Below are positions 1-64,000 of a DNA stretch of 64,000 nucleotides, piece after piece. The translations under genes and the position numbers were made by a program. The number at the start of each line of letters is the position of its first letter. Within the stretch, counting starts at the first letter, position 1. Location: contig KV748180.1 of NCBI GenBank assembly GCA_001692895.1, forward strand, positions 2,474,195 to 2,538,194, in the 5' to 3' direction. Below the pieces are notes generated by a model. It was given only the letters and a program-made list of their open reading frames with translations. It was not told the origin of the DNA and did no database searches. The DNA is from Cenococcum geophilum 1.58. Taxonomy: Eukaryota; Ascomycota; Dothideomycetes; Gloniales; Gloniaceae.

Positions 1-3000
1 GATTCTACTAACGTAAGATTTCCACCGAATTCCACTGACATAAGAATTCCACCGACACCTACTAAGGATCCGAAAATTCTACTAAGCTCTATAAGTTATT
101 ACTAAGCACTACACCGCCCCAAACTAAATAGAAACTTAAGCTTAGTATACGAAACTACTAGAAGGACTAGTATCCTATAATGAAAAGAATACTTAAAAAA
201 CCCGAACCCGAATCTAATACTGACTCCGTACCTAATACTAAACCTAAACCTAAATAAGAAACTACGGACGAGCCGAATAAGCTTGGTACCCTGGATATCC
301 GCATAATTGGAGCTACTCCGTTAGCGTAACTTGCTAAGAAACCTAAATATACGATCTTTGCTGTCACTATGGCTGATATTAAGAAGGCCTTAGTACCGAA
401 GAAGCACACCGACCCTACTACGAAGGTACTAGTAGAGTACTATAACCGCCTAGAGGTATTCTTATGGAAGGAAGCCAATAAGCTACCGGAATACCGATTG
501 TACGACCATAAGATTGTACTTAAAGAAGGAAAGCAGCCTAGATTTGGACCCTTATACGGGATATCCTAAAACGAACTCTAAGTACTATAAAAGTATTTAG
601 ATAAGAACCTAAGTAAAGGATTTATTAGAGCAAGCTTATTGCCTATAGCCGTACTAGTAATCTTTGTTAAGAAACCCGGTGGCGGTCTACGCTTCTATAT
701 AGACTACTAAGCTCTTAACGCCGTTACTATTAAGAACTGATATCCGATCCCGTTGATATAGAAGACACTAAACTAACTAAGTAAGGCTCGTTACTATACG
801 AAGCTTAATATCATCTCTATATTTAACCGTCTCCGTATTATAAAAGGGGACGAATAGCTTACTGCATTTCGTACCCGATATAGACTATTTAAGTACTTAG
901 TAATACCCTTTAGCCTCACAAACGCCCCGAGCTTATTTTAATATTATATAAACAACACCCTACGCCCCTACCTAGACATCTTCTGTACTGCTTATATTAA
1001 CGACATCCTAATATATAGTAATAACCTAACTAAATATTAGAAATACGTTGACCTTATCCTATAAGCCCTGCACGAAGCTAGTCTACAATTAGATATAGAT
1101 AAATGCGAGTTCTATAAAACGGAAGTTCTATACCTTAGACTCCTTATTTCTATAAATAGTATATAAATAGACCCAAAGAAAGTTGAAGTAATTATGAACT
1201 AGTAAGAACCCGAGAACGTTAAGGACGTAAGAGCCTTTATAGGATTTGCTAATTTCTACTAACAGTTTATTAATAACTTCTCTGCTCTAGTTTTACCCCT
1301 TATAGCTCTAACCTAAAAGGATAAAGTCTTTGTCTTTAATAAGGAATGTAAGAAGGCCTTTACCTATCTAAAAGTTATGTTTACTACTGCGCCCGTGCTC
1401 TAATACTTCAACCTAAACCGAATAAGTGTTGTAGAAGCCGACTTATCTAACTACGTCACTGAAGGCATCCTGTCTTAATATAACGAGGATGGAGTATTGC
1501 ACCCTGTAGTATACTTCTTAAAATAACTAAGCCCAGCTAAATGTAACTACGAGATCTACAATAAGGAATTGTTAGCTATTATTAGGTATTTTAAATAATG
1601 GCGACCCGAACTAGAAGGCGCTGGATTTCTAATTAAGGTCCTTAGCGACTATAAGAACCTATAGTACTTTACAACCACAAAACAGCTAAGTTATTGTTAG
1701 GCCCGCTGGTTAGAATATCTGTCTTATTTCCGATTTTTAATTATATACCGCCTAGGCGTCTAAGGTTAAAAGCCTAATGCCCTAACCCGACGCTTATAAG
1801 ACGCGCTAGCCCTAGAAGAAGCGCGCTCTTACCAAAATTAGACCCTACTTCGCCCTAAACTATTTAACCCTCCTACTAAAGATCTTACGGTATACGTCCT
1901 TGAAATAACTAATTAATTAATTGAATAGATTATAGTTAACGAATACCTAAATAATAAGTTTATCTAAGAGACGCTTAAGCTAATGCAAGATAGTATTAGA
2001 CGCTCTAAAAAGATTTCTCTAAGTAAATGCGAAGCCTGCGGAAACCGCTTATATTACTAGAACCGTCTAGTTATCCCTAATTACAATAAGCTTAAGCTTA
2101 AACTCCTTAAACACGTATATAATCTACCTGTTGCCGGCCACCTAGGCTAAGGAAAGACCCTAGAACTACTTTAACGGGAGTATTATTGGCCGAATATGTA
2201 TAATATAATATAAAAGTACGTCTCTAGCTGCTATACCTACCGACGAGCTAAAGCCTCGCATAAGACGTATAACGGTCTTTTAAAGCCGCTGCCTATTCTA
2301 GACTAAAGATAGAAGGATATCTTAATTGACTTTATTATTGACCTTCCTAATAGTAGAGGCTGTATAAATATTATGGTAGTTATAGACCGACTATCTAAAA
2401 TAAGACACTTAATTGCCTGCCCTAATATATTAACGCCTACTATTGCCCAACTATTCCTAGATTATATATGGAAACTCCACAGACTCCCTAAAACAATTAT
2501 CTCTAATAGAGGCAGCTAGTTTGTCTTGGTATTCTAGAAAGAACTAACTACTTAACTCTGTATTAAAGCACTGTTATCTACCGCGTATTACCTAGAAATG
2601 GATAGCTAAACGGAACGCGTAAATACTATAATGGAACAGTATATTCGGATATACACGTTGTATTTATAGGATAACTAGATTAACTAGCTCGTATTTACTA
2701 AGTTTACTATAAATAATTCCGTCTCGGAAACTATAAAAGTCTCCCTATTCCTGGCCAATTACGGCTAGCACCCACGAATGGGTTTTGAATCCTTTAGTAA
2801 TGTTCCTTACCCTACTTATTACGCCTTATAAGTTGTAGAAGTAAATAAATTCGTAGAGAAGATAGAGGAACTACAACAGTTCCTTACTAATGAGATGATA
2901 TAGGCTTAATCTATCTATAAAGCCGCAGCAAATAAGAAACAAACCCCAGTACCGGCCTACTAAATTGGCGATTTTGTCTGGCTAGATATAAGAAATCTAA

Positions 3001-3413
3001 ACACGAAACAACCTACTAAGAAACTTAATTAGAAGAACGCTGGCCCTTATAAGGTTAAAAAGGTTATCTTTCCTTATGCCTACCGACTGAAGCTCCCTAA
3101 TACGGTTAAAATCCACCCCGTATTCTATACGTTAGTCCTCTACCCTACTGCCCCCGTATTAGACGCCCTACCTAGATAGATATAAGACCCTCCCCCACCA
3201 GTTAAAGTGGATGGTGAGAACGAGTACTTTATTAAAAGAATTGATGATATTAAGTACGATAAACGGAAACGCTAATATATATATCTTATAAAATAAAGAG
3301 GCTTTACTAAGTCCTTATGGAAACCTATTGACTTTGTAGGACTTATATAAGCCGCAGAAGACTTTCACAAACTTTACCTAGAACTACTATAGCCCTATCT
3401 CGCAGAAGCTTGA
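1..3413 (+). pseudogene. Gyp1 pol (RT, RNase H, integrase, chromodomain), RIP-inactivated
   Basis: Once the polyprotein that copied the element RNA and integrated the cDNA. Frame 3 reads through with dozens of TAA/TAG stops, mostly where Gln is expected. RT has FVKKPGGG near 663-690 and the catalytic box as YIND (993-1004) instead of YxDD, a G-to-A change. RNase H lies about 1430-1800. Integrase shows an HVYNLPVAGH zinc-binding start (about 2112), a CYTY remnant of its CxxC (about 2230), and a core at 2270-2800. The chromodomain, starting EYFIKRIDDI, is at 3222-3375. The open stretch at 369-569 (66 codons) is the linker before RT. Start, RT box, chromodomain and the terminal TGA (3411-3413) share one frame, so decay was by substitution, not indels. 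Confidence 0.95.
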
Positions 3414-3430
3414 GTTTAAAGGGGGGGTAC

Positions 3431-3800
3431 TGTTATAGGATACCCCTGTAACACCTTGTACATGTCTACCTGTTTCCACTAACTTAGCAATTAGAGACTA
3501 ACTATAAAATAGTAATCTAACGGCAATCTGATGGCAATCTAACGGCAATCTATAGCATTCTGCTATATTCTGCTAAGTTCTACTAAATTCTACTAAGTTC
3601 TACTAGGACCACGACCTAAACCCTATTCTGCCCATATATGTGTTAACTAAGCAACCAAGTCAATAATATATACCCTTTCTTCCCGTTTTCCTACCTTCTT
3701 TCCTTACGCAACGTCTTGACCTCCTTACACAGTTTATATATATAGCTTAATAATATCTACCTTGCTATATATTATCGTCGCTTATACTCACTCCGTGACA
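3431..3800 (+). repeat. Gyp1 3' LTR (370 bp)
   Basis: Starts TGTTATAGGA right after a polypurine tract (AAAGGGGGGG, about 3418-3427) and ends CTCCGTGACA, so it has TG...CA termini. It contains short repeats of ACGGCAATCT (3518-3552) and of ATTCTGCTA/ATTCTACTA (about 3555-3600). The partner LTR lies outside the window, so the outer boundary rests on termini and on the switch to Cop1 sequence at 3801. Confidence 0.82.
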
Positions 3801-3805
3801 CTTAG

Positions 3806-6800
3806 CTATTAATTTATTAAATTTTAAAGAGTTTTTAACGCTTATAGGATTGCTAAAGTACCATAATATTAATTATAAGACGCTTCTCCTTTATAGTACT
3901 AAGCTTAACTAAACACTTATAGAGGGAATATAAGTTAGTACACACGATTATAGGAATAGCGGGAAGTTCGAGCCAATCTATAATTATCTTAAGAGTAGTT
4001 CCAATTGCAATTACTATATTAACTCCGCTAACTATTCTATATATCTCTAACGCTAAAACGCTTTAAGTAATGCGTTTACTTTTAGTAGAGCTCTAATAGA
4101 TAAGATTACTATAAATTATAAAGTTATTCTCTTTAGTAGATTTGTTTGCAATAATAATCTTATATCCTAACTAGGAGCTAAGATCTTTATTATTTATAAA
4201 CAATCCATTAATAAATATAAAGAGCTTAGCGGTAGGAAGGTTAATAGGGACATAGAGTAGTCCCCAATTAAGATAGTTTATTTGCTAAAAAAGGCGCTTA
4301 TTTAGGGTAAGAACGTCCTCCTTAGTTAGTTTCTGGTGTTAAGCAGCAACAAAGAAATTAAAGGAAGCCTTAGGTTAATAAAGAAAAGCAATATAAGCTC
4401 CGCGAGCGCGTTACTCCATATATCCTTACTTTAGAGAGTTAATGTTAATAATATTAATCTTCTTACCTTAACCCTTCTAGCGTAAAGCAATAGAATTCTT
4501 ATTTAGGGAGAGGATGCATCTATTAAAGAGCAATAGTATTATTAAATTAAGTCTTTCCTTTAGCTTTACTATAAGATTTACCTTTACTAGCTTATCTTCT
4601 TTAAAAGCTAAGAATTAGTCGTCTCCTAAAATAATTATATTATTAGTTTATATACTAACAATTCTAAATAGAGTTCCTATAGTTATAATAAGAAAACAGG
4701 GATTAAATATAGAGGTAGTTATTAGGAGCTTCTCCTTATAGTGCTTACTATAGGTAGCCTACTAATAAGTTCCTGCCTCCGCGATTCTATATAATAGCTT
4801 AAGTACAACTATTTTTAGGATATTAGTGGCGAATTTACTCTAGAAGGTATACTAGTATTAAGCGCTAAAGGCGCATCTCTAATTAAGTATAGGCCTAGGT
4901 AATATCTTATAAATAAACTACTATTTTATTCTTTATTAAGGGGGGAGCTAGCGTAATAATAACTTACTAACTAGTTTATTAAATTATAGGGGATTATATA
5001 AGAATTACTTCCTTACTATTATTATTATAACCTTAAATAACTAGTCTTAACTTCTTAAATAGGGTATTAGTAGCTTTACCTTTAATCTTATTAACCATTC
5101 TTAACTTAAATATATAAACTCTATTAAACTTAGTAGGGTTATACTTCTTAAACTTAAAGACTCCTCTTATAATAAGACTGTTAATCTTTTACTTGTTAAA
5201 TACTTAGAAAGGAGCTTTTAGAGTTATAATATAACCTTCCTTTTAGAGCTGTTTTGCGAGCTTAAAGTTAGTCTTCTCTTTAGCTATTATAAAGGCCATT
5301 AATAATTTAACTTTACTCTTAATAGCGGCAATAAATTGCTCTTTAAAATTAATAAAATATTGGCGATTTTGTAATCCCTTTAGGCAACCTTTACCGCGTT
5401 ATAGTTACGGCATATCTACTATAACTATATTAGAATCGTAGTCGCCTTCTAGAGCACGTTAATTATAGTTATCCTTTAGGGTATTCTTTAGGGTATTCTA
5501 TAAAGGCTTAGAGCGGTTATTCCTATAATAGGGTTTAATAACAGTTAATTGGAATTAAGTAGGTCTATAAGGCATCTAAAAAGTATAAGTTTAACTATTA
5601 ATTATAATAAGTTTATATAGGCCTAACTATCCTTCCTTTTTACGCTATACGTATACCTTAGATTAGAGTGGCAGATTAAGCGTAGTTAAGGTATTTAGGC
5701 TATTTCTTATTCCTAGTACGTTATTAACCTAGCGTATAGCGTAGAGGCGTCGTACCTCCTTTATTGCTTTATAAATAGCCTTAGCTTATTATACAATAGA
5801 GGGAGATAGTAGAGAATTATTAGTTATTTAAGGGTAGGCGCTAAAGACTAGTAATATAGGTATAAGCCTATTTAGCCTAGCGGAATTATTAACAGCCTTA
5901 ATAGCTATCTATAAGATAAGCTTTTTACTAGCGTCCTCTAGTTCTAAAGAAATAATCTTATATACTCGGCGTAATAACGTATAATATTATTCTACTTTTC
6001 CAACGCTATTATATGCCTTAATAGGGACTTCCTTAACCTTAATTACTATTACCTTTACTTATTACCGAAACTCTATAGATAAGAAGTTCCTTCCTATATT
6101 ATAAATAACTTAATTAGGGGGTCCTAGGTAAATATTAATCTAGTATAATTAAAGAGTATCCTATGCGTTCCTAGCTAATATATCCTTTAAAAAAATATAC
6201 GGCTTAAAAGGAGGTTAAGAAGTTAATAACTTAGAGTACTAGCTTACCGCTAAGGTATATAATGTTAATAATAATACAGAAGTTAAAGTCGTAGTTATCT
6301 TTAAGGGTAAACTTAAATCGGCTAGGAGACTTCTAGTTTATTTAGTAGTAATAATAGTACTTTATAAGATACTTAATCGCCTTAACCTTAACCTTATAAC
6401 CTACTCGCTAAAGAACCCTAAGTAGTTAGTAAACGGATAAGTGGCCAAAACAGCGGTGTAGTTAACGTAGCTCTAACTTAGTTAAGTAGCTTTAAGCAAC
6501 GCTCCTTTCTAGTTATTAAAGAAGTAACTAAGGGTAACCCTACTTGCGTATAATAGGTACCCGGTTATCTCCCTAAACAAGTATATTCTTAAGGTTATTA
6601 AGCTTAACACCTAATTTATCTATATTTTAGATATAGAATAGAAATGGGGTATTTATAGGAATAATATAGAAAGTAATATATCCTAATAGGGTTTGGACCT
6701 TAATTATACTAAAAGAGATTATAGTACCCTTATTAAAGTAAATTATATATTAGCCTACCGTTAATTTATTAATCTAAACAGAGCTATTAAGCTACTAAAG

Positions 6801-7000
6801 AGCTTAAACTTAAGGTTCTCCTACTATAGATACTCCTATAGCTCTAGTATCTAGCATAATACCATAGAAGACGTTTACTAAGTATCTATTATTAAAGGAG
6901 AACACGGAACTTTCCTTTAGCTTATTAAAGATATCTAACTTTATAATATAATGGAGCGTAAATTAGTTATTAAGAATAGCAACAGTTTATATGCTATTTA
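3806..7000 (-). pseudogene. Cop1 pol (protease, integrase, RT, RNase H), RIP-inactivated
   Basis: Minus-strand translation gives recognisable Copia blocks between many stops. A protease-like LDTRA (DTG changed to DTR) lies near 6870. A GAG-pre-integrase segment, LHRCFGHLSV, lies near 6480, followed by integrase to about 5500. RT begins near 5160 with a fungal Copia block (KGKATNT; then SP-I-I near 5000; then DIT-AYT near 4900), and RNase H runs to the left end. Stops are mostly TAA/TAG. Domain limits are approximate because I followed the frame in pieces. The 92-codon plus-strand open frame at 6951-7229 is a shadow of this region. It is unlikely that any part is still expressed as protein. 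Confidence 0.85.
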
Positions 7001-7229
7001 CCTTACTATACTCGGTAAAGTATTAATTAGTAGAGTAGTCCTTAATTTCTATATCCATAAGGAGCTATTCGGCCTTATTAACCTTACCCTTAAGATTTTT
7101 TACGCCTTTATATTAAACCAGGAAGCTTTAAAAGTAGGCTATAGTAACCTTTTAGTTTCTAATATTTTATACGCTCTAGCGAAACTTATTATATGCCTCC
7201 TTTTATCTATTAAGGGGGTACCTAGTTAA

Positions 7230-8591
7230 CTAGCAATTTGGCTTCTTATAAATATAGCACTTCTTTTAACAATCGCTCCAAAATAAACCTCCATAATTAC
7301 CTTATAGTTAACGTTAGTTATACCCTCTACTATATCCTCTACCGCGGCCACTATATATTTAATTAGTCCAGTTATAATCGTATTAGTTTAGAATACCGGT
7401 TTAGATAGGGTTTTCGGTATAAAACTATTAAGATTCTTATATTCGTATTATAGTACCTATAGTAGAGCACAGTTTAGTATATACTCCTTTAAATATATCT
7501 ATAGGTTTATATAGCGCTAAATTACACTTAGAAACACTATAGTAGGCTAAAATAACCTAGTCCCTTAGACTGTTCTTATTTTAGTAAGTTTTAGTAAAAC
7601 TATATTAGATTTTCTAAAGTTTATTAAAAAGTAGTTAAAGGCACTCTAAATAAGTCTTTATTAGATTATAAGTAATAATTCTCTAGAATATAATCTCCCA
7701 CCATTTAGATATATAGAGTTAGCAATTCTTATTAGTTTTAAAGTGGGCTCTAGTAAGCTAAAGTATTATATTAAAGCTATAGTTTCTACCTATAATATAG
7801 TTATAATAGAATATCGCTGCCCGTCTCTTTAATATAATAGAGAAAGCGTAATAGAACTAGTAGTATTAAATTCTAACCTTATTATAATAGTTATAAAAGA
7901 CCTATAGTTTTACTCCAAGTATATTATATAGTTCTCCTCTAAACTTCTTCTCTTTGTCTAAATATACCTTTATTAGATTTATAACTTCTTAAAATAGAGG
8001 CTTACCAGTTAGCTAAAATAGAGAAGTTAGAGGAGGTAGAGGAGGTAAAGGAAGAGTAACTCTAGATAGGAGAACACCTCTAGGTAAGAGAGTACCTCTA
8101 GGTAGGAGAGCACCTCTAGGTAGGAGATTAGCGTTCTAGGGGTTTTAATATAAATTAAAGTTACCTTCCAAAGAATATAGGTTAGTTTTAGGTTTCTGTA
8201 GTTAATATATAATCTTAGCTTCCGTCTATTCTAGTTCTTCTATACCAATAATAACGGCCTAAATATTACTAGTGATTAGGTTACCGTTCTTAGCAACGTA
8301 TACCCTATTTCTATAAAGGAAGTCCCAAAAATCCCAAACAATATTAACATTGCTAAGTGCCCAGGTGTCGGCGGTCCATCCTATAAAATCCTCCCTAAAA
8401 TATTCCCACAGCTATAAATCGGCGTAGTATCTATCTCGGTAAAATAGAATATAGTATAAAAGAAAGCTATTAACTTATTTTATAGTACAAGTTATTATAT
8501 TAAAGGCAAATTCATTCTAATCTTCATTAATAAGTTTCGCGTGCATGGCTACCCCTAATAGTAAAAAGTCTCTCCAGTCGTTTATAGCCAT
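7230..8591 (-). pseudogene. Cop1 gag-like region
   Basis: The most upstream readable minus-strand frame starts with an ATG at 8591 and reads MAINDWRDFL, then a Trp-rich stretch (GWTADTWALS, VWDFWDFL) interrupted by few stops to about 8200. Further down it becomes repetitive and then hard to follow to about 7230. Position between the 5' LTR and the protease is that of Copia gag. I did not find a clear CCHC zinc knuckle, so gag is assigned by position. The better preservation of the first 400 bases compared with pol is notable. Confidence 0.6.
8061..8132. repeat. 18-bp tandem repeat, 4 copies
   Basis: Four head-to-tail copies of a unit like TCTAGGTAGGAGAGCACC (8061-8078, 8079-8096, 8097-8114, 8115-8132). 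They are preceded at about 8025-8060 by a simpler GAGGTA-rich purine run. The unit is a multiple of three and lies inside the Cop1 gag-like frame, so it would have encoded a six-residue repeat. Confidence 0.85.
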
Positions 8592-8869
8592 ACTTTCGGA
8601 GGGAAGTATTATTGGTATAGTAATTATCATTTAGTACGCGTTCGTGACGTATATTTGCGATTATGGGGCTTAAAACTAGTTCTAGCCTTAAATCGCGAAG
8701 ACCCGTAACGCGTGTTATTCTGCGTAATAGACGTAAGAATCTATAATCTGGGAATGGCTTAGAACCAGTTCTAGCCTTTTAGATCCTTAGATTCGTAGAA
8801 GAGTTCTATTTAAGATTTAGGACCAGTTCTAACCTTAAAAAATAACTTCCTCTAGCACGAGTAACACTG

Positions 8870-9144
8870 GTACAGTGGCTTGTCTCTTCTTAGTAAAATA
8901 CCTAGCTATTCTATAGTATAACTGTAAAGTTAACCACTAATTAGTGTTGGTCTTATAAGGTAATATTACGTATCTACAAGTTGTAGGTAGTATAATAGTT
9001 AATTGTTACATTCTATCTAGAATAAGGAAGGGTAAGGAACCTAAGGTTCCTCACTACGCTAGTGCCGCGGCGGCACGTAACGGCAGATTGCCTCACGTGA
9101 CGGCAAATTGCCTCGCATAATAGCAATTTGCCTCATTCCTAACA
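8870..9144 (-). repeat. Cop1 5' LTR (inner boundary uncertain)
   Basis: On the minus strand the element starts TGTTAGGAATGAGG at 9144, and AT-rich host-like sequence follows beyond it. Within it (about 9072-9130) are three spaced copies of a GGCAAATTGCC-like near-palindrome. Its inner end is not resolved because the 3' LTR is missing; 8870 is an estimate. Just inside, the leader (8670-8840) carries three spaced copies of GGCTAGAACTGGT-like sequence, a short imperfect palindrome. Confidence 0.6.
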
Positions 9145-9954
9145 CTTAAGGTCCTTAAAATCGGACTCTATACCTATATATAGTAAGGCCTATAAACCTA
9201 CTAGTTTTTGGATTTAGTAAAGCTTATATAGAGATGTTATATAGTGTGCGGGTAGGACTTAGTAGTTATTAAAATATTAGGGCAGTGGTGAAAAGTTTTT
9301 ATATAGAATGGTAAGATCTTAAAAACCACCGCTATTGGTACCCCTTTATAGTAGATAACTTCTATATACTCCTATTTAACCCTATATAATCCGTATAGAT
9401 ATAAAATAGATTCTATAATATCCCCTAACTATTAATTAAAAGCTTTAATAACCTTTTATATTAATAAATAAATAAACATATACCCCCCCTTTACCCCTAG
9501 GGCAATTTCCCGCAGAGTATATAGTTACTTACCGTACTACTATAATACTACTGCCTAGCAGCCAGATATAACCCCCTATAGTTTTTCTATCTCCTCTTAA
9601 CGGCTTAGTAACCCTTAGAGAGGGCCTAGTAACTAGGGCATAGGCGTAAAAGATACTTAGGTATACATATATATCCTACTTTCATCTTTTAGTATTAGGA
9701 TAGTAAAATAGATAAATCCCCCTTACGCCTTTAAGAGCTTTAGGGGGAGGGGGGGCGTATATAGTAATAGTTAATAAGAGATAGTATATAGCGGACGGTT
9801 AAGATATAGGCAATAATAATAAGCATGCAGTAATTAATTAATTAATGGTAAGACCTAGTAAGGATATAGTAAACCCTAGCTATAGATAAGCTAGGAAAAA
9901 GGAAGTAGTAGTTATTAAGGAGATCTAATATCTAACGGAGGTTAGGACGTAGCT
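9145..9954. other. Non-coding AT-rich sequence flanking Gyp2
   Basis: No coding signal in six frames. Contains a C-run (CCCCCCC near 9483), a G-run (about 9734-9747) and a short TAAT microsatellite near 9831. This is the left-hand host of the Gyp2 stack and ends in the ATAGG target duplication (9955-9959). The right-hand host resumes at 56277. I cannot identify the sequence. Confidence 0.7.
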
Positions 9955-9959
9955 ATAGG

Positions 9960-10355
9960 TATAACGAAGCCTTATAGGAAATGCTATGGTGGACTTGTTA
10001 ATAGGCCGGGTATATAGGTATAGAATAGTTAACAACGTAAATATAACTAGTAGAGTAGTTACCTAATAGATTAACTATAAAGAAAAGAAACTATCTGTAG
10101 AGACCGTATATCCTTAAATATATAACTCCTCCTTATAGTAAAGGGTTTAGTATATTAGTACGTTAGTATATTGGTACGTTGCGTTCCTACGTTCCTATAT
10201 TCCTACATTTTAAACTTATAGCGTAACTAGCTATATAACTTAGCTACCTTTTATCCTATAGCTCGATCAGTTCTAGCGCCTCCTATACTATCTTAACTAA
10301 CCCATTTATGTCTCTTCTTAGTAGTTATACTACTGCCGATATAAGGTCCGTAACA
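9960..10355 (-). repeat. Gyp2 3' LTR (396 bp)
   Basis: Plus-strand termini TATAACGAAGCC...GGTCCGTAACA; the first two bases are RIP-altered TG. Matches the right-hand copy at 55853-56271 but is 23 bp shorter. Flanked on the left by ATAGG. Confidence 0.93.
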
Positions 10356-10360
10356 CCATC

Positions 10361-11062
10361 CCCCTCTTTATCTTCGTCCTTAAAGATATCCCTTATCTCT
10401 AAGTCGTCTATTAAAGGTATAGTATTCCCGTTTTTAATTTAATGACCTTTATTATTCCTAATGCCTTCTATTAGATCCTTTATATCTAATCATCGTAACC
10501 GGCTGGTGACGTTTATTCTATTACTTGGTAAAGTTATACCGTCCTATTCTTATTATGCGGAGAAGAAGTTAGTATACGTTATAATTACGGCTCCGTCTAG
10601 TTGCTAACCTTCTTCTTATACTAAGTATACGCGTCTTATTATTCTTTATAACCGTTTGGTTCCTTATCTAATCTTCTTTAGGGTTGCGCGTATTAGTAGC
10701 GGCTAAAAGACTAGAGAGTAAGCTGGCTAGGGCCCTTACTAAAGTTCAGCGCCATTTTAATGAGGCGTCTTAGGCTCTAAAAGCTTAACTAAATACTTAT
10801 GCTCGCCTAAGCCGTCTAGCAAAGGTGCGTAAAAAGGTGCGCTTAAAAGAGCTTTATTTAGTAGAGTAAGGTCTATTTAAACTTAAGGCTAAGGAGGCTA
10901 AAAAGGGTTATAATTAAGAAGAGGCGGAAACAGTTTATACGCCGGTAGTGAATCCCTTAGATAACCCGGCTCGTCTATTGCCTTTAACTAATCCTTTTGT
11001 TTTAAGCTTCTTTTTAATATTACCTAACCTATTTTCTTTTAATACTCCTATACCTTTCCTAT
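10361..11062 (+). pseudogene. Antisense frame in Gyp2: Zn2Cys6-like cluster plus coiled coil
   Basis: Reads opposite to Gyp2 gag-pol, in the gap between chromodomain and 3' LTR. The first part (about 10535-10635) has residues at the spacing C-x2-C-x6-C-x13-C-x2-C, with Tyr where RIP would convert Cys (TGY to TAY). After a change of frame near 10640, a frame with only a few TAA/TAG stops reads AAKRLESKLARALTKVQ (from 10699) and continues through YARLSRLAKVRKKVRLKE, a Lys/Arg/Leu-rich coiled-coil-like segment. It ends PIPFL-stop at 11062. This is the best preserved of four copies (also in Gyp3, Gyp4, Gyp5). Its C-terminal end overlaps the chromodomain end on the other strand. Function unknown; DNA-binding or regulatory is only a guess from the Cys spacing. 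Confidence 0.62.
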
Positions 11063-14000
11063 AGCATTTTTTAAATTCTATAGTACTTCCTAGGTAGTCT
11101 TATTATAGCCTATCCACTTAACCTTATACTATATTTTATTATTAATGTCCTTATAACTAACAATCTTTAAAACTTACTATTTATCTTCCTCTTATCCTCT
11201 ATACATGTCTGCTTTATAGATTAGTAGCTTAATATTTCTATATACTAGCTCTAGCATTACAATATACTATATAGGGTAGATCTTTATTTTAGCTAGTAGG
11301 TTTAGCTTAAATATAACCGGTAAAATCCTTTAAATAATTTTAAAAGGTCCTAGTCTGATATAGTCTAACTTCTTACTTAGTTATTAACTCTTAAAATTTT
11401 TATATAGTAGCTATACTTTGTCTCCCTCCTTAAGATCTAGTCCCTTAGATCTCTTAGCATTATAGTACCTTTTTATTCTTTTTTATACTTTCCTTACTAA
11501 TTCTACAAGGTCTATATAAAGATTTATTAGCGTCTTTATTCTTTCTTTAGCTATGCTACTTATTTTCTTCGCTTATTATAGTAATAACGATATTCTTAGC
11601 TTATATCCGTAATTTGCCTTAAATAGTAATATGCCTATTCCTTCTTGTAGTGTTGCGTTGTATATAAATTATATAACTAGTAATAATAATACCTAATTGT
11701 TCTATACGTGATTAATATAATATCTTAGATACTGTTCTAGCGTCTAATTTAATCCTTTTATTTAACTATCCGTCTGCGGGTAATATACGGTAGAAGTTGC
11801 TACTCTAACTCCTTGTTCCGCTAAAAATACCTCCTAAAATACTACTATAAATCTTAGATCTCTGTCCAATATAATCTTACTTAGTGCTCTATATTTTATA
11901 AACACTTCCTTAATATAGATTCTAGCAATATCCTCCACTAAGATTTCTTCTATGCATACTATAAAGTAGCCCTATTTAGTTAACTTATCTATTATTACTA
12001 AGATTATATTATACTCTTATCCGGTAATAGGGTCTCTTAACTTTAATAACTTAATAATAAAGTCCTATAATATAACCTTCTATAGTCTCTCTGGTATTTT
12101 AATAGGTAATAGCCCTCTATATAGCTTATACCTTATTAGTTTATTCCTTTAGCAATCTAAACACTCCTTTATTACTTTTCTTACGATATTTTAGATTCCG
12201 TTAATAATGTATTCTTCCTAAAGTCTTAACACTAAGCCTATTACTCTGTTATATCCTTAAGTTATTCCCTTATAGAAGTCTTCTATAAAATGCTCTGCTA
12301 TGCTTTTTAGGATATACTTTGCTTCTTAATTCTCGTTATATCCATTCGTAGATCTTCTAGCTATACTTTTAGAATTCTTTACGCCTAAAAGCTCTTTAGT
12401 GTCTTATAGATTCTTTCTAGTTTATTGTCCTCTTAGGTTGCTGCTAGCTTAGGGTAATTATACTTAATTAATCCGTCCTTATCTTTGCGTAGCATTGCTC
12501 CTAATGGTTTTTTATTATTTTATAATTCAGCCTTTTTGCTTAGTGTATCTGCCCTTATATTCTTAGTTCCCTTAATATACTAAATCTTAAAATGGTATTC
12601 TATAAGTATCTCTACCTATCTAACTTATCTATAATTGAGTTCTTTTATTATTAGAAACCCTATTAGGTTCTTATAATCTATCTTAACTATAAATGGTTTC
12701 TCTACGCCTTATAAGAATGCTCTTTATTTATTAAGTGCTGTAACTATACCTAATAACTCCTTATTATAAACGTCATAGTTTAATTCTAATAGTGTTATCT
12801 TCCAACTATAGTATGCTACTAAATGCCATGCGTCCCTATGCTTCTGTAGTAAGTATACTCCTAATATATAATCCAATATATCTATTTCCACAACCGTATC
12901 TAGTCCTAGTTAGTAGATTTTAAGGATTGGCTCTTAGGTAAATAATTCTTTAAGTTCTTTAAATAGCTTTCTTTATTTATTTCCCTATGCCTATAGTTTC
13001 TCCTTCTTTATAAGCCTAGTAAATAGTTTAATATTCTTTAACTATTGTGCTATAAACCTCCTATAGTAGTTGCAAAACCCTAAAAATAACCTTAACTGTA
13101 TTATATTCTCTAGTTCTTACTAACTTACTATAGCTTTAATTTTTTTTAGGTCTATACTAATATAACCTAGTTTAATAATAAATCTAATAAAATCGGTCTT
13201 CCTTATAAAGAACTCGTATTTCTTAATCGCTACTAGCATCTATTCTTCTTATAGTCTCTTTAAGACCTATTTAACGTATTCCCCGTGTTCTTCCTTATTT
13301 ATTAAGTAGATAATAATATTATTAAGGTATGCTATAATAAACTTATTAAGGTATTCTCCTAACACGCTGTTAATTCTTTTCTAAAACGTTACTAGTGCAT
13401 TTATTAATCTAAATTGCATTACTAATAGTTTATATAGTCCTTTTTTTTAACCTAAAGGCTACCTTCTATTTATCACCTTCCTTAATTTTAATCTAATGGT
13501 ATGCCTATCTCAGATCTATCCTCGTAAAGATTTGCGCGTTACCTATCCCATCTTAGATTTCGCTAATTAAGGGTAAAGGATACCTATCCTTCTAAGTAAT
13601 GCTATTTAACTACCTATAGTTAATGCATAGCCTAAGTTTTCCGTTCTTCTTTAGTATAAATAGTACTAGATAACCTACTAATAACTGTAATAGTCTGATA
13701 TATCCCTTTTATAAGTTCTTTTAGATAAACTTTTTAAGTGCTCTTAACTCCTCTTAAGTAAGCTTATAGGTTAAAAAGAATCTTAGACTCGTTTCTAGTT
13801 CTAACTCTATCTTATAGTTCTACACTATATAATCCACCAGCTTTTTACTTTCTAGGCTCTATAGTTTCTTACTATACTTATAATATCTCTTTAGTATATA
13901 ACTTAAGCCTCGCTTAGTCTCTTCGTATATTACTCTAACTTAGTACTATACTAACTTAGTTTACTACCACATCTTACGTTGTTAAGTATCTTTAATATTA

Positions 14001-16403
14001 ACCTAGCCTGTAATCTAATTAATCTTTAGATTGTATTCCTATAACTAAGGTATTCCTAATACTACCTTATCTTGTCCTAATAGTAGGATATTAAAAGATA
14101 TCTTAATTTGTTTTCCTTTAATAGTTATCTAAATAGGTCCTATTTTAAGATTAATAATCTCTCTTCTATAGGCTATTAGATCTCCCAAAATTATAACTAA
14201 TAGGTAAGGTTATTCCTTCTATCTATAAGGTAATCCTATTCTCTTAACTGCTATTAGTAAGATGTAGTTCTATATTACTCCACTATCTATTAATGCTTTA
14301 AACTGTTAATCTTGCCATTTAACTTATAAATTTAGGTATTGTCCTTAAATTCCTTTAAGGGTCTAAGGCTCTACTACTAGCTCCCTCTAGTCCTGTAGGC
14401 CTCCACTTTTCCTAATTATTAGCTGCTAGATCCTTATACACTTAGCTCGCTCTTTAGCCAATATCTAGTTTACTTTTTATCCTCTATATGCTATAGACAC
14501 GTATTCTTTAGGCATTTCTACTACTATTATCCGTCTAAGCATTCTTCCGTAAGGAATCTTTTTAGTTAAAGTATTAAGTCTTTTAACTCCTAAACTTCTA
14601 CTAGATACCAGCTATATATATACTTAGCATTTCTATACTATCGCTCTTCTAGCGCCTAATATATCCTTATAAAGTATTTCCAATTCTTTTTTTTTAGATT
14701 CTTATATATTTTATATATATCGTCTATATATACAATCTATAATAGTATATAGTATATTAGGTGCTTTAGGTTAACTCTTAACTTATTTTCGTTTTTAAGT
14801 TTAAACCTTTATCGTGCTAATCTAAACGTTATAACTTTATTTGTAGGTACTAAGATACGTCTCTTGCTTCTCTAGTCCTCTAATTATTCTTTTAGATCCT
14901 TTAACGTTATAATTAAGGCTCCTTTAATATAAGTTATAGCCTTCTCTGTAATTAGGTGGTCTTAAATAACTTATTTATCTAATTATATATAGAAATCTTC
15001 CTACTTATTATTATGTCGCTATCTATACCACTTTTAGTACAGCTATTAAAGTATATATAGCTTGTCCGTAAGGAAGTATCTTCTTATTACTATATTATAA
15101 CAGCCTTTAGTATATTGTTCTTTAAATCTAGTAGGGATCCCTAGATCCTCTTTATTTTCTATTTTAGTAAGCCACTTAGCTCTTAGTGTGCCTGCCCTAG
15201 GCCTATTAGTAATTCTTTATATAGGTGCTCTATCTCTTATACGGCCTAGTGTACTAGATCTCTAGTCTAGTTTCTATTCTTACTATACGATGATTCTTTA
15301 CCTAAATTCTTCTATAGTATCTTTTGGTTTGCGTCTTATAGATAAATCCTTAAAGTTCTCTTACTTCTTAATCCTGGTATTAATATTTTAATCCTATTAC
15401 TAAGCCTTACTCGCAATTTCTTTAATAGTCCTTATTCTATTATTAAAATCTTAGTCCTATAGGATTTTTAATCCTAAGCTTGCTTCTATCTTAAGCTTTA
15501 CTCTAGCCTTAGTCTAACTAGGCTTCTATAGTGTTTTTATCTCATCTTAAAAGTCTTATGCTTTTAGGAAACGTCGTCCCAAGCTTATTCGTATATTGCT
15601 AAACTGAGCCATTACTCTGCTCTATCGGTTATTGTCCATTATAGGTCCTTAAGCTTATCTTATCCCGTTTTAGGAATCTTAAGCGTCTTACATTTCTTCT
15701 TAAAAATCTTAAGCCTTTAGCCTTTTACCTTTATTAAGTGCTAAAGTAGTTTGCTGTCCTACTTCTCTTACATTTTATAAAGCGATAGATATTATATCTA
15801 GTAGGGTCTTAATCCCTACTAATGTTCCCTATTCTATAGTGGNATTATNCTCTACNTNTTATATAANNTNTNTNAGGTNTNTATACTNCTAGTAAGCTNC
15901 NTTTATTACCTTATTATTACNNAATATTTCGCCTATATTAAATTTATCGTCCTTAATATCCGATCTGCGAACTAGTTTATTAGTTCCTCTAAACTCTAAT
16001 AATTTTAGCTCTTATAGCTAATAGCTTACGCTATACTTAGCGTCCTTATAAATTTAGTATATATTATTATAACAAAACGCGAAACTTTTAATTAAATACT
16101 CTTTTGTTCCTTATAGTATATTATTATCCCTTTATACGTATATATTATCTACTAATCTTATTCCTTTTACTATATAGTAACTTTAACTACTTCTACAGTC
16201 TTTAACGTAATAACCCTATTTTCCGCAATTTATATAAGCCCCTTTTTTAAACCATTTTTCTTACTATAGAGTCCGCCTAAACGTCTTCTGCTATTAAGAT
16301 CCCTAGTTTAGCCTCTACTCCTTAGACCTTTAATTACTTAATCCTTATCCTCTAGGTTTTTATAGTCGTTTATTTTATCTTTAGTTTTCTTTAGTATTAC
16401 TTA
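10930..16403 (-). pseudogene. Gyp2 pol and gag C-terminal half, RIP-inactivated
   Basis: Minus-strand order from right: gag C-terminal part with a zinc knuckle near 16215-16260 (AYINCGK-GYY, the CCHC His now Tyr), a long linker, aspartic protease about 14030-14330, RT about 13000-13750, RNase H about 12600-13000, integrase about 11300-12450, and chromodomain about 11045-11185 (key stretch QVLKIVSYKDINNKI). Every domain carries TAA/TAG stops. The gag N-terminus is 38 kb away at 54982-55813 because TRG1 inserted in gag. The protein would have been a single Gag-Pol, as in Gyp5. Confidence 0.92.
15843..15922. other. Ambiguous-base patch in Gyp2 gag
   Basis: About twenty scattered single N calls. 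The same stretch in Gyp4 (about 51286-51370) is fully called, and Ns fall mainly at C/T or G/A positions. This looks like collapsed or mixed repeat copies in the assembly. Similar patches are at 31589-31633, 33751-33827, 39493-39536 and 40170-40223. Confidence 0.8.
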
Positions 16404-16593
16404 TATGACGGCTCGAACCATTAAACAAATGTCTTGACGTAGACTTGAACAAATGCTTGCAAGATGAAGCGAACGAATGCTGTATTACAAAGATATCAAG
16501 GTAAGGAGCAGAAGGTGGTAAGGCCACGTCTAAATACACAAGCCAAGCCTTAAGCGAACCCCTGACTAGGTGACGCGCCCCAGCGCCGTTACA
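16404..16593 (-). repeat. TRG1 3' LTR (190 bp)
   Basis: Plus-strand termini TATGACGGCTCGAACC...CGCCGTTACA. It differs from the partner at 54787-54976 by only about three G/A transitions. ACTTA duplication on its left. Confidence 0.95.
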
Positions 16594-16606
16594 TCACCCG
16601 TGGTTA

Positions 16607-16637
16607 CAGGTCGGCTAGACCACGCTAAAAGGTCGGC
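16607..16637 (+). repeat. Tir1 left terminal inverted repeat
   Basis: CAGGTCGGCTAGACCACGCT followed by AAAAGGTCGGCC. It matches the reverse complement of 53536-53566 at about 28 of 31 positions. Confidence 0.8.
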
Positions 16638-17052
16638 CTACCATAAGCGCTAATGCACAATCCCTGCACGGGGCAGCCTCAACTCAAAATACAAAGTCAT
16701 GTGGTCAACCGAGCCTAAATCGCTTATCCTACCACACAACTTACCTCCTAACTAAAATTAACTATTATAAATAACTAGTTATAATATATTTAGAATATAT
16801 TTAGAACATAGAGCACCACAGGTGACTCGCAGGCGCCTCGCAGGCGCCTCGTAGGCGAGTCCCAAAAGGCGGGGAGATGGATCACGGGGTTTTCTCAAAT
16901 AGAGTTTTCTCCCCACATGTATATAAGGAGTAGTCCGCGTGGGCCCAATAGGGATCCGAATCGGACGTTAAGCAATGAATAATAATATTTAGAACATATT
17001 TAGAATATATTTAATATATATTCTAATTTAAAATACTTCTTTTTAGTAATAA
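16638..17052. other. Tir1 interior with a short GC-richer repeat
   Basis: No gene. About 16822-16990 is a GC-richer island with three copies of GGCGCCTCG-like sequence and then GGGATCC and AAGCAATGAATAATAAT. A diverged relative lies at about 56762-56905, sharing the order GGGTTTT, TTTTC-CCCC, AGT-TGCG, ATAGGGATCCG, TTAAGCA and an AATAATAAT tail. It may be a short interspersed element or solo LTR; no target duplication was found. AT-rich TTTAGAAC/ATATTT repeats flank it. Confidence 0.55.
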
Positions 17053-17557
17053 TATAAGGGTTATTTTGGCCCTTACTCGGCTACATTACCTAGGGGCTCT
17101 TAGGGGTCGCCAAGGCTAGCCTTCGGCTAGCCCTTAGCACCTCCTTATACGAAGGACGGAGCAAAAAGATATTTCCACTTCCTTTTTAGGACTAGTGGCA
17201 ACCCCCTATAAGGTCGCTAAAGTTATAGGGGCTCTGTCGCCTAAGTAACCAAGTTTTAGGCAGTCTATGCCCCTAGACCCGCTAAAAGCCCCCCAAAGAG
17301 GCCTAAAACCTTAGTAACCTTATAGGCACCTTATAGGGAGAAAACCGCTAGTCCTAAAAAGGAAGGGGAAATCTCTTTCTACTCCGTCCTCCGTAAGCAC
17401 CTTAGGCTTACAGCCCTTTCCCTCCTTATTAGTTTGTCTCTATACTTAAGCTATTATCTATCCTTATTACTATATTGTCCTCTTTTATTAACTTCTTATA
17501 TAACTTATACTCGGCTTACCTACTCCCTACTATACACCTTAGCAATACTGCCTTATA
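17053..17557 (-). repeat. Solo LTR (family S), interrupted by MITE-1
   Basis: Plus-strand termini TATAAGGG...CCTTATA (RIP-altered TGTAAGG...CCTTACA), flanked by the direct 5-bp duplication AATAA (17048-17052, 17558-17562). Without MITE-1 it is about 259 bp and matches the 256-bp solo LTR at 60530-60785 in opposite orientation. No internal region of this family is in the window. Confidence 0.88.
17150..17393. mobile_element. MITE-1 (244 bp) inside the solo LTR
   Basis: Imperfect terminal inverted repeats of about 65 bp (CGAAGGACGGAG at the left, CGGAGGACGGAG from the right end inward; both continue to CTTTTTAGGACTAG). TA is on both sides (17148-17149, 17394-17395). The same LTR at 60530-60785 lacks it and has a single TA there, giving a clean empty site. 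Non-coding; a TA target suggests a Tc1/mariner-type helper. Confidence 0.9.
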
Positions 17558-17757
17558 AATAATTTTAAAAAAAAGCTATAAAATAGTATATTAGAGTTAA
17601 ATATAGCTATAAAAGTAAATTAAGTTCCTAATATATTTTAATCTAATTTATAATATATTCTAATTTAGTTTTAAATATATTTTAATCTATTTTTAAATAT
17701 ATATAATTTAAAGTTCTTTTTATTATATTTATAAATAAAAATTATTTAAGCTCTTTA
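17558..17757. other. Tir1 interior, AT-rich, no gene
   Basis: About 85-90% A+T with repeated AATATATTTTAATCTA-like words. Ends in the Gyp3 target duplication CTTTA (17753-17757). Confidence 0.7.
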
Positions 17758-18176
17758 TATTACGGACGCTTTAAGTATAATATTATAACTATTTAAAGAA
17801 GAGTTGGAAGAAGCTAGTTAGTTAATTTAGGTATAGTCTAGAATAGAGTTAATAGAGCTATATAATAAGAAATAATAACTAAGGTTATATAACGTTATAC
17901 GCAGTATACGCAGTATATAAAGGGAACGTATATATAATATATATAATACATACCTTACGTATAAAGGGGATTTCTTAGGAGTATAGTTATATATTTAAAG
18001 GACCACAGTCCCTACTTAAATAGTTCTCTCCTTTATAATAAATCTTAGAATATAATTAGAGTTAATCTATTAGGTAACTACTCCACTAATTATATTTACG
18101 TTGTTAACTATTCTATACCTATATACCCAGCCTATTAATAAGTCTACTATAATTCCTGCTATAAGGCTTTATTATA
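17758..18176 (+). repeat. Gyp3 5' LTR (419 bp)
   Basis: TATTACGGACGC...GGCTTTATTATA; first and last two bases are RIP-altered TG and CA. Same length as the 3' copy. Confidence 0.95.
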
Positions 18177-18215
18177 TATTTACTACTAAGGTTATAGTAA
18201 AAAAAGTTAAATAAT

Positions 18216-21200
18216 ATGCTACTAAAAGCAGCAGCTACGACGGCGTTAACAGCGGCGACTACCTTAGGATTAGGTAATAACACTAGTATAGTAGATACTA
18301 ACTTATAACTAGTTACTATTAAACAGCTATAGAAAATAGTTAATTAATTAATAAATAATAATAGAATACTTAAAGAAAGGATTAACGGGATTAGAGCGGC
18401 TAAGGTTAAGTTACCCTTAATTAAGCAATTCTTAAAAGAGAAGTTAAAGTTTAAAGGATTCCTTATATAAATGCACTTTAAGGTTATATAGGAAGGAGTT
18501 AAACTAGAAACGCCTATAGATAAAGTCGCTTATATAGGATTATTCTTAATAGGAAGAGCACTTAAGTAGTTTAAGCCTTACCTTATAGAGGTATAGGAGT
18601 ATAGCATAATAACTACTAACTAGGAGGTATAGTATATATTCTTAAGTTAAAACAGGTTCGCGGAATAATTAACGCAAATATTTAGAGACCTAGAGGCAAC
18701 TACTATAGTAGAAAGAAAGCTTTAAAACCTAGTATAAAGAACTTTAGTAATTAAGTACATAATGTAGTTTTAAATCTTAATAATATAGGTCGAATAAAAT
18801 AATAAAGCGCTTTTAGCATAGTATAAACAGGGACTTAAGATAAAAGTTTAGGATGTAATTATTCTAATAGAAGATGCGGATACTCTTAGGGATTTAATTA
18901 ATTAAGTAATTAAGATCAATAATAGGATCTACTAAAGAGAGTAGACCAAAAAGGGTTAGAATAAAGTTCTATAGTTATATAAAGCGTAGGGCACGCATTA
19001 GCAAAGTTAAAGTTAAAAACTATAATATAGCGCAGAGCTAATAAACCTAAGTAGTACTAAAGAATCTAGAAAATAAAATAAGAAATTATAGAAACCTAGA
19101 GGACAAGGATTAAGTAATTAAAGGTCTAAAAAGTAAAGGCTAAATTAGGGATCTTAGTAGTAGAAGACATTTAGGCGGACTCTATAATAAGAAAAATGGT
19201 TTAAAGAAGAAGCTTATATAAATTGCGGAAAATAGGGTTATTATATTAAAGACTATAAGAGTAGTTAAAGTCACTATATAGTAAAAGGAACGAGACTAGT
19301 AGAAGATATATATAGAGGGATAATAGTGTACTATAAGGAACAAAAGAATGTTTAATTAATAGCTTTGCGTTTTATTATAATAACGTATACCAAATTTATA
19401 AAGACGCTAAGTATGGCGTAAGCTACTAGCTATAGGAGCTAGGATTATTAGAGTTTAGAGGAACTAATAAACCAGTTCATAGATTGGATATTAAGGACAA
19501 TAAGTTTAATATAGGCAAAATATTTAGTAATAATAAGGTAATAAAGGCAGCTTACTAGAAGTATATAGACCTTAGAAATATTATATAAAAGGTAAAGAAT
19601 AATTCCACTACAGAATAGGGAATATTAGTAAGGATTAAGACCCCACTAGATACAATATCTATCGCTTTATAAGATATAAAAAAAGTAGAATTATAAACTA
19701 CTTCGGCACTTAATAAAGGCAAAAGGCTATAAGCTTAAGATTCTTAAGATAAAATATAAGATAACTAAGATTCTTAAGATAAGATAAGGTAAGCTTAAGG
19801 ACCTATAATAAACAATAACTAAAAGAGCAGAGTAATGGCTTAGTTTAGTAATATATAAATAAGCTTAGGACGAAGTTTCCTAAGGATATAAGACTTTTAA
19901 AATAAGATAAGTAAGATTTAAAACTCTTAAAATAAAATAAGAACATTAGTAAAGCCTAGTTAGACTAAGGCTAGAGCTAAGCTTAAAATAGAAGTAAGCT
20001 TAGGATTAAGAATCTTATAGAACTAAGATTTTAACACATAAATAAGGACCATTAAAAAATACAACACTAAGATTAAGAAGTAAGAAGACTTTAAAGATCT
20101 ATCTATAAAATATAAACTAAAAGAAACTATAGAGGAATTTAGGTAAAGAATTATCATATAATAAGAACAGAAACTAGATAAGAGGTCTAATATACTAGGA
20201 CGTATAAAGGATAGAGTACCTATATAAAGAATTACTAATAGGCCTAGGGTAGGTATACTAAGAGCTAAGTAGCTTACTAAACTAGAAAATAAAGAGGATC
20301 TAGGGATCCCTACTAGGTTTAAAGAACGATATATAAAGGGCTATTACAACATAGTAATAAGAAGATACTTCCTTATAGATAAGCTATATATACTCTAATA
20401 GCTATACTAAAAGTAGTATAGATAGCGACATAATAATAAGTAGGAAGATTTCTATATATAGTTAGATAAATAAGTTGTCTAGAACCACCCGATTATAAAG
20501 AAGGCTGTAACTCACATTAAAGGAGCCTTAATTATAACGTTAAAAGATCCAGAGAAATAATTAGAGGATTAAAAAAGTAAGAGACGTATCTTAGTACCTA
20601 TAAATAAAGTTATAACGTTTAGATTAACACGGCAGAGGTTTAAACTTAAACTTAAAGATAAGTTAAAAGTTAACCTAAAGTACCTAGCACACTATATACT
20701 ATTATAGATTGTATATATAGATAATATATATAAAATGCACAAGAATCTAAAGGAAAAGAATTAGAAATACCCTATAAAGATATATTAGGCGCTAAATAAG
20801 CAAAAGTATAGGAATGCTAAATATATATATAGGTAGCATCTAACAGAAGTTTAAAAGTTAGAAGACTTAATACTTTAACTAGGAAAATTCCTTACAGAAA
20901 AATACTTAGATAGATAATAGTAGTGGAAATACCTAGAGAATATATATCTATAGTATATTAAAGACAAAAAGCAAACTAGGTATTAGCTAAAGAGTAAGCT
21001 AAGTATAATAGGATTAAGTAGCTAATAGTTAGGAAAAGTAAAGGCCTATAGGACCAGAGGGAGCTAGTAGTAGAGCCTTAAACCCTTAAAGGAATTTAAG
21101 GATAATACCTAAATTTATAAGTTAATTAGNAAGATTAACAGTTTAAAGCACTAATAGATAGTAGAGTAACGCGAAACCATATCTTACTAGTAGTATTTAA

Positions 21201-22201
21201 GAGAATAGGATTACCTTATAAATAGAAGAAGCAACCTTACCTATTAGTTATAATTTTAGGAGATCTAATAGCCTATAGAGAAGGGATTATCAATCTTAAA
21301 ATAGGACTTATTTAGATAACCATTAAAGAAAAATAAATTAAGATATCTTTTAATATCCTACTATTAGGATAGGATAAGGCAGTATTAGGAATACCTTAGT
21401 TATAGGAGTATAATCTAAAGATTAATTAGATTACAGGTTAAGTTAATATTAAAGATATTTAATACTGTAAAATGCGATAGTAAACTAAGTTAGTATAGTA
21501 CTAAGTTAAAGCGATATATAAAGAGACTAAGCGAGGCTTAAGTTATATACTAAAGAAATACTATAAATATAGTAAGAAATTATAAAGCCTAGAAAGTAAA
21601 AAGCTAGTAGATTATATAGTATAGAACTATAAAATAGAGTTAGAACTAGAAATAAGTCTAAGGTTCTTTCTAACTTATAAGCTTACTAAAAAAGAGTCCA
21701 AAGTACTTAAAAAGTTTATTTAAGAAAACTTATAAAAGGGATACATTAAATCATCGCAGTTATTAGTAAATTATCCAGTACTATTTATACTAAAGAAGAA
21801 TAGAAAACTTAGGCTATATATTAACTACAGACAGTTAAATAGTATTACTAGAAAGGATAGGTATCCTTTACCCTTAATTAGCAAAATCTAAAATCGGATA
21901 GGTAATACGCAAATTTTTATAAAAATAGATCTAAAATAGGCATACTATTAGATTAGAATTAAGAAAGGTAATAAATAAAAGGCAGCCTTTAGGTTAAGAA
22001 AAGGACTATATAAACCATTAGTTATATAATTCGGATTAATAAATATACTAGCAACATTTTAAAAAAGAATTAATTATGTATTAGAAAAATACCTTAATAA
22101 GTTTATTATAGCATACTTCAATAATATTATTATCTACTTAATAACTAAGAAAAAATACAGGGAACACGTTAAATAGGTTTTAAAGAGACTATAAAAAGAA
22201 C
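18216..22201 (+). pseudogene. Gyp3 gag, protease and N-terminal RT, RIP-inactivated
   Basis: Starts at an intact ATG (18216-18218), 40 bases after the LTR, reading MLLKAAATTALTAATTLGLG, the same start context as Gyp2. Gag capsid-like sequence runs to a zinc knuckle AYINCGK-GYYIKDYK near 19215-19265. A long linker follows. The aspartic protease near 21145-21470 has LIDSRVTRNHI, where the catalytic DSG is now DSR. RT follows, with LRLYINYRQLNS near 21810 and the catalytic box as YFNN (about 22110). It is broken at 22201 by Cop2 and continues at 28774. Stops are mostly TAA/TAG. A single N is at 21130. Confidence 0.93.
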
Positions 22202-22472
22202 TATATAATTATAGCACCTATTATATTAACTATATACTTACACATTCGGTATACCAGGTACATATTTACGCGTTTAGTGCACTAACTACTTGCTTACGCG
22301 TCTAGTGCACTTATAAAGCACTAACTAATTAGGGGGGAGGTATATTAGTATATAGACTACGTAGTCTACTTTATATAATTAACAGTCACTATTATCCGAA
22401 CGAGTATATAATACTATACGTATTTCGTGCCCCTAGATCTAACTTACTTATACTATTAAATTAGTACAAATA
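22202..22472 (+). repeat. Cop2 5' LTR (271 bp)
   Basis: TATATAATTATAGCACC...TTAGTACAAATA. Contains two GTGCACTAACTA-like repeats and a TATAGACTA-CGTAGTCTA inverted repeat. Same length as the 3' LTR. Confidence 0.94.
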
Positions 22473-22949
22473 TTAATTAATAAGCGTGCATAGATTAGCA
22501 ATTACTTAATACCTCTCCCTAAGCAATACTCGACAGCGACTACCTGTTTAGACTCCTAGTATAACCTACTAGAAGGTTAAAAGTCAGGGATTACAGACTT
22601 ATCTCTAACTCTATATACTTATTTAAGTCTTAGTACAGTTTACTAGAAGTTATAAACGTAAATATAAACCTTTATAAAACCCCCTATCCTTAACCCCCTT
22701 AAACCTTAAACCTCTTTAAACCTTACGGAAACCTCCTACCCTCCTATAAACCGTTATGGACCCATTAATTGCCTTTACGGACTACTATAAGACCTCTTAA
22801 ACTATTATAGACCTACTAATTAATTTTACGGACTGTTATAAGACCTCCACCCGCTATAAGCTATTACTACCCTCTATAGCTTATATAGATATACTATACT
22901 ATATAATATAGCAGATATAACTAAGTAAATTAGTAAAGGTTAAAAGAAG

Positions 22950-25900
22950 TAGAGTTAAGGAGTTAACCTCACATCTATAGACGGCGTTAATAACTATATT
23001 AATTTTAAAACCCTTAAATATGGATACTATAAGCTTCTAAATAATAACCTATAGGAGCAATATAAGGAAGACTTTGCAGACTTTATAGAAGCTATTCTTA
23101 AGGCTTATAACCCTACTACTATCTATAACCTATAAACCCTTTTATATTACTAAGATATATAGGTTAAAAAGGATAAATAAGTTACTGTTGTATGGTCCTT
23201 ATATAATATAATATAGGAGGAGGACTAAATAGAATAGATTAAAGAGGAAATCCTAGACTAGGTAAAAGCCACTAAAGAACTCTTTACTTTTTTTTAAACT
23301 TAATAGGATCGCTAGCCTTATACCTAACCTACTTAACTAAATTTACCCTATAAACCTAAGCGGTTTTAGAACTAACCTTACTAGCTAAAATATACCCTAC
23401 TCTTAAGCTATGGACTATAATACCCCTATAAATCAAAATACGGACTAAATTACCCCTATTATTTAAGTTACAGATCTATAAGCTATATATCCGCAAACTA
23501 TATATTTATAAGCTATATATCCGCAAGCCACAAATCTATAAGTAATAGATCCGTAACCTACCTAAGTAAAGACCTATAGTAAGGAGCTAGCTAACCTAGC
23601 TAAATTTTACACTAATAAATCTAAGTATAGCGGTAAAAATAATAACTTTAACTTTAAACTAACTATCTTTACGGACCTTTATTAAAAGGCTAATATTCCT
23701 AAATAGGAATTTAGCCAAGCCTATTCCACCATACTGCGCGGCCTAGTACTTAACTACTACTACACTAACCTTAAAAGCAACCCCCTTAGTGTTCCCTTTA
23801 ATAAGCTATATAAAGCTATATATAACTACTTTAAAGGACCAGAATATAAGCGTAATATCCTTACCTAATAGGATGCGACTAAGCTATAGACTATAATTAA
23901 TAAGAACACTAAAAAATCGACTATAGAGTGCCTACAAATCCTTATTAAAGACCTTTAGCACCTATAGCACAGCCTTAACGCCAAGCTTTAAATAGACGAC
24001 TTCCTATATAATAAACTTATTATAGCCTACTAGGAAGTAGAGCCCTATAAGTACGCCTATTACAAGCCTATAGATACCTTAGCTAGCCTTATTAATAATC
24101 TACGCTCCTCTATTATAATATATAAAGTCTTAAACCTACTAGGCAGCACTTAAGCCTTTATTATAAATATTTAATATCCGCAAATAGACTTAGATATCTA
24201 CTTTATAGACTACTACTACTATTAGCAGCATTTGTACCAACTAAGTCCTACCTATAACCCCTATAGTAACCCCCGTACAAAAATATACCCCTATAGACAA
24301 ACTAGCTAAAAGTGCTTTATATACGGTAAAGAAGGATATTAGTCTATAAGATATACCTAAAAAGAATATAACAAGTCCAGAAAGAGACTTAATAGCTATA
24401 TTAACCAGTTTATTTTTAGAATATAAAGAAAAGAAAGTAAAAAAGCCCCCTAATAAGTTAATAAAAGCCCTTATAATTAACTTTAATTTAAATACTTAGA
24501 AATAAAAAACCTTAGAGACATTTCTAACTACTTTTAGACCTTTTACGGACAGCTAAGCCTTTAATATTACGACCGTATTAGCTAACCGTTCCTTTATATA
24601 CTTAATTACGCCCAAAAACCATTTTATAAGCACCCCCGTTATAAATATTATAAATTATAGGCAGGACCTATTTATATATATTACTACAGAACGCTATACC
24701 CCTAAGAAATTCTATAGTGTTATAATTAACACAAATGCCTCTAAAAAGTCTACTATAGGCTATAGACAATACCTTATATATAGGACCATCACAAATAATA
24801 ATATAGACATTAATATTACGCAAACTAGGGCCGTAAACGTCTAATTTAGCATCAGCTCAACCGCATTAATTAAATTAGTTAAAGTTAAGACTCTAATTGG
24901 CTTAGTTAACTTCCACGTAGTAAAAGAAGATACCTCTTTTCTACTCTACCTTACGGATATAGATAGGTTATAGGTATACTATAATAACGTTATAGACACC
25001 CTAATTAGCCCTATAACTACCCTAGGAAGTAAGTATATTACCCTACTAATTATATAACAATTTAGACACTCGTTCCTTATATAGGGAGAGACCTTACAGA
25101 TATATATTTAGGAATCTTTTAACTATAACCCGTGTTACCTTACTAGTACAAAAATCTACCGCCTATACCGCCATTTCGGCCACCTATTAGCTAAAAAGCT
25201 ATATAAAGTCCTTAAACGCTCTAGACATAACAACGTTAACAGGAAGGTAATTAACCACTTAACTAAATACTGCTCCTACTGCTAGAAATATAAACATTCT
25301 CTAGGCCAATTTAAGTTCACCCTTTATAAGGATCTTAACTTTAACTATTTAGTATACGTAGACATTATATACATTAACGGCAGCCTAGTACTATATATAA
25401 TTAATAAGGCAACCCACTACTAAGCCGCCTATTAGTTATAAAATATATCTATAAAGTATACTTAGGATATTTTACGAACCTACTAGATTAATATATACGT
25501 TAAACCTCCTAAGTATATTACCCACAACGCTAGTAGGAACTTCATTAGTAAGAAATTCTAGCAGTATGCTATAGCTATAGTTATATTAATAAAAGCCGTT
25601 CTAGTTAAGGCGTATTAGTTTATTAGGCTTATTAAGCGAGCTTACTTAGCTTTATAGAGAGCTTATTAGATTATTATAGACGAATATAAGGATATTTAAA
25701 AGGAACTAGCTCTACAAATAGCCGTAAAAGCCGTTAATAACACTACTAGCCTAGACGGAATAGTACCTACCCTCTTAGTCTATAGAGCCTACCTAAGGAT
25801 AAGCAAACTAAATCCTCCTACCCTATCTATTACAGAACGAGCAGCTATAATACGGAAGGTAATAGCTAAGATAGTTAAGCTACGGGCCAAATAAACTATT

Positions 25901-27960
25901 AATAACGCCTTATACTACCGTAACGGACCTAATATAACCCTAGTACACGGCCTTCCGCTTAACTCTAAAGTCCTTATATAGTATAAAAGCGGCAATTAAA
26001 ATAGACCTTATTGCCTACTAGCTATAGAAAACGAAATGTGCTATATATAACTCCTTAGTAGGCTAACTAGCTTTAGAAGCACGTTTATAAAACCCTACTT
26101 TCGGCCTAAAGACAACTATAATATTAAACCAGATAAACTAGAAGCACCTATTAAACTAGATAAACTAAAAGCACCTATTAAACTAAATAAACTAAAAGCA
26201 CCTATTAAACTAAACGAACTAAAAGCACCCGCTAAACTAAATAAACTAAAAGCATCCCTGCCTACCTTAAAAGTCCCCTAGGAACTTACTAAACCCGTTA
26301 AACCTATAAAGCGTAGTTAAGGACGCCCCTAAAAGCACCCTATAACTAAGAACTCTATAATAAAGAATTACCTAACCTCTGCAGGAATATCCGTAAGGTA
26401 ATCTCCGCCTATAAATATATTAGTTCTAGTATAGAAAACCCCGTTTACGGACTTATAACGTAAGGAAATTAACGGACTACTTAAAAAGGGTATCTTTGCG
26501 GTTATAATAGAAAGAGACATTCCGTAAGGCGCCTATATATTTAATTTATACTTTATTAACAAAATTAAACACCCTAGTACTAATAAAGCTTTTAAAAAAT
26601 TAAGGCTTATTATATAAGCCTATAATAACCAAGGAAAGGGCTTAGTCCTTATATAATCGCCTATAATTTAATAAGTTAGCTAATAGATTATACTTGCACT
26701 TATGCCTAGACTATAGTAAAGTAATCCTATAGCCCTTTACCTACGGGATATCTCGCAAGCCTATATACAGTCTAATACTTACCTAAGCAGAGATATCTTT
26801 ATATAACCACCCTATAAGCTTAACCTATAACCAGGAACAATTTTATAGGTTATAAAACCTCTCTACAAAGTACTAGAAGCTAGAAACCACTAGTTTAAGA
26901 CGTATTACTAGCACTATGTTAGCAAACTTAAAACGAAATAGTTAACCTATAACCCCTACCTCCTATACACCTAATTAAACGGCCTTAGTATTATTAGACT
27001 CCAAATAAATAATACCCTATTCTTAGCAGACTAAACCTTTATAGATGCTAAAGAAACTAAACTATAAAAGGCTAAGTTCTTAGTAAAGCTATAAGAGTAG
27101 TTAACTAAGTAGAATCTAATTAAGTTTAATAAAGGCCTAATTACCTAAAAAGGCAACCTAATTGAGCTAACTTAGGAACGCTAAGCCTAAAACCTAAAGC
27201 CTATTATAGTAAAGCCTATAGACCTTACTAGCTCCCGCGGAGAGACCTATAAGACCGTAAATATAAAGAACTAATACGTCGCCTAGCGTGTAAGAGGCGC
27301 CTATATTACTACGGTTTGTTAACCTAAATCTACCATAATTTGTCCTTTACGGCCTAAGTAATAGATCTATAAAAGGAAAATATTAAGTAGCTTAATAAGC
27401 GTATTTAGTAGCAAATTAACAATATAGTAAGGGGACTTACTTTTATACCACTAGACCTAAACTCCCTTAGTCTACTAGTATTTATAGATGCCTTCTTCAC
27501 CAATAATAAAGACCTATTATTACAAATTGGCTTTATAATTGTACTTACGGACCGTAATTAAGACGCAAATATACTATATTAGTCTTTAATTAAGTATAAA
27601 TAAGTAACCTAAAGTATACTAGCTTCTAAACTATATATACTAGCTTATAGCTTTAATATAGCAGCCGCAATCAAATTAACAGTCTAGAAGATTCTATAAT
27701 TAGAGCAGTTACCCCTAGTCTTATATACTAATTTAAAGTCCCTCTATAACTGCTTAGTTAAGCTAGGTATAATATAAGAGAAAAGGCTTATAGTTGACCT
27801 AATATACTTATATTAAGCCTATAAATGATACAAAATTATAAAGGTTAAATAAATTAGTGGTAGAAACAACCTAGTAGACGCCATAACTAAGGTAAAGCTG
27901 TATTAAGCCCTTAAAACCCTAATTAATATAAATAAGCTTAACCTAAAAGTTATAGAATAG
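22950..27960 (+). pseudogene. Cop2 gag-pol, RIP-inactivated
   Basis: Gag begins near 22960 (NYINFKTLKYGYYKLL). A CCHC zinc knuckle lies at 24310-24355 as CFIYGKEGY-SIRYT, with Cys and His positions partly Tyr. A protease region follows, then GAG-pre-integrase RLYRHFGHL from about 25159. Integrase core is about 25290-26000 (YVDIIYINGS near 25350). A repetitive Lys/Leu linker (26126-26262) leads to RT, about 26370-27250, then RNase H, about 27470-27920 (FIDASFTNNKDLLL near 27480). TAA/TAG stops throughout. Integrase precedes RT, as in Copia. I did not locate the protease active site with certainty. Confidence 0.9.
26126..26262 (+). repeat. 27-bp coding tandem repeat in Cop2
   Basis: Five in-frame copies of a 27-bp unit encoding variants of KLDKLKAPI, between integrase and RT. 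Copies differ by a few bases (Asp/Asn, Ile/Ala). The repeat gives the polyprotein a flexible charged linker. Confidence 0.9.
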
Positions 27961-28502
27961 GTAAAACGGGATTAACGGAGCACCTATAGTACGTCTACAG
28001 CCTATTAAAAGGCCGTATGGCTTATTATACAGTCAGTTTTATAGACTGTAAGCTATTAAATAATTGGTATAGGTAGATTACTTTAGATTACCGCAAACTG
28101 CCTATATTACGGTACAGGTAGAAAACGGTAGAAAAGCTACGGTAGAACTTAGTAGACTTACGTAACCTATTAAATTCTACTATATTCTGCTATGGTAGTT
28201 AAATTAACTAATTATAATTTTCTATCCCCGGGATAGAAAATCGCCATTAGCTCGCTTAGCACTAGCGCCTTAGCGGCCCTTAAGATCTAACTTATGGCTT
28301 ATCTACGACCCGTTAAAAGGCCGTACGGTTTATTTTACGGACCGTAAGCAGGACTTATGGCTAGCGTAGGGCACCGTTTGGAAGGCAGCCTAGACGGCAC
28401 CTTAGGGGAGATTTCTTATATATTTTCCTTTGTATTTTATAGTTTTATTAAAGCAATTACGGAGGGTATATATAGGTGGTTTTATTTTTTAAGTACCACC
28501 AG
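27961..28502 (+). other. Cop2 3' untranslated tail
   Basis: No coding signal after RNase H. Contains two copies of AAGGCCGTA-GGTTTATT-TACGG-like sequence (about 28009-28050 and 28316-28352), a perfect 12-bp-arm palindrome at 28217-28241, and a block CTAGCGCCTTAGCGGCCCT (about 28263-28281) also present in Yr1 near 33384. A purine-rich stretch (GGAGGGTATATATAGGTGG, about 28461) precedes the 3' LTR. Confidence 0.6.
28217..28241. repeat. 12-bp-arm palindrome
   Basis: ATTTTCTATCCC, one central base, GGGATAGAAAAT. A perfect inverted repeat, unusually GC-rich at its centre for this region. Could form a hairpin in the Cop2 3' RNA. Confidence 0.9.
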
Positions 28503-28773
28503 TATATAATTATAGCACCTATTATACTAACCGCGTGCTTACGCGTTCGGTACACTAGGTATATATTTATATATTTAGTGCACTAACCACTCGCTTATGC
28601 GTCTAGTGCACTTATAAAGCACTAACTAATTAGGGGGGAGGTGTATTAGTATATAGACTATATAGTCTGCTTTATATAATTAATAGTCACTATTATCTAA
28701 ACGAGTATATAATACTATATGTATTTCGTGCCCCTAAATCTAACTTACTTGTGCTATTAAATTAGTACAAATA
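28503..28773 (+). repeat. Cop2 3' LTR (271 bp)
   Basis: Same 271-bp length and order as 22202-22472, differing by transitions. Confidence 0.94.
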
Positions 28774-30955
28774 AGAATAGATACTAGTAGCAATTGAGAA
28801 GTACAAGTTCTTTATAAAAAAAACTAATTTTATTAAATTTATTATTAAACTAGGTTATATTAGTATAGACCTAAAGAAGATTAAAGCTATAGTAAGTTGG
28901 TAAGAACTAGAGAATATAATATAGTTAAGGTTAGTTTTAGGGGTTTGTAACTACTACAGAAGGTTTATAATATAATAGTTAAAGAATATTAAACCGTTTA
29001 CCAGGCTTATAAAGAAAAAGGAACTATAGGTATAGGGAAATAAATAAAAGAAGTTGTTTAAGAAACTTAAAAAGTTATTTACCTAGAAGCCAATCCTTAA
29101 AATCTATTAACTAGGATTAGACACGGTTATAAAAACAAACGCATTAAACTATATACTATAAGTATATTTACTACAGAAGTATAAGGACGCATAGCACCTA
29201 ATATTATATTATAGTAGAAAGATAATACTACTAAAGTTAAACTATAACGTCTATAATAAGGAGTTATTAGGGATAGTTATAGCACTTAAGAAATAGAGAG
29301 TATTCTTATAAGGCGTAGAGAAACTATTTATAGTTAAAACGGATTATAAAAACCTAACGGGGTTCCTAATAACAAAAGAACTTAATTAGAGGTAAGTTAA
29401 ATAGGCAGAGATGCTTATAGAATACTATTTTAAAATTTAGTATACTAAAGGAACTAAGAATATAAGAGCAGACGCACTTAGTAGAAAAGCTAAACTATAG
29501 AATAATAAGAAGCTATTAGGAGTAATACTACGCAGAGATAAGGATAGATAAATTAGATATAATTACCCTAAACTAGCAGCAACTTAAAAGGATAATAAAT
29601 TAAAAAGAGTCTATAAGACACTAAAAAGCTTTTAGGTATAAAGAATTCTAAAAGTATAACTAGAAGATCTATAGATAGATATATATATATATATAAAAGC
29701 GAAGTATATCCTAAAGAGTGTAGCAAAGCATTTTATAGAAGACTTTTATAAGGGAATAACTTAAGGATATAAAAGAGCAACGGGCTTAGTATTAAGACTT
29801 TAGGAAGAATATATTATTAATAAAATCTAGAATATCGCAAGAAAAGTAATAAAGAAGTGTCTAAATTACTAAAGAAATAAACTAATAAGGCATAAGCTAT
29901 ATAGAGGGCTATAACCTATTAAAATACTAAAGAGACTATAGAAGGTTATATTATAGGACTTTATTATTAAGTTACTAAAGTTAAAAAATCCTATTACCGG
30001 ATAAGATTATAATATAATCTTAGTAATAGTAAATAAGTTAACTAAATAGAGCTACTTTATAGTATATATAGAAGAAATCTTAGTAAAGGATATTACTAAA
30101 ATCTATATTAAAGAAGTGTTTATAGATATAGAGTACTAAATAAAATTATATTGGATAGGGATTTAAGATTTATAATAGCATTTTAGGAGGTATTCTTAGC
30201 GAAGCAAGAAGTTAAAGTAGTAACTTCCACTATATATTACCCGCAGATAGACAGTTAAATAAAAAGATTAAATTAGACGCTAGAATAGTATCTAAGATAT
30301 TATATTAATTACGCATAAAATAATTAGGTATTGCTATTACTAGTTATATAGTTTATATATAATATAATACTATAAGAAGGAATAGGCATATTACTATTTA
30401 AGGCAAATTATGGATATAAGCTAAGAATATTATTATTACTATAGTAAGCGAAAAAAATAAGTAGCATAGTAAAAGAAAAAATAAAGACGTTAATAAATCT
30501 TTATATAGACCTTATAGAATTAGTAAAGAAAGTATAAAAAAGAATAAAAAGGTACTATAATGCTAAGAGATTTAAGGGACTAGATCTTAAGGAGGAAGAT
30601 AAAGTATAGCTACTATAGAGGATTTCACTAGTGATATTTAAGTTAAACCTACTAGCCAAGATAAAGATCTACCCTATATAGCATATTGCGATGCTAGAGC
30701 TAGTATATAGGAATATTAAGCTATTAGCTTATAAAGTAGACACATATAGAGAATAAGAAAAAGATAAATAGTAAGTTTTAAAGATTATTAGTTATAAAAA
30801 CATTAATAATAAAATATAGTATAAGGTTAAGTAGATAGGCTACACTAAAACTACCTAAGAGTCACTAAAAAATTTAAAAAATACTATAAGAAAGGTACAG
30901 AAGTATTAAAAGAAATTAGGTTAAGTAGTATTAATAAAGAAAAATTGCTAAAGAA
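28774..30955 (+). pseudogene. Gyp3 RT end, RNase H, integrase, chromodomain
   Basis: Continues Gyp3 pol after Cop2. The RT thumb begins LVAIEKYKFF near 28790. RNase H is about 29080-29470 (YNVYNKELLGIVIALKK near 29240). Integrase has the zinc-binding H/C region near 29735-29900 and core about 29930-30500 with ITGQDYNIILVIVNKLTK near 30000. The chromodomain is about 30763-30885 (QVLKIISYKNINNKI, then IGYTKTT). All parts carry stops. Compared with Gyp5, a stretch near 30620 is shortened by a deletion ahead of the chromodomain. Confidence 0.92.
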
Positions 30956-31640
30956 TAAGTTACCTAAGGGGGACCTAAAAAGAGCAGTTACTAAACTACT
31001 TAGATTTATTTTCTTCTTAACTAGAAGAGAATCTATTCTTTTATTATTAAGTTTTTATAAACCTTATTCTATAAGTTTCTACTTCTTAAAATAAACCTTC
31101 TTATAAACCTTCTTAAGACGAAGTAACTGAGTAGATGCCGCAATATAGGCTTTAAAAGCCTTCTACTCTATATTATAAGAACGTTCCAATTTAGTAAGGG
31201 CTTAAGATAGTTCACTATCTAGCTATATAGTAGTAGATTAAATATAAGACTCTAAGACAAATTAATTAAGGAACTAGATAACTATTTAGAGTAATAGGTT
31301 GCGTATATTTAGCATTAAAGATAGAGTAAATATTATAGGATAAATAAATATTCGCTTTAGTACACTTTAAGTAAAAGAACAATTATTATAAGGAAGGGCT
31401 TACTAATGTAATATAAACTAACCCCTTTTTTAAACAGCAGAAATATGGAGATGGTATAATCTTACCAAAAGATAATATTATAGCAATAGTGCGAGTATAA
31501 CGTTACGCCTATAAAGAGGAAGGAGCCTTAGGTATAATAAGCAATAATATTAACTAAATTAATTAGATAGATATTATACCTCTAGTAAANNACNTAGAGA
31601 TATTTANAATCTTTAANNATAAAGATANANAGNAGGGAGA
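30884..31640 (-). pseudogene. Antisense frame in Gyp3: Zn2Cys6-like cluster plus coiled coil
   Basis: Opposite to Gyp3 gag-pol, same relative place as in Gyp2, Gyp4 and Gyp5. The cluster (about 31365-31460) reads PYFCCLKKGLVY, then YLKCTKAN, giving Cys or Cys-derived Tyr at C-x2-C-x6-C-x13-C-x2-C. After a frame change, the coiled-coil part reads TKLERSYNIE and then LLRLKKVYKKVYFKK (about 31075-31200), continuing to LVTALFRSPL and PVPFL-like at the stop at 30884. Stops are mostly TAA/TAG at likely Gln positions. Ns near 31589-31633 cover the presumed N-terminus. Confidence 0.6.
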
Positions 31641-31643
31641 TAG

Positions 31644-32062
31644 TATTACGGACGCTTTAAGTATAATATTATAACTACTTAGAGAAGAGTTAAAAGAAGC
31701 TAGTTAGTTAATTTAGGCATAGTCTAAAATAGAGCTAATAGAGCTATATAATAAGGAATAATAGCTAAAGTTATATAATATTATATATAGTATACGCAGT
31801 ATATAAAGGGAATGTATATATAATATGTATAATACGTACCTTACGTATAAAGGGGATTTCTTAGAAGTACGGTTATATATTTAAAGGACTATAGTCCCTA
31901 CCTAAATAGTTCTCTCCGTTATAGTAAATCTTATAATATAATTAGAGTTAATCTATTAGGTAACCACTCTACTAGTTATATTTACGTTGTTAACTATTCT
32001 ATACCTATATACCCAGCCTATTAATAAGTTTACTATAGTTCCTACTATAAGGCTTTATTACA
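31644..32062 (+). repeat. Gyp3 3' LTR (419 bp)
   Basis: TATTACGGACGC...GGCTTTATTACA, preceded by a purine-rich tract (AGNAGGGAGATAG) and followed by CTTTA. Confidence 0.95.
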
Positions 32063-32625
32063 CTTTAGGTACTAAATAAAAGTTATATTTATTATATTAA
32101 TTTAAAAAGTATAAATATATATTCTTAAGCTAATAATATTAGTTCTTTTAAATATAAAGGGTAAAAAATATTATAAATACCCTTAGAATTTATAATAGTT
32201 TTTATAAAATATAAGGTCTAATATAAATAGAGTAAATAGCTTTTAATAAAAGTAAAATAGATATTTATAAATATAATATAAATAGGTATAGAACTAGTTT
32301 TTAAATATATTTAATATTTAAAAGAGCTATAATCTAAATCTATATTATATTTTAGGTTATTTTTTATAAGATTTAAAAAATTATAAGGTATATTTATATT
32401 TTAGTATATATATAATTAGTTATTAATACTAGTTCTTTATAGTTACTAAAGTATTAAGCTTTAAATAATAACTAAAATATTTAAATAAAAATTAAAGACT
32501 TAAATTTTATAAAATAAGGCTTAAAGTAAAGGTAAAGTAGTTTTAATATATATAAATATATATAGTTTTTAGTTATAATAAAGCAGCTTAAACTACTAAA
32601 ATTATATTTAATAATAATATTTAAT
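32063..32625. other. Tir1 interior, extremely AT-rich
   Basis: CTTTA duplication, then about 560 bases near 85-90% A+T with no readable protein. This is the middle piece of Tir1 between Gyp3 and Yr1. Confidence 0.7.
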
Positions 32626-32781
32626 CTATCTATCGCAGTCACGTAAGGGGATATTTAATTTTTGTATAATTGGGAGGCGTAGGGCTATAAGGTCGCTCTA
32701 GGGCTAGTTCTTAGCAGTTTTGCTAGTTCCTAGCACTTAAATCTGCTAAGGATTTGCCCTAAAGCGGCCAGATATCCCTAA
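32626..32781 (-). repeat. Yr1 split direct repeat B2 (156 bp)
   Basis: CTATCTATCGCAG...GATATCCCTAA; matches B1 at 33048-33203 with a few transitions. A more diverged partial copy of its core follows at about 32836-32900. Confidence 0.92.
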
Positions 32782-32934
32782 CTATAAGCCTATAGCTGCA
32801 AGACTATCTAACTATAGTGGTCGCATTAAGGCTGGCTTTTAGTAGTTTTACTAGTTCCTAGTACCTACTAAAGAATTGCCTTAAAGCGCTATCTATATAT
32901 AATGTATACTGAGTATAAAGGATAGCGGGTGGGG

Positions 32935-33047
32935 AAAGCGAATTAGCTACGTAGTAACTGCGTTTAATATTCGCGAATATTGCAGGAGGTCTTAGCATTA
33001 TGCGTTGCTAAGGTAGTTACTACCAAGCAATATATAGACGCTAGTAT
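32935..33047 (-). repeat. Yr1 split direct repeat A2 (113 bp)
   Basis: AAAGCGAATTAGC...GACGCTAGTAT, directly joined to B1 at 33048. Matches A1, which is split by Gyp4 (37281-37369 and 53174-53197). Confidence 0.92.
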
Positions 33048-33203
33048 CTATCTATCGCAGTTACGTAAGGGGATATTTAATTTTTGTATAATTAGGAGGT
33101 GTAGGGCTATAAGGTCGCTCTAGGGCTAGTTCTTAGCAGTTTTGCTAGTTCCTAGCACTTAAATCTACTAAGGATTTGCCCTAAAGCGGCTAGATATCCC
33201 TAA
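33048..33203 (-). repeat. Yr1 split direct repeat B1 (156 bp)
   Basis: Same length as B2 and the same termini; the internal copy next to the recombinase gene. Confidence 0.92.
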
Positions 33204-33230
33204 GCGAAGCTTCTGCGCCCAACAAGACAT

Positions 33231-33380
33231 TACCGCATTCTGCTATATTCTGCTAAATTCTACCACCTTATCGCATTCTGCCAAATTTTGCTATATTATT
33301 GTATTCTGCCAAATTCTGCCATATTATTACATTCTGCCAAGTTCTGCTATATTATTATATTCTGCTATATTCTGCTAACC
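33231..33380. repeat. ATTCTGC minisatellite in Yr1
   Basis: Degenerate tandem copies of about 26 bases built on ATTCTGCCAAATTCTGC with TATTATT spacers. The same words appear in the Gyp1 LTR (3555-3600) and the Cop2 tail (about 28170-28192). CTAGCGCCTTAGCGGCCCT follows directly at about 33384. Confidence 0.85.
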
Positions 33381-33419
33381 TACTAGCGCCTTAGCGGCCC
33401 TCTTAATATCTTAACCTAC

Positions 33420-34480
33420 TACCTAGTAATCCTTACGCTAAGAGCGGTACACTATACTAGAAGTAAGAGTTAAGGTAATAGAGGTTAGTGGTCTTAGTTC
33501 TAATATATAGGCGAAAGGCTTCTAATAACTACTAATCTAGCTACTGGATTTGCTAATATAAACACCCTAAATCTTTAGTAAACTGGGCAGCGCCCTAGCG
33601 AAAGGAGTAGTTTAAGTAACTACTTAGGTTAATCCTAGCAGCTACTAGATGGAAGGAGAGGATCTTATAAACCCCTAGAGAGGCAAAGGGTTTACTATTA
33701 AGACTAAATAAGGGAGAGTTAAGGGGTTAAGGGTCCCTATTAAATAGCTTNNTTATAGCAGCNACTNGGNATAATNGGCCGCCTACCGCCGNNATNGNNA
33801 CGTTAANNCCCTAGTNTTANTTNTCGGCTTTGCTCTATTTAAGGCGGAATATTATCCTACTAGGCGTAAAGGTAATATTATATTAAGTAGCCTTTTTCGC
33901 TAGAAAGGTTGTTTGGTTTTTAAGCTCCGCTATAGTATATATAATCTCGCCTATCTATAGAAATCTAGTAAATATAAGGGTAAATATGGCATTAGTGTTA
34001 ACATCCGGTAGTAATAGGCCGTATATTACTACCTGGGCTAGAATGTCCCTAGTAATAGGTTGCTTATCCTTTTTTACTAAGAAAGAGATAGCGGCTGCTC
34101 TGGCGAGTAATTAGTATACTATAGGATCCTTAAATGCTGCAATTAAGATACCGTAATCTATATAGCGCGAGCGAATTGCGAAGATATAGGCTCGTAAGGT
34201 TTCGGCCTTAAGCCTGCCTATTTATAGCTAGGAGGTACCAAACACGCAGCGGGCAATCTATTCGCCTAGTTTACGCGGCTTAGTTAGGTAGGGGGAAACT
34301 CCTTTAAGTGCGCAGTATAACTCCCAGCTGTTAACTGCTAAAGAATAGTTCCTACGGGTTGCTGGCGTAAGGCCGTTTTAAAGAAGGAGCGCGTAGAGGT
34401 TAGATAGCGCGTTAACATTATTTTTAAAGTTTATAGGCGGTTATAAGTAGTCTATTAAGTTTATAGCACCTATTAAAAAC
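33420..34480 (-). pseudogene. Yr1 tyrosine recombinase
   Basis: Would join the circular or linear cDNA to the target by Arg-His-Arg-Tyr chemistry. Minus-strand reading includes SLAVNSWELYCALKGVSP (about 34300), then IAAFKDPIVY and RAAAISFLVKKDKQPITR, and FTLIFTRFL-stop-IGEI near 33950, where the stop falls at the expected box I Arg. Box II is YSFR-stop-GAAQF near 33590-33618, with the usual His now Tyr but the Arg kept. The candidate nucleophile Tyr lies in FRLYIRTKTT near 33505. Ns at 33751-33827 fall between the boxes. Inactive. Confidence 0.82.
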
Positions 34481-36200
34481 TTATTAGCTTTAGTAGTAAT
34501 AAATTAAGGGCCTAGTATGGGCAGAACTAATAGATAGCCGCGGTCTAGAATTAAAATAGTGTATTAGCTAAGCTATTTAAATTACCTAGGATCTACTTCG
34601 CGGATATTATAATATTGTGAGCTATAGCAGCTAGCATAATCTTACGGAGCAATTTATTTGCTATACTATAGATAACGGTTTTCTTAATACCCTGGTAAAC
34701 CACTATGCTATTAATGTAAATAGATAGCGCGCTATACTGCTAGTTAGTAAACTATAGATTAAATGCGTAAGTAATAGCATACATCTCTTTTAGATTAATA
34801 TAGTCTACTTATTAACTAGGCTTAGGCAATATACTAAACGCCTAAGATTAAGGGAGGTTGGCTGTATACCACTACCAGTTATCCTTATATTTAAGTTCTT
34901 TAAAAAAGTAAAAGCCGCTAAACCTAAACTAGGTAGAGGCGTTAGTAAAGAGATAAATGTAGGTACGCTTAACGTTGTTAAAGAATAATACCCTATTACT
35001 TGTAGTAAGTAGGTTAAGCTAGACATATAAGTCACTTTATAACTTAGTGCTAAATCGCCTAGGTTTATGCTTATTTACTAGAGTCTTTAGCTAAGCAGTA
35101 ATAAAGATCTAGAGGGATTTAGAGTAAGATTAACCAAGTTTAATTACGTAGGTGCACTATATAAGGTAGCCTATAAGCTGCTAGGCTTAAAGGAACGATA
35201 ATAAGCCGTATTAGAGTGCGGTAGTGACTTTTTTTAATAGCACGTGATTATTTTTGTGGTAATAATCGCGTTTGTATTTATATAGTGTTAATAGTATATC
35301 CTAAAACTTTAATAATAGTTCCTGCTATATCTTTAGAGCCATTTTAAGGGATACCTAGGGAGTTAGTGACAAAGATATAAGTCTAGGTAACAGCCGCTAA
35401 GTTGTTTAGGTTAGCAAGAATAAAGATAAAGTTATTTAGGTAGTGTTCCACCTTATAAGGTAGTTATAAATAGAGTATCTAGTATAGGCCTTCCGCGAAG
35501 AGGTTAAATATAAGCGGCGCAGTTTAAAGACTAAAGGATAGGTAGTATTCCTGGTAGGTAACACCTTTCTAGGAGAAGCCTATTAATATTCTTACCCTAT
35601 AAAATAGGGGGACTATATAGAACGCGTCTTTAATATCTCTTTTAAGTAGTAGGTATTTATAACCTACAGAAACAACATAGGCTTAAATAGCGGTAACTAT
35701 AGTGTATACTAGTGCTCCATATTCTTTTAGAATTGCGTTATTAACTAAAGATACTAATAGAAAGGAGAGATTGTAAATTCGGCGGTATCCTTTATCCGAT
35801 TTTGGTATTAGGCTAAGAGGTAAGACTATAATAAGCCCTGTCGCGATTCTAATATGTCCTTTTTTAAGGTCTAATATTATCTTCTTAAAGATAAGGTCAG
35901 TGTTATTTTAAAAGGAGTTGTGGTTCCTATAGGATCTTAGGGTAGGAATAGACTTGGCTCCTATCTCGCAGCTATAGGTTAGGATACCTACTAAGATGGC
36001 TAGTAGATTGCCTAGGTAGTTAGATAGAAGGTAGTGCCACGCTAAAATCCTTAGGGGCGATAGAGAGTAGTAGAGAGCCTTCGCCTCTATAAAGGTAGGA
36101 AATAATAGTAACGTATTAGGCCTAGGTCCTAGGCGTATAACTAAAGTTAGTGTTATTATTAGGCTAAACCCTACTTCGTAAGGTTTACTTTACTATTCCT
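34481..36200 (-). pseudogene. Yr1 reverse transcriptase and RNase H
   Basis: RT reads KGYRRIYNLSF near 35790, KRDIKDAFYIVPL near 35640, then SFSL-TAPLIFNLFAEGLY and HYLNNFIFIL near 35430, with the catalytic YLDD-type box as YLNN (two G-to-A changes). This set of blocks is that of DIRS/Ngaro RT rather than Gypsy or Copia. RNase H follows with TYIYLFTNAST near 34950 and YINLKEMYAITYAF near 34770. Stops are relatively few, so this is among the more readable pseudogenes here. The 76-codon open frame at 34805-35035 is in the wrong frame and is a shadow. Confidence 0.88.
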
Positions 36201-37081
36201 AGGCACAAGCTTTAGATAATATAGTAATTTTTACTATACTTTAAGCACTTATATAGGTATTTATAAGCTGTATTATTATAGCCTCTACTATTAAACCTAT
36301 GGCAGGTATTAGAGGTATAAAAGGTATCTAACTTGGGTCTCTTTAAGGCGGCAAAGCCGATAGCACTAGATATCGTAAGGTATGGCGCTGTATACTAGGC
36401 TAGTATTTGCCAATTAGCGGGCTCTAGTTAGCCATTGGTTATTATAAAGGTATAATAGTTAAGTACTAAATTAAGTATATAACCTACCTAGATATACTAG
36501 GTTAATAAGGTATAAATTATGTTTATCTAAAGAAGTATGCTAGTAATAAGGTCTAGCGGGTATGTATAGAGGGTGCCAGTAATAACTACGTAGTTAGTAA
36601 AACCTTTAAATTAGACACCTTTATCTATAAATAGCTTTCTATCTACCTTTGCCTTCCTTATAACTAGAGTACCATTCTTAATCTATATCTTATTAGCAAT
36701 CTTAATTTAAGCAGTATAGACTTAAAGATAGGCGAGGTTTACTAGATTGAAGGTACCCTTAAAAATATCTAGGTAATCCCTTTTTATAACGCTAGAAAGG
36801 TAGAGTTTAAGCGACTTTATACTAGGAGGAAGAGGCTTACTAAGGACATTAGCTATAGCAGCTGTTATAGTAGCCTATAAGGCCGAAGCGGCTAAGCCTA
36901 ACTATAATTAAGCTATTTAAGCTAGGTGGTATTTATACTAGCGAGCCTCCTCTACTAGGCGGGCTTTATGCTCTTCCTTATACTTCTAAATCTCCCTTTT
37001 ATCTCGGGCTTGTTCCCTTTACTCTTTAGTAATTTCGCGCTTTTTTATGGCAGTGGCGCGTATATTAGCCTCGGACGGCAT
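36201..37081 (-). pseudogene. Yr1 ORF1 (gag-like, coiled coil)
   Basis: Starts at ATG 37081 and reads MPSEANIRATAIKKREITKE, then a strongly charged Lys/Glu/Arg stretch (about 50 residues) typical of a coiled coil, then KPLPPSIKSLKLYLSSV and less clear sequence. Position ahead of RT suggests a Gag-like ORF1, but no zinc knuckle was seen. Stops are mostly TAG/TAA. The boundary with RT is arbitrary. Confidence 0.6.
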
Positions 37082-37280
37082 TATAGGACTAGTAGAGGAA
37101 GATATAGCGGTTATAGACGATGGTGTAGTTAAGGTAGGTTATCTAGGTAGGTTTGCTTATTAGGATTATACACGTGTACAAATCTCCCAGTTAGTTATAA
37201 GCGGTAATAACGTTATAAAATAATTCTTAAACGAATGGATAATAAATATATAATGAATATTAATGAGTTTAGCAATATTA

Positions 37281-37369
37281 AAAGCGAATTAGCCACGTAG
37301 TGACTGCGTTTAATATTCGCAAATATTGCAGGAGGTCTTAGCATTATACGTTACTAAGGTAGTTGCTAC
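37281..37369 (-). repeat. Yr1 split direct repeat A1, inner part
   Basis: 89 bases of the A repeat up to the Gyp4 insertion; the other 24 bases are at 53174-53197. Ends in GCTAC (37365-37369), the Gyp4 target duplication (GCTGC on the right). 37082-37280 between ORF1 and A1 is non-coding leader. Confidence 0.92.
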
Positions 37370-37792
37370 TGTAACGGAACCTTATAGCAGGAACTATAAT
37401 AGGCTCGTTATTAGGCTAGGTATATAGGTGAAGTAAGTTAAAGTTAATAATGTAATAATAACTAGTGGAGTAGTTGCCTAATAGATTAACTCTAATTATA
37501 TTCTAAGAATTACTATAAGGAAGGAACTATCTAGGTAGGGACTAAGGGTCCTTAAATACATAACCGTACTCCTAAGAAATCCTTCTTATATATAATGTAC
37601 GTCTTATATATAAGGTATATAAGTTCCTCTTATTTCTCTTGTTTAATATATAGCATATTATATAACCTTAGTTACTATTCCTCGTTATATAGTTTTATTG
37701 GCTCCATCCTAGACTATACTTAAATTAACTAACTAGCTTCTTCCGACTCCCCTCCTAGTAGCTATAATATTATACTTAAAGCGTCCGTAACA
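37370..37792 (-). repeat. Gyp4 3' LTR (423 bp)
   Basis: TGTAACGGAACC...GCGTCCGTAACA on the plus strand, intact TG/CA ends. Confidence 0.95.
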
Positions 37793-37799
37793 CTATCTC

Positions 37800-38552
37800 C
37801 CTCCTCTTTATCTTTGTCCTTAAAGATTTAAAATATCTCTAAGTTATTTACTAGAGGTATAATATCCGTCTAATTAATTTAGTTAATATTATTACTTATT
37901 ATACCTAAAGCAATTTCTTCTTTACACGCCCAACGTTGTGCTCGCACTGTTGCTGTAATAGTATCTCTTAATAAGATTATACCGTCTCTATATTCTTACT
38001 ATTTAAAAGAGGGGTTAGTCTATATTGCGTTAGCGAACCCATCTTTACAATAACTGTCCTCTTATTTGGAGTGTACTAAAGTAAATATTTATTTGTCCTA
38101 TAACATTCGCTCTACCTTTAATACTAAATATACGCGACCTATTACTCTTAATAGTTATCTAGTTCCCTAATTAATTTATCTTAGGGTTTTATATTTAATC
38201 TACTGCTACGTAGCTAAATAGTAAACTATTGTATACCCTTATAGAGTTAGAATGTTCTTAGAATGCGGAATAGAAGGCCCTAGATACTCGTATTATGGCG
38301 TCTACTTAATTACTCCGTCTTAAGAAGGTTTATAAAAAGGTGTATTTTAAAGAGTAGAAACTTATAAAATAAGGTCTGTAGGAACTTAGTAATAAAAGAA
38401 TAGATTTTTTTTTAATAGAGAAGGAAATAGATCTAAGTAGCTCGGCAACTATTCTTCTTAGGTCCCCCTTAAGTAACTTATTCTTTGGCAATCCTTCTTT
38501 ATTAATACTGCCTGACCTAATTTCTTCTAATACTCCTATACCTTTCCTATAG
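37800..38552 (+). pseudogene. Antisense frame in Gyp4: Zn2Cys6-like cluster plus coiled coil
   Basis: Reads opposite to Gyp4 gag-pol. N-terminal part is open with few stops. The cluster (about 37985-38085) reads LYSYYLKEGLVY, then YLECTKVN, the same spacing as in the other copies with Cys or Tyr. After a frame change near 38160, the coiled-coil part shows KLLYTLIELE and LLRLKKVYKKVYFKE (about 38320-38355), then IDLSSSATILLRSPL and PIPFL-stop at 38552. The C-terminal end overlaps the chromodomain on the minus strand. Confidence 0.62.
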
Positions 38553-41172
38553 CGTTCTTTAAATTTTTTAGTAGCTCTTAGGTAGTCTTAGTGTAGCCTA
38601 TCTACTTAACCTTATACTATATTTTATTATTAACGTCCTTATAACTAACGATCTTTAAAACTTATTATTTATCTTTTTTCTAACCTCTATATGTGTCTGC
38701 TTTATAAACTAGTGGCTTAATATTCCTATATACTAGCTTTAGCATTACAATATACTATATAGGGTAGATCTTTATTTTAGCTAGTAGGTTTAACTTAAAC
38801 GTAACCGGTGAAATCCTTTATATAATTTTAAAAGGTCTTAGTCTAATATAGTCTAACTTCTTACTTAGTTGTTAACTCTTAAAATTTTTGTGTAGTAGCT
38901 ATACTTTATCTCCCTCCTTAAGATTTGGTCCCTTAGATCTCTTAGTATTATAGTACTTTTTTATTTTCTCTTATATTTTCTTTACTAATTCTATAAGGTC
39001 TATATAAAGATTTATTAACGTCTTTATTCTTTCTTTTACTATACTACTTATCTTCTTTACTTATTATGGTAATAATAATATTCTAGGCTTATATCCGTAA
39101 TTTGCCTTAAATAGTAATATACCTATTTCTTTTTAAGGTATTATATTATATATAAACTATATAACTAGTAATAATAATACCTAATTATTTTACGCGTGGT
39201 TAATATAGTGTTTTAGATACTGCTCTAGTGTCTAATTTAATCTTTCCGTTTAACTGTCTGTCTATAGATAATATACGGTAAAAGTTGCTACTCTAACTTC
39301 TTACTCCGCTAAGAATACTTCCTAGAATACTGCTATAAATCTTAGATCTCTATCTAATATAATCTTACTTAGTGCTCTATATCTTAAGAATATTTCCTTT
39401 ATATAGATTCTAGCGATATCTTCCGCTAAGATTTCTTCTATATATGCTATAAAGTATCCCTACTTTATAAGCTTATCTACTATTACTAAGATNNNNTTAT
39501 AATCTTNTCCGGTAATAGGNTNTNTTAANTTTAGNAACTTAATAATAAAGTCCTATAATATAACCTCCTATAGTCTCTCTAGTATTTTAATAGGTTGTAG
39601 CCCTCTATATAGCTTATGCCTTATTAGTTTATTTTTTTAGTAATTTAGATATTCCTTTATAACTTTACGCGCTAGTTCCTAGATTCTATTAATAATATAC
39701 TCCTCTTAGAGTTTTAATACTAAGCCTCTGGCTCCATTGTATCCTTAAGTTATTCCCTTATAGAATTTTTCTATAAATTATCCTACTATGCTTCTTAGGA
39801 TGTACTTAGCTTCTTAATTCTTATATATATCCGTCTATAGATCTTCTAGCTATACTTTTAGAATCCTTTATACCTAAAAGCTTTTTAGTATTTTATAAAC
39901 TCTTTCTAGTTCTTCCTAAGTTATTATAATTTTTGGATAATTATACCTAATTAATCCATCTATATCTTTTCGTAGTAAAGCCCCTAATAGCTTCTTATTG
40001 TTTTATAGTTTAGCTTTTTAACTTAAAGCATCTGCCCTTATATTATCTATACCCTTAGTATACTAAATCTTAAAATGGTATTCTGTAAGCATCTCTACCT
40101 ATCTAACCTATCTTTAGTTAAGTTCCTTTATTATTAGGAATCCTATTAGGTTCTTATAATCCGTCTTAANTATAAATANTTTNTCNNTNCCTTATAANAA
40201 TNCTNTNTATTNCNTTANTNCTNTAACTATACCTAATAACTCCTTATTATAGATGTTATAGTTTAACTCTAGTAGTATTATCTTCCAACTATAGTATACT
40301 ACTAGGTGCTATCTATCTTAATATTTCTATATAAAGTACGCCCCTAGTATATAGTCTAATGTATTTGTTTTTATAACTATCTCTAGTCCTAGTTAATAGA
40401 TCTTAAGAACTAGCTCCTAGATAAACGACTCTTTGACTTTTTTTTAAAAAGTTCCCTTTATTTCTCTCCCTATGCCTATAGTTTTTCTTTTTTTATTAAT
40501 TGCGTAAACGGCTTAATATCCTTTAACCATTATACTATAAACCTTCTATAGTAATTGCAAAACCCTAGGAATAATCTTAACTGCGTAACGTTCTCTAGTT
40601 CTTGCTAATTTACTATAGCCTCGATCTTCTTTAGATCTATACTAAGTTGGCCTAGTTTAATAATAAATTTAACGAAATCTGTCTTCCTAATAAAGAACTT
40701 GCATTTCTTAATTGCTACTAGCATCTATTCTTCTTATAGTCTCTTTAAGACCTATTTAACGTATTCTCCGTGTTCTTCCTTACTTATTAAGTAGATAATA
40801 ATATTATTAAGGTATACCATAACAAATTCATCTAAGTGTTCTCCTAATATATTATTAATGCGCTTTTAGAACATTACTAGTGCGTTTATAAGCCCAAATT
40901 ATATAACTAATAGTTTATATAGTCCTTCCTTTAACCTAAAGGCTGNCTTCCATTTATTGCCTTCCTTAATCCTAATCTAATAGTACGCCTATCTTAGATC
41001 TATCTTTATAAAGATTTGCGCGTTACCTATCCTATCTTAAATTTCGCTAATTAAGGGTAAAGGATACCTATCCTTCCTAGTGATGCTGTTTAACTGTCTG
41101 TAGTCAATATACAGCCTTAGTTTGCTATTCTTCTTAGGTATAAATAGTACTAGATATCCTGCTAATGATTAT
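38460..41172 (-). pseudogene. Gyp4 RT end, RNase H, integrase, chromodomain
   Basis: Minus-strand order from right: RT from the Gyp5 insertion at 41172 down to about 40500, RNase H about 40100-40480, integrase about 38800-39950, chromodomain about 38553-38690. The RT block around 41060-41160 matches Gyp5 45330-45440. Ambiguous bases at 39493-39536 and 40170-40223 obscure parts. Multiple TAA/TAG stops. Confidence 0.9.
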
Positions 41173-41594
41173 TATTACAAACGCTTTAAGTACGATGTTA
41201 TAACTACTAGGAGAGGAGTCGGAAGAAGCTAGTTAGTTAATTTAGGCACGGTCTAGGATGGAGCCGATAGAACTATATGACGAGGAATAGTAACTAAGGT
41301 TATATGACGTGCTATGTATTAAATAAGAGGAACGAGAGGAACTTACGTACCTTATGTATAAGACGTACATCACGTATAAGAAGGATTTCTTAGGAGTACA
41401 GTTGTGTATTTAAGGACCTTTAGTCCCTACCTAGATAGTTCCTTCCTTATAGTAATTCTTAGAATATAATTAGAGTTAATCTATTGGGCAACTACTCCAC
41501 CAGTTATTATTATTTGTTAACTTTAACTTATATTACCTATATACCTAGCCCATTAATAAACCCATTGTAGTTCCTACTATAAGGTTCCGTTATA
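41173..41594 (+). repeat. Gyp5 5' LTR (422 bp)
   Basis: TATTACAAACGC...GGTTCCGTTATA; RIP-altered ends. The 3' copy keeps TGTTACGG at its start. Confidence 0.95.
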
Positions 41595-41639
41595 TAATTA
41601 CTACCTGGTTACGGTATTAAGTATAAAAAGTTAAATAAT

Positions 41640-44600
41640 ATACCACCAAAGACAGCCACTACGACGCCATTAACGGCGGTAACTACTTTAAGGTTAGTAG
41701 GTAACACTAGTATAGCGGACACTAACTTTTAGTAACCTGTGACGGTCGGACAGTTATAAGAGGTAATTAATTAGTTAATAGCTAATAATACAGTGTTAGA
41801 AGAAAGGGTTAATGGGATAGGAGTAGCGAAGGTTAAGTTACCATTAATTAAGAGATTCTTAGGAGAAAGAACGAAGCTTAAGGGATTCCTTACGTAAATG
41901 CACTTTAAAGTTATATAAGAAGGGGTAAAGCTATTAATACCTATGGATCGAATAGCCTATGCAGGACTATTCTTATTAAGAAGAGTACTTAAGTAGTTTA
42001 AACCTTATTTTATAGAGATATAGACGAATGGGATAACAACCACTAACTAAGAGGTGCGATTTATGTTCTTAAGCTGGGAAGGATTTATAGAGCGACTTAT
42101 ATAAATATTTGGAGACCCGGAGGCAGTGACTATAGTAAAAAGAAAACTTTAAGACCTTATATAAAGAATATTAGTAATTAAGTATATAACGTAGTTCCAG
42201 ACGCTAGTAATATAAGTAAAGTGAAATAATAAGGCGCTTATAGTATAGTATAAATAAGGACTTAAGGCTAAAGTTTAGGACATAATTATCCTAATAGAAG
42301 ATGCGGATACCCTAAGGGACCTAATAGATTAAGCGATTAAGATTAATAATTGGATCTACTAAAGGGAACAGACTAAGAGAGGTTAAAATAGAGTTCTATA
42401 GTTATATAAGGCGTAAAGTACGTAATAACTAAAGCTAAGTTAGAAATTATGGTATGGTGCGGAGCTAATAGACCTAAGTGGTACTAAAGAAGCCTATAAG
42501 AGATAGAGTAAGAAACTATAGAAATTTAGAGGTTAAGGATTTAGTGATTATAGGACTAAGGAGTAGAGGCTAAACTAGGGATCTTAGTAGTAGAAGATAT
42601 TTAGGCGGACTTTATAGTAAAGTTAATGGTTTAAAGATGGAGCTTATATAAATTATAGGAAATAAGGTTATTTTGCGAGGAATTATAAAGATGGTTAGAG
42701 TTACTATATAATAAAGGGAATAAGACTAGTAGTGGAAGACATATATATATAGAGGGACAATAGTATACTGCGAGGAATAAAGGAATGTTTAATTAGAAGT
42801 TTTACGTTCTATTATAACAACACATACCAAATTTATAAAGACGCTAAGTATGGCGTAAGCTATTAGCTATAGAAGCCGAAATCTATATAGTATAGAGGAA
42901 CTAATGAATTAGTTTATAGATCGGATATTAAGGACGATAACTTTAACGTAGGCGAAACATTCTGTAATAATAAGGTAATAAAGGCGGCTTACTAGGAGCA
43001 CGTAAACCTTAGAGATGTTATAATAGAGGTAGAGGATAATTCTACTATAGAATAGGGAATATTAGTAGGGATTAAGACCCCACTAGACACGATGTTTATT
43101 GCTTTATAAGATATAAGAGAAGTAGGACAGTGAACTACTTTAGTACTTAATAAAGGTAAAAAGCTAAAGGCTTAAGATTCTTAAGACAAGATAAGAGATG
43201 ACTAAGACTTTTAAGATAAAATAAGGTAGACCTAAGGACCTATAATAGATAGCAACCGATAGAGTAGGGTAGTAGCTTAGTTTAAAGATATATAAATAAG
43301 CTTAGGATAGAGTTTCCCATAGGTATAAGACTCTTAAAGTAAAATAAGTGAGATTTAAAACTCTTAAGACGAGATAAAAACACTAAGTAAGCCTAGATAG
43401 ACTAAGGCTAGAGTAAAGCTTAAGTTAGAAGTAAGCTTAGGATTAAGAATCCTATAGAACTAAGACTTTAAGTAACAAATAAGGACTATTAAATAGATTA
43501 GAGAATCTATAGTATAAACAGTAACTAGACTGGGAGACAGATATATAAACTTAGAGGACTTATTAGTAGAATATAGTGTTCGGACTAAAGATTAAAAAGT
43601 TAATACTAAGATTAAGAAGTAAGAAGACTTTAAGGATCTACTTATAAGACGCGAAAGAAAAGAGACTATAGAGGACTTTAGGGCAAAAATTACCTTATAG
43701 TAAGAATAGAAACTAGATAAGAGATCTAGCACGTTAGGACGTACTAAGGATAGAGTACCTGTATAAAGAATCACTAATAGGCCTAGGGTAGGCACACTAA
43801 GAGCTAAGTGGCTTATTAAACTGGAATAAGAAGAGGATTTAGGGATTTTAACTAGGTTCGAGGAACGACATATAAAAGGCTGTTACGACGTAGTAATGAG
43901 AAGATACTTCCTTATAGATAAACCGTATATACTCTAGCAGCTATACTAAAAGTAGTATAGGCAAAGGCACAACAATAAGTAGGAAGATTTCTATATATAG
44001 TTAGACGAGAAAGTTATTTAAGACTACCCGATTATAGAAAAAGCGATAAGTTATATTAAGGGAGCCTTAATTATAATATTAAAAGATCTAAAGGAGCGTT
44101 TAGAGGACTAAAAAAGTAAAAGACATATCTTAGTACCTGCGAATAAAGTTATAACGTTTAGATTAATATAAGAGAGGTTTAAACTTAAGAATAAAGATAA
44201 ACTAAGAGTTAACCTAAAGCACCTAGTATATTATATATTAACGTGGATTATATATATAAATAATACGTATAATATATATAGAGCACTAAAGGATAAGTAT
44301 TAAAAATATCCTATAAGAATATATTAGATAACTAAGGAGTAAAAATACTAGAACGCTAAGTATATATATAGCTAGTATCTAGTAGAAGTTTAGGAGTTAG
44401 GAGACTTAATACTTTAGCTAGGAAGATTCCTTACGGAAGAATACCTAGATGGATAATAGTGGTGGGAATGCCTAGAGAATACGTATCTATAGTATATTAA
44501 AGAAAAGAAGCGAACTAAGTATTAGCTTAAGTTGGACTAAGTATAAATAGGATTAAGTAGCTAATAGTTGGGAAAAGTAGAGGCCTACGGGACCAGAGGG

Positions 44601-47600
44601 AGCCAGTAGTAGAGCCTTAGACCCTTAAAGGAATTTAAGGACAACACCTAAATTTATAAGTTAAATAGTAAGATTAATAGTTTAAGGCGTTAATAGATAG
44701 TGGAGCGATAAGGAACTATATCTTATTAGTAGCAGTTAAGAGAATGGGATTACCTTATAAATAAAAGGAGAAACCTTACCTATTAGTAATAATTTTAGGA
44801 GATCTAATAACCTATAGAGGAGGGATTATTAATTTAGAAACAGGACCTATTTAGTTAACTATTAAAGGGAGATAAATTGAGATGTCTTTTAATATATTAC
44901 CATTAGGGAATAATAAGGTAGTACTAGGAATGCCTTAGTTATAGGAATATAATCTAAAGATCGATTAGATTATAAGTTAGGTTAATATTAGAGATACTTA
45001 ACGCCATAAGATATAATAATAAGCTAAGTTAGTATAGTATTAAGTCGGAGCAATATATAAGGAGACTGAGTGAGGCTTAAGTTATATACCAAAGAGATAC
45101 TATAAGTACGGTAAGAAACTATAGTTACTAGAAAGTAAGAAACTGTTAAAATATATAGTATGGGACTATAAGATAGAATTAGAACTAGGAATAAGTCTAA
45201 AGTTCTTTCTAATATATAAGCTTACCGAAGAAGAAGGTAGAGCATTGAAAGAGTTTATCTAGGAAAACCTACGAAAGGGATATATTAGACCATCGCAGTT
45301 ATTAGTAGGATATCCAGTACTATTCGTACTAAAGAAGAATAGTAAACTAAGACTGTGTATCGACTATAGATAGTTAAACAGTATTACTAGAAAGGATAAA
45401 TATTCTTTACCCTTAATTAGCGAAATCTAAGATAGGATAGGTAACACGTAAATCTTTACAAAGATAGATTTAAGATAGGCGTACTATTAAATCCGGATTA
45501 AGGAAGGCGACAAATAGAAGGCAGCCTTTAGGTTAAAGGAAGGACTGTATAAACCATTAGTTATATAATTTAGGCTTATAAACGCACTAGTAACGTTCTA
45601 GAAGCGTATTAATAATATATTAGGAGAACACTTAGATGAATTTATTATGGTATATCTTAATAATATTATTATCTACTTAATAACTAAGGAAGAACACAGG
45701 GAACACGTTAAATGGGTTTTAAAGAGACTATAAGAAGAATAGATGCTAGTAGCGATTAAAAAATGCGAGTTCTTTACTAAAAAGATAGATTTTATCGGAT
45801 TTATTATTAAACTAGGCCAACTTAGTATAGATCTAAAGAAGATTAAGGCTATAGTGAATTAGCAAGAACTAGAGAACGTAATACAGTTAAGATCGTTTTT
45901 AGGGTTTTGCAATTACTATAAAAGGTTTATAGCGCAGTAGTTAAAGGACATTAAGCTATTTACGCGGTTAATAAAGAAAGAAGAACTATAGGTATAGGGA
46001 GAGGAGTAGTAAGAACTCTTTAGAAAAGTTAAAGGGTTATTTACCTAGGAGCTAGTTCTTAAGATCTATTAACTAGGTCTAAAGACGGTTGTAGAGACGG
46101 ACGCATTAGACTATATACTAGGGGTATACTTTATATAGAAATATTAAGATAGATGGCACCTAGTAGTATATTATAGTTGAAAAATAACACTACCGGAGTT
46201 AAACTATGACATTTACAATAAGGAGTTATTAAGTATAGTTATAATACTAAAGGAATAGAGAGCATTCTTATAAGGTATAGAGAAACTATTTATAGTTAAA
46301 ACAGACTATAAGAACCTAATAGGATTTCTAACGACAAAGGAACTTAACTAAAAATAGGTTAGATGGGCGGAGATGCTTACAGAATACTATTTTGAGATTT
46401 AGTATACTAAGGGTAGATGCTCTAAGTTATAAGGCTAAACTATAGAACGATGAAAAGCCATTAGGGGCTTTACTGCGAAAAGATATAGACGGATTAATTA
46501 GATATAACTATCCAAAAATCGCAGCAACTTAGGAAAATAAAGAACTAGAAAAAGTGTACAAGACATTAGAAAGCTTTTAGGAGTAAAGAATTCTAAAAGT
46601 ATAGCTAGAAGATCTATAAATAGATATATATAAGAATTGAGAAGTAAAGTATATTCTAAAAAGCATAGCAGAGCAATTTATAGAAGATTTTTATAAAGGA
46701 ATAACTTAAGGACATAATAGAGCCAGAGGCTTAGTGTCGAGACTCTAAGAGGAGTATATTATTAATAGAATCTAAAGCTTAGCACAGAAAATTACTAAAG
46801 AATATCTAGATTATTAAAGGAATAAACTAATAAGGTATAAGCCGTATAGAGGGCTATAACCTATTAAAACACTAGAGAGACTATAGGAGGTTATATTATG
46901 GGACTTTATTATTAAGTTGCTAAAATTAAGAGATCCTATTACCGGATAAGATTATAACGTAATTTTAGTAATAGTAGACAAGCTTATAAAGTGGGGATAC
47001 TTTATAGTATATACAGAAGAAATCTTAGCGGAAGATGTTGCTAGAATCTATATAAAGGAAGTGTTTATAAAATATAAAGCACTAAGTAAGATTATATTAG
47101 ATAGAGATCTAAGATTTATAGTAGTATTTTAGGAGGTATTCTTAGCGGAGTAAGGAGTTAGAGTAGCAACTTTTACCGTATATTACCTATAGACAGACGG
47201 TTAAATGGAAAGATTAAATTAGACACTAGAGTAGTATCTAAGACATTATATTAATTATGTATAGAATAATTAGGTATTGCTATTACTAGTTATATAGTTT
47301 GCATATAATGCAACACCTTAAAAAGGAATAGGTATATTACTATTTAAGGCGAATTACAGATATAAGCTAAGAATATTATTATTACTATAATAAGTAAAGA
47401 AAATAAGTAGCAGAGCTAAAGAAAGAATAAAGACGTTAATAAATCTTTATATAGACCTTATGGAATTAGTAAAGAAAGTATAAAAGAGAATAAAAAGGTA
47501 CTATAATACTAAGAGATCTAAGGGACCAGATCTTAAGGAGGGAAATAAAGTATAGCTACTATATAAAAATCTCAAGAGTTAATAACTAAGTAAGAAGTTA

Positions 47601-47996
47601 GACTACGTTAGACTAGGACCTTTTAAAATTATATAAAGGATTTTACTGGTTACATTTAAGTTAAACCTACTAGCTAAAATAAAGATCTACCCTATATAGT
47701 ATATTGTAATACTAGAGCTAGTATATAGGAATATTAAGCTATTAGTTTACGAAGCAGACACGTATAAAGGATAGGAAGAAGACAAATAGCAAGTTTTAAA
47801 GCTTATTAGTTATAAAAACGTTAACGATAAAATATAGTATAAGGTAAAGTAGATAGGCTATAATAAGACTACCTAGAAACTACTAAAGAATTAAAAAAAT
47901 ATTATAGGAAAGGTATAGGAGTATTAGAAGAAATTAGGTTAGGCAGTATTAATAAAAAAGGATTACTAAAGAATAAGTCACCTAAGGGGGACCTAA
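41640..47996 (+). pseudogene. Gyp5 gag-pol, RIP-inactivated
   Basis: The start codon is now ATA (41640-41642), followed by PPKTATT-like sequence; Gyp4 keeps ATG in the same context. Order: gag, zinc knuckle near 42645-42690 (AYINY, Cys lost), linker, aspartic protease about 44690-44960 with the catalytic LIDSGAIRN intact, RT about 45250-45790 with LRLCIDYR near 45350 and the catalytic box as YLNN (about 45650), RNase H about 46060-46450, integrase about 46560-47500, chromodomain about 47785-47905. The frame reaches a TAA at 47994-47996. TAA/TAG stops throughout. The minus-strand open frame at 43592-43795 is a shadow. Confidence 0.95.
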
Positions 47997-48655
47997 GAAG
48001 AGCAGTTACTGAACTACTTAGATCTATTTCCTTCTCTATTAAAAGAGAATCTGTTTTTTTATTACTAAGTTTTTATAGACCCTATTCTATAAGTTTTTAC
48101 TTCTTAAAACGCACCTTTTTATAACCCTTCTTAAGATAAAGTAAATGAGCAGACGCCGTAATCTAAGTATCTAAGGCTTTCTATTCCACATTATAAGAAT
48201 ATTCTAGCTTAGTAAGAGCCTAAGATAGTTTACCATCTAGCTAAGTAGCAGTAGATTAGACACGAGATTTTAAGATAAATTAATTAGGGAACTAGACAAC
48301 TATTAAGAGTAATAGGTCACGTATATTTAGCATTAAAAGTAGAGCGAACGTTACAGGATAAATAAATATTTGCTTTAGTATACTTTAAATAAGAGGACGG
48401 TTATTATAAAGAAGGGTTTGCTAACGTAATATAAACTAACCCCTTTTTTAAACAGCAAGAATATAGAGATAGTATAATCTTACTAAGAAATAGTATCGCA
48501 GTAATAGTATAAGCACGACGTTAGGCGTATAAAGAAGAAATTACTTTAGGTATAATAAGCAATAATATTAACTAAATTAATTAAACGGATATTATACCTC
48601 TAGTAAACGACTTAAAGATATTTTAAATCTTTAAGGACAAAGATAAAGAGGAGGG
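47902..48655 (-). pseudogene. Antisense frame in Gyp5: Zn2Cys6-like cluster plus coiled coil
   Basis: Opposite to Gyp5 gag-pol, starting just inside the 3' LTR. Cluster (about 48380-48475) reads LYSCCLKKGLVY, then YLKYTKAN, giving the shared C-x2-C-x6-C-x13-C-x2-C spacing with partial Cys-to-Tyr change. After a frame change, KLS-ALTKLEYSYNVE (about 48190-48240) and LKKGYKKVRFKK follow, then IDLSSSVTALLRSPL. It ends at 47902. Conservation of both segments in four copies argues that it is a real gene rather than chance. Confidence 0.62.
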
Positions 48656-48661
48656 AGATAG

Positions 48662-49083
48662 TGTTACGGACGCTTTAAGTATAATATTATAACTACTAGG
48701 AGAGGAGTTAGAAAAAGCTAGTTAGTTAATTTAGGCATAATTTAGAATAAAGCCGATAGAACTATATAATAAGAAACGGTAATTAAGGTTATATAACGTG
48801 CTATATATTAAATAAGAGGAATAAGAGAAACTTACGTACCTTATATATAAGACGTACATCACGTATAAGAAGGATTTCTTAGGAGTACGGTTATATATTT
48901 AAGGACCCTTAGTCCCTACCTAAATAGTTCCTTCCTTATAATAATTCTTAGAATATAATTAGAGTTAATCTATTAGGCAACCACTCTACCAGTTATTATT
49001 ATTTGTTAACTTTAACTTACATTACCTACACACCTAGCTTATTAATAAACCTATTATAGTTCCTGCTATAAGGTTCCGTTATA
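48662..49083 (+). repeat. Gyp5 3' LTR (422 bp)
   Basis: TGTTACGGACGC...GGTTCCGTTATA, directly after the polypurine tract GAGGAGGGAGATAG (48648-48661), followed by ATTAT. Confidence 0.95.
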
Positions 49084-52000
49084 ATTATAATAGTCTAATA
49101 TATCCTTTTCGTAGATTTTCCTAGATAAACTCTTTTAATACACTACCTTTTTCTTCGGTAAGCTTATAGATTGGAAAGAACCTTAGACTTATTCCTAGTT
49201 CTAATTCTATCTTATAGTCCTATGCTATATACTCTAATAGCTTTTTATTTTCTAATAACTATAGTTTCTTACTATACTTATAGTATCTTTTTGGTATATA
49301 ACTTAAGCCTTACTTAGTTTCCTTATATATCACTTTAACTTAGTACTATACCAACTTAGCTTATTATTATATTTTGCGGCATTAAGTATCTCTAATATTG
49401 ACCTGACCTATAACCTAATTAATCTTTAGATTATATTCCTATAACTAAGGCATTCTTAGTACTACCTTATTATTCCCTAATAGTAATATATTAAAAGACA
49501 TCTTAATTTATCTCCCTTTAATAGTTAACTAAATAGGTCCTGTTTTAAGATTAATAATCCCTCCTCTATAGGTTATTAGATCTCCTAAAATTGTCACTAA
49601 TAGGTAAGGCTCCTCCTTTTACCTATAAGGTAGTCCTATTCTCTTAACTACTATTAGTAAGATATAGTTCCTTATTGCTCTACTATCTATTAACACCTTA
49701 AACTATTAATCTTACTATTTAACTTATAAATTTAGGTATTATCCTTAAATTCCTTTAAGGGTCTAAGGCTCTATTACTAGCTTCCTCTACTTTTCCTAAC
49801 TATTAGCTACTTAATCCTATTTACGCTTAGTCCAACTTAGGCTAATACTTAGTTTACTTTTTGTCTTTAATATACTATAGATATATATTTTCTAGGCATT
49901 CCCACTACTATTATTTATTTAGGTATTCTTCTGTAAAGAATCTTTCTAGCTAAAGTATTAAGTCTTCTAACTTCTAGACTTCTACTAGATGCCAGTTATA
50001 TATATACTTAACGTTCCGGTATTTCTGCTCCTTAGTTATCTAATATATTCTTATAGGATATTTTTAATACTTATCCTTTAGTGCTATGTATATATTATAT
50101 ATATTATCTATATATACAATCCACGTTAACATATAATATGCTAGGTGCTTTAGGTTAACTCTTAGCTTATCTTTATCCTTAAGTTTAAACCTCTCTCGTA
50201 TTAATCTAAACGTTACAACTTTATTTACAGGTACTAAGATACGCCTCTTGCTTCTCCAGTCCTCTAATTATTTCTTTAGATCTCTTAATATTATAATTAA
50301 GGCTCCCTTAATATAACTTATTGCTTTCTCTATAATTAGGTAATTTTAAATAACTTTCTCATCTAACTATATATAGAAATCTTCCTACTTATTGTTGTGC
50401 CTTTGCCTATACTACTTTTAGTACAGCTGCTAGAGTGTATACGGCTCGTCCGTAAGAAAGTATCTTCTTATTACTATATTATAATAGCCCTTTATATATC
50501 GTTCCTTAAACCTAATTAAAATCCCTAAATTCTCTTCTTATTCTAGTTTAGTAAGCCACTTAACTCTTAATATGCCTACCCTAGGCTTATTAGTGATTCT
50601 TTATATAGGTACTCTATCCTTAGTACGTCCTAATATACTAGATCTCTTATCTAGTTTCTGTTCTTACTATAAGGTAATTCTTACTTAAAACTCCTCTATA
50701 GTTTCTTTCCTTTTACGTCTTATAAGTAGATCCTTAAAGTCTTCTTACTTTTTAATCTTAGTATTAGTCTTCCGATCTTTAGTCTAAACGCTATATTCTA
50801 CTAGTAAGTCCTCTAGGTCTATATATCTGTCTCCTAGTCTAGTTACTATTTATACTATAGATTCTCTAATCTATTTAATAGTCCTTATTTATTACTTAAA
50901 ATCTTAGTTCTATAGGATTCTTAATCCTAAGCTTGCTTCTAACTTAAGCTTTACTCCAGCCTTAGTCTATTTAGGCTTGCTTAGTGTTCTTATCTTATCT
51001 TAAGAGTCTTAAATCTCACTCATCTTACTTTAAAAGTCTTGTACCTATAGGAAACTCTATCCCAAGCTTATTTATACGTCTTTAAACTAAGCTACTGCCC
51101 TACTCTATCAGTTTCTGTCTATTATAGGTCCTTAGGTCTACCTTATTTCATCTTAAGAATCTTAAGCCTTTAGCTTCTTGCCTTTATTAAGTGCCAAAAT
51201 AATTTATTATCCTACTTCTCTTACGTCTTATAAAGCAATAGACATTATATCTAGTGGGGTCTTAATCCCTACTAATGTTTCCTGTTCTATAGTAGAATTA
51301 TTCTCTACCTCTTTTATAATATCTTTAAGGTCTATATACTCCTAGTAAGCCGCCTTTATTACCTTATTATTACGGAATATTTCGCCTATTTTAAAGTTAT
51401 TGTCCTTAATATCTAATCTGCGAACTGGTTTATTAGTTCCTCTATACTATATAGATTTTAGCTCCTATAGCTAATAGCTTACGCCGTACTTGGCGTCCTT
51501 ATAAATTCGGTATACGTTGTTATAATAGAACGCGAAACTTCTAATTAAATATTCTTTTATTCCTCGCAGCATACTATCGTCCCTCTATACGTATATATCT
51601 TCTACTACTATTAGTCTTATTCCCTTTATTATATAGTAACTCTAACTATCTTTATAATCCCTCGCAAAATAACCTTATTTCCCGTAATTTATATAAGCTC
51701 CATTTTTAAACCATTAACTTTGCTATAGAGTCCGCCTAAATATCTTCTGCTACTAAGATCCCTAGTTTAACCTCTACTCTTTAGTTCTATAATTACTAGA
51801 TTCTTAATTTTTAGGTTTCTATAGTTTCTTACTCTATCTCTTATAGGCTTCTTTAGTACCACTTAGGTCTATTAGCTTTGCGCCGTACCATAGTTTCTAA
51901 CTTAGCTTTAGTTATTGCGTACTTTACACCTTATATAACTATAAAACTCTATCCTAACCTCTCTTAACCTGTTCCCTTTGGTAGATCTAATTATTAATCT

Positions 52001-52700
52001 TAATTGCTTAATCTATTAGTTCCCTTAGGGTGTCCGCATCTTCTATTAGGATAATTACGTCCTAGACTTTAGCCTTAAGTCCTTGCTTATACTATGCCAT
52101 AAGTACCCTATTATTCTACTTTATTTATATTGCTAGTGTCTAGAACTATATTATATACTTAATTGCTAAAGTTCATTGCATAAGGTTCTAGAGTTTTCTT
52201 TCCGCTATAGTTATTTCTTCTAGATCTCTAAATATCTGCGTAAGTTATTCTATAAATCCTTCCTAACTTAAGAATATAAATCGCACGTCCTAATTGGTAG
52301 TTATTATTCCATTTGCCTATATCTCCGTAAGATAAGGTTTAAACCACTTAAGTGCTTTTCCTAATAAGAATAGTCCTGTGTAGGCTATTCGATCCATAGG
52401 TATTAGTAGTTTTACTCCTTCTTATAAGACCTTAAAATGCATCTACATAAGGAATCCTTTAAGCTTTAATCTCTCTCCTAAGAATCTTTTAATCAATAGT
52501 AGCTTAATCTTTACCGCTCCTATCCTATTAAGTCTTTCTTCCAACACTGCATTATTTGCTATTAACTAGTTAACTATCTCTTATAGCTATCCGACCGTTA
52601 TAGGTTGCTATAAGTTAGTACCTGCTATACTAGTGTCGTTTTCTAATCTTAAAGTAGTTACTGCCGTCGATAGCGTTATAGTGGCTACTTTTGGTGGCAT
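49084..52700 (-). pseudogene. Gyp4 gag, protease and N-terminal RT
   Basis: Starts at ATG 52700 (MPPKVATITLSTAVTTL), 45 bases inside the 5' LTR. Gag runs to the zinc knuckle near 51680-51720 (AYINYGK-GYF, first Cys kept as Tyr). The gag-protease linker is better preserved than in Gyp3, with open stretches near 51340-51620. Protease about 49470-49720 reads LIDSRAI (DSG to DSR). RT continues to 49089, where Gyp5 interrupts it. In-frame stops are mostly TAA/TAG. Confidence 0.92.
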
Positions 52701-52745
52701 ATTATTCGACTTTTTATACTTATTACTATAACTAGGTAGTAATTA

Positions 52746-53168
52746 TATAATAGAACCTTATAGCAGAAACTACAATGGGCTTATTATTGGGCTAGGTATA
52801 TAGGTAAAGCAAGTTAAAGTTAACAATATAATAATAACTGGTGGAGTGGTTGCCTAATAGATTAACTCTAATTATATTCTAAGAATCACTATAAGAAAGG
52901 AACTATCTAGGTAGGGACTAAGGGTCCTTAAATACATAACCGTACTCCTAAGAAATCCTTCTTATATATGATGTACGTCTTATACGTAAGGTATATAAGT
53001 TCCTCTTATTCCTCTTATTTAATACGTAGCATATTATATAACCTCGGTTACCATTCCTCGTTATATAGTTCTATCGGCTCCATTCTGGACCGTGCCTAAA
53101 TCAACTAACTAGCTTCTTTCGACTTCCCTCCTAGTAGTCGTAACATTATACTTAAAGCGTCCGTAATA
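52746..53168 (-). repeat. Gyp4 5' LTR (423 bp)
   Basis: TATAATAGAACC...GCGTCCGTAATA on the plus strand; same length as 37370-37792. Followed by GCTGC (53169-53173) and the last 24 bases of Yr1 A1. Confidence 0.95.
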
Positions 53169-53197
53169 GCTGCCAAGCAATATATAGACGCTAGTAT

Positions 53198-53535
53198 ATA
53201 TTTTAATTATATATAGCTAAAATAGGTTTATAACTAGTTATAAATATATTTTAAACGTATTAGAAACATATTTTAAATATATTAGAAAAAACTTATTATT
53301 TACCTTTATAGGATTTTTGTTTTAAATAGGCTTTATAAATAGCTTAAACTATTAAAACTACTATAAAATAGGCTATAAATAGCTTATATAGCTCTTTAAG
53401 GTAATAATTATTATATTAAAAAAAATTATAATAGATTTAAGATATATATATAAGAAAAGATAAAGTAAAAGGTAAGGTCAAATTAAGAGAGGCAGGGTGG
53501 GGTTTGGTGTGGTAGGCGGAGGTTTCGCCTATCGG
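53198..53535. other. Tir1 interior, right piece
   Basis: AT-rich to about 53470 with TTTTAAATATATTAGAAA-like repeats resembling 16990-17050, then GC-richer sequence leading to the terminal repeat. No protein readable. Confidence 0.65.
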
Positions 53536-53566
53536 GCCGACATTTTAGCGTGGTCGCGCCGACCTG
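53536..53566 (-). repeat. Tir1 right terminal inverted repeat
   Basis: Minus-strand CAGGTCGGCGCGACCACGCT followed by AAAATGTCGGCC; TA at 53567-53568. Confidence 0.8.
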
Positions 53567-53594
53567 TACGCACACATCACCCCCCCTTTTGAAG

Positions 53595-53612
53595 AAGCCT
53601 GCCCTCAGGCTT
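53595..53612 (-). other. Hairpin at the end of TRG1 gag
   Basis: AAGCCTG, loop CCCT, CAGGCTT: a perfect 7-bp stem overlapping the gag stop codon, just upstream of the polypurine tract. Could be an RNA signal; function not known. Confidence 0.7.
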
Positions 53613-54618
53613 TGATATATTAAATTTCACCCCTTTATAACCGACCAATCTCCTCATCTATATCCAAATCTGATTCCAATTGTTACTTGCGGAGGGTTAC
53701 TATATCAATCTGTTTTCTATATAGCTGTAATAAACAGTCTGCAACCCAGTGGTCATGTGCTCCACACCGTATACATCGTCCTTCCAATCTACATTGTTCT
53801 CGGTAAGCTGGTGACATTAATCGAGCGCGGGGCCCCGTGGGGGGGGTAGTGGATCGTGGGGTAGATCGAGGACTAGTAGATCGTAGGGTAGATCGAGGAC
53901 TAGGGATACTAATTACATTAATTCCAATAGCACCGATATCCATAGGCTCCGATCCACGGTGGTAGTTGCCATTGCTCGAAGGTTGTACTGTAGAATAAAA
54001 AGACGAACGGCCAGCTAGTTATTGTACGGTTCGAACAAAATCGGAATATTTTTACGGTAGGTTAAGCTGCTGGTTAAGCCTGCTGCGGATAGTAGAGCTC
54101 AGCCCGTTCCTGAATATTGATATCTTATTAATGTCTGGCCAATCCTGCCCACATGNCTCGTACAAAACGCGTTCGAATTTTGATATATAGGTCGGTACTG
54201 AGTCGTTGCCTTAACGTAGGGACAGCAGCCTATCTTCTGCCTCTTAAACCTTGTTCGGATTATCATAGACGCGCGTCAGCTGGTCTAGAATCGAATTGTA
54301 ATCCTATATATTTGACTTCTCTGCCTGCCCGAGCTGGGGGAGAACCATTGCCTGTACGCTGCTCTCGAGGTTTAAGAATACGTAGTAGAACTGCGCAACT
54401 GTATCGCCAATAGCCGTACCATCAACCCGTAGCTTTGCCTTAATCGATGGCAGCCAAGTATCAAATTTATAAGAATGTCCGTTGAACTTTTCTGGATCAA
54501 GAAGGGAAGGTTTCGGTCGGGAGGGGGTAGTCAAAATAAAAGAACGTAAAAACTGGATCTCTGCTTGCAGGTGCGCGATCTAGTTTTGTAAGCTTTCAAA
54601 AGCCTGCTGCGGATCCAT
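53605..54618 (-). pseudogene. TRG1 gag
   Basis: One continuous frame of 337 codons from ATG 54618 (MDPQQAFESLQN) to TGA 53607-53605, broken by only about eight TAA/TAG stops, mostly at likely Gln codons. The N-terminus has a short coiled-coil stretch (HLQAEIQFLRSF). The capsid-like centre includes FNGHSYKFDTWLPSIKAKL, VYDNPNKV and WPDINKISIFRNGLSSTIR. A Ser/Pro/Arg-rich linker has three SPRSTPRST-like repeats, then an intact CCHC zinc knuckle CIRCGAHDHWVADC (about 53730-53775). The knuckle and retrotransposon Gag layout are those of Gypsy-type Gag. One N at 54156. Codons and GC content are far closer to normal genes than in neighbouring elements. The plus-strand open frame at 54153-54413 is a shadow. 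Confidence 0.88.
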
Positions 54619-54786
54619 TGTAAAAGAAGGTAAGATAAGTAAAAAGATACACGAGCCTGAGTAACCTAAGACCTAAGAACCTGGGAGAAGCTATAGGGTG
54701 TCGCTATCGCACGCATGCACGATCCTATGCAGAAACCAGAGACCTGAGATACCGCAGCCTGTGTATGACTAGGGACCTTGATATAA

Positions 54787-54976
54787 TGTGACGGCTCGAA
54801 CCATTAAACAAATGTCTTGACGTAGACTTAAACAAATGCTTGCAAGATGAAGCGAACGAATGCTGTATTACAAAGATATCAAGGTAAGGAGCAGAAGGTG
54901 GTGAGGCCACGTCTAAATACACAAGCCAAGCCTTAAGCGAACCCCTGACTAGGTGACGCGCCCCAGCGCCGTTACA
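54787..54976 (-). repeat. TRG1 5' LTR (190 bp)
   Basis: TGTGACGGCTCGAACC...CGCCGTTACA on the plus strand, followed by ACTTA (54977-54981). A leader of about 170 bases separates it from gag. Confidence 0.95.
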
Positions 54977-55813
54977 ACTTAGATCTATTAGCTCTGCGCT
55001 ATACTATAGTTTCTAACCTTAACTTTATTATTATATACCCTGCGCCTTATATAACTATAGAACTCTATCCTAACCCTTCTTAATCTGCTCTCTTTAGTAG
55101 ATCCTATTATTAATCTTAATTACTTAATTAATTAAATCCCTAAGAGTATCCGTATCTTCTATTAGGATAATTATATCCTAAACTTTTACCTTAAGTCTTT
55201 GCTTATGCTGTGCTATAAGCGCCTTATTATTCTATTTAACTTATATTATTAATATTTAAAACTGCGTTATATACTTAATTACTAAAGTCCTTTATACTAG
55301 GTTTTAAAGCTTTCTTTCTACCATAGTAGTTGCCTCTAGGTCTCTAAATATTTGCGTTAATTATTCCGCGAACCCGTTTTAACTTAAGAATATATATTAT
55401 ACCTCCTAGTTGGTGGTTGTTATACCATACTCTTATACCTCCGTAAGGTAAGGCTTAAACTACTTAAGTGCCCTTTCTGTTAAAAACAATCTTATGTAAG
55501 CGACTTAATCCATAGGCGTTTCTAGTTTAACTCCTTCCTATATAACCTTAAAGTGCATTTATATAAGAAATCCCTTAAGTTTTAACTTCTCCCCTAAGAA
55601 TCGCTTAATTAAGGGTAACTTAACCTTTACTGCTCCGATTCCATTAATCCTTTCTTTAAATATCCTATTATTATCTGTTAATTAATTAACTATTTCCTAT
55701 AGCTATTTAATAGTAACTAGTTGCGAGTTAGTATCTGCTATACTAGTGTCATTACCTAATCCTAAGGTAGTCGCCGCTGTTAACGCCGTTATAGCTGCTG
55801 CTTTTAGTAGCAT
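54977..55813 (-). pseudogene. Gyp2 gag, N-terminal part
   Basis: Starts at ATG 55813 (MLLKAAAITALTAATTLGLG), 40 bases from the 5' LTR, and runs to 54977, where TRG1 interrupts gag; it resumes at 16403. Closest in sequence to Gyp3 18216-19060. Capsid-like sequence includes KGFLI-MHFKVI-EGVKLETPMD near 55510-55580. TAA/TAG stops. Confidence 0.92.
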
Positions 55814-55852
55814 ATTATTTAACTTTTTTTACTATAACCTTGGTAGTAAATA

Positions 55853-56271
55853 TATAACGAAGCCTTATAGGAAATACTACGGTAGACTTATTAATGGGCT
55901 GGGTATATAGGTATAGAATAGTTAACAACATAAATATAACTGGTGGAGTAGTTACCTAATAAATTAACTTTAATTATATTCTAAGATTTACTATAAAGAA
56001 GAAAAACTATCTATAGAGACCGTATGTCCTTAAATATATAACTCCTCCTTATAGTAAAGGGTTTAGTACATCGGTACGTCAGTACGTCAGTACGTCGCGT
56101 TCCCACGTTCCTATGTTCCCACGTTCTAAACTTGTAACGTAACTGGTCACGTAACTTAGCTACCTCTTATCCCATAGCTCGATCGGTTCCAGCGCCTCCT
56201 ATACTATCTCAACTAACCCGTTTATATCTCTTCTTAGTAGTCGTACTACTGCTAATATAAGGTCCGTAACA
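55853..56271 (-). repeat. Gyp2 5' LTR (419 bp)
   Basis: TATAACGAAGCC...GGTCCGTAACA on the plus strand, followed by ATAGG (56272-56276). Contains tandem GTACGTCA and CCCACGTTC-type words (about 56070-56125). Confidence 0.95.
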
Positions 56272-56334
56272 ATAGGCCCGTAGGGCCGCTACTCTATATA
56301 GATATGGCAAAATTGGGGGTTTTTATCCTATTAA

Positions 56335-56756
56335 TGTAACGAAGCCTTATAGCAGGAACTACGGTAGACTTATTAATAGGCTGGGTATATAGGTAAATAA
56401 GAAGTTAATAACGTAATAATAACTAGTAGAGTGGTTGCCTAATAGATTAACTCCAATTATATTCTAAGATTTACTACAGAAAAGAGAAACTATCTAGGTA
56501 GGGACTATAGTCCTTTAAATACACAATACTGCGCCTAAGAAATACTGAGTACGTAAGGTACGTAAGGTACGTAAGATATATAGACAGATCTTACAGATCT
56601 TATAGATTAATAGATCTCCTCTTATAACTTATTATATAACTTAGCTACCCCTTATCCCATAATTCTACTAGTTCCAGTACCTCCCATACTTCCACTACTA
56701 GTCTATTTATATCTCTCCTTAGTAGTTCTACTACTGCCAATATAAGGTCTGTAACA
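56335..56756 (-). repeat. Solo LTR of the Gyp2 family (422 bp)
   Basis: TGTAACGAAGCC...GGTCTGTAACA on the plus strand, flanked by ATTAA (56330-56334) and ATTGA (56757-56761). No internal sequence, so it arose by LTR-LTR recombination. Has a GTAAGGTAC tandem (about 56559-56575). Confidence 0.9.
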
Positions 56757-57172
56757 ATTGAGGTAGCTTATAGGGTTTTTCCTTCCCTAACTATAGGGGT
56801 TTTCTTCTTATAAATATATAAGTTTTCCCCCCTATAATAGAAATAGTCTGCGTAGGCCATAGGGATCCGTATTAGATATTAAGCAAAAAGTAAATAATAA
56901 TAATACTTTTAAACTTAAACTTAAGTCTATTAAATAGGTATTCTAGCTTTATATTAACCTATATTAAATAACTTTACAATTTAAATAAAAATAAAACTAA
57001 GAAAATAAGCTAGTATTCTAATAAATAGTTTTAACTTTAGGTAAGATTTAAACTTTAAATAAACCTTTATCCTATAATACCTTTCTCTACTATATTTAGT
57101 AACTAGACTTTATAGTTAAAATAATATAAATCTTTAATCCCTATAATATTTAGTAAGGAGTAGGTAAGATAG
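56757..57172. other. AT-rich sequence with a diverged short repeat
   Basis: 56762-56905 resembles 16830-16990 in Tir1 (see that entry). The rest is AT-rich without readable protein. Ends in GATAG (57168-57172), the target duplication of the next element. Confidence 0.55.
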
Positions 57173-57371
57173 TATTACGGAGTTAATAAAGCAGTTTATA
57201 AATAAGCTTAATTGCTAGCTATTGACCGTACTAAGTACATTAACGCGTGATAGTTTAAGACGTTTAATACAGAACAGGAACAGGTTAGGAAACGTGGTTG
57301 AAGATATAGGGGTAGTAGTGGTACGTGCGTAGGTATTACAGGACGAACGTACGCGGGTGACTCCCGTGACA
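57173..57371 (-). repeat. Nal1 3' LTR (199 bp)
   Basis: TATTACGGAGTTAATAAAGC...GACTCCCGTGACA on the plus strand. Confidence 0.94.
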
Positions 57372-57628
57372 GTACCCCCCTCTTAAACTTAAGCTCCTGC
57401 GAGACGGGTGCGTATACGGAAAGAAAAGACAGGAAAGGAAAGGGGAGGGTAGGTAGGTAAAAGCTAAAGCTATATCAGCCTTGCTCCGACGCCTCTACGT
57501 CCTCCGCCTACGTGGCTTCGCCAGTTTGGGCCTCCTTACTTAATCGTTAAGCCACTGGCTCATTTAGCCCGAAGCATAGCCCTAGCCTCTGTCGCCAGCT
57601 TCGCTACAGTCCTCGCTGCTAGGAGACG

Positions 57629-57829
57629 CTATATACTAGAGCTTGTACGGTCCCCTTGCTCGCTCTTAGCAGCTCTATGGCTTCCTATCATCCATACTAG
57701 GTCCCCTAAAAAATTATTCCAAAAATCCGTTATTTTCGGTCCAAAATACGGTCCAAAACGGGCGTTCTTAGCGGTATTTGTTGACTTATATGGCAGTAAG
57801 GTGCCAGCTTCCATGTTCGTGTTCGTCAT
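57629..57829 (-). CDS. Small open frame in Nal1 (66 aa), uncertain
   Basis: Starts MTNTNMEAGTLLPYKSTN and contains FGPYFGPKITDFWNNFLGDL. No recognised domain. It is the only sizeable open frame in the internal region of the non-autonomous element, and a stop at its end could be RIP-derived, with readable sequence beyond it (LLAARTVAKLATEARAMLR). It may be a remnant of the parent polyprotein or chance. Confidence 0.3.
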   Translation of the reverse strand: MTNTNMEAGTLLPYKSTNTAKNARFGPYFGPKITDFWNNFLGDLVWMIGSHRAAKSEQGDRTSSSI

Positions 57830-58049
57830 GTAGTAGGATGTGAGCCATCAGGTCAAACCGAAGGGCAGTAATATGCTAGTAGGTACCCTTCCTATCGTAT
57901 ATGGCAGACAACGGTACCAATATTGCTTCCAGCCTCGCAGCTAGCGGTAGTCTTGCTACCCGCTATACAGTCATTATAATGCGGCCGTAGCACTGCGGCC
58001 CGCGACCGGTCTAGCAATATAATACTGGTAGGTAGGGGATTAAACGTAG

Positions 58050-58248
58050 TGTTATGGAGTTGACAAAGCAGTTTACAAATAAGCTTAATTGCTAGCTATT
58101 AACCGTGCTAAGTACATTAACGCGTAATGGTTTAAGACGTTTAATACAGAACAGGAACAGGTTAGGAAACGTGGTTAAAGATATAGGGGTAGTAGTGGTA
58201 CGTGCGTAGGTGTTACGGGACGAACGTGCGCGGGTGACTCCCGTGACA
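58050..58248 (-). repeat. Nal1 5' LTR (199 bp)
   Basis: TGTTATGGAGTTGACAAAGC...GACTCCCGTGACA on the plus strand, followed by GATAG. Confidence 0.94.
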
Positions 58249-58356
58249 GATAGTTAATATAATAATAACCTAAGCTTAATTATAATAGGTTATAGATTAT
58301 ATAAATACTAAGATCTTTTAGGCTTATATTAATAAGTGGATTTAATATAATATATA

Positions 58357-58585
58357 ACGTAGGTAACGGGGTTATAACCGCTCCCTAGGTTATAACCGCG
58401 CTAGCGTACCGCCTGCTATTTTAAGTAAAGTTTTGTTATTCTGCCAAAATTAAAGTAACACATACATTTAAAAGGCGGTGTGTCGTGCTAAGGCTTACCT
58501 AGGCGTGATAGATATAACTTAGGTAAAGTTTTAATGTTCAAAACGGTTATAACCTAAGGAGCGGTCATAACCCCATTACCTACGT
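58357..58585. mobile_element. MITE-2 (229 bp)
   Basis: Terminal inverted repeats of about 45 bp: ACGTAGGTAACGGGGTTATA at the left and ACGTAGGTAATGGGGTTATG from the right end inward. TA lies on both sides (58355-58356, 58586-58587). Non-coding. It is unrelated to MITE-1 by its termini, and its interior (about 58405-58530) is GC-richer than the surroundings. Confidence 0.82.
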
Positions 58586-58587
58586 TA

Positions 58588-59423
58588 AGCTATTTTTTTA
58601 AACACCCTTTTACTAACGCAATTTTCAAGTCCCTAACTTATATTAATTGGGATATTAACCTATAGGTTTCCTAAGCTGTTATATATTTAATAAATAATTC
58701 TTTTAAGGCTTACCTACTTGTTATAGAACTTTACTAGTAGTATAATACTTTGTCTAAAGTAATTAAAGAACAATATAGAACTTTAAAATTATATAAGTAG
58801 TTAGGAGTAAAAAGTATAAATTATATATAAGCTATATTAGATTTTAAAAAATATAAAAAGACTTTAAAAAACAAAAATAAAAGGAAATATAGTTTAATAT
58901 TTTTTAATATAATTAAGACTAAAGATTTAAGATAATAACTTACCCTATTAGCTATTGGTTTAAATAATAAAGAGTAAAAACTAAAACTAGTAAAGTATAA
59001 TTTAGAACAAAAATATATTATTAAACTTTTATATTAATACTGTTCTAAACTTATAGTATAAAAGAAGCTTTAATATTAAATTAATATAATTAAGGCTTTA
59101 CTTAATTTATACTAGGTACTAAAACCTATAGTTAGGCATATAGTTATTTATAATTGTAATTAGGTTATTTTTTATCCTTTAGAGCTAAATTTAAAACTAG
59201 GCCCTATAAAGATTATAAATTAATAGTATTTCTTCTATACTGATAAAATAGGGGTATATACCCTTTTTCATTGCCTATATAAAATAAAAAAATAGATTAA
59301 AAAGTAATTTTTTTTTCTTTAAATAGAATAAATTAATCCTATATCCAAACCTATATTATTACTTATTAGGAATAATACTCTATAGGTATAAGTATTTTAA
59401 AAACTATATATTTATAATATATA
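58588..59423. other. AT-rich decayed sequence, no gene identified
   Basis: Very AT-rich. A plus-strand reading shows many Lys/Asn/Tyr and stops but no family motif. Likely the remains of an old repeat into which MITE-2 and the following solo LTR inserted. 58254-58354 left of MITE-2 is of the same character. Confidence 0.6.
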
Positions 59424-59842
59424 TATTACGGACCTTATATTAGTAGTAGTGCGACTACTAAGAAGAGATATAAATAGGTTGGTTAAGATAGTATAGGAGG
59501 CGCTGGAACCGATCGGGCTATAGGATAAGGGGTAGCCGAGTTACATGACGAGTTATAAGGAACTTAGTACGTAAGTATATAAGTAAATAGGAATGCCAGA
59601 CGTATTAATATACTAACGTATTGACGTACCTAACGAATCTCTTAGGAGTTAGGATATGTATTTAAAGGACTACAGTCCCTACTATAAATAGTTCTCTTCT
59701 TTATAGTAAATCTTAGAATATAATTAGAGTTAATCTATTAGGCACTTACTCTATAGTTTAGTTGTTAATGATTTATATCTTTACCTATATACCTAGCCTA
59801 TTTGTAAGTCTACTATAGTATTTCCTATAAGGCTTTATTATA
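59424..59842 (+). repeat. Solo LTR of the Gyp2/Gyp3 family (419 bp)
   Basis: TATTACGGACCTT...GGCTTTATTATA flanked by ATATA (59419-59423, 59843-59847). Shares the block GGTTAAGATAGTATAGGAGGCGC-like with Gyp2 LTRs and ends like Gyp3. Confidence 0.88.
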
Positions 59843-59847
59843 ATATA

Positions 59848-60529
59848 GCGCTTCTCTACTACCTTGTACTTTATAGTTTTTTTATTTTTTTTATAATATT
59901 ATAGGAGGTTATATTTGCCCTATTTAGAAATTAGTAAAGGTTAAAAATTTTAAGATCCCCTTTCTAGCTCTCTTATTATTTACTACTAGTATTTTTATAT
60001 GCCTTTTATCTCTTTTAAAAACCCTAAGTTTTACTAGTAATATTAGTAGTTAGGTTAAGTTATAAGTTTTAGTCCTTAACTAAACTAATATAAAAATTAC
60101 TAAATTAAGTAAATGCTAAGCCTATATAAGCTAGTAAACCAAATAAAAAATTAACTAGTTAGTTTTTTTTAAATTAAATTAATCTAATTTAACTCGAAGT
60201 ATAACTATTATATAGATAAGTTACTTATAAGAACTCTATCTTATTATAAGAGGCTCTAGAGCCTTACTATATATATAGGTAGGCGGTAAAGAACTATTGG
60301 TAATGCCGATAGCAATTTGTAACTGTTACTTAATTACCACCTAGTTAATATTGCTACTTAGTCGGTAATATATAAGCTTTACAACCTAGGCTTATAACCT
60401 CTTAGTAAAGGCTTTATAGTATATAGAAGTGCTTATAAATATTATCTAAAGGATTAACTTAATTAATTTTATCCCTAGTTTATAGAGGTCTATATATTAT
60501 AAAGCTAGTTAATGCGGATAAGTTATACT
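59848..60529. other. AT-rich sequence, no gene identified
   Basis: No coding signal. Ends in ATACT (60525-60529), the duplication flanking the next solo LTR. Confidence 0.65.
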
Positions 60530-60785
60530 TGTAAGGCACATTGCTAGGGTATATGGTAGGGAGTAGGTAAGCCGAGCATAAGTCATAAGGAAAGTCGATA
60601 GAAGAGGACGATATGGTAATGAGGGTAGGTAATAGCCTAAGTATAGAGACGAACCGATAAGGAGGGAAGGGCTGTAAGCCTAAGGTGCTTATAAGGAGGT
60701 GCTAAGGGCTAGCTAAAGGCTAGCCTTGGCGACCCCTAAGAGCCTCTAGGCGATGCAGCCGAGTAAGGGCTAAATAACCCTTACA
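60530..60785 (+). repeat. Solo LTR (family S, 256 bp), MITE-free copy
   Basis: TGTAAGGCACATTGC...AATAACCCTTACA flanked by ATACT (60525-60529, 60786-60790). Matches 17053-17557 minus MITE-1. Confidence 0.92.
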
Positions 60786-60790
60786 ATACT

Positions 60791-61668
60791 ATTATAATAA
60801 GTCAAACAGCGGCTGTACCTATATATCCGCTAAACTAATTAGTAAGGTTGCTAGCTCTAATATATTATCTATTTAATATAGAGGAGTATAGAAAGATCGA
60901 TAGTTAGTATAGGATTACGTAATCGTCTATCTAATATAGGCATAGATAAAGTAGTAGGAAAGGGAGTAAAAGGAGTAGGAGAGGCATAATATATTACGTG
61001 GTATTATTACCTTTATTAAAAAGAGTCCGCAGTTAAACAGCTTGCTTGCTTATCTTTATCTCGCTCGCTTATCTTACTTATTTAACTTACTCATGTTTAA
61101 GCCCTTATAAAGTTTATCTTCTATTTATTCTACTTTCCTTTATCTATATAGATTTTCTAGTATATTCTAGCTTACTCGTTCCATCTATAAGAGGATCTTA
61201 CAATCCAGCTATAGATAGGACAGTTAATTAATACTTTCCTTTAACACTCCACCAAAAGGCTTAGAAGGAAATGTGTAACCAACTACTGGTACTAAAGCTT
61301 GCGCTACCTTATAACTCATTACCCTACTTCTTGCCATCGCATATCTTACTACTTATTTCTATTACCTATTTCTATTACCTATCACCGACTAAGTAGCGCT
61401 GTCTATAGTGGCTATTGTAGATTATCGTCGTTATCTTTTTACCCCCTACCTTATATATATATAGAGACGTTAAAGCTACATTTACAATTAAGTCGCTTAT
61501 TTAATTCCTATATACTATAAAGCTTACAGTTATAAGCCTGGATCGCACTACCTGTTAAGCAATCAATTTACTACCTTATTTAAGAAGTCACTACTTCTAC
61601 TACCTTTATAGTGTCTTAAGTATCTTTACCTATTAAACGAACGGACGGTTAAACCCGACCAATATACC
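60791..61668. other. Probable leader or LTR region upstream of Cop3
   Basis: Non-coding. 61020-61560 is pyrimidine-rich with CTTATCT and TATTTCTATTACC repeats, and two weak plus-strand open frames (61046-61231, 61299-61520) are low-complexity Leu/Tyr/Ser and unsupported. It may contain the 5' LTR of Cop3, but no second copy is available to define it. Ends in ATACC (61664-61668). Confidence 0.45.
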
Positions 61669-61849
61669 TGTGACAGCGACCAGTCAATCGAGGTACTAGC
61701 ACGGCATAACACGCATGCAACCTGTACAATTGGAATATCATTCACGAGGATATTAAGCTAAGGAGCTGAGGTGGAAGAGGACACGTCTATATACATATGC
61801 CAAGCCCCAAGCGAGAGCCCCTGAGCGAATCCGTTACGGTGCCGTAACA
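61669..61849 (-). repeat. Solo LTR related to TRG1 (181 bp)
   Basis: TGTGACAGCGACC...GGTGCCGTAACA flanked by ATACC (61664-61668, 61850-61854). Shares the block AAGCTAAGGAGC-GA-GTGG...CACGTCTA-ATACA and CCAAGCC with TRG1 LTRs. Little RIP damage. Confidence 0.9.
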
Positions 61850-61949
61850 ATACCCGACTGACAAACGAACTGACAAATCAAATTAAAGGTTTGAAATGTT
61901 AAAATAAGGTTTTTGCTAAGACGCTAATTAGACCCTTTTTGACCTATTA

Positions 61950-64000
61950 AAATCCTAAAATAACAACTATAAATAAATTAAAAATTATCCTTATCCTTAA
62001 CCAGCCATCTAATTAAATTTAATAGTTTTTTATTATCTAAGACACTACTAAAACTAATAAGGTATAGTAGTATATCGACCTATCTAAAAAAGAAAAGACG
62101 AGCTTTTAAAGCTAGAACTACCGAAACGGCCTATATTAACGGACGTACTACCTATAGCTATATTAATAACTTAACTAAACTAAAACTAGCTTACTACCTA
62201 TAATTAGCTCTATGCCGAATATAAGGACGATCTCTATATATACTAAAAGTGAGAATAGGCTATAAACAATATCAGCAACTATATCGTCCGCTCTATATTG
62301 GTAGCCTACCTTCCTCTTATTAACGGCCTCAAAACGGTATATAAACGGCTTTAAGCACTTAAGACTGCACTTGCCCCTACTACCTTAGGTTAAAAGCATA
62401 ATGTCCTTAATTAATATATGGCTTTAAAAGCCTATAATAAAAAGTAGAGTATTAATAAATAGCTAAATAACTAGTGGAACGTCTATAAGCTTATGGAATA
62501 GTTAGAGCTACTAGACGTATAGGGATTTAGGCCACACTATAATTTTGTTTAAGCTATTAAGCCTATCTCTTCTAGCTTTACAGGAGTACTAGAAGTAGAT
62601 CTTATTTATAAAGAATAGAATGACGAAAACGCCCTATTTATTATTAATCTAATTAAGGAATTTAAGGAGTACTACTATATGTAGTAAGTAGTATTAACCT
62701 CTACCGCTGCTAATAGCTCTATATTTACAACCTTTTAAAATAATTTAAATTCTAATTTAAGATAGAATAAGAAATGTATATACGGCCTTATATATTGATT
62801 TAACAACTACTACTATATTACTAAGAAGAAGCGCCTATATAGATAGAGACTAAACCTAGACGTCTAGAAGGAAGTAGAAGAAAAGATCTCATCTACGCCT
62901 TAAATTAAACGTATAGTTAATTGTATTTAAAAAGGAGGATAAGAAGCAAAGAAGGACGCAGAATCTATAATTGATTTTAACTCTAAAACCTTACCTTCTA
63001 CAACACTAACCAGCTATACTACTATATTTAGTACTAGCTAAACTCTATTTAAACTCTAGAATACCTAGATACTTAACCCTAGTATAGATATACATATCTG
63101 CAGCAATAAAGACAACTTTATATTTTCTTACCTAGCTATAGAAGACGACTACCTAATTGCTAACGGAAATTTTAAAAAGATTTAAGCTTATGGAATAGTA
63201 ATTATTACTATTAATACACCTACTAGCAAGTTAAAAATAAAGCTATCCTATATAGTACTAGTACCTACCTTTTTTATAAATATTATAGCACTTTTAAGAG
63301 CTACTAATAACAATATCCATTTCGACTTAGGACGAAACTTACTATACTATCTAGTAACTAGCGAAACAGTCTACTATACAAAACGACTAGGGGGCTACTA
63401 GGCGCTAATGCATAGAGAGCCTACGCCTACGAATACCCTAGATCTATTAAATTAATTAACCTTCTTAATAGGAAGATACTAACTAAGCAGAATGGCCTAT
63501 AAACTAGTCGGAGCTATAGCTACTAAATGGCATAAAATACTTGGCCATATAGGACCTAATGCTATTAAGTAGCTTCCTAAGTATATTAATAGCATAGAGC
63601 TAGCTAAAGAATAAGCACCGCTTAAAATCAAATGTGAAATTTGCTTATTAGCAAAATATATATAGCAGATCTCTTAGAGACGAGAACACGAATATTTAGC
63701 CACTTAACTATTCGAACGGCTAGTATTTAATATTATTAACCTTAGAGTACCTAGATATAATAGTAATAGATACGCTATACATTTCTATTACACATAATCT
63801 AAATTTAACTTTATATTTACCTCTAGGAATAAGGATAAAGCTACTATCCTACCTACTATCTAAAAGACTTACCGTTTAATTAAAATACAATTTTACTAAG
63901 ATGTTATCTTCTTCTAGAGCAATAATAAACGAGTTTTTTTGATAGATAGGAGACACCCTATAGATATAGTGCGTAGATAAAGGCATTACTTTTAAATGCT
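61950..64000 (+). pseudogene. Cop3: Copia gag, protease and start of integrase, RIP-inactivated
   Basis: One frame carries the whole segment to the right edge, with stops almost only TAA/TAG. Gag-like sequence is readable from about 62086 (LKLELPKRPILTDVLPIAI) through LINGLKTVYKRL to a zinc knuckle near 62770-62820 (KCIYGLIY-FNNYY, Cys and His partly Tyr). The protease is near 63081 (IDIHICSNKDNF), with the catalytic DTG-type residues not clear. GAG-pre-integrase WHKILGHIGPNAIKQLPK starts at 63528, followed by the CxxC part (CEICLLAK near 63640) and the start of the integrase core. The rest of pol is outside the window. Family distinct from Cop1 and Cop2. Confidence 0.9.

What the first reader, a model, noticed from the sequence alone, without database searches (positions are those of the whole stretch)
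10361..48655. Conserved antisense gene in four Gypsy chromoviruses
Gyp2, Gyp3, Gyp4 and Gyp5 each have a 700-750-bp segment between chromodomain and 3' LTR that reads as protein only on the strand opposite to gag-pol (10361-11062 +, 30884-31640 -, 37800-38552 +, 47902-48655 -). Shared landmarks in the same order are GLVY/KLVY, TK-N/TKYT, a K/R/L-rich block (LKKVYKKV, LAKVRKKV), LLRSPL in Gyp3-Gyp5 and PIPFL or PVPFL at the end. Most stops are TAA/TAG at sites where CAA/CAG is plausible, like the known pol frames. Gyp1 lacks the segment. An extra antisense gene in a fungal LTR element could control the element or its host response. I recall similar coiled-coil proteins annotated as hypothetical next to fungal transposons, but cannot confirm it here.
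Basis: partly seen in the sequence, partly recalled or inferred. Interest (0 to 1): 0.88.

Follow-up and report, generated by a model that had tools for sequence, protein, structure and literature searches.

The report
Antisense gene in fungal retrotransposons
Mobile elements in this apparently fungal genome carry, between their main genes and their right-hand repeat, a second gene written backwards on the other strand, probably with one intron and coding for a small cysteine-rich protein that may control the element.

Summary
All four Gypsy elements of the window carry an antisense coding segment beside the 3' LTR; "Gyp1" lacks it only because it is the 5' half of the element whose 3' half is "Gyp3". 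The landmarks fall in two reading frames separated by a 55-nt intron-like stretch. Between copies, non-RIP changes (transversions) concentrate at third codon positions of those frames (exon 2: 14 of 16 columns; exon 1: 6 of 8), and amino-acid conservation over both exons favours the antisense strand over the sense frames with the same third positions (bootstrap P 0.0085 and 0.001). Open relatives exist in unnamed public contigs: 33 proteins for exon 1 (E down to 1.5e-49), 87 for exon 2 (1e-36). One (P0035) joins the exons across the proposed intron. Six exon-1 sites are Cys or Tyr in every relative that covers them (C-x2-C-x6-C-x13-C-x2-C-x8-C; RIP can turn Cys into Tyr); exon 2 is helix-rich, possibly a coiled coil. 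U3 plus this gene behaves as a cassette swapped between lineages with nearly the same pol. Precedents are brtn of Boty (Botrytis) and plant Retand/Grande antisense ORFs: a new variant of a known kind. Function (a regulator of its own LTR) is inferred.

The parts
37802..38129 (+). Gyp4 antisense exon 1 (frame +1), six Cys/Tyr sites; the open frame extends upstream into the 3' LTR
37586..37801 (+). Gyp4: upstream part of the same frame inside the 3' LTR; start codon not placed
   Evidence: P0014 2-210 aligns to 37586-38206; low stop density in this frame near the LTR end; codon phase not significant over the LTR
38130..38184 (+). Gyp4 proposed 55-nt intron (branch-like CTAAT, AG end; the donor position is AT in nearly all copies here, GT in few)
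38185..38552 (+). Gyp4 antisense exon 2 (frame +2), helix-rich, with stop at 38550-38552
10367..10626 (+). Gyp2 antisense exon 1 (this copy lacks about 55 bp that sister copies have); start set at the LTR boundary by analogy with Gyp4
10627..10681 (+). Gyp2 proposed intron
   Evidence: boundaries shifted by 3 after reading the printed sequence
10682..11064 (+). Gyp2 antisense exon 2 with stop
48325..48652 (-). Gyp5 antisense exon 1 (start by analogy)
48270..48324 (-). Gyp5 proposed intron
   Evidence: boundaries shifted by 3
47902..48269 (-). Gyp5 antisense exon 2 with stop
31307..31632 (-). Gyp3 antisense exon 1 (start by analogy; contains masked bases)
31252..31306 (-). Gyp3 proposed intron
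   Evidence: boundaries shifted by 3
30884..31251 (-). Gyp3 antisense exon 2 with stop
37357..37790 (-). 3' LTR of Gyp4 (partner 52734-53168 by position); the antisense frame starts in or beside it
41175..49083 (+). Gyp5 element, inserted into Gyp4, LTRs 41175-41606 and 48664-49083
38496..38735 (-). Sense end of pol: chromodomain-like end (limits approximate, sense stop not placed), overlapping the last codons of antisense exon 2 tail to tail
   Evidence: sense translation; SH3_Tf2-1 match just upstream

Best explanation
It is a real protein-coding gene on the strand opposite to gag-pol in a family of fungal Gypsy elements that end in a chromodomain-like stretch. SHOWN BY SEQUENCE: two coding stretches under purifying selection, in frames that differ by one, next to the 3' LTR; open relatives elsewhere; six sites in the first stretch that are only Cys or Tyr in the relatives; a helix-rich second stretch. 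STRONGLY INFERRED: the stretches are two exons joined by a 55-nt intron (about 67 nt in two loci); the frame starts inside the 3' LTR and ends tail to tail inside the sense chromodomain codons. INFERRED: antisense transcription from the 3' LTR makes a spliced mRNA for a small, metal-binding, probably coiled-coil and nuclear protein that binds the element's own U3 and tunes its transcription or copy number (my estimate 0.4 for that role). The co-inheritance of U3 and this gene as one exchangeable cassette is what a matched regulator and target would produce.
For: Codon phase of transversions; transversion pN/pS 0.13-0.61 in the two antisense frames. Antisense frames beat the sense frames that share their third positions: mean BLOSUM62 at transversion-differing codons 0.09 vs -0.53 (G45xG2, P 0.0085) and 0.35 vs -0.37 (10 G45 and 8 G2 copies drawn at random against 19 divergent loci, P 0.001). 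Modal lengths between fixed marks differ by multiples of 3 between subfamilies (37800-38150: 350 in G45/G3, 344 in G2; 38205-38553: 348, 363; middle 55 in both); single copies deviate, for example 7 of 20 G3 copies on the exon-2 side. Relatives: 33 of 8000 scored candidates for exon 1, 87 of 3515 for exon 2 at E<=10, the weakest at 3.6e-13 and 1.3e-5. P0035 reads the end of exon 1 (..SVSNAE) straight into exon 2 (WSQVQSAAAKL), the phase that removing 55 nt gives; own-genome matches to P0035 start at residues 16-18 in 137 of 150 rows, later in 11, at 13 and 15 in two. Six Cys/Tyr sites: 33/33, 33/33, 33/33, 30/30, 30/30, 30/30 in the relatives, against 1.9% Cys and 3.3% Tyr elsewhere in that stretch.
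Against: No transcript or protein was seen. The intron rests mainly on one protein (P0035) whose DNA I could not fetch. Its donor is not GT in nearly all copies here (A at 38130 in 62 of 63; 18 of 19 divergent loci); RIP at TpG would explain this but is not proven. Between subfamilies the proposed intron varies less than the exons and its changes lean to the third positions of frame +1, as if it were read. Part of exon 2 does not support the antisense frame: in 38400-38552 omega is 1.39 (G45xG2) and 1.13 (G3xG2), and in 38400-38470 its BLOSUM mean is below that of frame -2; indels sit there, but this is unresolved. In 38205-38400 the sense frame has the lower omega for G45xG3 (0.14 vs 0.28) and G45xG2 (0.63 vs 0.73). 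In 37795-37900 the antisense frame is not favoured for G45xG2. Both ends overlap other functional DNA (LTR end/PPT, chromodomain). Exon 1 gave a poor model (mean pLDDT 50) and no Pfam family. The 3.5-residue period in exon 2 is matched by exon 1 used as a control (P 0.03), so the coiled coil is only likely; this and the phase in the intron made me lower the confidence from 0.8 to 0.78.
Confidence: 0.78

Rival explanations
1. Sense-strand coding: pol continues, or a further sense ORF exists, and the antisense frames are its shadow because third positions coincide.
For: Sense frames -2 (exon 1) and -0 (exon 2) share the third positions; both strands are nearly free of stops in 38400-38552; in 38205-38400 the sense frame has the lower omega for G45xG3 and G45xG2, and in exon 1 the two are about equal for G45xG3 (0.22 vs 0.20).
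Against: Over both exons amino-acid conservation favours antisense (P 0.0085, 0.001); omegas within G2 and within G45 favour antisense in 38205-38400 (0.07 vs 0.54; 0.13 vs 0.25); more stops in the sense frame of exon 1 (7.3 vs 3.9); the cysteine pattern is an antisense pattern; the frame runs through the PPT into the LTR.
Confidence: 0.06
2. Two separate antisense ORFs, or one ORF joined by +1 ribosomal frameshifting (the stretch at 38180-38186 resembles the Ty1 shift site as I recall it), rather than an intron.
For: At least 17 of 33 exon-1 proteins run on into the proposed intron and end soon after; between subfamilies the stretch is well conserved with changes at third positions of frame +1; no GT donor in nearly all copies.
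Against: P0035 lacks exactly this stretch and has Trp at the joint, as splicing predicts and frameshifting does not; the codon before AGG varies among pyrimidine codons in the 12 G2 copies printed; the donor codon is Tyr or Cys in 28 of 30 exon-1 proteins, as a GT donor hit by RIP would give; AG end kept in 55 of 63 copies.
Confidence: 0.16
3. A passenger: a host gene picked up once, carried along without a role for the element.
For: No function is shown; cysteine-cluster plus coiled-coil proteins of unknown function occur in fungi (recalled, no call).
Against: It is under constraint in three element subfamilies and has relatives elsewhere, overlaps the LTR and chromodomain, and moves together with U3.
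Confidence: 0.15
4. The antisense RNA itself (dsRNA/siRNA) is what matters; the reading frame is a by-product.
For: A regulatory role of antisense transcripts through dsRNA is discussed for plant elements (PMC7264820, passages).
Against: A by-product would not show third-position bias, frame-keeping modal indels and Cys/Tyr sites.
Confidence: 0.05
5. Chance: AT-rich RIPped DNA read in a convenient frame.
For: The copies examined are heavily RIPped (TA/AT 1.64 in 22 copies), so open frames are not visible directly.
Against: Open homologues at E 1.5e-49 and 1e-36, codon-phase and strand tests.
Confidence: 0.01

Closest known systems
brtn, the additional antisense gene of Boty-like Gypsy elements in Botrytis cinerea (Zhao et al. 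2011, Virology; not held, seen only as cited in passages of PMC7264820, PMC8365987, PMC4227169 and PMC5987419)
   Same: Antisense gene between pol and the 3' LTR of a fungal Gypsy element whose gag-pol has a CHROMO domain (PMC7264820 and PMC4227169 passages); an assembled Monilinia transcript resembles it (PMC5987419 passage)
   Different: I had no BRTN sequence, so homology is untested; intron, cysteine pattern, extension into the LTR and U3 cassette exchange are not mentioned in the passages I saw
Antisense aORFs of plant Retand, Grande, RIRE2 (aORF-3R)
   Same: [quoted passage not shown] a regulatory role is proposed (PMC11963269 and PMC7264820 passages)
   Different: Retand is a plant non-chromovirus and encodes TRP28 (PF04195), not found here; the word intron does not occur in either paper
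HTLV-1 HBZ
   Same: Antisense gene of a retrovirus with a promoter in the 3' LTR (PMC7264820, PMC11963269 passages); as recalled it is spliced, starts in the LTR and has a coiled-coil (bZIP) domain
   Different: A basic leucine zipper, no cysteine cluster (recalled); no homology detected or expected
Fungal Zn(II)2Cys6 regulators such as Gal4 (recalled)
   Same: Six cysteines in a similar order with a helical stretch after them
   Different: No PF00172 match; the middle loop is 13 residues against 5-12 in the recalled signature, and its basic residues are missing

Membership tests
Ty3/Gypsy chromovirus (host element) | Reverse transcriptase and RNase H of the Gypsy type on the sense strand | tested here: met
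   Gyp5: RVT_1 2.2e-18, RT_RNaseH 2e-20; that the RT is of Gypsy type was not tested by a tree
Ty3/Gypsy chromovirus (host element) | Chromodomain at the end of integrase | tested here: inconclusive
   Chromodomain-like by eye in the sense frame (..YKVKWIGY..TT[stop]ELLENLKNA..); SH3_Tf2-1 just upstream at E 1.2e-5, below its cut-off; no Pfam chromodomain match at E<=1 in Gyp4 and L018
Ty3/Gypsy chromovirus (host element) | Pairs of LTRs | tested here: met
   Four pairs, identity 0.92, 0.89, 0.89, 0.88; for Gyp4 and Gyp5 the pairing rests on position, since their four LTRs are all 0.87-0.90 alike
Antisense aORF between pol and 3' LTR (Retand/Grande/Boty kind) | Coding frame antisense to gag-pol, between pol and 3' LTR | tested here: met
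Antisense aORF between pol and 3' LTR (Retand/Grande/Boty kind) | Present in several families | tested here: met
   Three subfamilies aligned, more divergent loci, relatives elsewhere
Antisense aORF between pol and 3' LTR (Retand/Grande/Boty kind) | Present in most copies of a family | tested here: inconclusive
   4 of 4 elements in the window; genome-wide only capped lists (150 of 150 scored candidates match in each); the share of elements without it was not measured
Antisense aORF between pol and 3' LTR (Retand/Grande/Boty kind) | Antisense transcript | not testable with these tools
   No RNA data
Retand TRP28 family | Pfam PF04195 | tested here: not met
   No PF04195 among Pfam matches at E<=1 for 24 + 24 aligned copies and 10 relatives, or E<=10 for 10 relatives
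brtn (Boty) | Sequence similarity to BRTN | not tested
   No BRTN sequence was available; the paper is not held
Fungal Zn2Cys6 | Six cysteines C-x2-C-x6-C-x(5-12)-C-x2-C-x(6-8)-C (recalled) | tested here: not met
   Observed C-x2-C-x6-C-x13-C-x2-C-x8-C, each site Cys or Tyr: one loop too long; no PF00172 match
HBZ-like | Antisense, spliced, starts in 3' LTR | tested here: inconclusive
   Frame open into the LTR; intron inferred from P0035; no transcript
HBZ-like | Basic leucine zipper | tested here: not met
   No bZIP Pfam match in the proteins scanned

The most novel reading that the evidence does not exclude
U3 of the LTR and the antisense gene form a matched regulator-and-target cassette, like the immunity region of a temperate phage: the spliced antisense protein binds its own U3, and exchange of the cassette between elements that share the same pol lets a lineage escape control by resident copies. 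This would be self-recognition among retrotransposons of one genome.
Probability: 0.25. Interest if true: 0.85.

Novelty: new variant of a known kind. Interest (0 to 1): 0.62.

Why it matters
Antisense genes in LTR elements are known in a few cases, with little known about their proteins. Here there are testable features: an intron-like stretch, a strict six-site cysteine pattern partly hidden as tyrosines by RIP, a helix-rich second half, and a sharp divergence boundary that ties the gene to U3. The open relatives (120 proteins, mostly pieces from one exon or the other) give natural material to work with. If the cassette idea is right, it would be a model for how retrotransposons of one genome tell their own kind from others.

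Tried and rejected
Pfam scans of the X-marked translations and of open relatives gave only sub-threshold matches. PDB by sequence: nothing convincing. The first protein search, with frame +2 over the whole segment, found none of 8000 scored candidates, probably because half of each row is out of frame; the exon-2 part alone then worked. Scans of viral contigs and of genome contigs, which holds bacteria and archaea, gave no relative. A GT-AG intron from AA|GTATAC (57 nt) was considered and rejected because it does not give the exon-2 frame. Counting Cys/Tyr columns in RIPped copies does not discriminate (6 in the coding frame of exon 1, 7 in each of two other frames); the pattern in open relatives does. 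A first cysteine script took wrong anchors and was replaced. The 3.5-residue test for a coiled coil is not decisive: P 0.03 and 0.02 in P0035 and P0114, 0.21 in P0038, and 0.03 in the exon-1 control. AlphaFold for exon 1 was poor (mean pLDDT 50), so no fold search was run; the exon-2 job was never accepted. One search stopped with a script error after printing the G45xG2 rates; one search did the rest. PMC13041039 was searched for six antisense/ORF terms and has none. That I found no fungal report of an intron, cysteine pattern or U3 cassette rests in an open-access library only; the key paper on brtn is not in it.

Rows left out before counts: L045 from the G2 group (poorly aligned), L036 also in 83; Gyp2, L045, L036 and L048; L045, L036 and L084 (81 copies kept), whose group tests also leave out Gyp2 and L048; for pol eight G2 and six G3 copies with insertions; three of 22 G45, six of 21 G3 and ten of 21 G2 rows, with at most 120 random pairs. 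Omegas use at most 150 random pairs. In one search three truncated proteins lack sites 4-6. I looked at 39 of the 87 exon-2 sequences and used 28 in the alignment.


Full report
SETTING. The window lies in an unnamed 177-Mb genome in 162 contigs. That it is fungal is inferred from RIP and the element type; no call names it. RIP is strong: in 22 copies of the segment TA/AT averages 1.64 and (CA+TG)/(AC+GT) 0.37. Gyp5 is 41175-49083, inserted in Gyp4 (LTRs 37357-37790 and 52734-53168). Gyp1 and Gyp3 are the two halves of one element: LTRs 17758-18174 and 31644-32060 are 0.92 identical, and the body stops at 22200 and goes on at 28770. The Gyp2 LTR 9952-10355 is closest to 55853-56273 (0.88). RT and RNase H were found on the sense strand of Gyp5; in Gyp4 a weak integrase-end match lies just before a stretch that looks like a chromodomain by eye.

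IS THE SEGMENT CODING, AND ON WHICH STRAND? I fetched 60 more copies in three subfamilies and aligned them to Gyp4. Because RIP makes transitions, I used transversions. In 43 copies of G45 and G3, columns with a transversion in at least two copies fall by codon phase as 6,1,1 in 37802-38129 and 1,14,1 in 38185-38549 (binomial P 0.02 and 1.2e-5, columns taken as independent). These are third positions of antisense frame +1 in the first part and +2 in the second. Sense frames -2 and -0 share those third positions, so strand needs its own test. At codons that differ by a transversion, BLOSUM62 means over both exons are 0.09 (antisense) and -0.53 (sense) for G45xG2, and 0.35 and -0.37 for 18 of these copies against 19 more divergent loci; bootstrap P 0.0085 and 0.001. 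Not every comparison agrees. In 38205-38400 the sense frame has the lower omega for G45xG3 (0.14 against 0.28) and G45xG2 (0.63 against 0.73), while the comparisons G3xG2, within G45 and within G2 favour antisense. In 38400-38552 neither strand shows constraint between G2 and the others (antisense omega 1.39 and 1.13; BLOSUM mean -0.97 for G45xG2 in 38400-38470). In 37795-37900 antisense is not favoured for G45xG2. Stop density is lowest in the antisense frames, narrowly so in exon 2 (4.8 against 5.5 for the sense frame). Modal lengths differ by multiples of 3 between subfamilies.

RELATIVES. A search with frame +1 rows, X at stops, found 33 proteins among 8000 scored candidates, E from 1.5e-49 to 3.6e-13; one with exon-2 rows found 87 among 3515, E from 1e-36 to 1.3e-5. 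They are open frames on public contigs, most of them under 5 kb, whose organism is not given; the database holds genomes and metagenomes. Exon-1 relatives extend upstream past the LTR boundary, and P0014 aligns from residue 2 to 210 with 37586-38206, so the frame enters the 3' LTR from the U3 side. Near the LTR end the coding frame has 3.6 stops per 100 codons against 16.8 and 8.8 in the other two frames of that strand; the codon phase over the whole LTR is not significant (21 of 47, P 0.07). The start codon is not placed.

INTRON. Frame +1 must give way to +2 near 38130-38210. P0035 (138 aa) reads ..RLSCDVRSVSNAE straight into WSQVQSAAAKLDGEL.., that is the end of exon 1 and the start of exon 2 with 55 nt absent. 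In the own genome matches to P0035 begin at residues 16-18 in 137 of 150 rows, later in 11, and at 13 and 15 in two. At the DNA level the stretch ends in AG in 55 of 63 copies and has a CTAAT/CTAAG-like site before it in most of the copies printed; two loci have a longer stretch, 67 nt by my count (L079, L082). The donor dinucleotide is GT in one of 63 copies and one of 19 divergent loci, and AT otherwise. A TpG-to-TpA RIP change would explain this: the same codon is Tyr or Cys in 28 of 30 relatives. Against the intron: between subfamilies it varies less than the exons, with changes leaning to third positions of frame +1 (against divergent loci it varies about as much as exon 1); at least 17 of 33 exon-1 proteins run into it; and P0035 is a single sequence whose DNA I could not get.

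PROTEIN. In the relatives six sites in exon 1 are Cys or Tyr without exception (33, 33, 33, 30, 30 and 30 proteins), spaced C-x2-C-x6-C-x13-C-x2-C-x8-C, while Cys is 1.9% and Tyr 3.3% elsewhere in the stretch. In 63 RIPped copies of this genome the same six columns are Cys or Tyr in 370 of 374 codons read, but there other frames have as many such columns. Exon 2 is rich in helix formers (0.74-0.77 in three relatives, 0.39 in exon 1 of P0014); the 3.5-residue hydrophobic period is significant in P0035 and P0114 (P 0.03, 0.02), not in P0038 (P 0.21), and also in the exon-1 control (P 0.03), so it does not prove a coiled coil. There is no Pfam or convincing PDB match. AlphaFold on exon 1 is uninformative. 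The protein's last codons overlap the sense chromodomain-like codons, and its 'TLSPSSLSL' stretch is the complement of LTR end and PPT (my reading), so these parts may be conserved for other reasons.

CASSETTE. Between G2 and G45/G3 transversion divergence is 0.07-0.36 in 100-bp windows from 37570 (U3 side of the LTR) to 38470 (antisense gene) and 0.004-0.012 at 38570, the chromodomain end; it stays below 0.04 to 39500 and rises to 0.1 at most further into pol. Synonymous transversion divergence is 0.30-0.36 in the antisense gene and 0.01-0.12 in sense pol parts. So lineages with nearly the same pol end carry old, different versions of U3 plus antisense gene: the pair has been exchanged as one piece (inference). 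G45 against G3 does not show this. gag was not compared in this way.

MECHANISM (inferred). Antisense transcription starts in the 3' LTR; a spliced RNA is made; the product is a small cysteine-cluster, helix-rich protein, likely a dimer that binds nucleic acid; its likeliest target is the element's own U3. I give 0.4 to this role.

KNOWN. [quoted passage not shown] passages of PMC11963269, and passages and section 7 of PMC7264820) and in Boty of Botrytis and Sclerotinia (brtn, Zhao 2011; not held; cited in passages of PMC7264820, PMC8365987, PMC4227169, PMC5987419). Retand's TRP28 is absent here. HBZ is mentioned in PMC11963269 and the HTLV antisense promoter in PMC7264820; the further details of HBZ are recalled. 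Hence: new variant of a known kind, possibly a member of the brtn family, which I could not test.

Noticed in passing
22202-22472 and 28503-28773: Direct repeats of 271 bp (89%) that flank the insertion splitting Gyp1/Gyp3: probably the LTRs of another inserted element of about 6.6 kb.
   Followed up: partly
16403-16593 and 54786-54976: Direct repeats of 191 bp, 98.4% identical, where Gyp2 is interrupted and seems to resume: probably LTRs of a younger element into which the others are nested.
   Followed up: no
56334-56758 and 59426-59849: LTR-like pieces related to the Gyp LTRs without a close partner among those compared; probably solo LTRs or fragments.
   Followed up: no
10620-10640: The Gyp2 copy lacks about 55 bp of antisense exon 1 that sister copies have; it is near but not at the intron.
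   Followed up: partly
54001-55000 and 57001-58000: GC of 0.46 and 0.43 where the other 1-kb windows are 0.24-0.38: possibly less RIPped or genic stretches.
   Followed up: no
32624-32781/33046-33203 and 57170-57372/58047-58249: Short direct duplications (97% and 94% identical).
   Followed up: no
38130-38184: Between subfamilies the proposed intron varies less than the flanking exons, unexplained; an unspliced isoform or a regulatory role is possible.
   Followed up: partly
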